This document shows positions 1 to 64,000 of a DNA stretch of 64,000 bases, one piece after another. Within the stretch, counting starts at the first letter, position 1. Every line of letters begins with the position of its first letter. The notes under the pieces were generated by a model, which saw only the letters and a program-made list of their open reading frames with translations, ran no database searches and was not told the DNA's origin. Both the position numbers and the translations under genes were made by a program. The stretch is from assembly GCA_010093705.1 (NCBI GenBank), contig MU006097.1, forward strand, positions 453,587 to 517,586. The letters are read 5' to 3'. The stretch comes from Patellaria atrata CBS 101060 (lineage: Eukaryota; Ascomycota; Dothideomycetes; Patellariales; Patellariaceae).

Positions 1-35
1 ATGAAGCATAAGAACGTTGACTTATATTATCGACT

Positions 36-3000
36 ATGTTGTCAGCAGCAAAGAGTATGGGTCTACTTCCCGATATGAAGAAAAGGGGGCTATTTTCGAG
101 AAAGACCTCTAGCAATGTATGGCATAAGAAGGTGGAGATGGCGACTAATTGCCACAAACCGATACTGAATGTAGATCTCGCAAAAAATCCAGAATTCCCA
201 TGGACCACCGTTCAAGAAATTACAGAAACATACCTGTCAAGGAAGAAGGAAACATCTTCCTCGGAAAAGCGGGATGCAAAATTGTTGAAGCTTATGCTAA
301 AACACGGAAACCGTGAGGTCGCACTTGCAGCATGTGCACATCTAGTTTCGCCAGAAACTCTGTTGACCTTTATCAAGGGTAACATACATATGAGCCCATA
401 TCAGGCGCCCGCGTATGTAAGATTAATCGCGGTCGCTAGCTATACGAATCCCCTCGCTGTCGACCAAATGGAACTGTCTAGGGCCCGCTCTCTGAATAAG
501 GTCCTAAGTGCGCCGAGTCTCTGGGATATTCTCCCACTTCTGGAAACCGAGGTGGTAGCAAGCTCTTTACTACATCCGCAAATCGTTTTCTATGTTCAAC
601 GAATATTCTCAACCTTTGCTCTTGAACTCGAGACATTGGTCAGCAAAGGACAATGGTATGACGTCCATAATATAAACTCCAACTGGTTACGCATAGTATA
701 CCAGAACCAAATTAATAACTACGCCAGTACCTTACGAGCAGATGTGTTGTTGAATATAGCTCTTCCGTCATGGAAGAAGTATTCAGAATGGAAACCAAAT
801 GTCCAACGTCTTCACAACTGGACAAAATTCTCGGCAGATCAACGAGCCTTGTTTAAAGACGTATTAGCTTTAGAAGGACCTGATATTCTAGAGGGTGTCC
901 AACCAACTCTCCGCGCTGCCCTAGTAGCCCGTCAACAGCGGAGTAACCAACCAGGACTTCGTCATGGTGGCCTTTATCTCGAGTTATCCTCCGGAGCTCA
1001 AACTGGACTTGAAAAACTTTCAGAACGGCTCTGCAAATTTATGGATGATGTTTCAACCCAAAGCAAGTATAGCATGGCTCTTTTAGGCCATTATCTTAAG
1101 AACGGATTCGATTTAAACGCAATAACTCTCTTGGAGGGTGTATTAAAGATTGGGGATAATTGGATTACGGCACGCGTAGTCGAATTCATAAAGTCCACGA
1201 ATAGAGAATCGAACCAAGATATTGAACGTACCATACGCGTAGTTCTAGCGTTAGGACATCCTAAGGCGCGTGATCTGCAGCAGCCTATGTCCCCCCAGAT
1301 CATTCCAATCGTTTCTGGACATATGGAACGCTTAGAAAGAGAATTGATGCCCGGTATTATGGCCCAATACGCGGTGGAAGAAGCTGAGCGGAACCTATAT
1401 GCTTTTGGGTGCAGGGTGAGGTTAGTCGCCTGGATGATACCTTTACTCGATGAGTCCTGGCAGGTTTTATTCAGGAACTGGCCCCTAGCAGAAACCCTAG
1501 AAAGAACACAAACACTTCGAAAAGACTTGGCGAGAATGCAAACGGATGATGCCACACGAATAGTTGGCCTTGTAAATCGTTATTGCCGTAGTAAGCTGAT
1601 CAGACGGCTTCCCACACACCCAAAACATACACTCATTATCGAAGCTTTACTGGACTTGTGGCGTTCTACTCAAGATACCGAACGCCGTTCTTTGGCCGTT
1701 TTTCTAGCTTACACTTCTAGATTCGCTGTCGATGCATGTTGTGCATGCATCAAGTCACTCGAAATGCCGGATAACAATTTTATTACTCAGACAGACCGTT
1801 TACTAGGGCAGCATGATATCACGATTTGTCTTGGACTCGCAAGTCTACTTGCTGAGAGATCCAACTCTTCATCAATTTCGGCTTGGAAGGACTTTCTCCT
1901 TCATATCATCGATGATTTCAAAGGGGATCTCTTGACGTATACGCTGGAGAAATCAGGAGTATCTACGTGGTTCCAGTTTCTGGATGATATAGACCAAGCG
2001 TTTCGGGACACCATCCGCTTAGATACTGAGGATTCCTTAACTACTATTCTAGATCCAGCTCTGCACTTATGGAACATAGAGCTTCTTTCTTATAGGAGTA
2101 TCCTGATCTGCATTGAAGGGTTCGACCACTCGAAGAGCGCTCTATACTGCTTTTTGACAGGCTTTAACAATCCACAAAGAGGTGATCTAGTGGCAATCTT
2201 AGAGCTCCTGAGAATCAATAGTGATGCAGGGATTCTACCTTCATTGGTCACAGTAGTTACCTTTCTTACTACTAATGGTCATAACGCCCAAGTAGTTTCC
2301 GAAGCCCTGTCAGCCATGTTTTTTACCAGACAAGTGTGTTTACGGGAGGCCATTGAAGTTATAGATCTATACCGAAACTACTCCAAAATATTCGCACGCC
2401 TAAGACTTTTTAATTTACTATTGGATACTGAAAGAGTATCAACAGAGACTCATATGCTCGAGCAGATCGGGAAACTGTTATCAATTCAACAGGAGGATGA
2501 TACTGAGCTTACAGAAGAGGAACTAACAGCAGTGATTGCTGATATCACCGACCAATTTGATGCCATCCTGGTGGAAGCTGAGCGACTGGATTCCCTTAGA
2601 ATCTCATGCCAAAACCTTGATTCCAGTAGTACTTCGGAAATGTTGAAGACTCTGGGTATTAAGATACCCTCTGCGCTCGAAGACAGCCTTGGCTCCCTAC
2701 GATACCATTCCTGGAATGTAATGGATCAGATTAGTGAACATGAGGTGGATCTGTATTTCCCACTCACAGAGTTAACACCATTCCAACGCACCGCAATGGG
2801 AATGGGGGAATCAAAGAGTCTTATATTACGTATTACATTAAATTCAATGAATCTTCCTACCAAATACTGCATCCATTCAGAGAACGGCTCAGATAGCTCG
2901 TTAGGGTCGCATTCACAATGGAGGGTGGGAGGGTACATGATCCCGGAAGCCCCTTATTGTGAACAGGTAAAGCTGACAAGGGCTACTTACCAATTGTACC

Positions 3001-3980
3001 GCGACATCTGGAGATATCTCAGCGATGGTTTTACCTCCATAGAAAGAATCTATGCATTGGTATCTACAAAGTTGGGGAGTATGGGCTCAAGTTGTATGGT
3101 CTGTGGAGCGAGCGGAGTCAAACTCTTCCGATCAACAGTATGCACAAACACAACTTGCATACAGACAGCCCTACGTATGGATATTGATATACGGTTGGTC
3201 GATCTCAGGAATGACCCTGCGGTTGTTGATCTTCTAGTGCTGGTCGAATATACAGTAGCAAAATTAGGGACACTGAAACTACTACCAGGGCTTCCCACCA
3301 AATTCCCAGCCAACATCATAAGTACCATTGACAGTCTACCACCAATGGCCTACTTACAACGTTTATCTAGCTTTGGTCTTGCCACCACACTCTCTTCTCA
3401 CCATAGGAACGCGGACGCTGCTTTGACATGGCTCTGCAACACATATCGCGGTTACATTGTTTCCGCAACTGGGAAATTCAGGATTCCAAACATACCACAT
3501 GCTCACCAATTTCTGCTCGCTAGCGCCACACCCGAACTTGAGAGTGCGTGGATGGCAAACTATATCGAAGAGGACAAAACGTCTCGCGTGCTCTTCCATG
3601 GTACTTCCATAGATCGTCTCTACGCAATACTCTGTCAGGGACTCCGCGTCTGCAGTGGGACCGAGCTCCAACGCAACGGTGCTGCGTATGGTAAGGGAGT
3701 CTATATGGCCGAGGAGCCAAGCACATCATGGCCATATGCTAGACTCTCAACTCACAGTTGGAAAAATAGCATTTTCAAGAGTGTGAGGGTGCTTCTGGGG
3801 TGTGAGTTGGCGGGGGAAAGCGTACCTAAAGCTGGGAATATTCATATGATTGAGGATGCGAGTAGGTTGATGGTGAGATATATATTTGTGATGCCGGAGG
3901 AGACAAGAGCGCCGTTGGCAAGCCATTTGACCACGGCGATGATGAGTGTGTTTAATTCGTTGAGGAGTGGAGCCGTGTGA
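36..3980 (+). CDS. PARP-type ADP-ribosyltransferase, 1314 aa as drawn, possibly 5'-partial
   Basis: A long uninterrupted frame ends in a PARP-family catalytic domain. The NAD-binding His lies in LFHGTSIDRLYAILCQGL (His about residue 1188), followed by YGKGVYMAEEPS (Tyr about 1223) and VRYIFVMPEE near the C-terminus. No Glu is visible at the third triad position, which in known families points to mono- rather than poly-ADP-ribosylation (inference). Upstream, near residue 1020, a Cys cluster (CMVC, then CTNTTC) resembles the zinc-like segment preceding the catalytic domain in PARP6/8-like and fungal UBC-PARP proteins; no UBC fold follows. The first ~1000 residues are unrecognised and look helical. 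The ATG at 36 follows an in-frame TGA at 18-20. However, a branch-like TTGAC and a CAG|CAG at 43-48 could be an intron end, so the true N-terminus may lie outside the window. Confidence 0.8.
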   Translation: MLSAAKSMGLLPDMKKRGLFSRKTSSNVWHKKVEMATNCHKPILNVDLAKNPEFPWTTVQEITETYLSRKKETSSSEKRDAKLLKLMLKHGNREVALAACAHLVSPETLLTFIKGNIHMSPYQAPAYVRLIAVASYTNPLAVDQMELSRARSLNKVLSAPSLWDILPLLETEVVASSLLHPQIVFYVQRIFSTFALELETLVSKGQWYDVHNINSNWLRIVYQNQINNYASTLRADVLLNIALPSWKKYSEWKPNVQRLHNWTKFSADQRALFKDVLALEGPDILEGVQPTLRAALVARQQRSNQPGLRHGGLYLELSSGAQTGLEKLSERLCKFMDDVSTQSKYSMALLGHYLKNGFDLNAITLLEGVLKIGDNWITARVVEFIKSTNRESNQDIERTIRVVLALGHPKARDLQQPMSPQIIPIVSGHMERLERELMPGIMAQYAVEEAERNLYAFGCRVRLVAWMIPLLDESWQVLFRNWPLAETLERTQTLRKDLARMQTDDATRIVGLVNRYCRSKLIRRLPTHPKHTLIIEALLDLWRSTQDTERRSLAVFLAYTSRFAVDACCACIKSLEMPDNNFITQTDRLLGQHDITICLGLASLLAERSNSSSISAWKDFLLHIIDDFKGDLLTYTLEKSGVSTWFQFLDDIDQAFRDTIRLDTEDSLTTILDPALHLWNIELLSYRSILICIEGFDHSKSALYCFLTGFNNPQRGDLVAILELLRINSDAGILPSLVTVVTFLTTNGHNAQVVSEALSAMFFTRQVCLREAIEVIDLYRNYSKIFARLRLFNLLLDTERVSTETHMLEQIGKLLSIQQEDDTELTEEELTAVIADITDQFDAILVEAERLDSLRISCQNLDSSSTSEMLKTLGIKIPSALEDSLGSLRYHSWNVMDQISEHEVDLYFPLTELTPFQRTAMGMGESKSLILRITLNSMNLPTKYCIHSENGSDSSLGSHSQWRVGGYMIPEAPYCEQVKLTRATYQLYRDIWRYLSDGFTSIERIYALVSTKLGSMGSSCMVCGASGVKLFRSTVCTNTTCIQTALRMDIDIRLVDLRNDPAVVDLLVLVEYTVAKLGTLKLLPGLPTKFPANIISTIDSLPPMAYLQRLSSFGLATTLSSHHRNADAALTWLCNTYRGYIVSATGKFRIPNIPHAHQFLLASATPELESAWMANYIEEDKTSRVLFHGTSIDRLYAILCQGLRVCSGTELQRNGAAYGKGVYMAEEPSTSWPYARLSTHSWKNSIFKSVRVLLGCELAGESVPKAGNIHMIEDASRLMVRYIFVMPEETRAPLASHLTTAMMSVFNSLRSGAV

Positions 3981-4796
3981 TGGGGGAAGGGGGAAGGGGG
4001 AACGAAAGCGAAAGGGATATCTCGTCATAGAGAAAGTGTGAACAACTACTTGAAAGATATGTTGGACTTGTGTGAATATGGGAAATTTTGGGCTGATATT
4101 AACTATTTCAGCTGTTTTCAAGTTTTTTCTTTTTACCATACGTTGAAGATATTTGCGTAGTGGAAATGCTTTTTGCAACCCAGAGACAATAGTGAAATGA
4201 AATACTCCTCATAGATGATTTATTCTATATATTAAAACAGTTGAATTACAGAGTACAACCCACTTTGCTCTGAAGGAAAGCAGGGTCAATTACAATGGCA
4301 TACTGTTCTTACTGCTGAACGTTTCGATACTATATCATTGATAATATCATTCATAAACCTTCAATGTTTGGTGGTTTCATGTATAGGGGATATTTCAACA
4401 CGGTGTCTTAAAATTGGTGTAATCAAGTGAATCATTGTTAAGGAAATCTCCGGACTTCGATTTGGTTCCATCACACACGTATCCAGGCTGCAGTGGCGGC
4501 GTGTACAGTACAAAAATACGGGGGCCTTGAAGTGTGTCGGTGGAACATCGGTTTGCGGAGCACTAGGTCATCTTCTCTCAGTCGACTTCGCGACTTCTAT
4601 CAAATTCAACTCAAGCTTCTATTCCTTCCCTTTAGAAACTCTCCTCCACATCCTCCACTCTCGCTTCTGCATCCTCTCGCATCAACTTGCGAGCGTGGAG
4701 ATCAAAAGCTCTTCTTCAGCGGCTACGAATCGACCGTAGAAGGATTTCAAACACAACTCAACCGCTCTCACATTCTCCGAAGCTCACTTTGCAATC
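3981..4796. promoter_or_regulatory. PARP 3' flank and CDC48 promoter/5' UTR
   Basis: No gene is supported here. The last ~330 bases before the CDC48 ATG are pyrimidine-rich (CTCC/TCTTC runs), as in fungal 5' UTRs of highly expressed genes. The first ~60 bases after the PARP stop are strongly G-rich. Confidence 0.5.
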
Positions 4797-7508
<2,712 letters not shown>

Positions 7509-8134
7509 GGATTCTTGGTATTATATGGGGTCTCTGGTACAGGTATCATGTTCACATTTCCATTCTTCAATGGTGAATGGGGTTAGGCTTCAGATAGACA
7601 GATATCCGTGTTCTTCCAGTGCGTGTTATCTAAACACTGCGTCAACACCTACTTTGGGACGACTTTGGAGGGCGGCTACGTTAATGCACGATGAGGAAAT
7701 GTTGGGTTGATATGCGGAGAAGGGGACAAGGTCTCATGGTTTAATAACTATGATCCGGGCGTGAAATGGGCTTAGAATGTGTAGAGAATTAAATTACAGT
7801 ATTCAATGAGAAATAAACGCCAAAGTTATTCGAGAGTCTAATAAGCTATATATGATGCTGGTGATGGGAGTTCTGACCATCGAGATGTAGATTTTATTCC
7901 TTGCCAAGACAACTGTCAAGGTGTCGAAACAAATATGCGATTGATTCTGGCTATTAAACTACCCTCTACTCTTTGAGGTGCCTTCTAATCACAAACACCG
8001 CTTTTCGCAAACCCTCTATCTTCAATCTCTTGCAAAATCCGATGTGTTTCTTAAGCTTGCTAACTTTCCACCGTGCGACTTCCCTTCAACATCGCTCCCG
8101 CTGGCCCACCTGATACAAACATCTTCACCTTACA
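7509..8134. promoter_or_regulatory. CDC48 3' UTR and promoter of the Ubp1-like gene
   Basis: AATAAA at 7812-7817 is a plausible polyadenylation signal for CDC48. The stretch 7960-8134 is pyrimidine-rich and leads into the next start codon. No other gene is seen. Confidence 0.45.
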
Positions 8135-10423
8135 ATGATTCCAAACGAGAGGCTCGTTTTCTCTCATAAATATCATGAAACCCCACAAGAATCGTTTTCG
8201 CTAGGTGCTGCGCTGGCAGGTCTGCTAATTACGTTATACACTGGTTACTACGTTGCCACATATCTGAATTTCCCTTTTAAGCTTTTGCGAGAATACTTTT
8301 GGAACTGTGTGGTATACATCATACCCGCACGCCTCATATTTTCCATGGATAACTCTGGACCCCGCCAAGATGACTCTGAGTATGCGCAAAGGAGGTATAC
8401 AGCCAAGAGTGACGGTCTCAAACGGATCTTTGGCTTAAAGGGAAATATCATGAAGGGAATGCAAGGTGATAACACTCTGAGAGGTATCGGTATGCTATTG
8501 AAAGGAACAAAACCAAATACCCCACCGGGTTTAGGGAACTACGATAACTCCTGCTACCAGAATAGCGTCATACAGGTATGAGTTATGTCTTGAGCTCCAG
8601 CTACACAGATCTAACATCATCTTCAGGGTCTAGCAGCTCTACCTTCCATGAAAGCGTTTCTATCGGCTATAACAATACAGTTCCCTAACCTGCTTGCGGA
8701 TTCCACAAATGGAGCGCTTTACGATACAATAAACAAGCTTAACGATCCTACGAACCATGGACAAAGGCTCTGGACACCATCGAAGCTTAAGAGCATGAGT
8801 AGTTGGATGCAACAGGATGCCCAAGAATATTTTTCCAAGCTACTTGATGATGTGGATAAAGAGATAATACGATCTGCAAGCTCCATAAATCGTAGGTCTG
8901 GTATTGAAGCGGTAAGCAAAGAGCGTGGGTTAGCACCAAATGATGAGAAGATTTCAGCGAAAGGCATGGACAGAGACCTGCTACAAAACCCGTTAGATGG
9001 ATTACTTGCGCAACGTGTCGGATGTACTAGATGCGGCTATTCAGAAGGTCTATCGATGATTCCATTCAACTGCCTTACCGTTCCGCTCGGAAGAGACTAT
9101 CTATATGATATCAGAGATTGTCTTGTCGAGTATACGGATTTAGAGCTTATTGAAGGCGTGGAATGCGTTAAGTGTACGTTGCTTAAAACCGAGGAGAGCC
9201 TGGATCGTCTGCTAAGCAATGCGACGTCTGAAAATCTTCGTAACTCGGTACAGAATCGGTTGAAAACAGTCCGGGAAGCTTTGGATGAGGAAGACTTCGC
9301 AGACAATACACTTGTGAAGAATTGCCAAATTCCGAAGAAGAACTGGATATCAAGCCAGAAGTCGAGACAAGCTGTAGTGGCGCGACCACCAAAGTCTCTT
9401 GTGATTCATGTCAATCGAAGTGTGTTTGATGAATATACCGGAGCTCAAATGAAGAATAATGCACAAGTTCAATTTCCCAAAACCCTTGATATGCGGCCAT
9501 GGTGTCTAGGAAAGGATCTCCAGTCTACAGAGAAGAAGAATGTAGAAGGATGGTCAATGGATCCAACAGAATCTATGTTACCTAGCGACGAGAGTCTTGA
9601 TGGGTTATCGAAAGTACCATACGAGCTACGAGCTGTTGTTACACACTTTGGGAGACACGAAAATGGCCATTATGTGTGCTACAGGAAACATCCTCTCACA
9701 ACAATTGAGCTAAAAGAATCAGATTTAGGCGACGAAGGACTAGAAAAAAAGTCCAAGGAGCCCTATCAGACGGAGCGATGGTGGAGGTTAAGTGATGATG
9801 ATGTCTCTCCTGTAACTGAACAGGATGTGCTTGCGAGAGGCAACGTCTTCATGCTGTTCTACGAGCAAATTCCTTTACTTACAAAACCCACCGAAGCCGA
9901 AACCGAAACTGCTCAATTACCGAATGATGATCTTGTCTCCAGCTCGGAAGCCGCCGCATCAGTTCCGGAAATTAGTACTGATCAAGTGGAAATATTCTCT
10001 GATGAATCCGAACAAGACACTGGAGATAGCGAGAGCGAACTTGGGGATATGGTTCCAGACCTTCAAACCCCAAGTAGTGCCATCGGTTCCGGTAGTATTC
10101 GTGAGATCCTACCGGACTTAGAGGACGCAGCGTCCGTGGCTTTACCGATTTATGATGATGATTCCCGCTTAGAGGACGCAGCATCAGTTGCTTTACCGAC
10201 TGATGATGATGATTCTGAGTCAGAGGACGCAGCGTCCGTTGCTTTACCGACCGATGATGAGGATTCCGACTTAGAGATTCCTCAAACACCCCAGCGCAAG
10301 CCTACTCCACCTACAGCTCCCTCGATTCCTCCTTCCGTGACGAGACAGGTCCGTATGCGGACGAGCAATGACTTCCATAAAGATGATTCTTTCTCGTCAC
10401 TACCTATGGTTGCGGCAACCTAA
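8135..10423 (+). CDS. Membrane-anchored ubiquitin-specific protease, Ubp1-like, 745 aa
   Basis: A USP/UCH cysteine deubiquitinase. Exons 8135-8575 and 8627-10423 join in phase 0 inside the Cys box, which reads GLGNYDNSCYQNSVIQGLA across the junction (catalytic Cys about residue 140). The QQDAQEYFSKLLDD segment, two zinc-type CxxC pairs (CTRC, CVKC) and the His box HFGRHENGHYVCYRKH followed by WWRLSDDDVSPV complete the domain. Hydrophobic stretches near residues 20-40 and 50-65 suggest an N-terminal membrane anchor, as in yeast Ubp1. The Cys box departs from the usual GNTC (here DNSC). The tail is acidic and holds three 17-residue repeats. It lies 626 bp downstream of CDC48 on the same strand. 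Confidence 0.9.
10118..10270 (+). repeat. Three tandem 51-bp units coding a 17-aa acidic repeat
   Basis: The unit encodes LEDAASVALP followed by an Asp-rich T/IxDDDDS segment. The three copies are in frame, ungapped and differ at a few bases. They lie in the disordered tail of the deubiquitinase. Confidence 0.9.
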
Positions 10424-10875
10424 TAGGTCATCTAGGCGTTTATGGGCTTGGAGGTTATGCTGGTATCCAGCTGTCTTACTATCTTTATGGTATGTGATGG
10501 AATACTGGAATGTTATTGCTGGGTGGTGAGAGCCGCATCACTGATTTTGATATTGGCGGCATTTTTAGGTGTTTTGGATAAGTGGCGCATTGGGAAGCCC
10601 ATGATTCCTCTAGGGAAGCTTTTGTTAATAATCCTTAAATCAATTCACGAAATCCAATTAATCCCTACCTGCTAATATTGATACGCTGAGATTAAATTAT
10701 GCCTTGTCCCATAAAAATACGATTGATATCTGTTTGCTAATCTCCGTGAACTTATATTCTAAACCCCCCCGCCATAGCTCCATGATAGCTTCAACCTCAA
10801 CCCAACCCAGAACCACAAAAACACACAAAATTACAACAACTATCCCAAATTCCCAGGACCAGCTCACCCACTACA
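10424..10875. promoter_or_regulatory. Intergenic, TRS31 promoter/5' UTR
   Basis: No gene is seen. The last ~100 bases are C/A-rich (AACCC, ACACA runs), resembling an unstructured 5' leader. Confidence 0.4.
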
Positions 10876-11813
10876 ATGGCCACTCCTCACTCACTACATC
10901 ATGAGGGACCCCAAAAACCGCCACCTTCCACCACCCTTCCCCTCCGTCAGCACCCACAACAACAACCGCAACCCACCCAGCAAACCGTACAGGCGCTCCC
11001 CGTCCAGCCTGCCACCGGCCTGCGCTACCCCTCCAGCAAAAAGACCATATACGACCGAAATATCAACAGGAGCAAGACGGCGGAGCTGAGCAGAGCCGCG
11101 TTCGCGTACCTCTTCATCGAGATGATCGGGTACGCGCAACGGAGGGTGAAGGGTGTTGCGGATTTGGAAAAACGGTGTGTAGACTGTGTAGACCCATCTA
11201 TCCCTCAAAAAAAAAAAACCCTAAATTCCAAAGAAGAAATACAGCTTGGTTACCATTCCCGCGATATCATATTCACCCTCCCTATTCTCTTTTTTTTTTT
11301 TCTGTTGGGGGGGGGGGGAGGCAGAGGGGGTTTGATAACTAACGTTTCCCCCCCAACAGACTCAACGAAGCAGGCCAACCGCTCGGTCACCGCCTCCTCC
11401 CACTCCTCCTCCACCGCCTCCCTTCCCCCCCACCGCGCCCAACCCGGATCCTGCCCCTGCTCCAATTCATCACAACAACACTCTGGCGGCACCTCTTCGG
11501 CCGACCAGCAGACACGCTCGAGCGCTCCGCCGCCAACGCCGCAGAGTACATGATCAGCGACAACGAACCCCTCGTCAGCCAGTACATATCCGTACCGCGG
11601 GAGATGGGGAATTTCAACGCTGGGGCCTTCGTGGCGGGGGTCATTGAGGGCGTTTGTGTGGGTGCGGGGTTTGAGGTCGAGGGGGTTACGGCGCACGGGG
11701 TCGCGGAGCAGGGGGGAGGGGAAGGGGGGATGTGGCCGGGGAAAACGGTGTTTTTGATTAGATTTTGTGCGGGGGTTTTGGAGAGGGAGGAGGGGCTTGG
11801 GAAGGGGATGTAG
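10876..11813 (+). CDS. TRS31: TRAPP complex subunit Trs31/TRAPPC5, 250 aa, two exons
   Basis: A BET3-family subunit of the TRAPP tethering complexes, which activate Ypt1/Rab GTPases at the Golgi. Exons 10876-11174 and 11360-11813. The join gives DLEKRLNEAGQPLGHRLLPL, the typical family sequence, preceded by SKKTIYDRNINRSKTAELSR and followed by LWRHLFGRPADTLERS and YMISDNEPLVSQYISVPR. The first ~45 residues are a Pro/Gln-rich extension. The 185-nt intron is unusually long for this window and full of homopolymers. The C-terminal codons are extremely G-rich while the 5' half is C-rich. Confidence 0.93.
11175..11359 (+). other. TRS31 intron with A, T and G homopolymers
   Basis: Donor GTGTGT, acceptor CAACAG. 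It contains an A run near 11207-11218, a T run at 11290-11301 and a G run at 11307-11318. These are slippage-prone and could be misassembled in length. Confidence 0.8.
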
Positions 11814-12646
11814 GGGGGCCGGGGAGGGCGAAGGGGGGTGGGGGATAGAGGCATGGGAGGGAGTTTTGTGCATTTTGGGGCGTTGGGAGTATGATATAAG
11901 AGCGTGGTATAGTCGGGTTGGGCGAGGGGTAGAATGGGGATTTTGTCATTTCCGATGTGTTTTTAACCACGCGTCTACCGATCGATAGGAGCAAGGGAAT
12001 ATTTGCAGTGCCAGCGAGTTATGAGGAGTCTCACGTCCCAGTATAGACCTGATAGAACTACATATCACGACCTCATACCCCAACCCCATTCGAACGTACG
12101 TATGGACAGAATCACCATCTCGCCAACCGAACCTCAAAACTAGAAAGACGCGCAACCACTTACAGTAGTTTTATGGGTTGCAGGAAACACCCCCGTTCCC
12201 TTGACTCCCCCCTCTCTATGAAAATAGCGTACTTAAGCAACTAAACACAGTTTTACCTGGAAAATTCTCCTTCCCTGCTTAGTAGCTATATAGTCCTGGC
12301 TTGGACATGGGTGGGCTGGAGGAGTTCTGATATTTGTGGGTTTGGGGGTCGGGTGTTCGGGTTGAGTAACGGGTTCACGGGGCTGAGTGAAGTGATTGAG
12401 GTGACGAGCTTTTTACTTGTGAGATTTTGGCGCAGGGGGGTTGATGTTGTCTGTACAAAAGCCCAGAGACTCAGTATCATATCAGTAGAGATTGAAAGAA
12501 AATTATAGCCAAGTGAAGTTTTGGAGATTGATCTATTTCGTTAGACGGAATCGTTGACTGCGTATCTAGAGGAAGCTACCACCGTAACACCGTGTGGATT
12601 CTCCCATATTCGGGGCAAAGTGAGTTGGATATCTTGAGCTGTCGAG
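11814..12646. other. Intergenic, no gene seen
   Basis: The region starts as the strongly G-rich tail of the TRS31 island (to about 11940), then becomes ordinary AT-richer DNA. Short frames on both strands resemble no family. Confidence 0.4.
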
Positions 12647-13505
12647 CTACATCTTCGACACCCGTGTGGAAACCCAAAAATTATCATAGATCTCTATGAT
12701 ACTACCGTAAAGTTCCTTTTCTTTGTTAAAACCTCTCCCCTCCACTAAGAGCAAAACTGCCCGGCCCAGCTCCCACATTACGGCTTCGAATGAAGGATGG
12801 CGAGGATCTCCGATCTGATCGACAGCCGGTCGAATCATATTAAATCGCACCCCGTGCGCGTTTATGAACGTTGGTGCTAGTGTCTGCGCAAAGTCGAGGA
12901 TCCATCGTTGAGCCTCATTCTACTGTGGACAATCTTTTGGAACCTCAATTCCGAAACCACCGTGCGCAACCAGAAAATTCCTACTACCCTCCGACGTGTC
13001 GGATGAGAGGCAGAAGTAATGTTTGGCCAGCTGAGCGGTCCATTTGAAAACATTCAAGTCCATGTGTACCTTCAGGTTACGTGTGATGTCATCTGCATTG
13101 GGTTTGTCGCAACTTGAACGGGATTCTTCGGAAGTGGAGCAGCCGGAAACACTTATAAGGCCTGTATTGACTAGGACGAGATCGATACATCCTGTTTCAT
13201 GGAAAACTTCCCGGAAAGAATAAGAGAGAGAATCGAAAGATATCGGGCATTTAGCGTGGGAACCGGGAGATTTGGGTTTCATATATTTATTATCCACGCG
13301 GTATAATGAGCTGTATCCATCTATATCGTAAGGGGCTTCTGGACCTATAAGGAGTGCATGTACGTCCCAGCTTTCGCCAGATTCGGCAATGGCAGCGGTG
13401 ACGGTGTTGCAGACGGTAGATGCTAAGCCGAGTTAGATGACATAGGAGAAGAATTAGGGACTGGAAATACGCACTGGCGACGATGACAGCAACCTCAGTC
13501 ACCAT
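12647..13505 (-). pseudogene. Broken short-chain dehydrogenase/reductase (SDR)
   Basis: Exons 13475-13505 and 12647-13422 (52-nt intron with donor GTGCGT and acceptor TTAG) give an SDR-like protein: MVTEVAVIVAT.. at the start, then CIDLVLVNTGLIS, LDVNVF-like MDLNVFKWTAQLAKHYF, and after a stop HGVRFNMIRPAVDQ. One frame continues on both sides of a TAG at 12920-12922. By alignment from memory to SDR proteins (..PQYxASKHG..LAP), this TAG falls where the catalytic Tyr should be, and the catalytic Lys four residues later is Gln. The Gly-rich cofactor motif (TGxxxGxG) is also absent from the first exon junction. All three features argue for an inactive relic; a mis-set intron is the main alternative. 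Confidence 0.7.
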
Positions 13506-14527
13506 AGTGATGAGCGTCCCTTCGAGTTGTTGTAATTTGCAGCTTGACGTGGATGAAGTTCTTAAGTTCAGAGTAAGAACAAACCCAGAATATAAGACCC
13601 GGTAAATTAATTGTGCACTAGGGCGTTTGATGTAACAGCCTTTTTGCATGTGATTGAAGTAGGTCGCGAATATATGTGGACAGTGTGCTAATTACGTAGG
13701 ATGACCTGAAAGCCACCTTAATCCGGATAGTGGACAAACGGGAACGGTATAAGAGGGAACGATATAAAAGTGCAAACAAGAGAAGAAATAAAACAGCCCC
13801 ACATAACGAAATGAACATTTTTCGTCAAATGTATCTCAAACGGCCTTCGACATACACTAAGTTTGAAACGGCTATATTCATAGCGATGAACAACGAGGAA
13901 GCATGTAACCGATCAAAGTAGGAGTGAAAATATCACATTGAGAAGACGAATGCGTATGTATAATCGATCATGGAACGAGCGGAATTGCTGTCAAGGACAC
14001 AAAGATACCGAAAGATCAAAAAGACGTTTATGCAATCGACTAGTAGAACGAGAACCATACGGTTCCCCTACGTATCCACCTAGGATTTTGTACTGTTTCC
14101 CAATCTGCCACTTCCTTTATCAAGGCTCAAGATGTACTATACAACCATCCACATACTCTCAATCTCTTCCCTTCACCTGCTCAACTCAAATCGCGGACAT
14201 CTACATTTTGCCTAACCCTCGCGAGTTCCTCGCCTTCCACTACTCCCCAGGACAAAAGAAACTTAAAGACGGAAAGGAAAGGAGGCAAAGTATGCTCATG
14301 CGACTCATAGTCCACTGCAGACCGCAAAAAAAAAAAAAAGAAAGAAAAGAAAAAAAAGGACACGCAAGAAAGCAAGGACAAAAAAGTAGAGAAAAAGAAA
14401 AGAACTTGCGCAGCGGTGAGATCCAAAACTGGGACCGGGTATCAAACAGCTCCAACCACCTCCCCCGCGTACTACAAAAACCAAAGAATCCAAAAGGTTA
14501 TACAGCCAATCTCCCCTACTTTTGAAT
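13506..14527. other. Intergenic with a poly-purine tract
   Basis: No gene is supported. A strongly A/G-biased tract at 14326-14405 (A runs, GAAA repeats) drives spurious Lys-rich and Phe-rich frames on the two strands. The stretch likely carries the 3' UTR of the ADF-H gene at its right end. Confidence 0.4.
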
Positions 14528-17500
14528 TTACCGTCCTGCACACCTCCCCCACGCGTCTCTCAGTTCCTCAAACACATTTTCTTGGCCCCTTCTATCTTTG
14601 GCCGCGCAGTGAATGGCACCGCCTTCCCAGAAGTCCAGGATGACGCTGTGAGGTAGTTCTGCGCTATCTTGGTCTGGGCAATAAGGAGCCCGAAAGTCTT
14701 GGAGGGGGAAGCGTTTGGGGACACGAGGGTACTGTTATTGATGAGAGTGAGCGGGATATCATTTCCAGTTTGTACCCTAGAAGGGAAGGAGCGGGGACTA
14801 ACCTCATGAGAGTGCGTAGAAGGGGTGAACACGATATTCCCCTGCGTGTCGATCTCCACAGTGCGGTATTTCCATAACTACTCAACATTAATCCGAGTTC
14901 TCACCAAAGAAAGAATTACACCAGGCGGTAATAATCATAAATAACTTACCAAAGCATCAGGAAACTGCACGTTCAACTCCCCTAACACCACACCCATTAC
15001 AACTGGCGGTGGCGGCTCATAAACAGACGACAGTCTCGCAGACTTATATTCATCCTTCTCTTTACTAGGACTAAGTACTTGCGCTAAACTCTTCCCAGGG
15101 CGCGATAGTGAGCTGGACATGCGTTTTAGGATACGACTTGTCTTTTTCGAGCGTGATTCACGCTTCTCCTCTCTCATATCATCCGACGCGATACTCGAGG
15201 AGGACATACTCCTTGGGATGGGAGACGTTCTCGCATCGCTTCCCCTCCGACCAAAGTTTCGCCAACTTGACTCTGATGATGTACGAGGGAGATTTGTAGA
15301 AGATGCATTACGAGAGTGAACGGAGGGAGGGAAGGATGGAGATACCGGATCCGCTGATTTCACAGGGCTCAGCTTTACTGGACTTTTTGGACTTTTTGTA
15401 GCCGACTGTGGGGGACTTAAGGCGCTAGCATTTTCTCGATTGATGATGATTTCGCTAGGATGTAATTCTAAGGGTGTAGATTCAGTGGGCATGGTCAATA
15501 TTGGGCGTTCTGCTCGGCCGTCTCTATGGATACGGGCAGTTACCGATATTGATTGGCGCTTCTCAGCTTTCGTAGGAGTCTTATGGGGAGGTGGCCCGAC
15601 GTCATGCACCGTAGTAGTGATTTTTTGAAGTGGTGGTCTCTCCGTACCTGGAGATGGTATTTTGGGCTGAAATGCGGAGATAGAGCTTAGATTCAATTTT
15701 TTGGTCTCCTTATCCGATGACGCGGGTCGGGAAGCCGGATTCTGAAAGGATGATTTCCGCATGGAGACAATAGAACCAGATCTCCCTGGCACCGCAGAGG
15801 GTGCTAAGGATATTGTTGAATCTCTTTTTGAGGATGAATTCTGGTTAAGTGCTTGTATCCTTTGGAAGATGCTTGAAGAAACCTTTCCTTTCTTTGAAAC
15901 TTTAAGACTTTCCTGGGAGGAAGTAACAGGAGATCGATTGTCAGATGAGGGTGATCGATTAGGAGATGCTGAATTAGGGGTAATTGGTGAGTATCCATGG
16001 CTTGAAGTTGGCTTTTGCGCTATGGAAGCAGCCGACATTTTTCTCCCAGGGAAGAAGGGGGTGATAGGAGATTTAGAGACAGACATAGGCATAGCTTCTT
16101 GTACTTGAGCTGTTTCTAGTTCGTCCATGAGAGAATTATCATCTGAGTCTGCCTCTGAAACATCTCCAGGAATGATTTGAATCGGTTGTACCATTGCCTT
16201 TCGTTTCTCTTTCAAGTCAGTCGTAGAGTTCGAAGTTGACAGCTTCTGCGCAATATCATCTGCCTCTGAATGGGGACTTGGACTGGCTTGCGTATGGGAA
16301 ATGATCTCCGTCTGCCCCGTCACCGTAGGAGAGCTCCCTTGAGATTGATCCTCGACTTGTGGTCCTTCGGCCGCTGACGTCCTGCGAATCTCTGGGATCT
16401 CTAACTTGGGTGATTCACTTTGATTCTCAATTTGCTTTTCCGTCGCACCCTCGCTCGGAGAATCCTCATCACCATTGTCTATCTCTCCTTCTGCAGCCTG
16501 GAACTCTTGATTTTCAAGATTATGTTTTACCTCTTCCTCGCCGTCTACATCAACAATTATTTGCTCAGCTCGTGCATCGTCTCTAAATTTATCTTGGTCA
16601 GGATGTTCTTCCATTGACAGGACAGAATCCTCTTTCACGCCATTATCGTCACCATGAGTTTCTGATACTGACGACGGCGGGGTCGAAGCCGGAATGGACG
16701 GTTCCCGTGTGGATGTGGGTGAGGTAGCTGTAATCTCCTTCGCCTCTGATTCTTCCACGGCATGCGATGCTTTAGGATCTTCTGTCACCGGTTTCTCTGC
16801 TACGGGTTCCTCCGGTAAAGGAGGTTCCTCAGCCTGATGTGCTTTCCGCTTATTCCTCATCTCCAGTGCTTTCTGGAGCCTTAATTTTTCGGGTGTAAGA
16901 CCGGGTGGTTTTGGTATACTAGTGGGAAGCGATTTGCTAGTGCCAGGACGCGTAGGAGTCCTACTATTGTATGCTGACGGTCTTTCAGATACTTGCGGTA
17001 TAGGAGGCGGTGGGGGTAAAATGAGTGTTGGGACGTTTGGTGGGTTCTCCTTCTTTAGTGTCGGTGCTATAGTCCTGCGTTGCTTTGCGCGCAGTGCGGC
17101 TGGTAGACTTGAGACGGGACGACGTTCCTTCGCAGATGATCCACCCGAGGTCGCTGGTCTGCGGTTGTCAAGGGATGGTCGAGGCCCTAGCTTCACCTTG
17201 GGTTTCAAGAAGTCATGGTATAGATTGTCATATAACTCGTTCGTAGTAGGTCGAAGGGTCTGTGATGAATGTCTGCGATCGTCGTCCACATCCGTCAGGA
17301 AATCGTATCTGCCGTAGTCGGTAGTGAAAGTTGCTACACCGTTAACTGAGAGCTGTGATACAGAGGTCTTTGCTCTCAACAAGGGAGGAGCAGATGAGTC
17401 TTCCGGGGAGATTGGGGTAACGGTAGCGTCTGGTATAGTATCGGGTCCACTGTTGACGGCAGGAGCTGGTGAGCTAGTGGTCAAAGGAAGGTCCGCTTTC

Positions 17501-18178
17501 GCCGTTGATGTAGCGTCTGCTTTGCTATCTTGTCCTTCTTCTTCTCCTTCTTCTTCTTCTTCTTCGTCCTCCGAGATCCCATCAAGTTTATGCTTACTGT
17601 TGGACGAGGAAGAGCTCGAGGTAGTTGCAGTATGAAGTGAACATGCAGCAGCGAGTACGGTATCGTTAAGTTCCTCTGCGGTGCTAATCTGAAGGACGGT
17701 ATCGTGGGGAGAGAATTTCTCAGTGATCTCCTGGAAGTGGACAGTCACTCGAGCTGTATCACCAAACAAGTTAGCTTATTCAAAGATCATGTCCCAATTT
17801 CTTTTGGCCGGAAGGACGATATTGAAGTTCCAAGACATACCCTGAACAAGCCTCGATGTTCCCTCCGGTAAATATTTGACGAGGACCTTCCGGCGACGAT
17901 ACAGCAAGAAACAATACAAAGGTGACTTATCCTCGTACTGGGCAATAGCACCACGAGCTTCTACAACACCTCCGGCTCCGTGGGAAAGAATTTCTACAGC
18001 GTCTCTAGAGATGTACTTGAGAAGAAACCTATAGAAACACTAGTCAGCGGATCCCTGTCCATAAAGGGGGGTATCCAGTTATTCGCAATTCGGTGGAGAC
18101 TCACCATCCTCCTGCTTCGGTCAAAGAGGACTGATATGCGTCCGACACAGCGCCGTCATCGAGCCCGTTCAGGGACAT
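14528..18178 (-). CDS. ADF-H (cofilin-fold) domain protein with long disordered middle, 1114 aa, five exons
   Basis: Exons on -: 18105-18178, 17841-18028, 14950-17753, 14803-14877, 14528-14731; phases agree. Residues ~1-140 form an ADF-H/cofilin-type domain: MSLNGLDDGAV, GGWFLLKYISRDAVEIL, EDKSPLYCFLLYRRRKVLVK, then QARVTVHFQEITEKFSPHDT. The next ~850 residues are Ser/Pro/Glu-rich and disordered. The end is a second conserved module carried by the last three exons, with FPDAL|LWKYRTVEID and DFRAPYCPDQDSAELPHSVI running into LDFWEGGAIHCAAKD. The closest proteins I recall are fungal 'cofilin/tropomyosin-type actin-binding' hypotheticals, so actin binding is inferred. If the GTAAGT donor after FPDAL is ignored the frame stops at once and the C-terminal module is lost. 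Confidence 0.88.
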
Positions 18179-19252
18179 TGCGATGCGGTTGAGAGACCAG
18201 ACGACGCTGCCACGGTCCTAGAAATCTCTTTCCCTTCGGGATTTGTGAACTCAAGAGAGCGATATATTGGAAAGGGACCGAGCGCTGCTGTGATCAGGGG
18301 GTGGTTCTAGTCCTAGGGTGCGCCACCGATTGGTTCGAATTGGTTTCAAGAAGCATTATTGACATTCGACATGTAGTGAGCGGAACGTAGGTCGGACTGC
18401 ATTGGCATAAAGCTGAATATTGAAGATGTAGTGAAGAAGACACAATTGAAAAGAATGCAGAAGAGAGGGGGATGGAGTAAGTAGAAGAATTGGATGTTGG
18501 TGGTGGTTGTGTGTAGTGGTGGAGGATCGATTCGCGGAGCGGGTTTCAGAACAGCTTGACCTCCTCTGGACCCTGGAAGCCCAGTAGAAAAAAACGGTGG
18601 CTAATAGGACGAATACAAGAATTACTCGCAATTGACTTTCTCCTAAACTGTCCTTGGTGCGTATGCATGTCACTCAATAGAGTCTCTAACCGGCGCAGAT
18701 GAACTGATTTCTCAAGTCTCTTCAGCATCATCCTGAACAGATCGTTTGTACTGTAGGCGCGCGAGAGTGTGCCCTTCGATCCAGGCCTCCAAAACATCCT
18801 TTTGAGTTCATAAGAGCTGACGATGATTTCAGACACTTCGAGTCCAAAAACGTGTACGACGTAAGACGACATTATCGCTATCGGTTTACAACTTACAACG
18901 GCTTATCCTTGCGGTTGACAGTTTGCGGGCATGATTCTAAAACTCACCACCACAAGACGATATGGTAAACACGACGAGGATAAAAGAAGCATATGAAAAT
19001 GCAGGAACAGCGTAGTATATCTACTGTATCTATAGGATTGAAGTAGTCCATTACAGCAGTGTCCTGACACCCTGCACGCAAAGCCGCCCTTCTAATCTCC
19101 TGCAGTAGTCCTAACCCCTCCGCTACAAAAGGGAAACGAGCATCATCGTGCATCATACCTACCTTACCTTACTCCACCACATCACCCCAATCCTCCTACC
19201 TGACCATCAAACCCAAGAATCCAACCAGCCCTCCACAACAAGCATAACAACA
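18179..19252. promoter_or_regulatory. Divergent promoter region of the ADF-H and OHCU decarboxylase genes
   Basis: The two genes are transcribed away from each other across about 1.07 kb. A 108-codon frame on - (18546-18872) has no family resemblance. The right end becomes C-rich before the OHCU start. Confidence 0.45.
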
Positions 19253-20025
19253 ATGTCCTCCCTCCAACAGACCCCCCACCAATCCGCCGGCACAATTCCC
19301 CTCCACACCCCCCTTCTCCCCCCTCTCCCCTCCCTCCCCGCCTCCTCAACCTCCATCCGCGCCTCCCTCCTCGACGCCCTCTTCGAGCCCTGCACGCAAC
19401 TGCACACCCTCTCCCTCCCACTCCTCTCCAGCACCGCATTCCCCTCCTACCCGGCTCTAATCGACGGCATACGAAGCCAACTGCAAACCCTACAAACTTC
19501 CTCCTCGACTTCCGACACAGAATGGCTCGACAAGATCCTAGCCGCGCACCCGAGACTGGGCGAGAAGAAAGTAGACAGCGCGCAGAGCAGGGCCGAACAG
19601 GCGGCTATGGAAGCCGCGTCGGGAGGGGAAGGGGGGAAGGAGGAGGAGGCCAGGGCGTTGAGGGCGCTGAATGAGGAGTATGAGAGGACGTTTCCGGGGT
19701 TGAGATATGTGTACGTCTGTTTGAATGTCCCGGGTGGTTAGAAGGGAGGAGTCGAGTTACTTACTGATTGAGCTATTGTGAATAGGGTGTTTGTCAATGG
19801 ACGTAGTCGGGCGGTTGTGATGGACGATATGAGGAAGAGGATTGAGAGGGGAGATCTTGATGCCGAGAGGAAGGAGGCGATTGAGGTAGGTCATGTTATA
19901 CCGCTATCATGGAATAATATATGGGGACAATGAGGCTAATGATTTGGGGATAGGCTATGTGCGACATTGCGAAGGATCGGGCGAAGAAGTTTGAAGCGAC
20001 GGCAGAAATGAATACGAGCGCGTAG
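19253..20025 (+). CDS. 2-oxo-4-hydroxy-4-carboxy-5-ureidoimidazoline (OHCU) decarboxylase, 209 aa
   Basis: OHCU decarboxylase is the third step of the uricase pathway, turning OHCU into S-allantoin. Exons 19253-19710, 19786-19885, 19954-20025, in phase. Family landmarks: AAHPRLGEKKVDSAQSRAEQ (the HPxLG and SxxEQ motifs with the catalytic His), ALNEEYERTFPGLRYV joined to VFVNGRSR, and the terminal helix CDIAKDRAKKF. The ATG at 19253 is chosen because the frame upstream (from 19148) is C-rich leader without conservation. The C-terminus (NTSA) lacks a clear peroxisomal signal. An insertion rich in Glu/Gly follows SRAEQAAM. Confidence 0.92.
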
Positions 20026-20387
20026 AGTGAAATTGAGCATTCGATAATGGGCCAGGAGAAAACAAAAGCGAAGGATGGCCTACGCTTTGTTAAGATCAGC
20101 TTATTTGACGACAAACCTAAAGCATCGCATTCTGCACGGACCCACGATACTTGCTCTACGGTAGAAAGTCACCAAGAGTGTATATGATATATCTGAAGCA
20201 ATATTCCGTTAGGTTTCTGGTACCCTATATGCTATAATTGATGTAAGTAATCTCGATAAAAACTACACCTTCGTAGTATTATCCTCCCAAAAATATGAAT
20301 AAGACCCAATTCGACCAGACCTTCCGTTCCCAGATGCAGTTTTAGGCTCACGCTATGCAAAATCTCACGAACATCACTTCCTTTTCC
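20026..20387. other. Convergent intergenic gap
   Basis: The 3' ends of the OHCU decarboxylase (+) and the conserved unknown gene (-) meet here. It is AT-rich and presumably holds two terminators; no gene is seen. Confidence 0.4.
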
Positions 20388-21368
20388 TCACCCAAAATTA
20401 ACGAAGAGCACTTCCCTCCGTCTCTCCGCCTCCTTCTTCATTTCCTGAAACCTGTCTCGCTCCAGATTCCCGACCTGGTGCTTTCTCGCCATCGGCGGCG
20501 GCGGCGGAACCTCCGCGCCCAACGACATCCCGATCCTTGGGGCCGCCAGCTCCGTAACTCCAAACGCATCGATATCATCGTAATCGCCAATGACACTCTG
20601 TGTAGGTTCTAAGCGAGGGCAAAAATCGCCATACACAAGCCCAGGCCCACTATCTCTCCTCTGCCTTGCCTCCTTTTCCCCGCCTTCCGCATCCACATTA
20701 ACCTCCTCTACAGCAGTCGTATCGGTTTCTTCTTCGGCTCCGCTAGCAACGGTACTCCAATCCGCCCCACCGGCTTCCTCATCCCAGTCCGCCTCATCAT
20801 CAAAGGCGTCATAATTGCTCAAACCGAGCGGACTCGGCGGGAGGGGCGCAAAATCCCTCCCGCCGCATTTGCTCTGGCTAACACCTGGTAAGTGCCTCTT
20901 CCTGCACTCGCGATCCGGATCAGCATCGCACCATTCCTCGGCAAAGCGCGCATTCGGGGAGCCATACAGAAACGTTAGTCGCGCCATCTCCAGCGCTTGA
21001 TTAGACAGCAAATTTCCTTCCTCCAGTCTCCTCCTGCGGAAGCGATTCAGGATGGCGGCTTTGCGGAGCAGGTTACGACCCAGGGCCCGCTGTTTTGCCC
21101 AGACGGCGATCTTGGAGCGGCCACGGTCAACGATGTGCGTGGGAGGTGCGGAGAAGGGGAGGGAGAGGCGAGATGTGATGAGGAGGAGGCGTAGACGGCG
21201 CTTCTTTTTGCAACCGGCGGAGGAGTTTTCGCCGTCGACGTCTGTGAGGGGCCGGGTACGTTTATGAGGACCGCGAGGACGGGGCGGGGGAGGGAAGGTG
21301 AGTTTTGAAGCGAGGGGGAGGGGTCCGGCGGTGAAGGTGAAGACATCGGAAAGGGGTGAGGGTGGCAT
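20388..21368 (-). CDS. Conserved fungal protein of unknown function, 326 aa
   Basis: No catalytic family is recognised. A basic central block, LSLPFSAPPTHIVDRGRSKI followed by AVWAKQRALGRNLLRKAAIL, looks like a conserved nuclear-type or RNA-binding motif. An acidic segment follows (NYDAFDDEADWDEE), and the C-terminus is charged (ERDRFQEMKKEAERRRE). The start is set at MPPSPLSDVF (21368); the frame is open to an ATG at 21449 but that extra sequence looks like 5' UTR. The coding strand changes from C-rich at the start to G-rich at the end. Single exon as drawn. Confidence 0.65.
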   Translation of the reverse strand: MPPSPLSDVFTFTAGPLPLASKLTFPPPPRPRGPHKRTRPLTDVDGENSSAGCKKKRRLRLLLITSRLSLPFSAPPTHIVDRGRSKIAVWAKQRALGRNLLRKAAILNRFRRRRLEEGNLLSNQALEMARLTFLYGSPNARFAEEWCDADPDRECRKRHLPGVSQSKCGGRDFAPLPPSPLGLSNYDAFDDEADWDEEAGGADWSTVASGAEEETDTTAVEEVNVDAEGGEKEARQRRDSGPGLVYGDFCPRLEPTQSVIGDYDDIDAFGVTELAAPRIGMSLGAEVPPPPPMARKHQVGNLERDRFQEMKKEAERRREVLFVNFG

Positions 21369-24300
21369 CTTCAGTGTTGGATGCATTGTTGGTCGTGTTA
21401 TGCGGTGGCATTGGACGGGCATGCACATTGCGGTAGGGAGAGAAACCATGGGATCGTTGGCATCGCCGAGGGTTTTATTTGACGTCCGGAGTCCAGTTCC
21501 CGGTCCTGAGGAGGCGAAAGAGAAGCACTAAGACCTTGCGCTGGGGCTGATTTTGAGTTTTTTTTGACAGGTGCCGATCCCGCGGAACGATCTTGATCTG
21601 AGAGCAAAGTTGTTACGAGAGATTTATTTCTCGAAGATCCAGTTTCAGGACGACCATAGGCTGCAAGGGGAACGTTATGAACCGTGTTGTCGGCTCTCCT
21701 GATTGTCGGAATGGAGGGGGAATTGCAAGGCAAGCCCAGATCGTCGGTACAGAAATAGGGCTGAAGCCAGGCCAAGCATAGTCTGGAATTAGAGCAAGCC
21801 TGGCGGAGATTAACTTACGAATTAGGAGCAAACTGGAAGAGTTCTGGGTGCGAGGATTGAAAAAGAAAAGATAAGAGACAGGATGAAAGGTGGGAGGATG
21901 GAGGAGGGAGGATGGAGGAGGGAGGAGGAGGAGGAGGAGGGGAGAAGTGATGTGCACACGACCACTTTGAGTAGTGAGGTATAGGAGGAGTACTGTAACT
22001 CTGTAAGGTAGGCAACTTACGTACTATAAGAAAGGCCCAGAAAGATGTGGCGTCGGACCAGGGTCTCCTTCGTCTAAGTGGAAAAAGATATTCGTCTCCC
22101 AGATTTTTCGTCTCGATCCGAGGCAGAGGTTCTACCCTTATGAACTGGCAGACACTCTCGTAAGTAGCCACAAGGTTTTACAACACAAGCTTTTTAGCTG
22201 AGTGGTCAGCGGTAATGTATGCATTTAACTGTCTGTATACTTGTATGGTAGGGGCCTTGGAGGAGTTTTGAGAGGCTGTGTTTCTCGTCGATTCGTATAG
22301 AAGTGCATATACATGTGCAGTAACTTCGAGTTTAAAGTTTCCTTTTCCTTTTCCACCAGTTGACTGGCCGACCCGACGATACGGAAAAGGCGGAGAACCC
22401 AGGCGGCTGCATTATTTGGCGGGCAATCCGGGCATGCATGACTCTCGCAACACCCGTGTACCCTTGGACCCGACCAGTCGACCACGCCCTTTTTTTTTTG
22501 CCCTATTTCTTTTAGACTACAGTACTCGCCGAACCCCTCCCCAGTTACCTTAGTAGTCCCCATCAAGTCTGAGCGACTTTTTATTTTTTTCAGCAGTTCA
22601 GATGACAGGGTGCTGGGGCTGGATTGGGGCCATGGCTCTGAAGGATTAACTTCAATTACGTCCCTCCAGGGTCTTGCCAGCAAACCAGTAGTCGTCTTGT
22701 CGGTCTATCAAAGCATCTCATATCGTCAATCTGATTTTTTGAACGCAAGGCTTACTTACAGTACCTACTTATCCCGGATTGTGAAGGTAAAAGGAGAAGA
22801 GCAAAGTTAATGTAAGAGAGATTAATAGACAAGAATTAAGACCCTGGATTATAGCATAGCTTCGTTAGTTTTGGACAAAAGTAGCGTAGCGAAAAGGAGA
22901 CTTAAAAACAAGTGTGAACTCGATTTACGGGAGGAGCCAGGGACGATGGGATCGTGAGGCGCCTCTGCAATCTTAGCTTTGGCTTGGAAAGGTAATTCAA
23001 CCCCGGATCTTGAAGCCCGAGGAACAGTCCGAAGAGACGATGAAACCCATCAACGGGAAGGATTTTTCGTGCCACTCCTTTCTGCCTCCCCTGAGCCGTC
23101 TATGAAGTTAGGATGATACAGTAGGATCCATCATGACCTGTCCTGCTGTCGTGCAAAAATCTTGTAGATCATAGCTGTTGCCTCCAGTTTTGATCAGAAA
23201 GTTGATGTTCTTCATCCAAGAAACCGGGGAAGATGAGTGTTGATCAGGGCAAGGCAAGGCTGCCAGGCGACATATCCTGAGATGGACATAGCATCGCTGA
23301 TCGTCTTGGTGAGTAACAAAAACTTTCTTAAACGTTGTATGTCATAGTAGTAGTCATCTTCTTCAGGATTCAAGTTGGTAGTCTTTGTGTCCTTCCATCA
23401 GAGGTAACCTCACATTCAAAGGGGACAGAAAGGGGGAATCTTCTTTCTCTCCTACCCCAGATTGGTCCATAGGGCTGTAGTACCATCTGGACCACTAACG
23501 CACGCCCCATGATGGTGTAGCCACACCTAGACCGATAAAATTTTTCTTAATCCTGTAACTGTTACGAAATGTCGCGCACTCTGTTGCAACCTCTCACGGA
23601 ATGGAATAATAATTCTAAGAGCCTTGGGCACAATAGGCAGCTACGGCAAATTCTATCCATTAGCTGAACTTCCCAATCCTCTTCTTCGGCCGGCTAGGAT
23701 AGAGCCTCTGGACCGCGGCGGAACAAGGGGGATTTCGCCATGCGCCGAAGCGTGACACGATGGTGATGTGCTGTGCTTGATGCAAAGATTATCGAAAGTT
23801 TGAAGGTACAGGTACAAAGCTGTTCTTGCTCCAGTCGACGTGAAGCTCGTGACCGCTGTGCGTATTGGGCTGCCACTAAGTTTGACGGGTTGGGTAAGCC
23901 ATCGATGCTGTTGCGTTATAATGGTTACTTCCGAATATTGATCTGACACTCCCCCTACGCGCGTAGTCTGCTGTACGTGATGTGTCTACTCATACATAGA
24001 GCATACTGTGCCCAGCTCAGCACATCTCAAATGTTGGATCGTGCGCTGACTCCTCACCGTCGAGGCCCTAAACTTGCCAATTGCGGTCATACAATCGCAA
24101 TAAAGCCTCGAATAACATGGTGTTTGATATGCAGTGCTTCATGTTGGTCGTTACTCAGCATATCAGCGATAAAGTGAGGGGAAAGACCAAAATAGACACA
24201 AGGCCAGGAAAACCTTGGAGCCGTGAAGGAAGTCGGAGACGTATCCCCGGATCATGGGTATTAAAATAATAAAACTCATTCTATCGCGTTCAGAGCCTTG

Positions 24301-25090
24301 AGGTTGGCGCGCTTCCAGTCTCGGACGTTCCGTAACCGTCAAGTCGTCAAGTGGAGCGAGAGCAGTAAACTTGTGGCGTGAGTAAGCAGAGATATGACAG
24401 CCAGTCATATTGAATATATTTATTAGTATCTGAAAAGCTGTGGTTCGAGGCTGAATCGATTGCTTTTGCCTCAATGTAAATTATGTAGATCGTTGAAGTT
24501 GTTGTCTCGAAAAGAATTCGGCCTTTAGGAGATTGCCTCGGTACTGTACAGCTACATATAACCTAATGGTACTTCTCTGACCTTTCTCTACAATTAATTA
24601 CTTCGGGAGCATAGCACCTGAAAGTGTTGTACAATGCTCATTTGATACTGTATACGATAAAACGCTCTCGCCAGCGATTCTGCGCGAACTAGATCGGATC
24701 CACAGCTTAACCGTTGAACGTAGGGAACTTCTGCATGTAATTTATCTATTACACTCCTCTCCACCGGAAGATAAACTACCTTACAGCAAACGCCATGCAG
24801 TCTTCCATGCTGTATCAAACTCTAATAGAAAGCCAAAGCCTTGTGTTTCTCCGATATTTACTCGGTCAAGGCCACGCGATCATTGCTCCCTCGGAAGAAC
24901 TAAGCAACGAACATGTATAACACACTTCCATCCCAAAATTGCTATGCTGTAGACCTACCAGTAATTAAAGTTACCTTAACTCCCGCCCTTTCGCGTAGAT
25001 CGAATTCTCGAAGGCGACGTCAACAGGCTGATGTAGATAGAGGAAATTGCTCAGAAATAGACTCCACAAATGCTGATACCATAATTGACA
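21369..25090. other. Gene-poor 3.7-kb stretch
   Basis: I find no supported coding gene. The left end (21369-22170) is probably the 5' region of the gene on its left and holds a GGA-rich array. From 22811 to 23652 neither strand has a frame of 60 codons or more. The remaining short frames resemble nothing. A noncoding transcript or regulatory DNA is possible but unshown. Confidence 0.4.
21891..21954 (+). repeat. GGA-rich purine array (GGAGGATGGAGGAGG-type units)
   Basis: Short imperfect tandem units of GGAGGATGGAGGAG pass into a pure GGAGGA run. It lies just upstream of the 20.4-21.4 kb gene on -, where the transcript-sense strand would be CCT-rich. Confidence 0.85.
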
Positions 25091-26252
25091 TCATATCTTC
25101 TCGGGGATAGGTCTCGAAAGTACGCGATCTTCTAGTTTACGCATAAGCTTATTTGTCTGCTCCGCAAGACTAAGCGTCAAGATCTGTATCATACGCCGTT
25201 AGTTCTCTCTGTTCTGTTTCAATGTCTTCACATTTTGGTGAACCTACGGTATGGGGTAATATTCTGGCCAAGTGAGCGAAGAATCCTTTATACACTGCTA
25301 AAACTCCTTCCGTCTTGACTGTACGGTAAAGACAATCGAACGCTCCACTGTAGAGGTTCCCCGTCTGGTTGTACATTCTGGACATTACCGTGTCCGGAGG
25401 ATGCATAACGCAGCACACAACAAAACCGCTAGCTGTGCTGCTTGCAAGATGCAGGGCGGGTCCCTCTTCCATCCCTAAATGCCTCACCAACCGCCGCTTC
25501 GCAAAGAAGTATGTGGGTAATTGTACGGAGCTTCCAAAACCAGTCCGGACCATCGCGGGACCAACACCGCGCCATAAACCCTTAACTCCCTCTTTGCTAT
25601 GAATATCTCGAAGGCCATACCACGCATTTTTGTATTGATGCTGAGTGCCAACGGGAAGGAAAGGAGAATAAGATTGAAGGCGCGTTTTGACGAGGAAAAA
25701 AGGGGACCCAGCTACTGCACCTAGGATACCTGATGCCGCTCCGGAAAAGACGTTGACTCCAAATGATTGCACGTTTGAATCCTTGAATATAGCTCCTGTG
25801 ATAGTTTGCCGCACTGGTTCATAGAAACCTAACCTGCAGCCATTGAGGGTCATCTGATAGATATACTACGGATGAACCGGGGGTTAGTTTAAGATCATAT
25901 CGCCCGGTCATTACTGTGCTTACCGCGCAACCTATTCCTCGTAACAGACCTTTCATTCCTTCATTTTTGTATATGACACGGACACCATGCAGGACCCCTT
26001 TGTATAGCCTTTCTGCTTCCTTTTTTGATTGGAGCTCGCCTTGGAGTTGTAATCTAATTGTAAGTGAGCCGCGATGTCACTGAATGATTCTGATTTCTAA
26101 TGTGCACCTTATTTTTACTGTTTCAAAACTGTGGGTTACCGTGACGGCTCCGCAAGCAGCAATGCCGCCTGCGACGAAAGCTCTACAGACTTGTTAGACA
26201 TGTGTACAGTGCATATTCAACTACGGTGCGCGTACCCGAGTGTGGTAGACAT
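25091..26252 (-). CDS. Mitochondrial carrier, OAC1/SLC25A34-35 type, 310 aa, five exons
   Basis: A mitochondrial carrier of the oxaloacetate/sulfate (yeast Oac1) subfamily. Exons on -: 26236-26252, 26108-26182, 25924-26053, 25248-25865, 25091-25183; all phases agree and 310 aa is the usual length. Three repeats are seen: AFVAGGIAACGAVTVTHSFE/TVKIRLQLQGE, then GSPFFLVKTRLQS, then HPPDTVMSRMYNQ. The last intron (25184-25247) restores ILPHTILTLSLAEQTNK; reading through it would give an unrelated tail. In the first signature the helix-breaking Pro of PxExxK is Ser. GSPFFLVKTR in repeat two is typical of the Oac1 group. It diverges from SWD2. Confidence 0.92.
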
Positions 26253-26838
26253 GATCTCTGATTTCACGGATTTCGTGGAAAGTATTCCCGTATTGTCCCC
26301 TAGCTAGAAGCTACTGCGACATCTTTCGAGCTATACAGAGGCCGATGAGACGTATCGATTGGGGGTAGATTTTACTGTTGGTTCAGGGCTCAACGAAGGA
26401 ATCGACCAAATATGAATGTCTAAGAGTTAAAAGCAGGCATACTTGCTGTTTTGAATTCCAAGTTTATTTAGACAATGGAAACATAAGATGCCCCGTAATC
26501 GGAGGTGAGGTTGACTTTTGCCGATAGTTATCGGCTACGGATGTCAGCGGCTGGGAAAGATCATCGCTGTGACGCGCTTGTACTTGTAGCAACAGTAAGG
26601 TACAGTACAGCACAAAATAGACGATTATGGATTGGATAGATCGAGTAATCGCCGCCAAATCATGTGGTATACTCTTACATGGCTTGTGGTGAGCTTCGGC
26701 TGCTCAGTAAGGGAGCTCTTTACTGTAGACCGCTTATTTGCGACACCACCGAATATCGCAAGCAGCAGCGAAATCCTACACCTGAAGCATACTCGTTTAC
26801 AAACACTACTAACTGCCTTCAACCTCAATTAATCCACC
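26253..26838. promoter_or_regulatory. Divergent promoter of the OAC1-like carrier and SWD2
   Basis: A 586-bp region between two oppositely transcribed genes. No gene inside it is supported. The SWD2 start has a near-ideal context (CCACCATGG, 26834-26842). Confidence 0.5.
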
Positions 26839-28032
26839 ATGGCTGCTGGAGATGGAACTCCCTCATCTCAAGCTCCCATACAACAGAGAGTCAGCGATGT
26901 AATTTCGTGCTTTAGACCATGCAAAGTAAGCTCTTAGCTCGTATCCAATATAATATAAGGCTCAACCTCACCTCGTCTTGCTGTAGTCATTCAAACCAGA
27001 ATCTGGTTCACCGTCCATTACATCCCTTGATTTCGATGACACCGGAGAACTTGCCCTCGTAGCACGCGATGATGATACGCTCCAGATTTACAATTGTAAG
27101 GAAGGCAAACATGCAAAAGAGCTGAAGAGCCAAAAGTACGGCGTTCATCTAGCAAGGTTCTCTCACCATGCGCAGAGCATTATTTACGCTAGTACAAAGG
27201 TTGACGGTAAGAGCTACTATTCTCCCGCTCACTTCTGAAGCTAACTCGAGTGTTTGTAGACGGCATACGTTATCTGTCATCCCACGATAACTCATACATT
27301 CGCTACTTTAAGGGCCACACCCAACCTGTAACCTGCATATCACTCTCACCCGCGTCGGATAACTTCCTTTCTTGTAGCGAAGACGGAACCGTTAAACTAT
27401 GGGCGCTAAACTCTCAGAACATTCAAGGTGAACTGAAGCTTCATTCTGCGTACCTCGCTGCTTATGATCCCTCCGCGACCGTCATTGCGATCGCGTCACC
27501 ACCTACTCAATCGGTCTTACTGTACGACATTCGTAATTATGACAAGCCGCCGTTCGCCTCGTTTGACTTAGCAGAGCTCGGAGAAAAATACTCACCAAAA
27601 TCAAGGGGTCGTGATTGGACGAGACTAGAGTTCTCCAACGACGGAAAGAGTTTGCTTTTGGGCACAAATGGCCCAGGTCATTTTATTTTAGACGCGTTTG
27701 ACGGTGCATTAAAGCATTACTGCGTTCGTCCATCTACTTCCAATAACCCCACAGGACGGAAAGCCCCAGGAGAGAGTGGTCCTGGGACAGTTAGCCAAGG
27801 CGACATATGTATCTCTCCAGATGGTCGATACGTCATTGGCGGTTCTGGAACAGATACTCTGGCCGTATGGGATATACAATCTCCAAGTAGTAGCGACAAG
27901 TGTTTAATACCTCAAACCGAGCTTCCGGGCATCGGTAGAGCCGCTATTGTCGGGTACAATCCAAGGAACAATTTGCTCTTGTCTGCTGATAAGAACTTAC
28001 TCTTTTGGTTACCAGATATGGAAGTCCTATGA
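26839..28032 (+). CDS. SWD2: WD40 protein Swd2 (COMPASS / cleavage-polyadenylation factor), 359 aa
   Basis: Swd2 (human WDR82) is a WD40 subunit of the Set1/COMPASS H3K4 methyltransferase and, in yeast, of the cleavage and polyadenylation factor. Exons 26839-26925, 26987-27206, 27260-28032, in phase. Landmarks: SITSLDFDDTGELALVARDD, DNSYIRYFKGHTQPVTCISL, then SEDGTVKLWAL, VLLYDIRNYDKPPF, and late blades ISPDGRYVIGGSGTDTLAVW and ADKNLLFWLPD. Length fits the family. An insertion (RPSTSNNPTGRKAPGESGPG) lies between two late blades. Confidence 0.93.
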
Positions 28033-28566
28033 TATGGACTTCTTAATGAATCAGGGAGGATGTTAGTTTCAGGTGTTGGGACTTCCCTAAGAGCAGTTAT
28101 ATACCCTACATCGGATGGCGTTCATGGAACTTCTATCATCGTCCTCACGGTCGTCCCGACGAAACTTAATTGGTATGTTTCACGAGCATGAATTCATGTT
28201 TTCAATTAGCTGTCAAGGAATTAAATCCATGGATGGAATATAGCAAAACATTCACATCTAACTAAGGCCTTTTCTCCTGTTCTATGCCACTACCGTGAAC
28301 CTAGAGTCTGTCCGGATTGCTGTTCAGGTAAACCGAGTATCATTTCTTATAAAGATGAAACAAAAAAGTACCTTCACCATGATCCTACCTGGACGCATGA
28401 GTACAAGCTTACAATTACTCAAAATGGGTTTGCCGGGGTAATTCCGCTTCCCTGTCGAGAACCAAGCAATTATGCCCCTCCTAAATCGGACCACGTAGGT
28501 CTAAGCCCAGGTACTTTAATGTTCTTCTGGTAGTAGTTATTGTACATCATTCCTACAAAATTACAT
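28033..28566. other. Intergenic, no gene seen
   Basis: The SWD2 3' flank and the promoter of the next gene. Nothing further is recognised. Confidence 0.4.
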
Positions 28567-29553
28567 ATGATGCCTCGAGTTCTCATTTTTGGTACCGGAG
28601 GAATTGGTTCTGCTTATACCTACGCTCTCACACAAGCTGGAGCTGATGTAACGGCTGTCTGTCGTTCCAATTATGAAGCCGTTAAGGCCAGGGGACTCGC
28701 AATCGATTCTATTGTTTGGGGTCACGATCTACATGTCCATCCGAATGTCGCGCGGACTTGTCTGGAGGCAGCTCAGGCACTGCCAGAGGGAGAAATATAT
28801 GATTACATCGTGGTTACCAGCAAAGCATTTCCAGCATCCAAACCTTCAACAGCGGACAATATCAAACCGGCTGTAGGCAAGGGTACTACAATTGTTATAA
28901 TTCAGAATGGTATTCGTATAGAGCAAGAATATTCCGCCGCATTTCCGGATAATCCAATTATCTCTTGCGTTGTATATCTCCCTGTAACCCAGACCGAACC
29001 GGGAATCATCAAAATGCTTAACTTGGAACTTCTGGAAATGGGATCATATCCACAAGGAAGATTTCCCGAAGCTCCTCAAGCATTCGCAGAGCTACTTGGG
29101 AAGGGGAACGCCACAGCTAAAGTATATGAGGATATTCAGCCGCGGAGGTGGAGCAAGTTGCTCGTCAATTGCGCCTGGAATCCCATTTGCGCACTCACCC
29201 TTGGATCTGATGTGGAGTTTCTCACGTCATCAAAGGGGGCGGAAGATTTCGTTTTCAGTGTAATGATGGAAGTTGTAGCAATTGCTAAGACTCTGGGGTA
29301 CGGTGAATTAGTCAACGAAAAGGAGGCCAGGAGACAGCTCGATCGAGCGGTAGCGAGGGTTCAGTCGAACCTTGGATACGAAGCCAGCATGTTGGCCGAT
29401 GTAAGAAACGGGAGGAGGATGGAGGTAGAAGCTATACTTGGAGGTGTCGTAAAGATAGGAAAGGAGAAGGGTGTTGTTGTTGAGAAACTCTCAGCTCTAT
29501 ACACTCTAGCGACTGCGCTAGATTCAAATATCCAAAGATGTAGGAAAGATTAA
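28567..29553 (+). CDS. Ketopantoate reductase (ApbA/PanE) family protein, 328 aa
   Basis: A single-exon NADPH-dependent reductase of the 2-dehydropantoate 2-reductase family. The N-terminal Rossmann motif is RVLIFGTGGIGSAYTYAL. The C-terminal helical domain begins with RWSKLLVNCAWNPICALTLG, holding the Lys and Asn used for ketopantoate binding in PanE. The end, YEASMLADVRNGRRMEVEAI, is the usual SSMLQD..RG..TEIE motif. ATGs at 28567 and 28570 are both possible. Fungi keep several paralogues, many not in pantothenate synthesis, so the substrate is uncertain. Confidence 0.87.
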   Translation: MMPRVLIFGTGGIGSAYTYALTQAGADVTAVCRSNYEAVKARGLAIDSIVWGHDLHVHPNVARTCLEAAQALPEGEIYDYIVVTSKAFPASKPSTADNIKPAVGKGTTIVIIQNGIRIEQEYSAAFPDNPIISCVVYLPVTQTEPGIIKMLNLELLEMGSYPQGRFPEAPQAFAELLGKGNATAKVYEDIQPRRWSKLLVNCAWNPICALTLGSDVEFLTSSKGAEDFVFSVMMEVVAIAKTLGYGELVNEKEARRQLDRAVARVQSNLGYEASMLADVRNGRRMEVEAILGGVVKIGKEKGVVVEKLSALYTLATALDSNIQRCRKD

Positions 29554-30621
29554 TTTCTCATTCGAGCTATTTCATATGTATTCTTCCAATTCATTTGCTC
29601 CAACTTCACATTTTGCCGCCGGTAGGTGAGCATTCCTTGGCCTCTGTACGGTCGATGAACAACTATTAGTAGCTGGAAAAGTCTGCAGCAATGAGACTAA
29701 GTAAAGAATACAATATATACGGAATGTTTCGCGAAAGAGATAGGGTAGGTACTGTCTCTTGCTTTTCACATGTTCAAGTGTCGGCCAATACCACATAACG
29801 TTCCTTCTCTTTCTCAGCTCCCATCCACTAAATAGGGGTTTGGTTCAAGTATTTAGAGAGTTTTTTTTTAATAAAAAGGGAATTCATTTCCTTATTCTTG
29901 AGGTACAATTATTAAGGTGCCTTAATTTCATCTCTCCCGTCGTTACTCCGGTAATCTTCAGCAAACGCAGCTCAGTGGCTCCTTCCCTTTCCAAACGACC
30001 TACCGAATGCTCCTTCCATCTATGGCTTCCTTCTTCTTTAGATATAAACAACAACTACCAGATTTGTCCCTATCGAAACTTGGCCATATGGTCTAGTTGG
30101 GGGAGACATTCGTCGGAGACGTATCTCACCTTTGGTTCCATGTGCGAGTCCACTGGGCCGCACTTTGGGATGGTTTCATAATGCCGTGCGACCACCGCGA
30201 AAGCACCGAAAGGTGATTGTTTTTAATTTTTTTTTTGGAATTCTTTTTAATACTTTATGAGATATATATTTCTTTTTAAAGTTTTAGAGCTCTTTTTAAT
30301 CCCTTATTAGATAAAAATTTTTCTTTCCCGTTAACCAAAACACAGTGTGATATATACTTGATAGCGCAAATCGAAGTTAGAGTCCAGGAAATGAAGGTTT
30401 CTACATCTCAATCCTACACACACTTAAAACACAATAATCAATGATTGTGGGTCATAAAGATGCTTGTTTCTCAAATTAGCCAGATTAGCGGTTATGTATA
30501 TTAATTGTCAATTGGCGCTTCACTACATGAGCCGTCAAGCTATCACCTCGTATATCGCGAATATTATAAACTGAAGATATCGGACATTTTTGAAAATGGG
30601 GCGTGTCGTGTTCTTTCAAAG
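29554..30621. other. AT-rich intergenic region
   Basis: No gene is supported; a 140-codon frame at 29759-30181 has no family signature. From about 29850 the DNA is AT-rich with T and A runs, reaching its extreme at 30220-30340. Confidence 0.45.
30243..30340. repeat. Imperfect ~48-bp tandem repeat, very AT-rich
   Basis: Two adjacent copies begin TTCTTTTTAATACTTTATGA and CTCTTTTTAATCCCTTATTA and each runs on into a TTTCTTT(T/C)-type end. Divergence suggests an old duplication. Confidence 0.55.
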
Positions 30622-32863
30622 ATGTCACCCAAAGCATTTGGGACAGATTTCCGATGCTTTGCTCTCTTGCTGAGTCTAGTGGTATCAGTTTCTGCGATTG
30701 TCGCATCTCCTGACACTGTACAATCCGATATCTCTGTACTAATTCATAATGACCTTTACGGTATCCATCATATCTCACTCTTATTCTAAATTAATGATGC
30801 TAACCTTCTAATAGGAGAGTTAAGTGTGCGAAAGGGTGCTACACTTGTGGTTCATGAGCCTAAAACGATAATTGGAGCAATATCCACATGTGCTGCTTTC
30901 AACGAAGTTTTATGGACACCAACTTTGTATAATGCGACATTCGATGGAAACAGCTTCCTTGGATTTCTTGCTTATAATTCGGGAGATGATCGCTTTTGGA
31001 TATCGAGTACTTCCAATTCCTCTTGTCGAACCATTTCTGCCTCGGGGCGTATTAGGTCTTCAAGGTGCACCGTAAAATATCCTGTGCTGTGTACACAATC
31101 CGCTCCAGCGTCATATCTAAATGCAATTGACACGTCGGAAAAGTGGCAGGTTACCGTAAACAGCGCAGGACAGCGTATTACGGGATTTCGAGATAAATAC
31201 TCCTTCCGTTTCCAAGGAATCAGATACGCATCCCAACCCGAACGTTTTACCCATTCAACCCCGTATCATACCAAAGGGAACTTTTCGGCACTGGCTTTCA
31301 GTCCTCCGTGTATGCAAAGATACTGTCCCGGAAGCTCATGTAGTGAGGACTGCCTATTTCTCAATATCTGGTCCCCTCGCCTCCCATCAAGTTCGGCATC
31401 TTTCAAGTCTCTCAAACCTATCCTGGTCTGGTTTCATGGGGGAGCTTTTACCGGCGGTACTGGATCTGATCCCACCTTCGACGGTAGCTCCTTCGTTTCG
31501 AGAGGGGATGTCGTAGTCGTAACTGTGAACTATCGTCTTTCCACTCTTGGCTTCCTTGTCCTCGACGACGGCGTGACCAAGGGGAATTTCGGCATCGGAG
31601 ATCAGATCACGGCGTTGGAATGGCTAAAAGTTCATGCTAAGGATTTTGGTGGTGACCCTGAACGAATTACGGTAGCTGGGCAGAGTGCTGGAGCTGCGAG
31701 CGTCAGAGCTCTGTTGGGGAGTCCCAGGGCAAAGGGGCTCTTTCACGCTGGAATCATGATGAGTTCACTGGGTGGATATGCGTATGCTACTACCTATTCG
31801 GAGTATTACTCGCTTCCAGACGCTGTGACAACTGTTACCAATCCGTTTTTGGAAGCTACTGGCTGTACCGGCGAAGATAAACTGGAGTGTTTGAGGGGAA
31901 TAGATGCACTAGAGATCCAGACCAAAGGATATGAAATACGGTGAGTACAATCTACCATTGGAACTGTGGTGGAGATCTTGCTGATATTGAAAATATTCAG
32001 ATTCGTAGTGCAGGATGGGGAATATGTCACTTACCCTCGCCTACCCCTGAGCAAAAACAGTACTGCTTTGAAAGTACCGATGATAATCGGTTGGATGCGA
32101 GATGATGGCGTAAGTTCTCCTCCAAGACTCTCCAGAAACTCTAATCTAATATAAGAGACAATAGGCAGCAATGATATCCTATCCGAAAAACATAACGAGC
32201 GCTTCGGACTTCATCGCCTCCCAGGGCCTTCCAGCTTCACTAGTTGCATCCTCATCCGTCTTTCCCTTACCAAGCGGACCAGACACAATTCAGAACATCT
32301 TCAACCTCACCGCCCGTATCGCCACAGACGCCGAATTCCGCTGTCTAGGTCAAGCAACCGCGTACGCAGGCGTCCGGAACAGCGTCTTCCCCAACGTCTG
32401 GGTCTACGAATTCGACCGCGCCTACCAGATCCCGGAATGGAGCCCCAACGATCCCAACTGTAAACCACCGCCAACTACGTCTCATCCGCTCGGTGATCCG
32501 GCGAGAGAGTACTTTAAGTGTCACTCCGGCGACCTCCTTTCTGTCTTCGGCACCTTGTCCCGTCAGTCACTCCCCGACCGTGATGACCACGATATCCCTT
32601 TTAGTCAGCGGGTTCTTGATAGCTTTGCTGCGTTCGTCCGGACGCATGATCCTAACCCTGATCCGGAGTTTTTGGAAGCGAGGGGGTTTGTGAATACAAT
32701 GGGTGCGGTGGAGGAGGATGGAAGGTGGGTGGAGGTTGAGGGGCGTGGGGAAATGGGGTTGAGGATGATGGCGCTTGCGGGGAGGGGAGAGGGCGGGATG
32801 AAAACATGGAGGGAGAGGGAACAGTGTGAGGTCTTAGGATTGGGGAATGAGTATTATTTGTAA
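30622..32863 (+). CDS. Secreted type-B carboxylesterase with C-type-lectin-like N-terminal region, 690 aa
   Basis: Exons 30622-30760, 30815-31940, 32001-32109, 32165-32863, in phase. A signal peptide (FRCFALLLSLVVSVSAIVA) precedes a ~120-residue Cys-containing region with CAAFNEVLW, DDRFWISS, CRTIS and VKYPVLCTQS, which resembles a C-type-lectin-like fold (inference). The alpha/beta-hydrolase follows: oxyanion loop PILVWFHGGAFTGG, nucleophile elbow VAGQSAGAASVRALLGS (Ser in GQSAG, where GESAG is usual), acid in IIGWMRDDGAAM, and His in YFKCHSGDLLSVFG. SEDCLFLNIW is the family's second signature. The substrate is unknown. Composition switches to C-rich then G-rich in the last exon. Confidence 0.9.
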
Positions 32864-35246
32864 GTGAGGGCGTGAAGTCCAGATTATAGGGGGCGAAGGG
32901 TAAAAAGAAGGGGCGACATTCTGAAAGTCCGTATGCTAGATTAAACGGCGTAAGAAGTGGAAAGAGGAGGAATAGTTCGATAAGCTTGAGAGATGAGAAT
33001 TGGACTCGGATGGCTTGCGATTAGTTTTGAATTCGCAAATACCTTCGAGCATGCTTACTTTGATGGACTTCTGTGTACTTCCGAACGTCTACAACGAACT
33101 GTTCCTGCATCTTTGCTGCGTTAGCGTACTTCGCTCTGCTAATCCTTACGTCAGTAGATCGATCTCCTGTTGATCATCCTCTTGAAAACCTGAAAGTACT
33201 TCAAACTCGGCCGCCGATCAGCAACATTCTAGAAGTACAGATTCCTTCCTGAGAGTCGACGAATAATGTGACTGATTATTTCTCGGCCATTAGGTGTTAG
33301 GTTGTCTCATACTACTGCAGGTTCGTCTCCTGTTCTCGGTAGCACGCTTGAGGTTTGCATAAACCCGGATAAGTTTACAGTAGCACTGATTGATTCTTTA
33401 GCTCTGCTGCCTTCCAGTCTTATTCATGGCATATAGGAAGATCCCTAACGCCACATTTACTTCTACTATGCGGAGGATTATAATGGACATGCCATATAAC
33501 TCTCCAAGACTTTCACTTTGGGCATCCTGATTCTAGGCATCGTTTCAGTAATAGTATGGAGAATTAATTTGCCCTTCAAGGTAATGCCCCTTTTTATTGT
33601 TTGTAGGAGTATTCGGGAACCACATGGGGGCTCTGGGTAACCTTTCCCTCATGATCTAGATAAACAACGAGCGCTGATATCCTAAAGCAAAGAACTTGAA
33701 CATGGACTGCTCTCTGATACAAGTTTCGAGCTCAGAAGCTGAAGAAGGGGGATGGGCAGAACATCGGATAGCATCGGGGAAGACTATAATTAGCTTAGCG
33801 CTATCATATATCGACCGCCGGTTTTTCAACTTAGTTCTAACGTTACCTTTTAGTTCTACAAATGTGGAGCTGTTAGTTCTGCCATCTCCTATAGTCGATG
33901 CATTTTGACGTTCACTGAATCGTAAAGTCACTCTAATTTAGAAGTACCGAATATCAAACTCAACTATCTTGCCTGCGGCAACCTCCAGTCCTATCGGGCG
34001 AGATGGCTTCTCGGCTAGTTTCTCTAAGATGTGGAGACCAGTAAATCTTCCCTCGCTGGATATGCACACATAAGAGCCTGGATAGCTATGTTGGACGTTG
34101 AAGCAAATTTTGAGTTTCTCCCATGATGAGAGCTCATTACTTTTCTCTGAAGATCCTCGAAAGGAGCATCGCATGTAGAGGTTGGAGAAATCAAACCCGA
34201 ACTGTACAGCTTCGAACAAAGGGACAGTGTTATTGCATGGTTCTCTCAGGATTTCCGTCAAACTACAGTTTACCGGGTACCTTCTAGGATTATATGCTTC
34301 AAGATGTTCTTTAAGGGACCGCCCCAGCAATCTCCAGCTTTAAGGAGACCGTCTCATGCTATATCGCGTATTCCGCACTTTGCTACGTTTTCTGGAGTTC
34401 CATTTTTATCCACCAAACATCTGTCTTCAGCCCCAAATGGTAGATTCCGGTCTTAAAACTTTATATTCTTCGCACCACTCGAATCTGTCCTTGATGTGAC
34501 CATCGTCTGTTCTGGTGCTATCCTATGGAGAGTTCGACTTTGGCAATCTTCGATCATTTAAACTTCGAAGAGAAGATCATATCCAATAAGTTTTATATCC
34601 GAACGACTGGTAGACCTCGCTAACTTTGCCCTTTTTTCGATAATCATCCGGACTAGGTCGAAGCTAAGCATATATACGAGTCTTTCGTTGTTCCCAACCG
34701 TCAATAAGCATTTTGATACTTGGACGTACCTTGTACTTAAACTGACCACTCCTGATACAGTATCTGCATGAGTGGCGTAAAGACAAAGATATTGACAAGG
34801 ATCGGCAATGCAAGCACGCAATATATAATTTACGAATGACTGGCATTGGCTGGATGTAAAGAGATCGGTTCCTGATAAGTTGATAAGATGAGCGTCTTCT
34901 TGAACGCTAGGCCTGGGTGCTGGATCCGAGTAAGTCGAACCGCCCTAGTCTCGAGAACCGAATCGTTCTCGAACGGGTCTGGTCTCTTCTATCGTACTTC
35001 TTGTTCAGCTTTTCAGTTACTCTTAAGAAAGACCTCCCACTTGAATTACACCTTCCTACTCAGTACTCGACTGTACTGTACGGCCGGTTAGTCCTAAGAC
35101 AACATCAACTTTAACAGTACTCCAGAGAATGTACAAAGCATACACACCGAGGAGTGTCGAACATAAACTATCCTCTTTCTGTGTTGTATCTCTTCTTTCT
35201 GTGTTGTATCACTGTCTGAACGCATCACTCCTCTCCTTCTGTCAGC
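32864..35246. other. Gene-poor 2.4-kb stretch
   Basis: No intact gene is recognised. A 130-codon frame on - (33938-34330) is flanked on its 5' side by weakly coding-like sequence broken by stops, and could be an old gene relic, but no family is identified. Confidence 0.35.
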
Positions 35247-36652
35247 ATGGATCCAACCTTAATTGGTGATTCCAGCCGTTGGGATCGAACAAGACAGTGG
35301 ACATTAGTAAATCTTTCGGTTGCATTGACAGTCCTTTCTGGTATGTTATTCTGATTGAGAGAACGCTGTCAACTTTCCTAATACTTCAATAGGAGTATTC
35401 GTAGTCTTACGCATCGGCACTCGTCTGTGGTTAATGCGAAATGTGGGCTCGGATGACTACATGATTATCGCAGCTTTCATATTCACAGTAGGATATTTGG
35501 CCGAGATTATTGTTGGTAAACATTATGGTATGGGGATATCGGGACAGTTTCTCAACCTCGACCAGATGACTGCCAACTTGAAAGTAAGAGTATTTGACTA
35601 GCATGAGTTATTTCCCTGTTAACGCGAAATAGAACACGGTTGCTGTCGAGATTACTTACTATATAATTCTCTATTGCATCAAAGTATCCATCTTGCTTCT
35701 CTACTTGCGGATAGGTCAGTTTTGGTCAAAACAAGCAAGAAAATAAGGGGTAACTAACAAATATACAGCCGTCCAACAGTCATTCCGTAGACTCTGCATC
35801 TACACCATCGGCGTCCTAACAATCTTCGTCATAATCTGCATCATCGTCTGCCTGACGCAGTGCATCCCCCTACACAAATTCTGGGACCTAACCGGCACCG
35901 TCCAGGGCTCATGCATAAACAGTCTAGTCTTCTTCTACTTCACCTCCTCCTTCAACATTGTAACCGACATCTGGATCCTCGCTCTCCCCATCAAAACCCT
36001 CCTCTCGATCCAGCGCCCGACTCGGGAAAAGCTGGCCCTCTACCTCGTCTTCGGCATGGGCGCCTTCTCCCTCATCGCCTCCATCATCCGTCTACATACC
36101 CTCTACATCTTCGTCGAGTCCGCCGACCAGTTCTATGACGTCATACCCGTGAACGTGTGGTCCATCGTCGAAGTCACAGTCGCCATCATCTGCGCCTCCA
36201 TCCCCTCCCTCAAACCCCTCATCTCGAAATCCCAGCGCGAGCGTCTCCGACCCAGCTTGCCCTCCTCGTCCGGAAGAGCCGGCACGCAGGGCAAGTATGG
36301 TTTCCACTCCATCGACAAGATGGGCGAACTGGCCGGGGGATCGAAACTCGAAGACAGGAAACATGCGCGTGTTAACTCGACGGAGGTACTGACGCCGAGG
36401 GGGAAGGGGGAGTTGGAGTTGTTTGAGCTTGAGAGGGATGGCTGCACGACGACGGTTGAGGGGAAGGAGCAGATGCATACCCGGAAGTCGAAGGGCGCGT
36501 ATTGGCAGAGTGATAGTAGCAGTCAGGAGGATATACTACCGCTGCAGCATCCGGCGCCGAGTTATAATGGACCGGGCATCATGAAGGACACGACGGTCGA
36601 GGTGTTGAGTAAGAGGGAGAGTGGGTTTAAGGAGCCGGGAGAAAGGGTTTAA
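35247..36652 (+). CDS. Fungal rhodopsin-fold seven-helix membrane protein (PTH11-related), 416 aa
   Basis: Exons 35247-35340, 35393-35583, 35633-35714, 35769-36652, in phase. Seven hydrophobic segments are visible: VNLSVALTVLSGVFVVLRI, MIIAAFIFTVGYLAEIIV, ITYYIILYCIKVSILLLYL, CIYTIGVLTIFVIICIIVC, FFYFTSSFNIVTDIWILALP, LVFGMGAFSLIASIIRL and VWSIVEVTVAIICASIPSL. The RIGTRLWLMRNVGSDDYMII loop and CINSLVFFY/NIVTDIWILALPI are hallmarks of the fungal rhodopsin-domain family, which includes PTH11-like receptors. A ~145-residue charged cytosolic tail follows. No ligand can be assigned. The last exon is C-rich at its start and G-rich at its end. Confidence 0.9.
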
Positions 36653-37803
36653 AAAGAGTGAGGGTGAAGGGGGGTTGTTAGGAGCATGGGCATGAAGAAA
36701 ATAACGGGATAGAAACCAAGCTAGTGACTTGTGCTTATATATTTCTCGGGATGACTGTGTATATTAGTCGTGTGACGTTGTGGAGCTACCCTGGTTCTGG
36801 GCTCTGAGTGCATAGATGATGTGGGCGATCCGTTCGTGCTGAGAAGAACAATTACCTGTCATTTGTAATTAAGACCCCCCCCCCACCCCCCCCTTTTTTT
36901 TTTGTCTCTAAGTATACTGGGTTATTCCACCTTCCCAAAGACAAGTACTCCGATTTGGCTGTAGGATCGTCAAGATCTCATGTAAACCGTAATCAGCGCG
37001 TGGGGATGTGTATAACGTACAGCGAATATAGACCACTACCTTACTCCTGATACACCAGAAGAAAATTCCTCATTTCGCTTCCTCGGGTACGGCGCGATCG
37101 CAGCACGGGTTTCCGTAGAAACAATACTCAGTACAAGTCCGGTATTGTTGGTGTTGGTACTGTAATGGGTCCCATAAGGTATTTTTTTTGCTCTGGACTA
37201 TCATTCCGCGGCTGGATTTTACGAGCTTGTATGGATGGTGTATGGTACGGGGCGGTCCTTTATATAGATGGGTAAGTTGGAGGGGTTGATGAGTTTGTAC
37301 AGCTGAGTGGATTTGGACGAGTTGGTGATTTCTGTACAGTCCAGCCATAATTCGCTGTCTAGTCAGGCTTGTACGGTACGAAGTGGTCAAGTTCTATGGA
37401 TCTCGTGGAATTGTACTGTCTAAGTCAATAGTACACTGGTCGAATTGCACGGTTTAGTCGCTTCGAATAATTCTGTTGATATTGAGTTTGAAGTAGTCAA
37501 GGTAATATTGGGAGGGAAAGGAAAACGTATTATTGGTTCGTAGTATTGAAAGTACCATGCAGTGTTCATGCTAATAGAGTGCGCTTTGTGGATGTATAAG
37601 GATGAGGGTACACGAGAAGGTTGTAATGTAAAGGTAAATTGCTCTAGAATGAATGTAAGCGCCGTGAGTGCTTAATCTCGTATGTGATGTACAGCATGAT
37701 ATACAATATTCACAATGACCTACAATGCCCCATCTATACAATGATCCTGATTATGCAAACGTAGAAGCGAACGCTGATGATGCTAAAGTAAACTTACTAC
37801 CAC
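36653..37803. other. Convergent intergenic region, no gene seen
   Basis: Lies between the 3' ends of the rhodopsin-fold gene (+) and RAD5 (-). It holds the C/T homopolymer block at 36875-36903 and otherwise ordinary AT-richer sequence. Confidence 0.4.
36875..36903 (+). repeat. C10-A-C8-T10 homopolymer block
   Basis: Adjacent runs of C, C and T separated by single bases, about 220 bp past the rhodopsin-fold gene. Confidence 0.85.
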
Positions 37804-40800
37804 CTAACTTAGCAACTCCTTGATATCTTCAATCCTCTGCACCTTTTTCTCTTCCTCACTCATCATTCCTAGGGAACTCGCGCTAAATAAATTGTCAGCC
37901 GGTAATCCAAGCGCCAATAACAAAAGAACCCAATTTTATCACTCACATGAACTTCTTCCTCTCCTGGACCTTCAACATCTTCTCCTCAATGCTGCCCTCC
38001 ACAATAAACCTATGCACAGTGACCTCCTTTTCCTGACCCATTCTATGCACACGATCTATCGCCTGGCTCTCCACGGCAAAACTCCACCACGGATCCATCA
38101 TGAAGACACGGTTAGCGCATGTTAAATTCAAGCCTACACCACCAGCTCGCAAACTTAGCAGCAGAACAAGCCCCTTTTTGGACTCGGCAAACTCAGTCAG
38201 TACCGCAGTCCGCTGCTTTTGGTTCAAGGAGCCATCGAAACGGACGAATTCGATTCGGTCTCGTGACAGCGCCGGCCCTAGCAGGTCGAGGAACGAGGTG
38301 AATTGTGAGAAGACGACGGATTTTGCTTGTGGCTCCCCGCGGCGAATACGTTTAAGGTGGCTAAGGAGTGTTGATACTTTGGCTGAAGAAGTGGTGCCGA
38401 CACGGCGAAGAGATATGCGCGGTGTAGGCGAGCCGGATGACGTTAGACCACCGACCTCATCGTCGGGATGCGGGTCGTGTCTGACAACCTCAAATACATC
38501 TCGTGCATTGATGGGTTCGCGGCAGTTGAAGCAACGGGGCGATTCCCCCTTTTCGCGTTGGTGTTCGATGTAGTCCAAGAGACACTGCTTGCAGGCACTG
38601 TGCCAGCACCCGGTGACAGCTTGCTCGTCCATTGGCTCTTCAAAACATAGTGAGCATTCATTTGCTCTCTCGTCCTGAATTTGTTCGAGTACATGTACCC
38701 CATAGCGGTTAGCGTCTTGTTCTTCCTCGTCGGTAGTAAAGCGCGCAATTAGACTTTGCAAATCCATGTCGTCTGCGAGGCCATTCGCGACGTCTGCAGC
38801 AGCGGCGGCATCCTCCTCATCAGCAACAATATCCTTGTTCCGCGTGAGAGTCGGATGACAACATGATTGTCGAAGACGGAGAATCTGTGCAAATATAGTC
38901 GTAAAGGACTTCATGACAGTTCCTGCCTCTACATTAGCATTAAACGTGCGCTTTGCCCGAGTGAATATATAATCATAGACGTCCTTTTCAGCTTCGGAAA
39001 ATTGTATGTGGTCGATTTGAATCTTTCGCGGCGGTAAAGGGACGAGAGCTTCTCCGTCAGGGGTTTTCATATCCTTTGTCCGACGGAGTACAAGTGGCTC
39101 AAGTACGGTCTGCACAACATCAAGAGCTCTAATGAAGTCCTTGGACTCGAAGGGTACAGTAATGAAGGTCTTCCAGAATGAGAAATTACTCCACGGCTCG
39201 ACCTTCAAGAAGCGGACAAGACTGAACAGATCTTCTAGACGATTGACGATCGGTGTGCCCGTGAGGACCCAACGATGCTTCGCACGTATTTCATAACAAG
39301 CTTTAGCTGTCTTTGATTGACGATTCTTGATATTGTGCGCTTCATCTAGGATAACTCGGAAATACTCGACTGAAAAGAGCCCTCCATGGGTACCACGATT
39401 ACCATTATTGGCAGCGACCTGATTGAATTCGGAAAGAATAACACCGTAACTAGTTATAATAACATTTGGCGCAGTAGCAGCGTTTGCTTCACAACATAAG
39501 TTTCGTATGTTAGCTATTTTATCGCTGCCATAATAGACCATAACTTTGAGTGTCCCTGGTTTTGATGCTTTTTCGGCTTCACTTTGCCATTGAGCCAGTA
39601 ATGACATTGGTGCCACGACAAGCGTAGTTCTGGGAGCACGTTCCACGGATGAGAAGTTTTTAGGAAGTCTGGGAAGGTTATTGACAGAAGCGTCCAGTAA
39701 GCTTTCAGCATCAATCTCAACTCTAGAAGTGTGAGAGTGGATTAAGCTGAGCATTTCGATTGTTTTCCCTAGACCCATTTCTGCATGAGTTAGTTTCAAT
39801 CCTACATTTGTCTGTCCGAATGGGTGCTTACCATCAGCAAGAATACCTCCTAAACAATTCTGTTCTTGTACAGGAAACTCTAGTGACATCTCCCCGGAGT
39901 ATGGATTTACGTAAAACTGGGGTTGATCTATAACTTCAGGGAGATCTTCTCCATCTACGTCTTTCGTAGGCCAGTTATACTCTTCCCAAAGAGGATGCAT
40001 AGAGCGTTCCTTATGTTCTTGTTTTTCGTCTTTTTCTTTGCGCATCATCCAGTGTAATGCTTGCTTCTGATACTTTCGTAAACTCATAGCAAACGTCTTG
40101 GCCGGCTCCGCTTCTGGAGTATTGAAGTCAAAAGACTGTGCCTTCTTGTAGAGGGAATCTAACTGATCCTGCTCCAATTCTTCTCCATCTTCCGCATCAT
40201 CTGAAGGTGGAGAAGAAGTACCACTGTTATCTTGCTTTTTAGACTGCGCAGCGTTCTGTTCCTTCTGATCTTCAACCTCTGCTGCTTTTAAAATGCCCTG
40301 GCGTTGATTCTTCACAGTCATTGAATTTGCTTGCGATGGTTGTAGGTTAATCTCCTCGAATAACCTTACCAAGGCCACCTGACGGAGGCGTAAGTTACGT
40401 TCATCTTCACTCTCTTTAGCTTCGAAAAGACCTGTATGTCGATTATTCTCTTCCGGCTTAACGAAGGCGAGGGCGTCGAAAGCACTTCGTAGCAGATAAC
40501 ACCGTAGTTGAAGATATATAGTATCATTAGTTCGCATCCGGTCAGGAGCAAACACAACGGACCCTTCCAATCTGCAGACCTTTTGGTCCAGGAGAGCTGA
40601 AATCCACGCAGAAGACTCGTTTTCGAATCTACCTACTTCCTCCCCATTTGAGTTGGTGAACCGCACAATGATATCTTGACGTTTATTTGATGTGTTTCTA
40701 ACTGTACCACCTTTTCCTAAGCGTGTGAAAGATTTCGTCTTTGTGCGTTCGATGTTGACCTTTTCCGCATGCTTAACAAGGCCACTTCCACTTCTCGTTG

Positions 40801-41379
40801 CCCAGCCGGCTACTCCGAATGCGCCAATATATCGGTCCTTGGGCATAGAACGTAATTTTACCGGAACGGGAGCTACAGAAGATGACTCTCTGCGTGTAGT
40901 GCAAGGCTCTTTAGGTGGGGAAGACGCCTTTCTCCGGAATGAAAAGGAGGTTACAGGTTGTTGAGGTGCAGTTACGGACTGGACTTCATTGATTGTGTTC
41001 TTCCATGTTCCGTCTAGATATATGTTTATTGCTATAGAACAATTAGTAGCTATACTTCTGATGTGAAGAGAAGCTTTCAACCTTGTTGTAAGTCATTGCC
41101 ACTTAACTCCCTCAAACGCTTAACAATGTCCTGGGAGATAGTCTCTCCGACAATGCTTGCGAGCATCTCGCTATCAAATGCTTGTTCTCTATTGTTCCGA
41201 ACCTCAGCTGGGTAGAGGTGAGCGTTGCTTTCGCAATCTTGTGTGCCAGAGGTAGCATCGGGAGTAGGGGACGGGAGAGCATGAGCGTCTGTTGGAATGA
41301 AACGGTCTATGATAGGAGACTCTTCAACGAAGAATCGTCGTTTCTTGGTGGGCCGGTCGTCAAATTCAGAGAGACTCAT
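37804..41379 (-). CDS. RAD5: DNA repair protein Rad5 (SWI2/SNF2 translocase and RING ubiquitin ligase), 1136 aa, four exons
   Basis: Rad5 (HLTF) polyubiquitinates PCNA and remodels stalled forks in error-free postreplication repair. Exons on -: 41082-41379, 39832-41031, 37947-39780, 37804-37882; phases agree. Order of parts: N-terminal region with INIYLDGTWK; HIRAN domain (RYIGAFGVAGWATRSGSG to IYLQLRCYLL); SNF2 ATPase with GGILADEMGLGKTIEMLSLI, ILDEAHNIKN and HRWVLTGTPIVNRLEDLFSL; a C3HC4 RING (CSLC..CWHSACKQCLLDYI..CFNC); and the helicase C-terminal part with VVFSQFTSFLDLLG, LRAGGVGLNLTCAN and DRVHRMGQ. The terminal exon gives SSLGMMSEEEKKVQRIEDIK as in yeast Rad5. The middle intron (39781-39831) is 51 nt, stop-free and in frame. 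Confidence 0.96.
39781..39831 (-). other. Stop-free 51-nt intron inside the RAD5 ATPase motif
   Basis: Donor GTAAGC, branch-like ACTAAC, acceptor TGCAG. If retained it would insert 17 residues between GGILAD and EMGLGKT, that is within motif I of the ATPase, without breaking the frame. Confidence 0.9.
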
Positions 41380-43021
41380 CTTGTTGGAACAGTGCTTATT
41401 GCAGATACATCAAGCTCGAGATATTCCTTGAGAGACGCGGGTTACGCGGGTCGAGGAAAGACGCGCTTCGTATGCACTAAATTTACTCTTTTGGGATCCA
41501 CGTTGTTATCGATAAGATCTCCACCCACGCGGACCCACCCTAGGAAGTTCTACCATTTGATCTGGGCTCACGAAATACAACATTTTGTGTTCCACCTACA
41601 TCCTAAGCATCATCTGATAGTCACGGTATAACTGCGCCGTATAATTGTCTATGGTTTATAAAAGAGTATATGCTAGCCGCATCTTCTCTTCATCGACTCA
41701 CCAAACTGTCCGGATACCGAGCATCTCACCTCAGCGCCCAGCGATGCCAGCAGGAAACGAAACGTCCAGGCCGTAGTGATGAATGCTTTGGAGGTGGATC
41801 TCTAGCAACCAACTTTCAGCGATGTATACCTTATGAGGTTGAGCATGTACCCTGAGTTCTAGAAAGATGACAGCATCATTGTTGCGGAGAACGCACGTGT
41901 ATCCTGTTGAGCACGCAGACTATAACCAATCGAACGGATTATTTAAGGTATAGCTCTACACCGTCCGTCAGAAATCCAACACCCTCAATTACGAACCTGG
42001 CATGCTTGCTAAAATACTGTCATGTGTGAATGGGGAGGCGACAAAGAAATAAGTATTGGGAGTTGGTTGATCAGTACTAGTACTGCATAAGGTATTGTAG
42101 TTCGAAACCTGTATTTCTTGGAGTAAATACTTGTTTCTCCCTGTCTTTAGTTCTGGGTTTTGTAATTCGTAGTACTGGGTAGTAAGCTTGGAGCCGCCTT
42201 CTCTTTCCTCTCCTGTACGGAGGATTTATTATTCAGTAGTTGTGCTCGAGCGTACGTATAGTACCAAGGGTAATGTGAGACTTTTCAGCTATACGCGTCC
42301 CGTTAGACGTACAGTAGCTAAAGATCAGAGGTATCATAACCGCTGTGGAATGATAACAAACAAAAGTAAATCCGGTTGAGATAAGTTGCTAGTCAAGTAA
42401 TACAGGTACCCGCACGTGTTCATTCGAGGATTGGTATGGAGAGATCAAGGGGTAGACTGGCTCAAGGGGTGCTCATGACCATAAAGGGTATAGTCAACTT
42501 TAGTTTATTACAAGTACCTGTACTAAAATTACAATGGGAACCGTGCCCTCGGGGAGGAGAGACTCCCAAAATATTACCACAGTGCACATTATACCCCATC
42601 CCACAAAATTATCAGCTCACCACCAACTGTTTGTCGTCCGCTTCCAATTCCTTTGCTCTAGGGGAACAGTGTGGAAAATTTACCTTGTTCCTCGAGCCCG
42701 ATCTTCGCTGTTTGCTTCTCTCTATCCCAACGCCGACCTGTCGCGCAACCTTTAGAAACCTACCACCAACTACGGACCGGCCCCGCGTAAACGACCAGTA
42801 AAAGATACAGAATCACTGCGGCCCTTCAAGAGGACTACTTCACTCTTTCAGAAACAATTCAAGTCCAACCCGCAGAGCGCGCTGTTCTGATCCCCTGGAC
42901 ATTTTCCCTTCCACCCCCTCAATCAGCCTCCTCCCTTCCTGGACTTCAACTAAAAGCTCGAAGCATCAGTGAACCACAAGATCTTCCATAAACTTGAATA
43001 TTCTCTCATGAGACCTCTAAG
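41380..43021. promoter_or_regulatory. Divergent promoter region of RAD5 and the Tea4-like gene
   Basis: A 1.64-kb region between two genes transcribed apart. Small frames (for example 42436-42801) resemble nothing. The right ~400 bases are C/T-rich, as expected for a long 5' UTR of a polarity gene. Confidence 0.45.
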
Positions 43022-46000
43022 ATGACACGACCCCAAATTATTCGAGCCGGTTAGTTGCTTTAACATGGACCAGCATCTTGACTTAGCTAATTGTTTGCGC
43101 CCTGAATTAGACACGATCGATCTCCAAGACCAACATTCGCCCTCAGCTCAAGACCACAGCAGGCAACCTAATCACCCAGCCCCTCTCGGTATCGGCCCCG
43201 CTGCCCCTCATCAAGCAGCTGCTGTTCGACACATCTCAGAAGAACGAGCCGCCGAAGAAGATAATTTGTCTAATGCCTGGCATGAGGCTGGCGCTTCATT
43301 GGCAGATAGCCCAGGGTCAGATGATGAAAGAACTTTAGTAGACAATCATGGCGGGCAACATTATCATCGAGATGAACAGGCGGTACAGCAAAATGGGGGG
43401 ATGTCGGGTTCTAGAGAGGACTCAGAGATGGCAGATGATGGAGGTGACGATGACATGGATGACGATATGATGGATAAGATTTCAAGTTCTCCATCTATAG
43501 ATGATGGTGGGTCTATTTTACCTTCAACTCCTACTAGGTCGACGCCATGGCCAACCCGGATATCATCTCTCACCCACTACTATTCACCATCACAGAGAAC
43601 GCCTGCACCTATTCCACAACAAGACGACAATAATAATTCTTCACCATATGTATCCACACCGACACACTTGCCCCTCTATTATGATTCCAACACACTCGAT
43701 CCAACATCGGGAGTTGCTGAGGGTCATTTTCTCTTTACGTTACGCAGTAACGACTTCTACATATCCACTTTCTTTCATCTATCCACCACCGGAGGTTCCA
43801 CCATCAGATCCCCAGAATGGATGTGGTGAGTATTTCGAGGATATAGGCCAGGATTGGGATGATTATTTCGACGACCCCAACCAGGAGCATCAGCAAAGGG
43901 GCAAGGATAATGCTAGAGGAGAGTATGAGGAAGATTCTGAAAGAAGGAACGAATAAGAACTCCCGAAAGAGCTCGAGAGTGAATTGAGGGAAGAAATCAA
44001 TGGAGAAGTTGAAGAAGCATCCATGGAAAAAGTCGAGAAAAATGATGAGGATTACCAAGGGATCCAAAAAGGAGAGAAGTTATATGAAGAATCATCTAAC
44101 CTTTCTAACTATAGACCTGACGAAACTGGTGCCACCATATGTGCAGAAAGCTATCTTCAGGGATAAGTCAACCTTTAGCATCAACTCTTATCTTACCCCA
44201 TTTTAGTCCTGGACTTTCGTGATTTAGATAATTTCAATCAGATGGACCTCTTACCGGATGATCCTCTCCTAGATAATAGTTTTGATGACTACTCATTTGG
44301 AATGTTTCGGCCACATTCTCTCTCAGATTCCGACAGATGGGAAACCGAAAGCTGGGAATCCGAGGATAGTGACTCCACCCCGGTCTTTTTTTCTGATGAT
44401 CCACGGTTTATTGACTCTGGTTGGGGTGGCGAATGCTTACAAGAAGCAGAGGATATCGATTTCGAGTTCGTCTACGCACTACATACCTTCGTCGCGACGG
44501 TTGAAGGCCAAGCGAATGCTACAAAGGGCGATACTATGGTATTGCTCGATGATAGTAATAGCTACTGGTGGCTTGTGAGAGTAGTTAAGGACGGTAGTAT
44601 TGGTAAGCTCTGAAGCTGCCCTTGATAGGCCGATCGTAAACTCATAATTATCAGGTTATCTACCGGCCGAACACATCGAGACCCCAACTGAACGGCTTGC
44701 AAGATTGAACAAACATAGAAATATAGATGTAAGTGCCCGTCCACCCTTTTTACTAGAGCTCAAGCTGATAATTATTCCCCTAGTTATCGGCCACTATGCT
44801 TGGTGACACTGCAGAGAAGTCCAAGAACCCCTTAAAAAAAGCTATGCGGCGACGAAATGCTAAGACTGTCGTTTTTGTGGCACCGACATATTATGAGCCT
44901 TCTGATTACGACTACTCCTCAGATGAGGATGAAGAAAATGATGAGCTTTGGGGTGGCCCTCAACCACAGGAGCAAGAAGCTCATTCTAATCAAGAAGCTG
45001 AACAGGACGAGATCACCAGCGCGGAGCCTCAGAAAGCAGCTACTATAAAAGATAGCAAAGCTGACGCGAATATCTTGAATGATACTGAGAATAAACCCAA
45101 GGATGAAAATGGCGAAATGGGTGTGCGCACCAGCAATGAGATGTTCGATCGAGAATGTAAGTCTGATGACAGTTTGACAATCTACCAGTTAATTAATTCG
45201 ATATTAGACAATAATCATGGCAAGTCGCGCATGGGGACTGTCCGCAACACGGATTCATTCTTCAAAGATGACACCGTTGAGACCCGGAAGATCACACTTA
45301 CACCAAATATACTCCGCGATGACTCTAGTGGGTCAATACCTCGTTCTAGTGACAGTAAAGAGAGGAGTGCTAGTTTTGATAGCTTGGAAAAGGCTTCTGT
45401 AGCCCCAGAAAAGGAAGATAAAAAGCGGAAAGAGAAAAAGTCGGGTATGCTCAGTGGATTGTTCAAACGGAAGGAGAAAAAGGCGAAATCAGGAGCTGCT
45501 GACGGGCCGAGCTCTGAAAAACAATCCGAAGAATATGCTAGAGAGTCCCCGACCAAGTTCTCCTCTGAGGAGAACTCCCCTATTGAACGCGTTTCTACGT
45601 CAACCTCAGACACCTTAGGAGAGAGGACAGATAAGCCGCAGAGACATCCTAGCAAAGGAAAGCTTCAAAAGGCCCACCCCGAGTCTATCCTAAAGAGCCG
45701 ATCTACAGTGCAACCAACAGATGGTCCAAGAACTGATTCACCGGCGCAAGTCACAACAGGCCCCTCCGCTCCGAATGGTGCGCCTGCAAGTTCAGCCGGG
45801 ACTCTTTCGCCAGAGGTTCATCCAAAACCCGTTCCGATCTCACAATATCGGCGTTCAGCAGATGCGCAGCAACAGAAAGGCAAACCTAGGATGGTTCTCG
45901 ATGTATCTGACTCTGATGGTTCTCCAGATAATCAAACGACGACGAATCCCTTCACCAATCCATCTTACCAGGAACAACAGGGCCCGACATCGCAGAGTGA

Positions 46001-46670
46001 AGAAGACAGAGCGGAGCGACTGTCTGAATCTCCAGTGGAGATCTCGCCAGTTGATAACGATCGAGCTCCGGACGCACGGCGACCTCCGGCTCTAATGATT
46101 GATACGTCGAGCCAAGAAGAACCCGAAATATCCCCTGTTTCACCCGCATCGACTTCATCACTGCTTGAGATTTCCGCTCCTCAGTCAACAGACTTAGCGT
46201 CGTCATCATCTTCAGGAACAGTAACTGGACCACAGTCGACCGCTCCTAGTCAACAACAAAAGGAATCATATACATTTCCACCTGCTCCTAATCGTTCTCC
46301 GCCACAACCACAACAAGCTCCTATTGCTCCCGTACAGCATCCTGCGCCGTCCCCATCACCTCCGCCTTCAGTCTCTGTGTCATCTACATCGAATAGCCGC
46401 AAGGAGTGGTCTGACTCCTCTTTGCGACATTACTTAGATGACGGATCCGAAATCCGCGATATGTTGCTACTGATACGTGACACAAGTGATTTCGTACCCG
46501 TAGGTCCAAATGATCCCCTTGCTACCGCGATGTTCGGGGATGAAAGAGCACGTGTAGATGCAATGCAGAAGGATCTCGATGCTATGATGAGTGGGCTAAT
46601 GGGACGGAAGAGATTGAAGAAGAAAACTAGTGCTACTCAACACTCGATCCCGGTACGGGGAAGGAGTTAA
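43022..46670 (+). CDS. Tea4/Bud14-like SH3-domain polarity protein; exon structure at 43.75-44.21 kb uncertain
   Basis: The SH3 domain reads DFEFVYALHTFVATVEGQAN, KGDTMVLLDDSNSYWWLVRV, then GYLPAEHIETPTERLARLNK. That sequence and the C-terminal DDGSEIRDMLLLIRDTSDFV are typical of fungal Bud14/Tea4 proteins, which link type-1 phosphatase and formins to cell ends. Secure exons: 43022-43049 (MTRPQIIRA), 43111-43746, 44207-44602, 44655-44728, 44784-46670. The middle is modelled as 43808-43922 and 44115-44140, with introns at 43747-43807, 43923-44114 and 44141-44206. This avoids an in-frame TAA at 43954-43956 within otherwise coding-like acidic sequence. A true nonsense allele is the alternative. 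A second possible first acceptor lies at 43086. Confidence 0.75.
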
Positions 46671-47039
46671 GGCGTCATGAGGATGATGAAACAATTATTT
46701 TTGGTTATGGAGTGAGTGATATGTCTGGAGTTTCTTTTTGGGGGAGTCTTATCAATTTCAATGCCTGAGCAAGGTAATGCTCTATATTCGGAATGCAGCA
46801 GGTGTTTTCTTCCTTCGATGATCCGGCTCTTCAAGCGGATTCGGCGGCTTCATTTTGCTTTTCTTGGTCTGCGTTGTAGGATCTCTGTACGATTGAGCGG
46901 GACACCTGGCTGATACTGTATATATGATGGGAATGATAAATGAGCCAGTTGATTCATCACATTTCGAAACGGGGAACATTCTTTTTATGCCCGGTGTATC
47001 ATACCGGGTTTCTCTAGTGACTGAACACGAGCAAGTATA
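46671..47039. other. Convergent intergenic gap
   Basis: Lies between the 3' ends of the Tea4-like gene (+) and the PARG-type gene (-). No gene is seen. Confidence 0.4.
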
Positions 47040-48236
47040 CTAATCATCGTCGTCCTCCTCATCCTCATCATACACAGAATCCCTCGCTCTCGCATCCTCC
47101 AGCTGCCTCTTCATCCCCTCCAACACCTTCTCCAACCCCCCTTTCAGCCTCGAAATTCGCACATTCCTTACCCGCTCCTCCATCTCCGCAATCTTCCCTT
47201 CCAACTCCCTCACCTCCACATTTCCACCAATCTCATCCCCCTCCCCTTCCTCCGTTCCTCGCCTCTTCTTCCCTCGCATATCCTCAACCTCCAACCCCCT
47301 GCCCCAAACCCGCGCAAACTCTCCCGCCATCCTCCACCCCCCGATCGCAAACACCACCTCCTCGAACCCCCAGTCCTCCCGTCCCTTCCCCCTCCGTCGC
47401 GGCTCCCCACAAAGCACTTTCCGCCACGCGCGGGCGACCTCCGGGACCGGGTTCCTATAGGCCCCGCACCCCCAAGCACCCAGGACGATTTGTTTAGACC
47501 CCCGCGTGGACAGGATACGCAAGACGGCGCGCATTTTCGCGTGTACCGTTTCCCTATCCGCGGGATTCGTATATCGCATCTCTGTCCTTACTTCCCCATC
47601 CCCCGGCCCATCTCCCTCTTCAAGATCCGGAAATCTCAACGCCCCCGCACTAACAACATCGACCCATCCCACCTCCCTCCTGTTCATATCCCTTCCCCCC
47701 TCGTCCCGAAAGACAAGGACGTCGGACGTCCATACTGCCCCTACGTCTGGGAGTCTGTAAAACTGATCTTTTAGAGACGGGAGCAGCGTCGTGCGGAGAC
47801 AGAGCTGTTCCTCCTGGGCTGATGCGCCGGCGAGGACTCCGCCGCCGGGGGAGAGGGGGGAAGCCATGTTGAGGATGGCGACGTTCTTGGTGGGGGTTTT
47901 ACGGGGGTTTGTGGGTGGAGAGTGGGAGAAGGAGAGGGCGACGGTTAGGGTGTCCCCGCATGCGATCCTGATTTTCGTACCTCCATTCGCGTCTTTAACC
48001 CCATCCTTATTTCCTTCTCTGTCGCCCTTGCCCGAATCTCCCGCTTGAGCGGACTTCCTGCTCACGGCAGGCGGGTCGACGATCAATTCGGCGCCTTCGA
48101 CGCCCCGGCGCGCGCGCGGATACGAGACCAGCAGCGCGGGTATCGTTCTGTTAATCGTTGCTCTGGCTAGTTTGGTGCGAGCTTCTTTGCGCTGGGAGGC
48201 TGGTGGGAGGCCGAGGGAGGGTTGGGTGCGACCCAT
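47040..48236 (-). CDS. PARG-type (microbial) poly(ADP-ribose) glycohydrolase, 398 aa
   Basis: A single-exon macro-domain protein of the microbial-type PARG group (DUF2263-like). The N-terminal motif ATINRTIPALL is typical, and the catalytic loop is ASPLSPGGGVLAGASAQEEQ, followed by LCLRTTL: GGG for the ADP-ribose phosphates and QEE with the catalytic Glu. VLGAWGCGAYRNPVPEVARA and FEEVVFAIGG complete the macro fold. The C-terminal ~80 residues are charged and helical (EEVREL..., KGGLEKVLEGMKRQLEDARA) and suggest a coiled coil. Such enzymes remove ADP-ribose from proteins. The gene lies 252 bp downstream of the NAD kinase on the same strand. GC is high, G-rich at the coding 3' end. Confidence 0.9.
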   Translation of the reverse strand: MGRTQPSLGLPPASQRKEARTKLARATINRTIPALLVSYPRARRGVEGAELIVDPPAVSRKSAQAGDSGKGDREGNKDGVKDANGGTKIRIACGDTLTVALSFSHSPPTNPRKTPTKNVAILNMASPLSPGGGVLAGASAQEEQLCLRTTLLPSLKDQFYRLPDVGAVWTSDVLVFRDEGGRDMNRREVGWVDVVSAGALRFPDLEEGDGPGDGEVRTEMRYTNPADRETVHAKMRAVLRILSTRGSKQIVLGAWGCGAYRNPVPEVARAWRKVLCGEPRRRGKGREDWGFEEVVFAIGGWRMAGEFARVWGRGLEVEDMRGKKRRGTEEGEGDEIGGNVEVRELEGKIAEMEERVRNVRISRLKGGLEKVLEGMKRQLEDARARDSVYDEDEEDDDD

Positions 48237-48488
48237 GGTGTTTCCCGAGGTGGCGTTCTACACAGACTGCTTGATTTCAGGAACGAGGTTAAGGGATGCT
48301 GAGGTTTGAAGGATCTTAGATTTTGCGAGGCGAATTGCCTGGTGAGAGTGTGGATGTTCACATTGTGAGTGGCGATGGAGTAGCATTGGGGTGAGATGGG
48401 AGGACAATGATGGCAACCCAAGATGATCTAATCTAATCTAAAGACCCTTGTGGCCGATCTGGACAGCACTGACCACTCGATTTTTTAC

Positions 48489-50092
48489 CTACTCTGACCA
48501 TTCCTTGAACGCCTTCTGTCTCTGTCTCGAGTTCCAGTTCAATGTTCTCGAAATACTATCGATCCAGTCTGCCCTCTTTCTATCTAAGGGTAGCACGCTC
48601 GGGAATGGATATCTCGACGCTGAAATCGTTACATAGTCGCCTGGACATAACTCTACACGATCCCGGCCATCGAAACTGGCCCACGAGCTCGTTCGCGCGT
48701 CGTATGGGACACCAGCGCGTAAAACGATGGTATCGGGGAGAATAATCGGTCGGAAGGATAATGTGTGTGCGCATATAGCAGTGACAAGAATAACGGGATT
48801 GTCAGGATGACATAGAGGACCACCCGCTGCGAGGTTGTAGGCAGTTGAGCCTGTGGGTGTCGCGACACAGACGCCGTCAGCTTGGACTGAGGTGAAGAAC
48901 TCTTCGCCACCAAAGAGGTCGATAGAGGACATTGTGGGATTTGGCCCCCGGTCGACCACAACTTCATTGAGGATGTTGTGCGTTCCATCCGGCTTATGCG
49001 TATGATCGTTCTCCTGCTCTGGCCCTACGAGCTCATTCACCAAGTCTCGCGTTTTGCTTTCCCCTCCGCGATGTTGGGAGCGCATAACCGTAGCTTCGAA
49101 CCGTAATCTGAGACTTACCGTTATACCTTCCGAAAACGCTCGAGTGAGTAGTTGAGGATAGTTGTCAAAGTCGAACTTGGTCAGAAATCCTAGGGTGCCC
49201 ATGGAGAATGCAAGTACCGGCGGTACGACTCGTTGGAAAAGCCAGCTCGCGTATAAGACTGTGCCATCCCCTCCGAGCTGTCATATTCAGTATGCACAGT
49301 ATGAGTACATGAAATACAAGGACTTACAGCTAAAACAATATCGAATGTTTGCGGTTTGTTTGCACATAGTTCGTTATTCCAGAACTTAAGCCGGCTGCCA
49401 TAGGAAGTATTCTTCTCTCTCAAACCATCGGCATCGAAGATTTTGTTTCTCTCAAGCGTATTTTCGACATATCTAGAGGCCACATATCAGATAAGAATGG
49501 CTGAACAATTGTCATACTAACACGTTATACGAGGGATCCTTGTCCATCAACCATCGCGCGATCTCCCTTGTGTCCTTAATGAGATCCTCATCATGAGCTT
49601 TGGCGAGAATAAATATATTCCGCACGTCTACTCTCAACGCCAGATGTGCAAGTTTTTTTGCAAGTTCACGAATTCCAAAGGCCATATCCGATATTTGCTT
49701 CTTTGTAAGCAATCTGGAATGTAATCCTGAATTGGGTGGACGTTCGGAATCCTTATCCACCCTGCGCTCGGCGGCAAGCCTCTCATAGCTCGGTCTTTGC
49801 TCTGGCGTGAAAATTTCGTATTCATCGTGGCCCTCTAACAGATTGTGAACGAAACAATTGGTCGGTCTGGAATTTTGTCCATTCAACTGGTCTACAAGGG
49901 AGGATTTTCTGCGACGCGCCTCGTCCTGGTTGAACGTAACCTTCAAACTGTCAGTTTATATTATATCGTCTCTTCTATCTCGAAGGTGTTTACCTCTAAT
50001 GCGCGCTGGATCTCCGCATCACCAGCCTTCCCTGCTTCATTGACTCCCTCAGAGAGGCTGTTAGCTTGTAACTCATCTGGCGGGGTAGACAT
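48489..50092 (-). CDS. NAD kinase (Utr1/Pos5 type), 483 aa, four exons
   Basis: Phosphorylates NAD+ to NADP+. Exons on -: 49994-50092, 49522-49940, 49328-49472, 48489-49277; phases agree. Landmarks: FDIVLALGGDGTVLYASWLF (GGDG nucleotide motif across a splice junction), AFSMGTLGFLTKFD, HNILNEVVVDRGPNP, and DGVCVATPTGSTAYNLAAGG. The start at MSTPPDELQANSL (50092) follows an out-of-frame ATG at 50157. Splicing from 50133 (donor GTGATC at 50132) to 50079 would alternatively give MSFTPKDQDELQANSL in the same frame. Intron 1 appears to use an AAG acceptor (49941-49943) because the nearer CAG lies only a few bases from the CTGAC branch point. It diverges from acetoacetyl-CoA synthetase. Confidence 0.93.
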
Positions 50093-50573
50093 GAATGTCT
50101 TTGGTGGGGTAAAAGTACCTGCATTGGATCACCTTGATCTTTAGGAGTGAAAGACATACTTGCGAGCTGTTGAATGAAGGGTTTTAGGAAAAGGTACAAA
50201 GTAGGAGATGAGACGCGACTTAAAAAGACGTGTCGCTTATAGTGTTGGGCCTTGTGGAAAATAATTCCATCCGCGGTCTTGCAATTATGACGTTGCTATC
50301 CTTGAGCTCGGACACGTACTGTACGACTAAAAAAACTCCAAACTTCATTCCATTATACTGATTCAAATATTTTCGCTCCGAAAAGAAGAATTATGAGGGA
50401 CGGACTTGTGAGAAATCAGGAGTTTATCTACCAATGCAATAGAGCTATAAAGCTATCTAGCTGTGGTGCAATGAGTTACTACTGCATGATGTGTAAGCTT
50501 TCCTAATCCCGTTCCCTCACCTCAACCAGACGTAGATCTCCGAACACAATATATTTCCAATTGAACAAACAAC
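50093..50573. promoter_or_regulatory. Divergent promoter of NAD kinase and acetoacetyl-CoA synthetase
   Basis: 481 bp separate the two start codons. The NAD kinase side carries an ATG at 50157 that opens a 53-codon frame overlapping the main start. Confidence 0.5.
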
Positions 50574-52794
50574 ATGGATAATATTAAAACCCAGCAGGCC
50601 GATGGGTCCAGTGGTGGTCAATCTTTATATCCCGTTCGTTTATGGGATCCTCCTTCCCCTGAAACTGCCACAGCTCGTATAATGTGGAACTTTATGCAGG
50701 AAGTGAACAAGAAGTATGATCTGCAATTGAATTCCTACAAAGATCTTTACTCCTGGTCAATTGAGAATATAGCTACATTCTGGGGAGAAGTATGGCACTT
50801 TACGGGTATCAAAGCATCAGAGTCATACACTGAGGTTAGCATAATCAACATTAGCATTTCCGGGTAAGATACTTATCAAAGTAAGGTATTAGATGAATCT
50901 GTGCCAATTTTCCCTCGTCCAAATTTCTTCAAAGGTGCAAAACTCAATTTCGCGGAGAATCTCTTATATCCTGCCCCGAGTCCCTGGCCTCATTCACTGG
51001 CAATTATAGAGGTTACCGAGACCGAAAGGAAAGAATTCTCTTGGGATGAACTCCGGAATCAGGTTCGGCTATGTCAAGGGGGGCTTAGAGCAATAGGGGT
51101 GAAAGAGGGAGATAGAATTGCTGGATATGTTGCTAATCATACTAATGCTCTTATCGCCATGCTAGCGGCCACCTCTCTAGGAGCTATCTGGACGGCCTCG
51201 AGTACAGATACTGGTCCGACAGCAGTGTTAGATCGACTAAAGCAGATAGAACCTACAATTCTCTTTGCGGATAATGCATCATTCTACAATGGAAGAAACC
51301 ATCCAGTACTACCAAAGGTCGCCGAGATTGCTGCTTCACTCCTTACACTCGAAGCAGTCATTATCCTCCCGTCCACCTCATCAATGGATGTAGACCTAAA
51401 TTCCATAAACCTATCCTCAGGATCAGTGTACGATTATCACTCCTTCATATCCCAAGGGACGCCGTCCTCAGAACTGAACTTTGCCCAACTATCACCAGAT
51501 CACCCTGTCTATATATTATACAGCAGCGGCACAACCGGTGCCCCCAAATGTATCGTTCACAGCGCTCTCGGCACCCTAATCCAGCACAAGAAAGAGCACG
51601 CGCTCCACTGCTCCATATGGCCCGGTGCTCGACTCTTCTACTACACCACCACAACATGGATGATGTGGCACTGGCTAGTCTCCGGCCTCGCCAGCGGCGC
51701 AACCCTAATCCTGTACTCCGGCTCTCCCTTCCGATACCGCTCCTCAATCCCCTCCCCAGATCCCTCCAACTCCTCCTCAACTCCCACCTCCACCCCCGAC
51801 GACCTCGCGATGCCCCGTCTAATCTCCGAACTGGGAATCACCCACTTCGGCACTTCAGCAGCCTACCTCTCCCACCTGGAGCAAAAGTCCCTCCTCCCCG
51901 TCGCCACGATCCCAATGCCCACCCTGAAGGCGATTTACAGCACCGGCTCCCCCCTCGCCCCGTCCACCTTCGCCTACGTCTACCGCGCCTTCCCCGCGAC
52001 CGTAAACCTCGGCAGCATAACCGGTGGCACGGACATCATATCCCTCTTTGGGGCATCGTGTCCCCTCCTCCCCGTCTACGCCGGCGAAATCCAATGTCTC
52101 GGCCTCGGCATGGCCGTGCGCGTTTACGACCCTGACGGCAACGATATCACCGCCACGGGCGATGAAGGCGACCTCGTCGCCGTCCGCCCCTTCCCCTCGC
52201 AGCCGACCTCGTTCTGGGGCCCGGACGGAAGGGAGAAGTACCGCGCTAGCTACTTCGACAGGTTCGAAGGCGTGTGGCATCATGGGGATTTCGTCCGCGT
52301 CAACCCCACCACCGGCGGCCTCGTTATGTTGGGCCGTAGCGATGGCGTGCTTAAACCCGCTGGTGTGCGCTTCGGGAGCGCAGAGATCTATAATCTCGTT
52401 TTGCGGCATTTTGCGGGTAGTGTCGCGGATGCGCTTTGTGTGGGTCGTCGGCGCCAGACGGATGTTGATGAAACGGTGGTGCTGTTTTTGAAGATGGAGG
52501 AGGGGAGGGCCTTTGATGAGGAGCTCGTTAAGGAGGTTAAGGCGTGTGTGAGGAGGGAGTTGAGTGCGAGACATGTGCCGGGTGTCGTGGTAGAGTGTAC
52601 GGAGATTCCGGTCACCAGCAATGGGAAGAAGTGAGTATCTTTTCGGACTGATTGTTATGTGAATTTGCTAACCATTCGATAGGGTTGAGGGCGCGGTGAA
52701 GCAGATTTTGAGTGGATTTGATGTTAAGACATCTGCGTCGGTTGCTAATGCGGAATGTTTGGACTGGTACCGTGAATGGGCACGGACGCACTAA
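50574..52794 (+). CDS. Acetoacetyl-CoA synthetase, 705 aa, three exons
   Basis: Activates acetoacetate (ATP-dependent AMP-forming ligase of the ANL superfamily, close to acetyl-CoA synthetase). Exons 50574-50834, 50886-52630, 52683-52794, in phase. The N-terminal LWDPPSPETATARIMWNFMQ and FPRPNFFKGAKLNFAENLLY are diagnostic of the subfamily. The P-loop is YILYSSGTTGAPKCIVHSAL, followed by TTTTWMMWHWLVSGLASGAT; the hinge/core has WHHGDFVRVN and MLGRSDGVLKPAGVRFGSAE, with SNGKKVEGAVKQI holding the catalytic Lys at the last splice. The first intron ends in AAG (50885). Composition changes sharply inside exon 2 near 51.5 kb, from AT-richer to C-rich and then G-rich. Confidence 0.95.
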
Positions 52795-52995
52795 TGGTTC
52801 CTCTGGGAGTAGTATGGTTCTCGGATAGACGATCATATTATAGACTTGGGTGAGAGATGCACAAGTATACATACGTACATACAGAGAGAAGATGACATTA
52901 AGACCAGTATATTACACTTTTTCCCATTTGATTAGGAAGACATGAGTTCGACCAGGAATTCTCACAATATCGATAGAGATTCGCATATACGACAT

Positions 52996-54141
52996 CTATG
53001 ACGCATTCTTCATTTCTCGTAACTTCGCCATCACACCAATGGGATCATTCTTCCCGGTGGCTTTCTGCATTTCCGGGTCCTGAATCTTCAATCAGTATTG
53101 CGCATGTCCATTCAACCTCGAAAATACCTACATCAACTCTCATAAACACATTGTGCGCCTTCTCATCCCCGATCGTAAATTTCCCCTGAGTCTCCTTGTT
53201 GCTGTTTGCAAAATCTTGCAGTTTCTTGATAGCGGCATTTTGGGAGACGGTGACGCCGAATTTGACGTTTCCCTTCGTGTACTCGTGACCGGGCTATCAA
53301 AAGTTAGACGAATAAATACGGGATGGACAGCTGGGTATGTACGTAGACTTTGGTATCGTCCGGTAATGATGCGAGTGTCTCGTTGAGCGCTTTGTGCATC
53401 TCTTCCGCCGTCCCCTCGAAAAAGCGACCGCATCCTGGACCTTGTGTAAGACATCTTTCCTAGAACTTTTGTGAAAATATGTGATAGGTACCTCCTATAA
53501 ACAATGTGTCTCCGGTAAATACTGCTCTATCCTCGCCGTCTTCGAAGAAATAGCATATACTGTCTTGGGTATGGCAGGGTGTGTGCAGCGCTCGGACCTT
53601 GATGGTATCTCCTATGGTGAACGTAGAGTTGTGTGGAGGGGAGTTAGAGACTTTGGCGCAGTCTTTGCCACCAACGATGGGTAAGGGATAGTGTTTGAGC
53701 TAAGATGAAACGATATCAGTAATGAACGATGTGGTATTCTGATATAGGGCACGAACGATTTCTGTATTACCACCTGCATGATCATGATGACTGTGATTAT
53801 TAGTCACATATTGCGGTTTAGGGGGTATTAGACATACTGATGTGTATTTATGATAGTTGTGAGCTTGATCTTGCCGCTTTCCGTCTGTTCTTTTAGGACT
53901 GGAAGAACCCTATGACGCATCAATACCGGTTTGAGAAGACTTCTTAGAGCTTCAAAATAAAGCAGACGAATCAAACATACTCGGGAGGATTCGCAGGATC
54001 TATCACCACAGCTTCTTTCGACTTGTCATCGCTCACAATATAAGCGTAGTTGTTCCCCGACCCCTCCCCTGCATCGTGTCAACCACTCCTATTAAATTAA
54101 AGTGAGGTAAACTCACACATTGGAATGGATTGTATATGCAT
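52996..54141 (-). CDS. Hydroxyacylglutathione hydrolase (glyoxalase II), 254 aa, eight exons
   Basis: Hydrolyses S-D-lactoylglutathione in methylglyoxal detoxification. Exons on -: 54117-54141, 53981-54068, 53838-53909, 53757-53790, 53492-53699, 53343-53434, 53132-53293, 52996-53079; all phases agree and the length is typical. Metal ligands: [13 protein letters not shown] (across an intron), [34 protein letters not shown] and [10 protein letters not shown]. Start [20 protein letters not shown]. With eight exons in 1.15 kb it is the most intron-dense gene in the window. The fourth intron (donor GTTCGT) is the least certain. It converges with acetoacetyl-CoA synthetase 201 bp away. Confidence 0.93.
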
Positions 54142-55140
54142 AGGCCGGGAAGTGACTAGCTATCAGATCATTAGCTATTCAGGAGTCGTTTACCGTCTTA
54201 ATCTCATGGTTGTGCTTACAGAGCTAATAGGCCTAGTAGTGGTTGATCTGAGGAGGGTACGCTGAATCAATGGTGAAAGAAAGCTCATCAGGAGGATTAG
54301 TGGTATACTGGTGATAATAGATCTTAAATTCACGGTCTGGCGCATATGTTTAGAGATAAAAAGCGGAGAGAGGAGAGAGCTCAACATGACGTGCATCGGA
54401 CTATCGGACTTAAGATCTGCTTATTCAGCAAAATATTCCCTTTCACGTATGTTCATGTCAACATCCTTAGAGTCATATCGACTTGTCCTCTCATACTATA
54501 CTATACATCAGAAGAAATAAAACCCAGTCTCCAAATCACAGCACTAACGGTGAGATTTTGGTGTTTGTCAAGTCTGGTATTTGCATCGAGATAGTTATCT
54601 TAAGGGGCGGATACAAGACTGATGAGCTTCGAAAGAAGGAGGAAAGTTACCAAGCTTTAAACGTATTCTAAGAGCTTAGCTGCTTCTATACGTATTAATA
54701 TAATTGAGCATTCAAGGCTTCAGTGGTTAAGATGAAAAGAAAAGATCGAGATAGTTGATTACATCCGCAAGGCTGAAGCGGCTGACACTTTGAATACAGG
54801 TACAGAGATATACAACATCCTATTTGTATGCCGTGGATAGCGCTTCTTCGCGTTGTTTATCATACAATCTCCTTTAAGTAATTAAATTTCTCTTATCAAT
54901 TCGAAGAATACCTGATGAAGTAAGACGTGCGGCTACAGGAAAGCTTACCTTTTCCACCACCAATACCGTATGAACAGGATGCTGTATAATATATTGATTT
55001 CTCCCAATCAGACAGACGTGGTACATTGCAATGGCCGGACGTATTAGTTCAACCACCTGGTTTTCGTTCGGACACCATAGAACCAGAATGGGATTTTTTT
55101 CAGGACCATTCGCCGGAAAATCTGGATATCCCTGTGTGAG

Positions 55141-55231
55141 ATGAGAAAGTGGAGGTAATGCCTTGATTCTATTTTGTATGAGGTTAAACCCGTCGTAACT
55201 ACACGATATCTATTAAGGTATCGTTGTAGAT
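55141..55231 (+). repeat. Copy A of a duplicated 91-bp segment
   Basis: Aligns without gaps to 55868-55958 with about 18 mismatches by my count, many of them transitions. Both copies encode a similar peptide in one frame (CLDSILYEVKPVVTTRYLLR here), so the source was probably coding. Confidence 0.75.
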
Positions 55232-55867
55232 CAGCTTCTAGACAATTCAGCTGTTTTTAGTCCGTATCTTATTTTACATACCCTTCCAGCTTCTCTAGTT
55301 TATACTAGACGAGCTAAGATAACCGCTAAAGAAATATTAGATAACTATATAACTATATATATGTATCTAATAACTCCGTGGGCTACTTAGTCCATATAGT
55401 ACAATGATCGTCTCGGCACTTGACTCTGAGCTGTACTGGAGATATCGGTTGGTGTTCAGAATGATGTAAACGGTGGTTTGTGGAGAGATTCGTGTAGCAC
55501 GCCGTATAGACGCCGTTCCAGAGGCTCGTTGTGGCCATTGAAGAGGCCGAACCGATGGCAGTTGACGTGGCTGAACAGATAGCCGAAGACGTGGCCCGAA
55601 GACGAGGCGGATCAGATGGCCATAGATCAGTTCGTACAGATAGCTGTTAACGAGGGTAGTTTACGTCGTATACGACGAGCTAATTCTCGTGGGTTAAATG
55701 GTGCCAAATAGACAGAAGCAAAAGTACCCAGTTCTTTTACATCGTTAGATACGAGGCGTCAAACCCGATTCTTTTACACTTGCCAGCAACGGAAGACAGT
55801 AATAAGGTGACAGCAGTGTTCACGTACGTACTTAGAATATAAGGCAAGCCGGGCTGATAATTATAAG

Positions 55868-55958
55868 ATGAAAAAATTGAGATAATGCCTTGATTCTATT
55901 CTGTATATGGTTAACCCGGTGTTAAATACACGAATTCTGCCAAGGTATCGTTGCAGAT
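55868..55958 (+). repeat. Copy B of a duplicated 91-bp segment
   Basis: Partner of 55141-55231; encodes CLDSILYMVNPVLNTRILPR in the matching frame. It ends ~20 bp before the start of the C2H2 relic. Confidence 0.75.
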
Positions 55959-55980
55959 ACGGTAAGTTTCCTAGCCTGAT

Positions 55981-56947
55981 ATGGTATCTCCATGTCCCTC
56001 AAACGAAACGTCGCCAAATTCCGCCGAAAGGGGTGCACAGATTGAAAGCGCTCCTTCAGATGCAGTTTTCCCTTTTCCTATCATTGAGGACAAGCCTAAA
56101 GTAAACAAGCCTAAAGTAGACAAACGCAAGAGGTATGCATAGTAGCCTTCGTGCTTCTGGACAATCTAACCGTCTATCTAGAATATCCGACACTGATGAC
56201 GTTGAATTAGATAGGCCTAAATTGTCGTAGAGACAACTGAATAGATATGAGGGCCCTGAAAAGGATTGCACCCGGAAAAGTGCCCGTGGTTTCTTCCGCT
56301 ATGATCACTTGAAGCTCCATTTCTTCCAAAATCATCAAGATTGTAATCTCGAGTGCGGTCGAGGGGGTGGCAAAACTTTCACCTCTCTCCATCTCTGGGC
56401 TGTTCACGGGAGATTCAATTCGAGCGGAGGACTGCATGGAACGCTTGGTAACAGTATTTGCCGACAGACATTTTGCCCGGTTTCAAACCGCCTAACATTT
56501 ATGCAGAGGGAATCATTGAACACACATATCATTGAACACATTACCCAGGGGCTTTCAACTGCGCAGCATCGTGCTATTCTTGATGCTGAAATCGATCCTA
56601 CGACTGTTGACATCGTTTGTCCCTTATGCAAAGGAAGGTCAACCGATTTCGATAGGTTTCTATTTCACCTTGATGCTCACTTCATCAACGGTCTCGACGA
56701 TCTGACGCATCATCGTACGCTCAGATAATATGAGTTGATTAGATCTTGGGATATGTTAGACAACGAGCAATCCTCGGGCCCGTGCCCCGGGCACGCAAAT
56801 TGCGATGGGGCCCGCTGGTCTCATGGTTTTCTGTATGCCCCGTATCCAGACATCCACAGTTACCGGGAACGGATCCTTAACCTGGACCCGGATTTCTACA
56901 CGCATCCCGTTTTCGATGACTTGAGAGCTTGCCATCAACCTCCCTAA
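55981..56947 (+). pseudogene. C2H2 zinc-finger protein relic
   Basis: Exon 55981-56132 and, after a 49-nt intron, 56182-56947 form one frame interrupted by TAG at 56228 and TAA at 56726. The sequence between and after the stops stays coding-like: DCTRKSARGFFRYDHLKLHF, CNLECGRGGGKTFTSLHLWA and VCPLCKGRSTDFDRFLFHLD followed by AH, a classical C-x2-C-x12-H-x3-H finger; then CPGHANCDGARWSHGF. Fungal regulators with poorly conserved fingers look like this. The N-terminal part is Ser/Pro-rich with a tandem KPKVNKPKVDK. Two in-frame stops suggest decay, although the 139-codon central frame could still be made. Confidence 0.6.
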
Positions 56948-57613
56948 CGCTCACGACTACTAATCTAGGATATTCAGTAACTCGAACGTCCATCCTACCA
57001 TCAACTAGCAAACCAGTAAAGGGATTCAGAGGTTGCGAGTGTTAGAAAGGATGATTCTGATTGAGGACTGGATTACTACCTATTTCACTACTCTCTTTTA
57101 TTGTTCCAAGTTCCTGCTTCCAGTTTCCACCACCAAATTGCTCCAATCTTCTTACCTTTTTTATACTGAAAGATCCACGGTCTCCCATCTCATTTCTATC
57201 CACAGCAACATCTTTCTCCTCAGATTTCCTCACCACACTCTTTTGTACCGAACGATTCACGGCCTTTCATCTAGATAAAATATAAACCCCACGCTCCTTA
57301 AAAACCTCATCCCAAACCGTACCCATCGTGACACCCACCACCTGCACTACCAGAACACCAACCACTCTATCGAAACCACTGACCATCGAGAATCCCCCAT
57401 GACGGACGAAAAGCCCCTCCCACCACGCATGTCCATAAACATCATAAACGCCGCATGGCCCCCATCTCACCCTAAGCAAACAAACCCCTCCCCCTGTACC
57501 TCGTACACCCTACCATAACCCCCATATAACGTTATCCCCTTAGACCTCTCCTCATCAACATTTAAACTGGCTCTATAAAGCCTCAGATTTTGAATAGGGA
57601 TCTTCCCAAGCAT

Positions 57614-57626
57614 CCCCCCCCCCCCC
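57614..57626 (+). repeat. C13 homopolymer
   Basis: Pure C run in the C-rich region. Confidence 0.9.
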
Positions 57627-57747
57627 GTCTTGCAGACCTATGGACCTAAGGACTCCCTCGTATTTTGGATCTTTCCGATTGTTATACTTACGCTTCTGCT
57701 ATTTGACCTTCTCCCGTATCCGAACCCATTCCCCCCCCCTCCCCCCC

Positions 57748-57774
57748 GAAAAACAAACAAACAAACAAACAAAC
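57748..57774 (+). repeat. (AAAC)n microsatellite after C-rich runs
   Basis: About six AAAC units directly follow two C runs (57731-57747). Confidence 0.9.
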
Positions 57775-57973
57775 TCTCCAGAAACCCTTCCCACTATCAA
57801 CAGCCTCCTCATGAGATCCTCCCCCACCAGAAACCCCCTCCCATCCACCCTTCCCCCTATCCGACCTTCTCTCCTGTTTAGCCTCCCCCCTAAACACCAT
57901 ATTCCCCACCGGACCCGGCTACGGCATAACAATATAATATTACACACGGGACACGGTAAAGTTAAATATATCA

Positions 57974-58010
57974 CCCCCCCCCCCCCCCCCCCCCCCCCCC
58001 TTCCTCTCTA
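57974..58010 (+). repeat. C37 homopolymer
   Basis: An uninterrupted run of 37 C, the longest homopolymer in the window. The complementary G strand could form a quadruplex or triplex. The length may be imprecise in the assembly. Confidence 0.9.
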
Positions 58011-58743
58011 TGCCCCGCATTAAACCCTACGGAAGGCCCCCGAACCTATACTCTAAACTCTATATTCCACACGTCCCAAATCCATCACCAATGTTTCAAC
58101 ATCTCTTCCATTCTCTATCATGGGCTGAGATGACGATCGATCGATCGACTGATTAACTAATTGATTGGATTAATTGATTTATATCCTGAGATATCTACCT
58201 TAGGTAATCGTATGGTATCATATATGCTTGAATGTAGTAAAGTATGTACTTCCTTCCTTCCTATCTCGTCCACTGCCTCACTCCCCCTTCCGTTCATTCA
58301 ATATACAATAAAGGACAGGAGGAGCAACCGCATGATCGCTCCTTCCCTTTCCCTCTCCCCTTCCCAATCCGTCCACCTCACTGCCATTACAATTAAATGA
58401 CACCTCAACTCATCCTCCCCCGCCTTGAGCATTCTCCATCCTTCAATAATTCAATCTACCCCTTCCCCCACCCCTCCACTATGGTAGGTAATTCCGTCCC
58501 TGAGGTATCTTCTATGCCAACCCAAAATTCCTAATGCTATATGTATCCCAACCTGAATTCTAAAAAGGAGAGTCATGACCCACAGGATCCATATTCATAC
58601 ACTCATTAAACTAAACTTCACCTCCCAAACACCAATTACCAAACACAAAATCGCGTACCAAAATCCCGCCATGCAGCCCAAATTTTTTCAAATAAACAGA
58701 AAGGAAAAGAGTAGAGAGCCCACCAATTCATCTCTTGCAGATC

Positions 58744-59877
58744 TTATACCAAGATAGCTCCAACGAGACCAACCGCGGCGCCGAAACCCAGTCCCACAGC
58801 AGCAGTAGCTCTCGGGCCGGCACCGGTCTGGACCGCGGGCGTCCCCGTCGCCGACGAGCTCTCCGCCGCACCACCGCCGCTTCTCGTCCTGCTGGCGGCG
58901 ACGTACGCATACTCCGTCACCGTGCCGACCTGTCCATTCGGCAGTGTCGTGGTCTTCAGCACGGCAGTCGTCACGTACCCGCCCTCGGGTGTATAAGTCG
59001 TGACAAATGTGCTTCCTCTGCCGTCTGTCGTCGTGATCTCTTGCCCTGGTTGTACGTCAGAGATGGTGAGTGTTTCTCCGCCGGAAGCGGTGAGGGTGAT
59101 GTCGACGCCCGCGGCGGGGCGGGTGACGAGGGAGGTTGAGCCGGCGGCGTCGGTGGTCGGGACGATGATGCCGGGGCGGCGGGTTGAGGTGACGATGACG
59201 ATGCCGGAGGAGGTTCGTGTGATCGGAACGACGACCGATGCGGTTGGCTCGGGGATGGGGGTTATGGTATCCTCGGGAGGAGGAGGAGGAGGAGCTGTTG
59301 TGGTCTCTTGGGGAGGAGGTGGAGGAGCACTGGTGTCTTCGGGAGGTGGAGGAGGAGCATTGGAGGTGCTATCTGGGGGTGGTGGGGCGGGCGTGGTATT
59401 GTCGTCAGGTGTGGGCGGTGATGAGGTTTCGGTCGGAGGTGGTGGAGGGAGTGTGGATGTAGGTGACACTACAACGGTAGTGGTTTCAATGACGGTATTT
59501 CCACCATCATCCGTCGTCGTCACAGGCGGTGGGGGTCCCACGGTTGTGTTCCCACCAGTCTGATCCTGCCGTTTTGCAAGATCTAACTTCGCAGCTGCAA
59601 GGACCGCGGTTGCGAGAGGTGGATTTTCCTTGTGAACGGCCTTGACTGCCTCGCGCTCGCGCTCATAGATCCCTTCCCGATACTTTGGATGTAGGTGATC
59701 ACGGAGAGCGGCGTGGAGTGAGGATTCGGGCAATAGTTCGAGCAGGGCTTCGAATTCCTGCTTCCAATTCTCAGCAGCATCCGGGAGGTTTTGCGTGCTC
59801 TCGGGTTGAGGTTGCGCGGAGATGGAACGGGAGAGGAGAGGGAGGAGAAAAAGGGTTATTTGGCGTATTGAACGCAT
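58744..59877 (-). CDS. GPI-anchored Pro/Thr/Ser-rich cell-wall protein, 377 aa
   Basis: Single exon. A signal peptide (ITLFLLPLLSRSISA) is followed by an ~80-residue helical region ending in a Kex2-like LDLAKR|QDQ site near residue 103, so residues 22-103 may be a propeptide. Next is a mucin-like Pro/Thr/Ser region with Pro runs (TAPPPPPPEDT) expected to be O-mannosylated, then a Val/Thr-rich stalk (TASGGETLTISDVQPGQEIT). It ends in a small-residue ω region and the hydrophobic tail TAAVGLGFGAAVGLVGAILV, typical of a GPI signal. No enzyme domain is seen, so a wall-structural or adhesive role is inferred. Confidence 0.82.
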   Translation of the reverse strand: MRSIRQITLFLLPLLSRSISAQPQPESTQNLPDAAENWKQEFEALLELLPESSLHAALRDHLHPKYREGIYEREREAVKAVHKENPPLATAVLAAAKLDLAKRQDQTGGNTTVGPPPPVTTTDDGGNTVIETTTVVVSPTSTLPPPPPTETSSPPTPDDNTTPAPPPPDSTSNAPPPPPEDTSAPPPPPQETTTAPPPPPPEDTITPIPEPTASVVVPITRTSSGIVIVTSTRRPGIIVPTTDAAGSTSLVTRPAAGVDITLTASGGETLTISDVQPGQEITTTDGRGSTFVTTYTPEGGYVTTAVLKTTTLPNGQVGTVTEYAYVAASRTRSGGGAAESSSATGTPAVQTGAGPRATAAVGLGFGAAVGLVGAILV

Positions 59878-61887
59878 CGTGGACGTCGTTTGAGGTGGTG
59901 TGTGGTAATGTACAGAGGAGGACTTATTAGTCCTTATGAACGTTCTTCAGATTTGCCTGGTCATCCGGTCATCAGCTCGTGATTCATGTAGAATTGATGA
60001 TTTGTTTGCAGATTTAAAGCTGAAGAAAAAGATATGATAGAAGGTGAACATACAGCTCACACAAAAGCAGGTGGCTGGTCTAATCAAGTTTGAATCGGCC
60101 GCTTGCTCGATTGGCGGTTTTGGCACTGATTCGCACCGTCGTGGATGACGCGAGGCTTGATCCCACCACAACAGGAAGGGAGTATGTACAAGTCTGAATA
60201 GGATGAAGCGAATGTGATTCTAATGATTATCTTCCTCTCAGTAAATTGAAATAGAATATAGGAAGAAAGGTAGACGAGGAAGAAAAGCGAGCGTGAGGAA
60301 GAAAGAGTTTCAGGGTGGTGTTCAGTTCTTCAGTAGGAAATCGGAAAGTCAGATCCGATAGTGGAACAAGGCGGCTCAGGTGTTTCTTTTCTACAAAAGG
60401 GTCATGCATACGTAGAACTAAAAGTACGTACCTAAAACTAGTAGAAAAAGAGCCCTACGAGAAGTACTGTAAATCGGTAAGAGCGGCTTATTAGTAGCTT
60501 CTCAGAAGGGCATCTTTGGCCACTAATATCATGAAAATACGAATAGTCGGCTTCTCTTACTGTGATGAATGTTTATGTCAATTGTCAAGGCAGAAAGCCT
60601 GTCCATTTCCCTCCTTCTAGTTCTAGCCCGCCTTCTCTGCGTCAGTCTGGCATCAAGCGCACAAGCATCTCACTCACAAATCGCCGTCCACCACCTCAGA
60701 AGGTCAGACTCCGCCAAGACAAATAACAAGCATCCCAAAAAATCCATAAGCCGAACTTCCCAAAAGAATAATCTGAAACGCACGAGAGCGCTCTATCCTG
60801 TTTCTGTACAGCAAACGACGTCAAAAACAGGAACGACGCTAGACCCTTTGCCAGCGAATGTTCGACTTCACCTTAATTTGAACCGGACGCGAGACTACGC
60901 GATGTGACATCTGTCAACCGTGTTCGCGCAAAAAAAAGAGGGACTTGTGTACTGTTCTCCGTCCTACTGTATGTAGGGAGGGGGTGGGAGACAATATCGT
61001 CATCGCTATCTACTCACACACGTAGATCCCGTACAGAGAAAGTACACACTCAAAACACCGACCCTACTTTCAATTGGTCTCTTCACATCGTATTCTACCA
61101 AATACCGCTCCTTTCACCGGCACTGACTGGCCAACCGTACAGCACAAAAACGAAAGCTGATGCAGCCCCATCACGAGCGTCTCAGACCTGCAGTCGATCC
61201 GTCTCAGAGCTACGCAGCTTATCTAACAGACACGAGCGGAGTAACTAAAAAGGTATTTCGTACAATTTGCACCTATAAGCGTTCGCACATACAAAACCAA
61301 AAGAAAAATCCCCCAAAAAGATCCGCCCTCTAGAATAGTTCCCCACCCTACCACCGTATGTATGCAACCACCGCCTCGCTTCCCAAACGATCGTCGAATT
61401 TCTATTCATAGCATCCGTGTGTGGCGAGTGGCAACCCGCATCACGAGCACGAAGTGATAGTCGGAGGGAAAAAAAAGCAGGGTTGATGTACAACGAAGGC
61501 CGCGACGCCCTATATTTGATCAGTTCAAGGGTAAATAGGTACAGTAAGTATATTCTAGAGTTTCTACGAAAGATTTTATTATAGTAGTAAACATCCAATA
61601 GAACTGTACAGCACCGAAGAAGCCAAATACCAAGAGCTGATCATAGCTCTTCCTGGATTCATATCTGAGAGTCGTATGCTACTGTACTTACAGAAGGCGG
61701 GAAACCCATCAACCTGAAAGGTAAGCAAAAGTAATCGAACATAGAAACCAAAAGACCAAAAGCTCCAATCTCAAAACAGTACCGCCATCCATGATAGCGC
61801 CCAAAAGCTCCTTTTCACCCCCTATACAAATTCTACCAGGCGCAATGAACTTCCCTAGATCCCTCTTAGGTCAAGAAGTCGGTTTGC
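59878..61887. other. Promoter of the GPI gene and 3' flank of the RhoGAP gene
   Basis: No gene is convincingly supported. A 112-codon frame at 60569-60907 starts with a hydrophobic segment (LSISLLLVLARLLCVSLASS) but has no further support. The rest is ordinary intergenic sequence. Confidence 0.4.
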
Positions 61888-64000
61888 CTACTCCTTCCGA
61901 CCCTCGTCACCCATGCTCACTCCACGTGGGACATCCATACTCTTTCCCCTCATCGGAAGGGCATCAGAACTTAGCATCAAGCTCGCACGACTTCCACTCG
62001 GTGGGCTCTTAGCCCGCTGCTTCTCCTCCGCCTTCTCTCGACGTTCCTGCATCTTTCTTCCAAACCATCCAAGCTTCTTCTCCGGCTCTTTATTATCCGG
62101 TTGCGCAGCTCCTGGAGTAGTCGAGGAGCCACTTATCATCGTAGCTTCAGACGCATTTGTGTAAGATGGCGTAGCGGCATTGTAATTGTTGTTGTTCTGC
62201 GCCGACTGACCATAAGGTTGTGACTCAAGCGTGAAACTCTTGCGGCCAGCAGGATCCTGCTGGCTGCCGAAGGAACTCATGCTTTGCTCAGCCTTCGAAT
62301 TAGCACCGAAGTTCGATGTACTCGCTTTCGGCGTATGTTCCTGATCCTTCTTTGAGGACGAGAGTCGCCAGCGGTGTCGTCGTTCGCGCTCCTCAGGCGC
62401 GCTGCGAGTATTCTCGCCTTGCTCGTTTTCCGACTGATCGGTGAAGACGTCTGACTGACCCTTGGATGAGCTTGTTGGAGATGCACCGGACTGTAGTGTT
62501 GAGCCAGTTGCCTTCTGCGGCGTGAGAGATGACTCTGGGATCGCCGTTTGTGCGAGTTCGGGCGTCTCTTTGAAGTGACCAGAAGAATGACCGCCACTTG
62601 GAGGTAAAGGCGAAGGTGGCCCGTCGTATGATGACCCAGCTCCACTCAACGATTGTGTCGAGCTATTAGCGCTTTCATTCGCGTTTCCGGGTCCACGCTT
62701 CTTTTGGAGTTTCCTTGGCCTCCTAGGGTCCTTTTGATTCTTCTCGGTGTCGCTAGTTGATGGCGACTTGCCAAAGATGCTAGTGAAAGTCCTGGGAGGT
62801 CCACCTGACGGGCTCGGATTTGGATCAATGTTAAGGTTGGGATAGTCCGCTGGCTCCAATTTCCGGGTCGGTGTTGTTCCTTGCGGGATTGGCTGTGGTG
62901 AAGTGGCTTGCGTTCGAGATAGTTGATAAGCTTGTTGAGTTTGTGGGCTTACCTGCAGAGCAGCCTGCTGTGAAGCCTGAGTTTGCGCACCTGCGTCTGG
63001 TGGTTGGGGTTTTAAAGTCGGGGTGTCGCTCGAAGTAGATGATTCGACTTCTGGAGACGGACGGTTAGAGGTAGTAGCAGCAGAGTTTGGACTTAATGTA
63101 GTAGGAGGAGTCAACCCTGACGTGGGTGTTGGGGGATCCGATGGCTTGTTCTCCTTTGAGAATCTCGTAGTCGGTTGTATATGAGGAGATCTCCTAGAGG
63201 GGACCGTATTGCTCCTATGAACCCCCGTATTTGTGAACGCCGGAGTCACAGGGCTTGGGGCAGCCGTAGAATGTTTCGATCGCCTCGAAGATACGCTTAC
63301 GTTTCGTCTAATATCACCAAACTTGCGGACACTTTCTGCTCCGGCGCTGGCGTTTGACGTAGATCTACCAAGACCTTGCTTGCGACCTGGCGTACCTGGG
63401 GGTTTACCTGAGGGAGTTGGAGGTCCACTTTGAACCTCCTCAACAGTCTTAGCATCGACAGCGGTTCCTTGCATACCTATTAGAAAGTTATCTTGATTTT
63501 CAATCAAGAAAATGAGGACGTCTTGACTCAAGCGATACTCAGATGGGGCCATGTCGTGCTGAGGATGTGATAATAGGCCAGGTTGAAAGATTGCGGCAAG
63601 ATTCGGGGTTGTCATCTTGTTTTGATCCGACTTAGATGCGAATACAGCCAAAAGATCAAGGATATAGAGTAGTAGCTGCCGATTCAATGGCGGTAACTCG
63701 GTGATCAAGTGCTGATACTCCCTTATAGCTTTGTTCATATCGAAGTCACCAGTAGCTGGGGTCTGGCCCTCCATTTGTCCAACAGCTTGTGACTGGTGTC
63801 CTTTAAGAGGGTCACGGAATTGGTCATAGAACTCCAGTGGAATGATGGGTTCGGGAAGCTGGTTGAAATAACGACGAAGGATATTCGCCGCATCATGAAC
63901 TGTGTAGCCAGTCCAATCCAGACCTTTCCCGTACCTATCTGGAGAATTGAATGCGGTTCTTAGCTCCTTGATGCGTTTCTCCGATCCAGCTAATCGGAAA
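61888..64000 (-). CDS. RhoGAP-domain protein, Sac7/Bag7-like, 5' part outside the window
   Basis: The frame is open from codon 63997-63999 at the window edge to the stop at 61888, giving 703 residues. It enters at FRLAGSEKRIKELRTAFN, the position just after the arginine-finger segment of a RhoGAP domain. It continues with DAANILRRYFNQLPEPIIPL, LPPLNRQLLLYILDLLAVFA and KMTTPNLAAIFQPGLL, all RhoGAP signatures. The following ~500 residues are Ser/Thr/Pro-rich and disordered, with a basic segment near the end (WFGRKMQERREKAEEKQRAK). Sac7/Bag7-type GAPs turn off Rho1 in wall-integrity and actin control; the exact paralogue is not determined. Confidence 0.92.
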   Translation of the reverse strand, partial: FRLAGSEKRIKELRTAFNSPDRYGKGLDWTGYTVHDAANILRRYFNQLPEPIIPLEFYDQFRDPLKGHQSQAVGQMEGQTPATGDFDMNKAIREYQHLITELPPLNRQLLLYILDLLAVFASKSDQNKMTTPNLAAIFQPGLLSHPQHDMAPSEYRLSQDVLIFLIENQDNFLIGMQGTAVDAKTVEEVQSGPPTPSGKPPGTPGRKQGLGRSTSNASAGAESVRKFGDIRRNVSVSSRRSKHSTAAPSPVTPAFTNTGVHRSNTVPSRRSPHIQPTTRFSKENKPSDPPTPTSGLTPPTTLSPNSAATTSNRPSPEVESSTSSDTPTLKPQPPDAGAQTQASQQAALQVSPQTQQAYQLSRTQATSPQPIPQGTTPTRKLEPADYPNLNIDPNPSPSGGPPRTFTSIFGKSPSTSDTEKNQKDPRRPRKLQKKRGPGNANESANSSTQSLSGAGSSYDGPPSPLPPSGGHSSGHFKETPELAQTAIPESSLTPQKATGSTLQSGASPTSSSKGQSDVFTDQSENEQGENTRSAPEERERRHRWRLSSSKKDQEHTPKASTSNFGANSKAEQSMSSFGSQQDPAGRKSFTLESQPYGQSAQNNNNYNAATPSYTNASEATMISGSSTTPGAAQPDNKEPEKKLGWFGRKMQERREKAEEKQRAKSPPSGSRASLMLSSDALPMRGKSMDVPRGVSMGDEGRKE

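Follow-up and report, generated by a model that had tools for sequence, protein, structure and literature searches.

A stretch of 64,000 nucleotides from Patellaria atrata (hereafter the window) contains eight GC-rich islands that turn from C-rich to G-rich along the + strand, and the question raised by this locus is what kind of process could leave such an oriented mark. A sequence-only reading had described the islands by eye and pointed to a process at the switch points, such as replication initiation or biased repair and gene conversion, with no obvious role for gene function or codon need.

Eight oriented islands in the window

The window was scanned with 500-bp arms for jumps in (G-C)/length. 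Upward jumps of at least 0.3 were found at 11596, 19551, 21034, 32607, 36271, 47707, 52215, and 58986; these eight, the strongest upward GC-skew jumps of the 64 kb, are the eight islands. The same scan returned four downward jumps of this size (47025, 20099, 37707, and 18929). With shorter arms and the same threshold, the contrast in counts is smaller (19 up versus 21 down at 200 bp, 16 up versus 11 down at 300 bp) because every island has edges too. In 100-bp windows, all eight islands are C-rich on the left, G-rich on the right, and raised in GC, as had been claimed, and the switch points estimated by eye match the computed ones to ∼0.2 kb. The described indifference to gene orientation was also confirmed, the order being C-rich to G-rich along the coding strand of five + and three - island genes.

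When GC peaks were picked blind to skew, the top eight of 14 were the eight islands at window sizes of 400, 600, and 800 bp, and all eight jump upward. With 1000-bp windows, the islands make up seven of the top eight peaks, a peak at 62385 ranking eighth and the 32.6-kb island ninth. With 600-bp windows, the island jumps are 0.19 to 0.60, and those of the next six GC peaks (GC ≤0.552) are −0.13 to +0.17; the GC peak is off-centre from the switch in some islands, so the right half there is still slightly C-rich. The correlation of jump with local GC, 0.30 to 0.35, lies above every null value obtained by circular shift (sd 0.03-0.06) or block reversal (sd 0.08-0.10), each arm length being tested with 2000 shifts and 300 reversals.

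The aggregate of the islands has a GC content of ∼0.6 at the switch, with C at 0.40 to 0.42 on the left and G at 0.41 to 0.46 on the right, and returns to near 0.47 by 500 to 900 bp from the switch, the whole window being at 0.48. The jump amounts to ∼65 to 85 skew points over ∼1 kb, and AT skew in the aggregate shows no consistent flip at the switch. The best-fit width of the switch is 1 to 20 bp in six of the eight islands, as fitted in windows centred on switch points that had themselves been picked for maximal contrast. The width is well constrained only in the TRS31, OHCU, esterase, and PARG islands, where a width of 80 bp is worse by >5 log units; the AACS switch is gradual (∼160 bp), and the fit leaves the width of the GPI switch unconstrained.

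The limits of the island parts given below are approximate, and the coding extents, several ATGs, and the introns were assigned by our own reading of the sequence. Island 1 (+) is C-rich from 10730 to 11595, over the exons of TRS31, which encodes a TRAPP subunit, and the sequence 5′ of them, and G-rich from 11596 to 11950, over the end of the CDS (stop 11813) and the next ∼135 bp, a 3′ flank with G at 0.50 and C at 0.07. Its C-rich part also holds a smaller C-to-G flip at ∼11065 in TRS31 exon 1 and another, seen by eye, within the intron. Island 2 (+) is C-rich from 19150 to 19550, covering the opening two thirds of exon 1 of an OHCU decarboxylase gene together with its 5′ flank, and G-rich from 19551 to 20050, over the remainder of the gene (stop 20025), including two putative introns that are themselves G-rich (27 G to 9 C and 20 G to 7 C). 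Island 3 lies in an unnamed gene on the - strand, with its ATG taken at 21449 and its stop at 20388; on the coding strand, the 5′ part (21036-21650) is C-rich and the 3′ part (20300-21035) is G-rich. Island 4 (+) is C-rich from 32200 to 32655, within the last exon of a carboxylesterase gene, and G-rich from 32656 to 33000, over the CDS end (stop 32863) and ∼135 bp of 3′ flank; exon sequence upstream of this island (30790-31944) has a four-fold C of 0.05 to 0.38.

Island 5 (+) lies in a Fung_rhodopsin gene, where four-fold C in the C-rich part (35800-36270) goes up to 0.81 over a run of 40 codons starting at 36107 and the G-rich part (36271-36785) covers the gene end (stop 36652) and 3′ flank. 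Island 6 belongs to a PARG-like gene on the - strand (ATG taken at 48236). Its 5′ part (47709-48440) is C-rich on the coding strand with one short G-rich interruption, and its 3′ part (47040-47708) is G-rich, with four-fold G climbing to 0.91, and its edge lies no more than ∼90 bp from the stop (47040). Island 7 (+) is C-rich from 51350 to 52215, in the interior of an exon of the acetoacetyl-CoA synthetase (AACS) gene where four-fold C rises from 0.19 to 0.84, and G-rich from 52216 to 52890, over the gene end with one putative intron and the last exon (stop 52794). Island 8 is on the - strand, in a gene earlier labelled a GPI protein, for which no Pfam match was found. It is C-rich on the coding strand from 59048 to 59877, most strongly from ∼59465 to 59050, and G-rich from 57120 to 59047, over the last 300 bp of the CDS (stop 58744) and 1.6 kb of apparently noncoding flank past the stop (G 0.36, C 0.11).

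Switch points and gene ends

The switches are tied to genes. With 500-bp arms and a threshold of 0.3, all eight upward jumps and none of the four downward jumps lie in coding extents (Fisher p = 0.002); with 300-bp arms, the figures are 14 of 16 and 2 of 11 (p = 0.00085), and three further scan settings give the same contrast (p = 0.0002-0.0012). On the coding strand, the switch precedes the stop codon in all eight island genes, by 208 to 669 bp, and in six of them the G-rich block runs to 89 to 237 bp past the stop. Measured from the stop, the end of the G-block scatters with an sd of 93 bp in seven genes, against 227 bp when measured from the switch, the GPI gene being left out for its ill-defined edge; with that gene included, the values are 140 and 218. 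For four-fold C on the left side, distance to the switch fits better than distance to the stop (log-likelihood +6 and +10), the switch having been chosen for maximal contrast. Over the first 150 bp from the assigned ATG, (G-C)/length is −0.34 in TRS31, −0.48 in OHCU, −0.29 in the unnamed gene, −0.19 in GPI, and −0.13 in PARG; the sampled 5′ parts of the AACS and esterase genes are near baseline skew.

A weaker rise is present outside the islands. Toward the stop, skew goes up in nine of 11 non-island genes and is unchanged in two (Wilcoxon p = 0.002), and G exceeds C in both 100-bp bins before the stop in every island gene and in 9 and 10 of the 11 non-island genes. By synonymous permutation, six non-island segments (PARP, RAD5-like, a 947-codon gene, g44, SDR-like, and NADK) have a significant upward jump ≤350 bp from the 3′ end. 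The jumps of the carrier and SWD2 genes lie >450 bp from the end, and no significant upward jump was found in the non-island segments CDC48, both USP pieces, KPR, the upstream esterase exon, g43, and C2H2. At the four-fold sites of six long non-island genes, C rises before the 3′ end in five (p = 0.11) and G rises at the end in four (p = 0.16), neither being significant.

A skew of this orientation has been described. In most fungi examined by McLean and Tirosh (2011, PMC3315797), coding strands are C-biased at the 5′ end and G-biased at the 3′ end, an average effect that includes four-fold sites, extends into UTRs, and leaves AT skew flat; the authors left its cause between mutation and selection. 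The islands share the order of C before G on the coding strand, the involvement of four-fold sites, amino acids, and flanks, and an AT skew without a flip, and the placement of upward jumps in coding sequence and of downward jumps mostly outside it is as the published skew predicts. The published pattern, however, is a gene-averaged gradient in which C-bias is greatest at promoters or the 5′ ends of genes, unlike the near-baseline sampled 5′ parts of AACS and esterase, and GC skew is negatively correlated with GC content (PMC3315797), whereas the islands are discrete, their GC enrichment (∼0.6 versus 0.48) falls outside that pattern, at least four switches are sharp, and C peaks beside the switch and away from the gene start in the AACS, rhodopsin, and GPI genes. 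The features that go beyond the published average are the discrete GC-rich islands, the very sharp switches of some, and C-blocks that start inside long genes.

Our leading reading, to which we give about an even chance, is that every island corresponds to a whole gene or its 3′ portion, in a genome whose Fung_rhodopsin domain and gene content point to a filamentous ascomycete, and carries a strong, GC-enriched form of this gene-linked skew, most likely from a strand-specific substitution bias coupled to transcription. DNA damage or its repair would then differ between the template and non-template strands, the resulting bias may differ between the gene body and the terminating 3′ end, and it would accumulate over long times, far more strongly in some genes than in others. 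Single genes here show the published averaged skew very strongly, with several switches placed to a few tens of bases. Such strong single-gene skew, together with the one-sided base choice on each flank described below and the rise in GC, makes the competing causes testable gene by gene.

Silent sites and one-sided base choice

To weigh the contribution of protein sequence and codon choice, synonymous codons were permuted within the island genes. For no island gene did any of 2000 permutations of its main segment reach the observed upward score (observed 8.5-13.2, null mean 4.5-9.2); the sizeable null mean indicates that some of the signal comes from the order of the protein and the pool of codons. 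Codon positions 1 and 2 also shift at the islands, and amino-acid content changes. For AACS, the four-fold jump is −0.16 to +0.16 in 17 bacterial orthologues versus 0.53 here; at positions 1 and 2, a small positive jump is present in all 17 (0.02-0.11 versus 0.31). The turn to G affects synonymous and non-synonymous sites, putative introns, and flanks of the island genes alike, and the strand-oriented flip is largely a DNA-level feature. The earlier view that function and codon need do not obviously explain it stands insofar as amino acids and codon pools give no full account, and is qualified in that protein composition contributes.

Many fungi favour C-ending codons, and selection on codons, protein, or mRNA structure could draw on this preference, on the shift at positions 1 and 2, on the upward score of the permutation null itself, and on the slightly positive bacterial AACS values. 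Selection is nevertheless a distinctly unlikely source of the flip, given the permutation result, the far lower bacterial four-fold jumps, and the sharing of the pattern by three putative introns and the 1.6-kb flank. In addition, Cdc48 here prefers T- to C-ending four-fold codons (0.45 versus 0.30), and the predicted folds of three islands show no gain in stability over shuffled sequence (z = 0.00, 1.39, and 2.80, with 100, 20, and 20 shuffles).

Two-fold sites, pooled over the eight genes, show that base choice is one-sided. Before the switch, only C is raised, and G is unchanged (G/A 71/83 versus a base of 437/529, p = 0.86); after it, G is raised and C falls (C/T 37/113 versus 450/613, p = 2.6e-5). 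Right-hand C at four-fold sites is about unchanged (0.21 versus 0.23). As a signature of transcription, the G side at two-fold sites fits the classical form; the C side does not, and it is this side that counts against a transcription-coupled bias.

The same sites bear on gene conversion. GC-biased gene conversion is strand-symmetric and, in its ordinary form, would raise G and C on both sides; the islands share the local GC peak of recombination hotspots, but the one-sided two-fold sites do not fit the ordinary process. Of the suggested repair or conversion at the switch, a strand-biased form is retained as a candidate because C peaks beside the switch rather than at the gene start in the three genes named above. 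In such a scheme, resection at a meiotic (or other) double-strand break located at the switch would leave opposite strands on the two sides, and mismatches opposite G would be resolved to C on the invading 3′-ended strand, so that the + strand gains C on the left and G on the right and GC is highest at the break. The polarity, the GC rise, and the climb of C toward the switch in several genes agree with this. Across 19 genes, a set in which the islands were chosen for both, the amplitude of C goes with that of G (rho = 0.67, p = 0.0016); within the 11 non-island genes alone, the correlation is not significant (rho = 0.44, p = 0.17). In Zymoseptoria tritici, exons hold 1435 of the 2578 hotspots mapped (PMC5844332), but GC-biased conversion is reported to be extremely weak or absent in that fungus. 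No strand-biased form of conversion was found in the literature searched, and breaks would not predict the gene anchoring of the jumps or of the G-block ends. We consider this origin unlikely.

Divergent promoters inside genes would also act in both directions. Vertebrate CpG-island promoters are GC-rich regions of ∼1 kb with C on the left and G on the right, a layout that the islands resemble, and transcription both ways from the switch could leave each transcript with a G-rich non-template strand. At two-fold sites of the right block, G is favoured over A and T over C, which matches the asymmetry of vertebrate non-transcribed strands as set out in PMC2927911, but the matching loss of G is absent from the left block. 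The switches, moreover, sit in coding sequence 208 to 669 bp before stops, and fungal transcript starts are reported to be C-biased on the coding strand (PMC3315797), which makes such promoters very unlikely.

A more general and rather unlikely reading sees in the islands the trace of a strand-oriented process, not described before, that enriches GC around points within the last kilobase of genes; the published average would then be a blurred sum of such centred events. The coding strand would gain C up to a point and G after it at all kinds of site, as break repair with a strand bias, or transcription diverging from within the gene, would leave.

Replication and the reading of skew jumps

An upward jump in GC skew is the signature of bacterial and human origins (the latter per PMC3459929), and replication initiation had accordingly been proposed at the switch points. 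Termination zones of Saccharomyces cerevisiae show upward jumps too (PMC3459929). In the yeasts measured, S. cerevisiae and K. lactis among them, however, A and C are enriched on the leading strand, and an origin would accordingly give a downward jump (Marsolier-Kergoat 2012, PMC3459929). The S. cerevisiae amplitude is 9%, about a tenth of that of the islands, with a return over ∼20 kb, and only the sign change at a point is held in common. The islands lack a consistent AT component, and eight switches fall in ∼48 kb, two of them only 1.5 kb apart. Origins or termination sites at the switches are therefore extremely unlikely; the proposal of replication initiation is not supported, and the islands probably do not mark places where replication starts.

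Such jumps should accordingly not be read as origins, and GC content or codon bias in such genes is poor evidence for expression level or foreign origin. A likeness in size and range is found at the centromeres of Candida albicans, where a very large GC-skew jump of 74% decays within ∼3 kb and is considered by the study to have no link with replication (PMC3459929); the comparison made here covers size and range, and those jumps are centromeric whereas the islands are in genes.

Polarity and gene content of the eight islands

The sequence-only reading had described eight GC-rich islands that all change from C-rich to G-rich, and this observation is confirmed. The islands lie in the TRS31, OHCU, esterase, rhodopsin-fold, PARG, AACS, and GPI genes and in an unnamed gene on the (-) strand. 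At a window size of 100 bp, all eight are C-rich on their left side and G-rich on their right, with raised GC. At the switch, the point where the coding strand turns from C-rich to G-rich, the mean profile reaches a GC of ∼0.6, with C at ∼0.41 immediately to the left and G at ∼0.45 immediately to the right. The same profile, averaged over the eight islands, has no consistent flip in AT skew.

The jump, defined as right-arm minus left-arm (G-C)/length, was then calculated at all positions. With 500-bp arms, eight upward and four downward jumps of at least 0.3 were found, and the eight upward jumps are the eight islands already picked out by eye. Shorter arms give counts nearer parity (19 up and 21 down at 200 bp, 16 up and 11 down at 300 bp) because each island has edges too; the islands are set apart by jump size and GC. 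When GC peaks were picked blind to skew, the top eight were the eight islands, all upward, with windows of 400, 600, and 800 bp. A 1000-bp window puts another GC peak in eighth place. The peak at 62385-62630 ranks next below the islands and has small jumps (0.03-0.14). Within TRS31 (10876-11813), the C-to-G tooth is repeated in exon 1 (∼11065), the intron (∼11305, by eye), and exon 2 (11596), and PARG (47040-48236) has a second, smaller tooth.

Every statistic is drawn from the 64 kb window alone, about half of which is coding sequence (50%, counting introns, from an incomplete list of coding extents). Pfam matches in the window include TRAPP, OHCU decarboxylase, carboxylesterase, Fung_rhodopsin, microbial-type PARG, and AMP-binding (AACS), as well as PARP, Cdc48-type AAA, UCH, mitochondrial carrier, WD40, ketopantoate reductase, and NAD kinase. 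The names TRS31, OHCU, esterase, rhodopsin-fold, PARG, AACS, PARP, CDC48, USP, carrier, KPR, WD40 (called SWD2), and NADK are based on Pfam. The labels RAD5-like, g43, and C2H2 were assigned in this analysis or the sequence-only reading, as were those of five proteins that had no Pfam match (SDR-like, g44, 947-codon, unnamed, and GPI). The gene content and short introns point to a filamentous ascomycete. A gene with a PARP catalytic domain (36-3980, + strand) and the microbial-type PARG-like gene (47040-48236, - strand) are separated by 43 kb.

Protein composition and position within genes

It had been suggested that codon need does not obviously explain the pattern, and synonymous permutation largely bears this out. 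In each of 26 coding segments, codons for a given amino acid were exchanged among their positions 2000 times; for the main segment of all eight island genes, none of the permuted versions attained the upward score observed (p 0.0005). For exon 1 of TRS31, a second segment of that gene, p was 0.0015; the two short OHCU exons past the switch were not significant. The means of the permuted scores are high (4.5-9.2 versus 8.5-13.2 observed), and thus some of the signal comes from the order of amino acids and from the codon pool of the gene. Across the switch, four-fold C:G shifts from 0.70:0.10 to 0.19:0.67 in OHCU exon 1; in the rhodopsin gene the shift is from 0.68:0.12 to 0.22:0.56, and in PARG from 0.54:0.20 to 0.13:0.60.

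A search of genome contigs for AACS returned 18 loci, all bacterial by record title, of which 17 were used and one (L018) was left out as partial. Based on aligned proteins, the four-fold jump at the homologous site is -0.16 to +0.16 in the 17 bacterial genes versus 0.53 in the window AACS, and the jump at codon positions 1 and 2 is 0.02-0.11 versus 0.31. Identity of the 17 bacterial proteins to the window protein is level over the baseline, C-block (before the switch), and G-block (after it). Queries with TRS31 exon 2 and the RAD5-like protein found no fungal relatives in viral contigs. Taken together, the permutation and the bacterial orthologues reject a cause lying entirely in protein composition or the codon pool, and both also show that such composition accounts for some of the signal. 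The switch is largely an effect at the DNA level.

G also exceeds C in three introns within G-blocks (27:9, 20:7, and 13:7), with intron limits read from the sequence; the TRS31 intron as cut here is not G-rich (39 G, 45 C). The islands retain introns (one in TRS31, two in OHCU, one in AACS), which speaks against cDNA-mediated conversion from the 3' end. The 3' flanks likewise have G over C, with G at 0.36 and C at 0.11 over the 1.6 kb past the GPI gene. This apparently noncoding stretch (57120-58743, - strand) is strongly G-rich on the GPI strand, contains a G run of 27, and is longer than the other 3' G-rich flanks measured in the window.

Upward jumps fall mainly within coding sequence, as assigned in this analysis, and downward jumps mainly outside it, at all five settings (Fisher p 0.0002 to 0.002). 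The switch lies 208-669 bp upstream of the stop codon in 8/8 island genes, and the G-block ends 89-237 bp beyond the stop in six of them, at 357 bp in the unnamed gene, and at a poorly defined 496 bp in GPI. Eleven other gene ends shift the same way to a lesser degree (nine up, two unchanged; mean 0.152, p 0.002). By synonymous permutation, an upward jump close to the 3' end is significant in six non-island segments (PARP, RAD5-like, the 947-codon gene, g44, SDR-like, and NADK); carrier and SWD2 have one too, but further from the 3' end. Seven segments (CDC48, two USP pieces, KPR, the upstream esterase exon, g43, and C2H2) have no upward jump at p<0.05. Significant downward changes were found in AACS, where the C-block sets in (p 0.001), and in PARP (p 0.04). 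A C-then-G doublet was not significant in six long non-island genes (C rise in 5/6, p 0.11; G rise in 4/6, p 0.16). It should be noted that the USP, KPR, and g44 rows were excluded from the start-based skew profile; their entered start positions are not ATG.

One-sided base choice at silent sites

At baseline two-fold sites, G is found in 45% of purine-ending codons and C in 42% of pyrimidine-ending codons; the baseline segment 30790-31944 terminates in a stop codon, which contributes no two-fold site. In counts pooled over the island genes, G left of the switch is flat at 46% (71/154, p 0.86) and C rises to 74% (167/227, p 6e-18). To the right, G rises to 77% (144/188, p 1.5e-15) and C falls to 25% (37/150, p 2.6e-5). 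The left-hand C rise is absent from GPI (12 C, 17 T), and in TRS31 and GPI the right-hand sites (4 and 4 in each) are too few for a drop in C to show. Four-fold C right of the switch is about level with baseline (0.21 versus 0.23).

A process merely favoring G:C pairs would not yield this one-sided pattern, which is at odds with ordinary GC-biased conversion. Cytosine deamination of resected or displaced strands is contradicted by the lack of a consistent AT-skew flip and by the depletion of both A and T on each side. Where C peaks in AACS and the rhodopsin gene, four-fold A drops to 0.00-0.05, a level that C/T and A/G transitions alone would probably not produce. Runs of at least four C in C-blocks (49 versus 61.5 expected) and of at least four G in G-blocks (55 versus 51.3 expected) occur about as often as composition predicts, which speaks against poly-C/poly-G slippage and makes base-by-base substitution likelier.

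In AACS, four-fold C is 0.15-0.24 across the initial 160 codons of the exon sampled and 0.84 adjoining the switch, after which G takes over. The four-fold C maximum also adjoins the switch in the rhodopsin gene (0.81) and GPI (0.71). In the esterase the C-block starts within the gene, with no clear peak at the switch. Upstream of the rhodopsin C-block, the 100-bp windows of 35501-35800 are near neutral, and the upstream exons lie outside the gene model. Left of the switch, four-fold C is better explained by how far a site lies from the switch than by how far it lies from the stop codon, although the position of the switch had itself been selected for contrast; to the right, neither distance has much effect. 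C and G amplitudes correlate over 19 genes (rho 0.67), and with the islands removed the correlation is 0.44 and not significant. Eight 81-bp stretches at the switches, read by eye, contained no obvious shared motif. Pairing of C-block with G-block into an RNA structure is rejected on folding z values of 0.00, 1.39, and 2.80 for three islands.

Published skews and candidate processes

According to PMC3315797, nearly all of the unicellular fungi it examined have coding strands with a C bias at the 5' end and a G bias at the 3' end, and its species list takes in many filamentous ascomycetes; the sign of the skew in the window is thus expected. There, four-fold sites and UTRs are affected, AT skew is flat, and the proposed causes are mutational or adaptive. 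The skews are averaged over genes or relative gene position, and GC skew correlates negatively with GC content. The C peaks at the switch, the better fit to distance from the switch on the left, the amplitude correlation, and the GC rise are not in that description as available. What is new is the shape and strength of the skew; its existence was already known. Among the titles listed, from literature largely without subscription journals and preprints, none dealt with such islands in fungal nuclear genes, which is weak evidence of absence.

The sequence-only reading had proposed replication initiation or biased repair/gene conversion at the switch. In the accessible part of PMC3459929, the leading strand is enriched in A and C in the yeasts studied, S. 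cerevisiae origins show a 9% jump with a return over ∼20 kb, and the 74% jump at C. albicans centromeres was judged unrelated to replication. Compared with these yeasts, an origin at the switches has the wrong sign, size, and range. In Z. tritici, the accessible part of PMC5844332 places 1435/2578 hotspots in exons and describes GC-biased conversion as extremely weak or absent. The C peaks, amplitude correlation, and GC rise leave room for a process centered on the switch, and strand-biased repair of breaks ranks second, as an improbable explanation. The best explanation is a gene-linked, strand-specific substitution bias, which we hold with about even confidence.

The islands also contain long open frames on the antisense strand, each running from stop to stop (231-270 aa), at 51855-52667 (-), 47025-47774 (+), and 11250-11945 (-); these look like by-products of the skewed composition.
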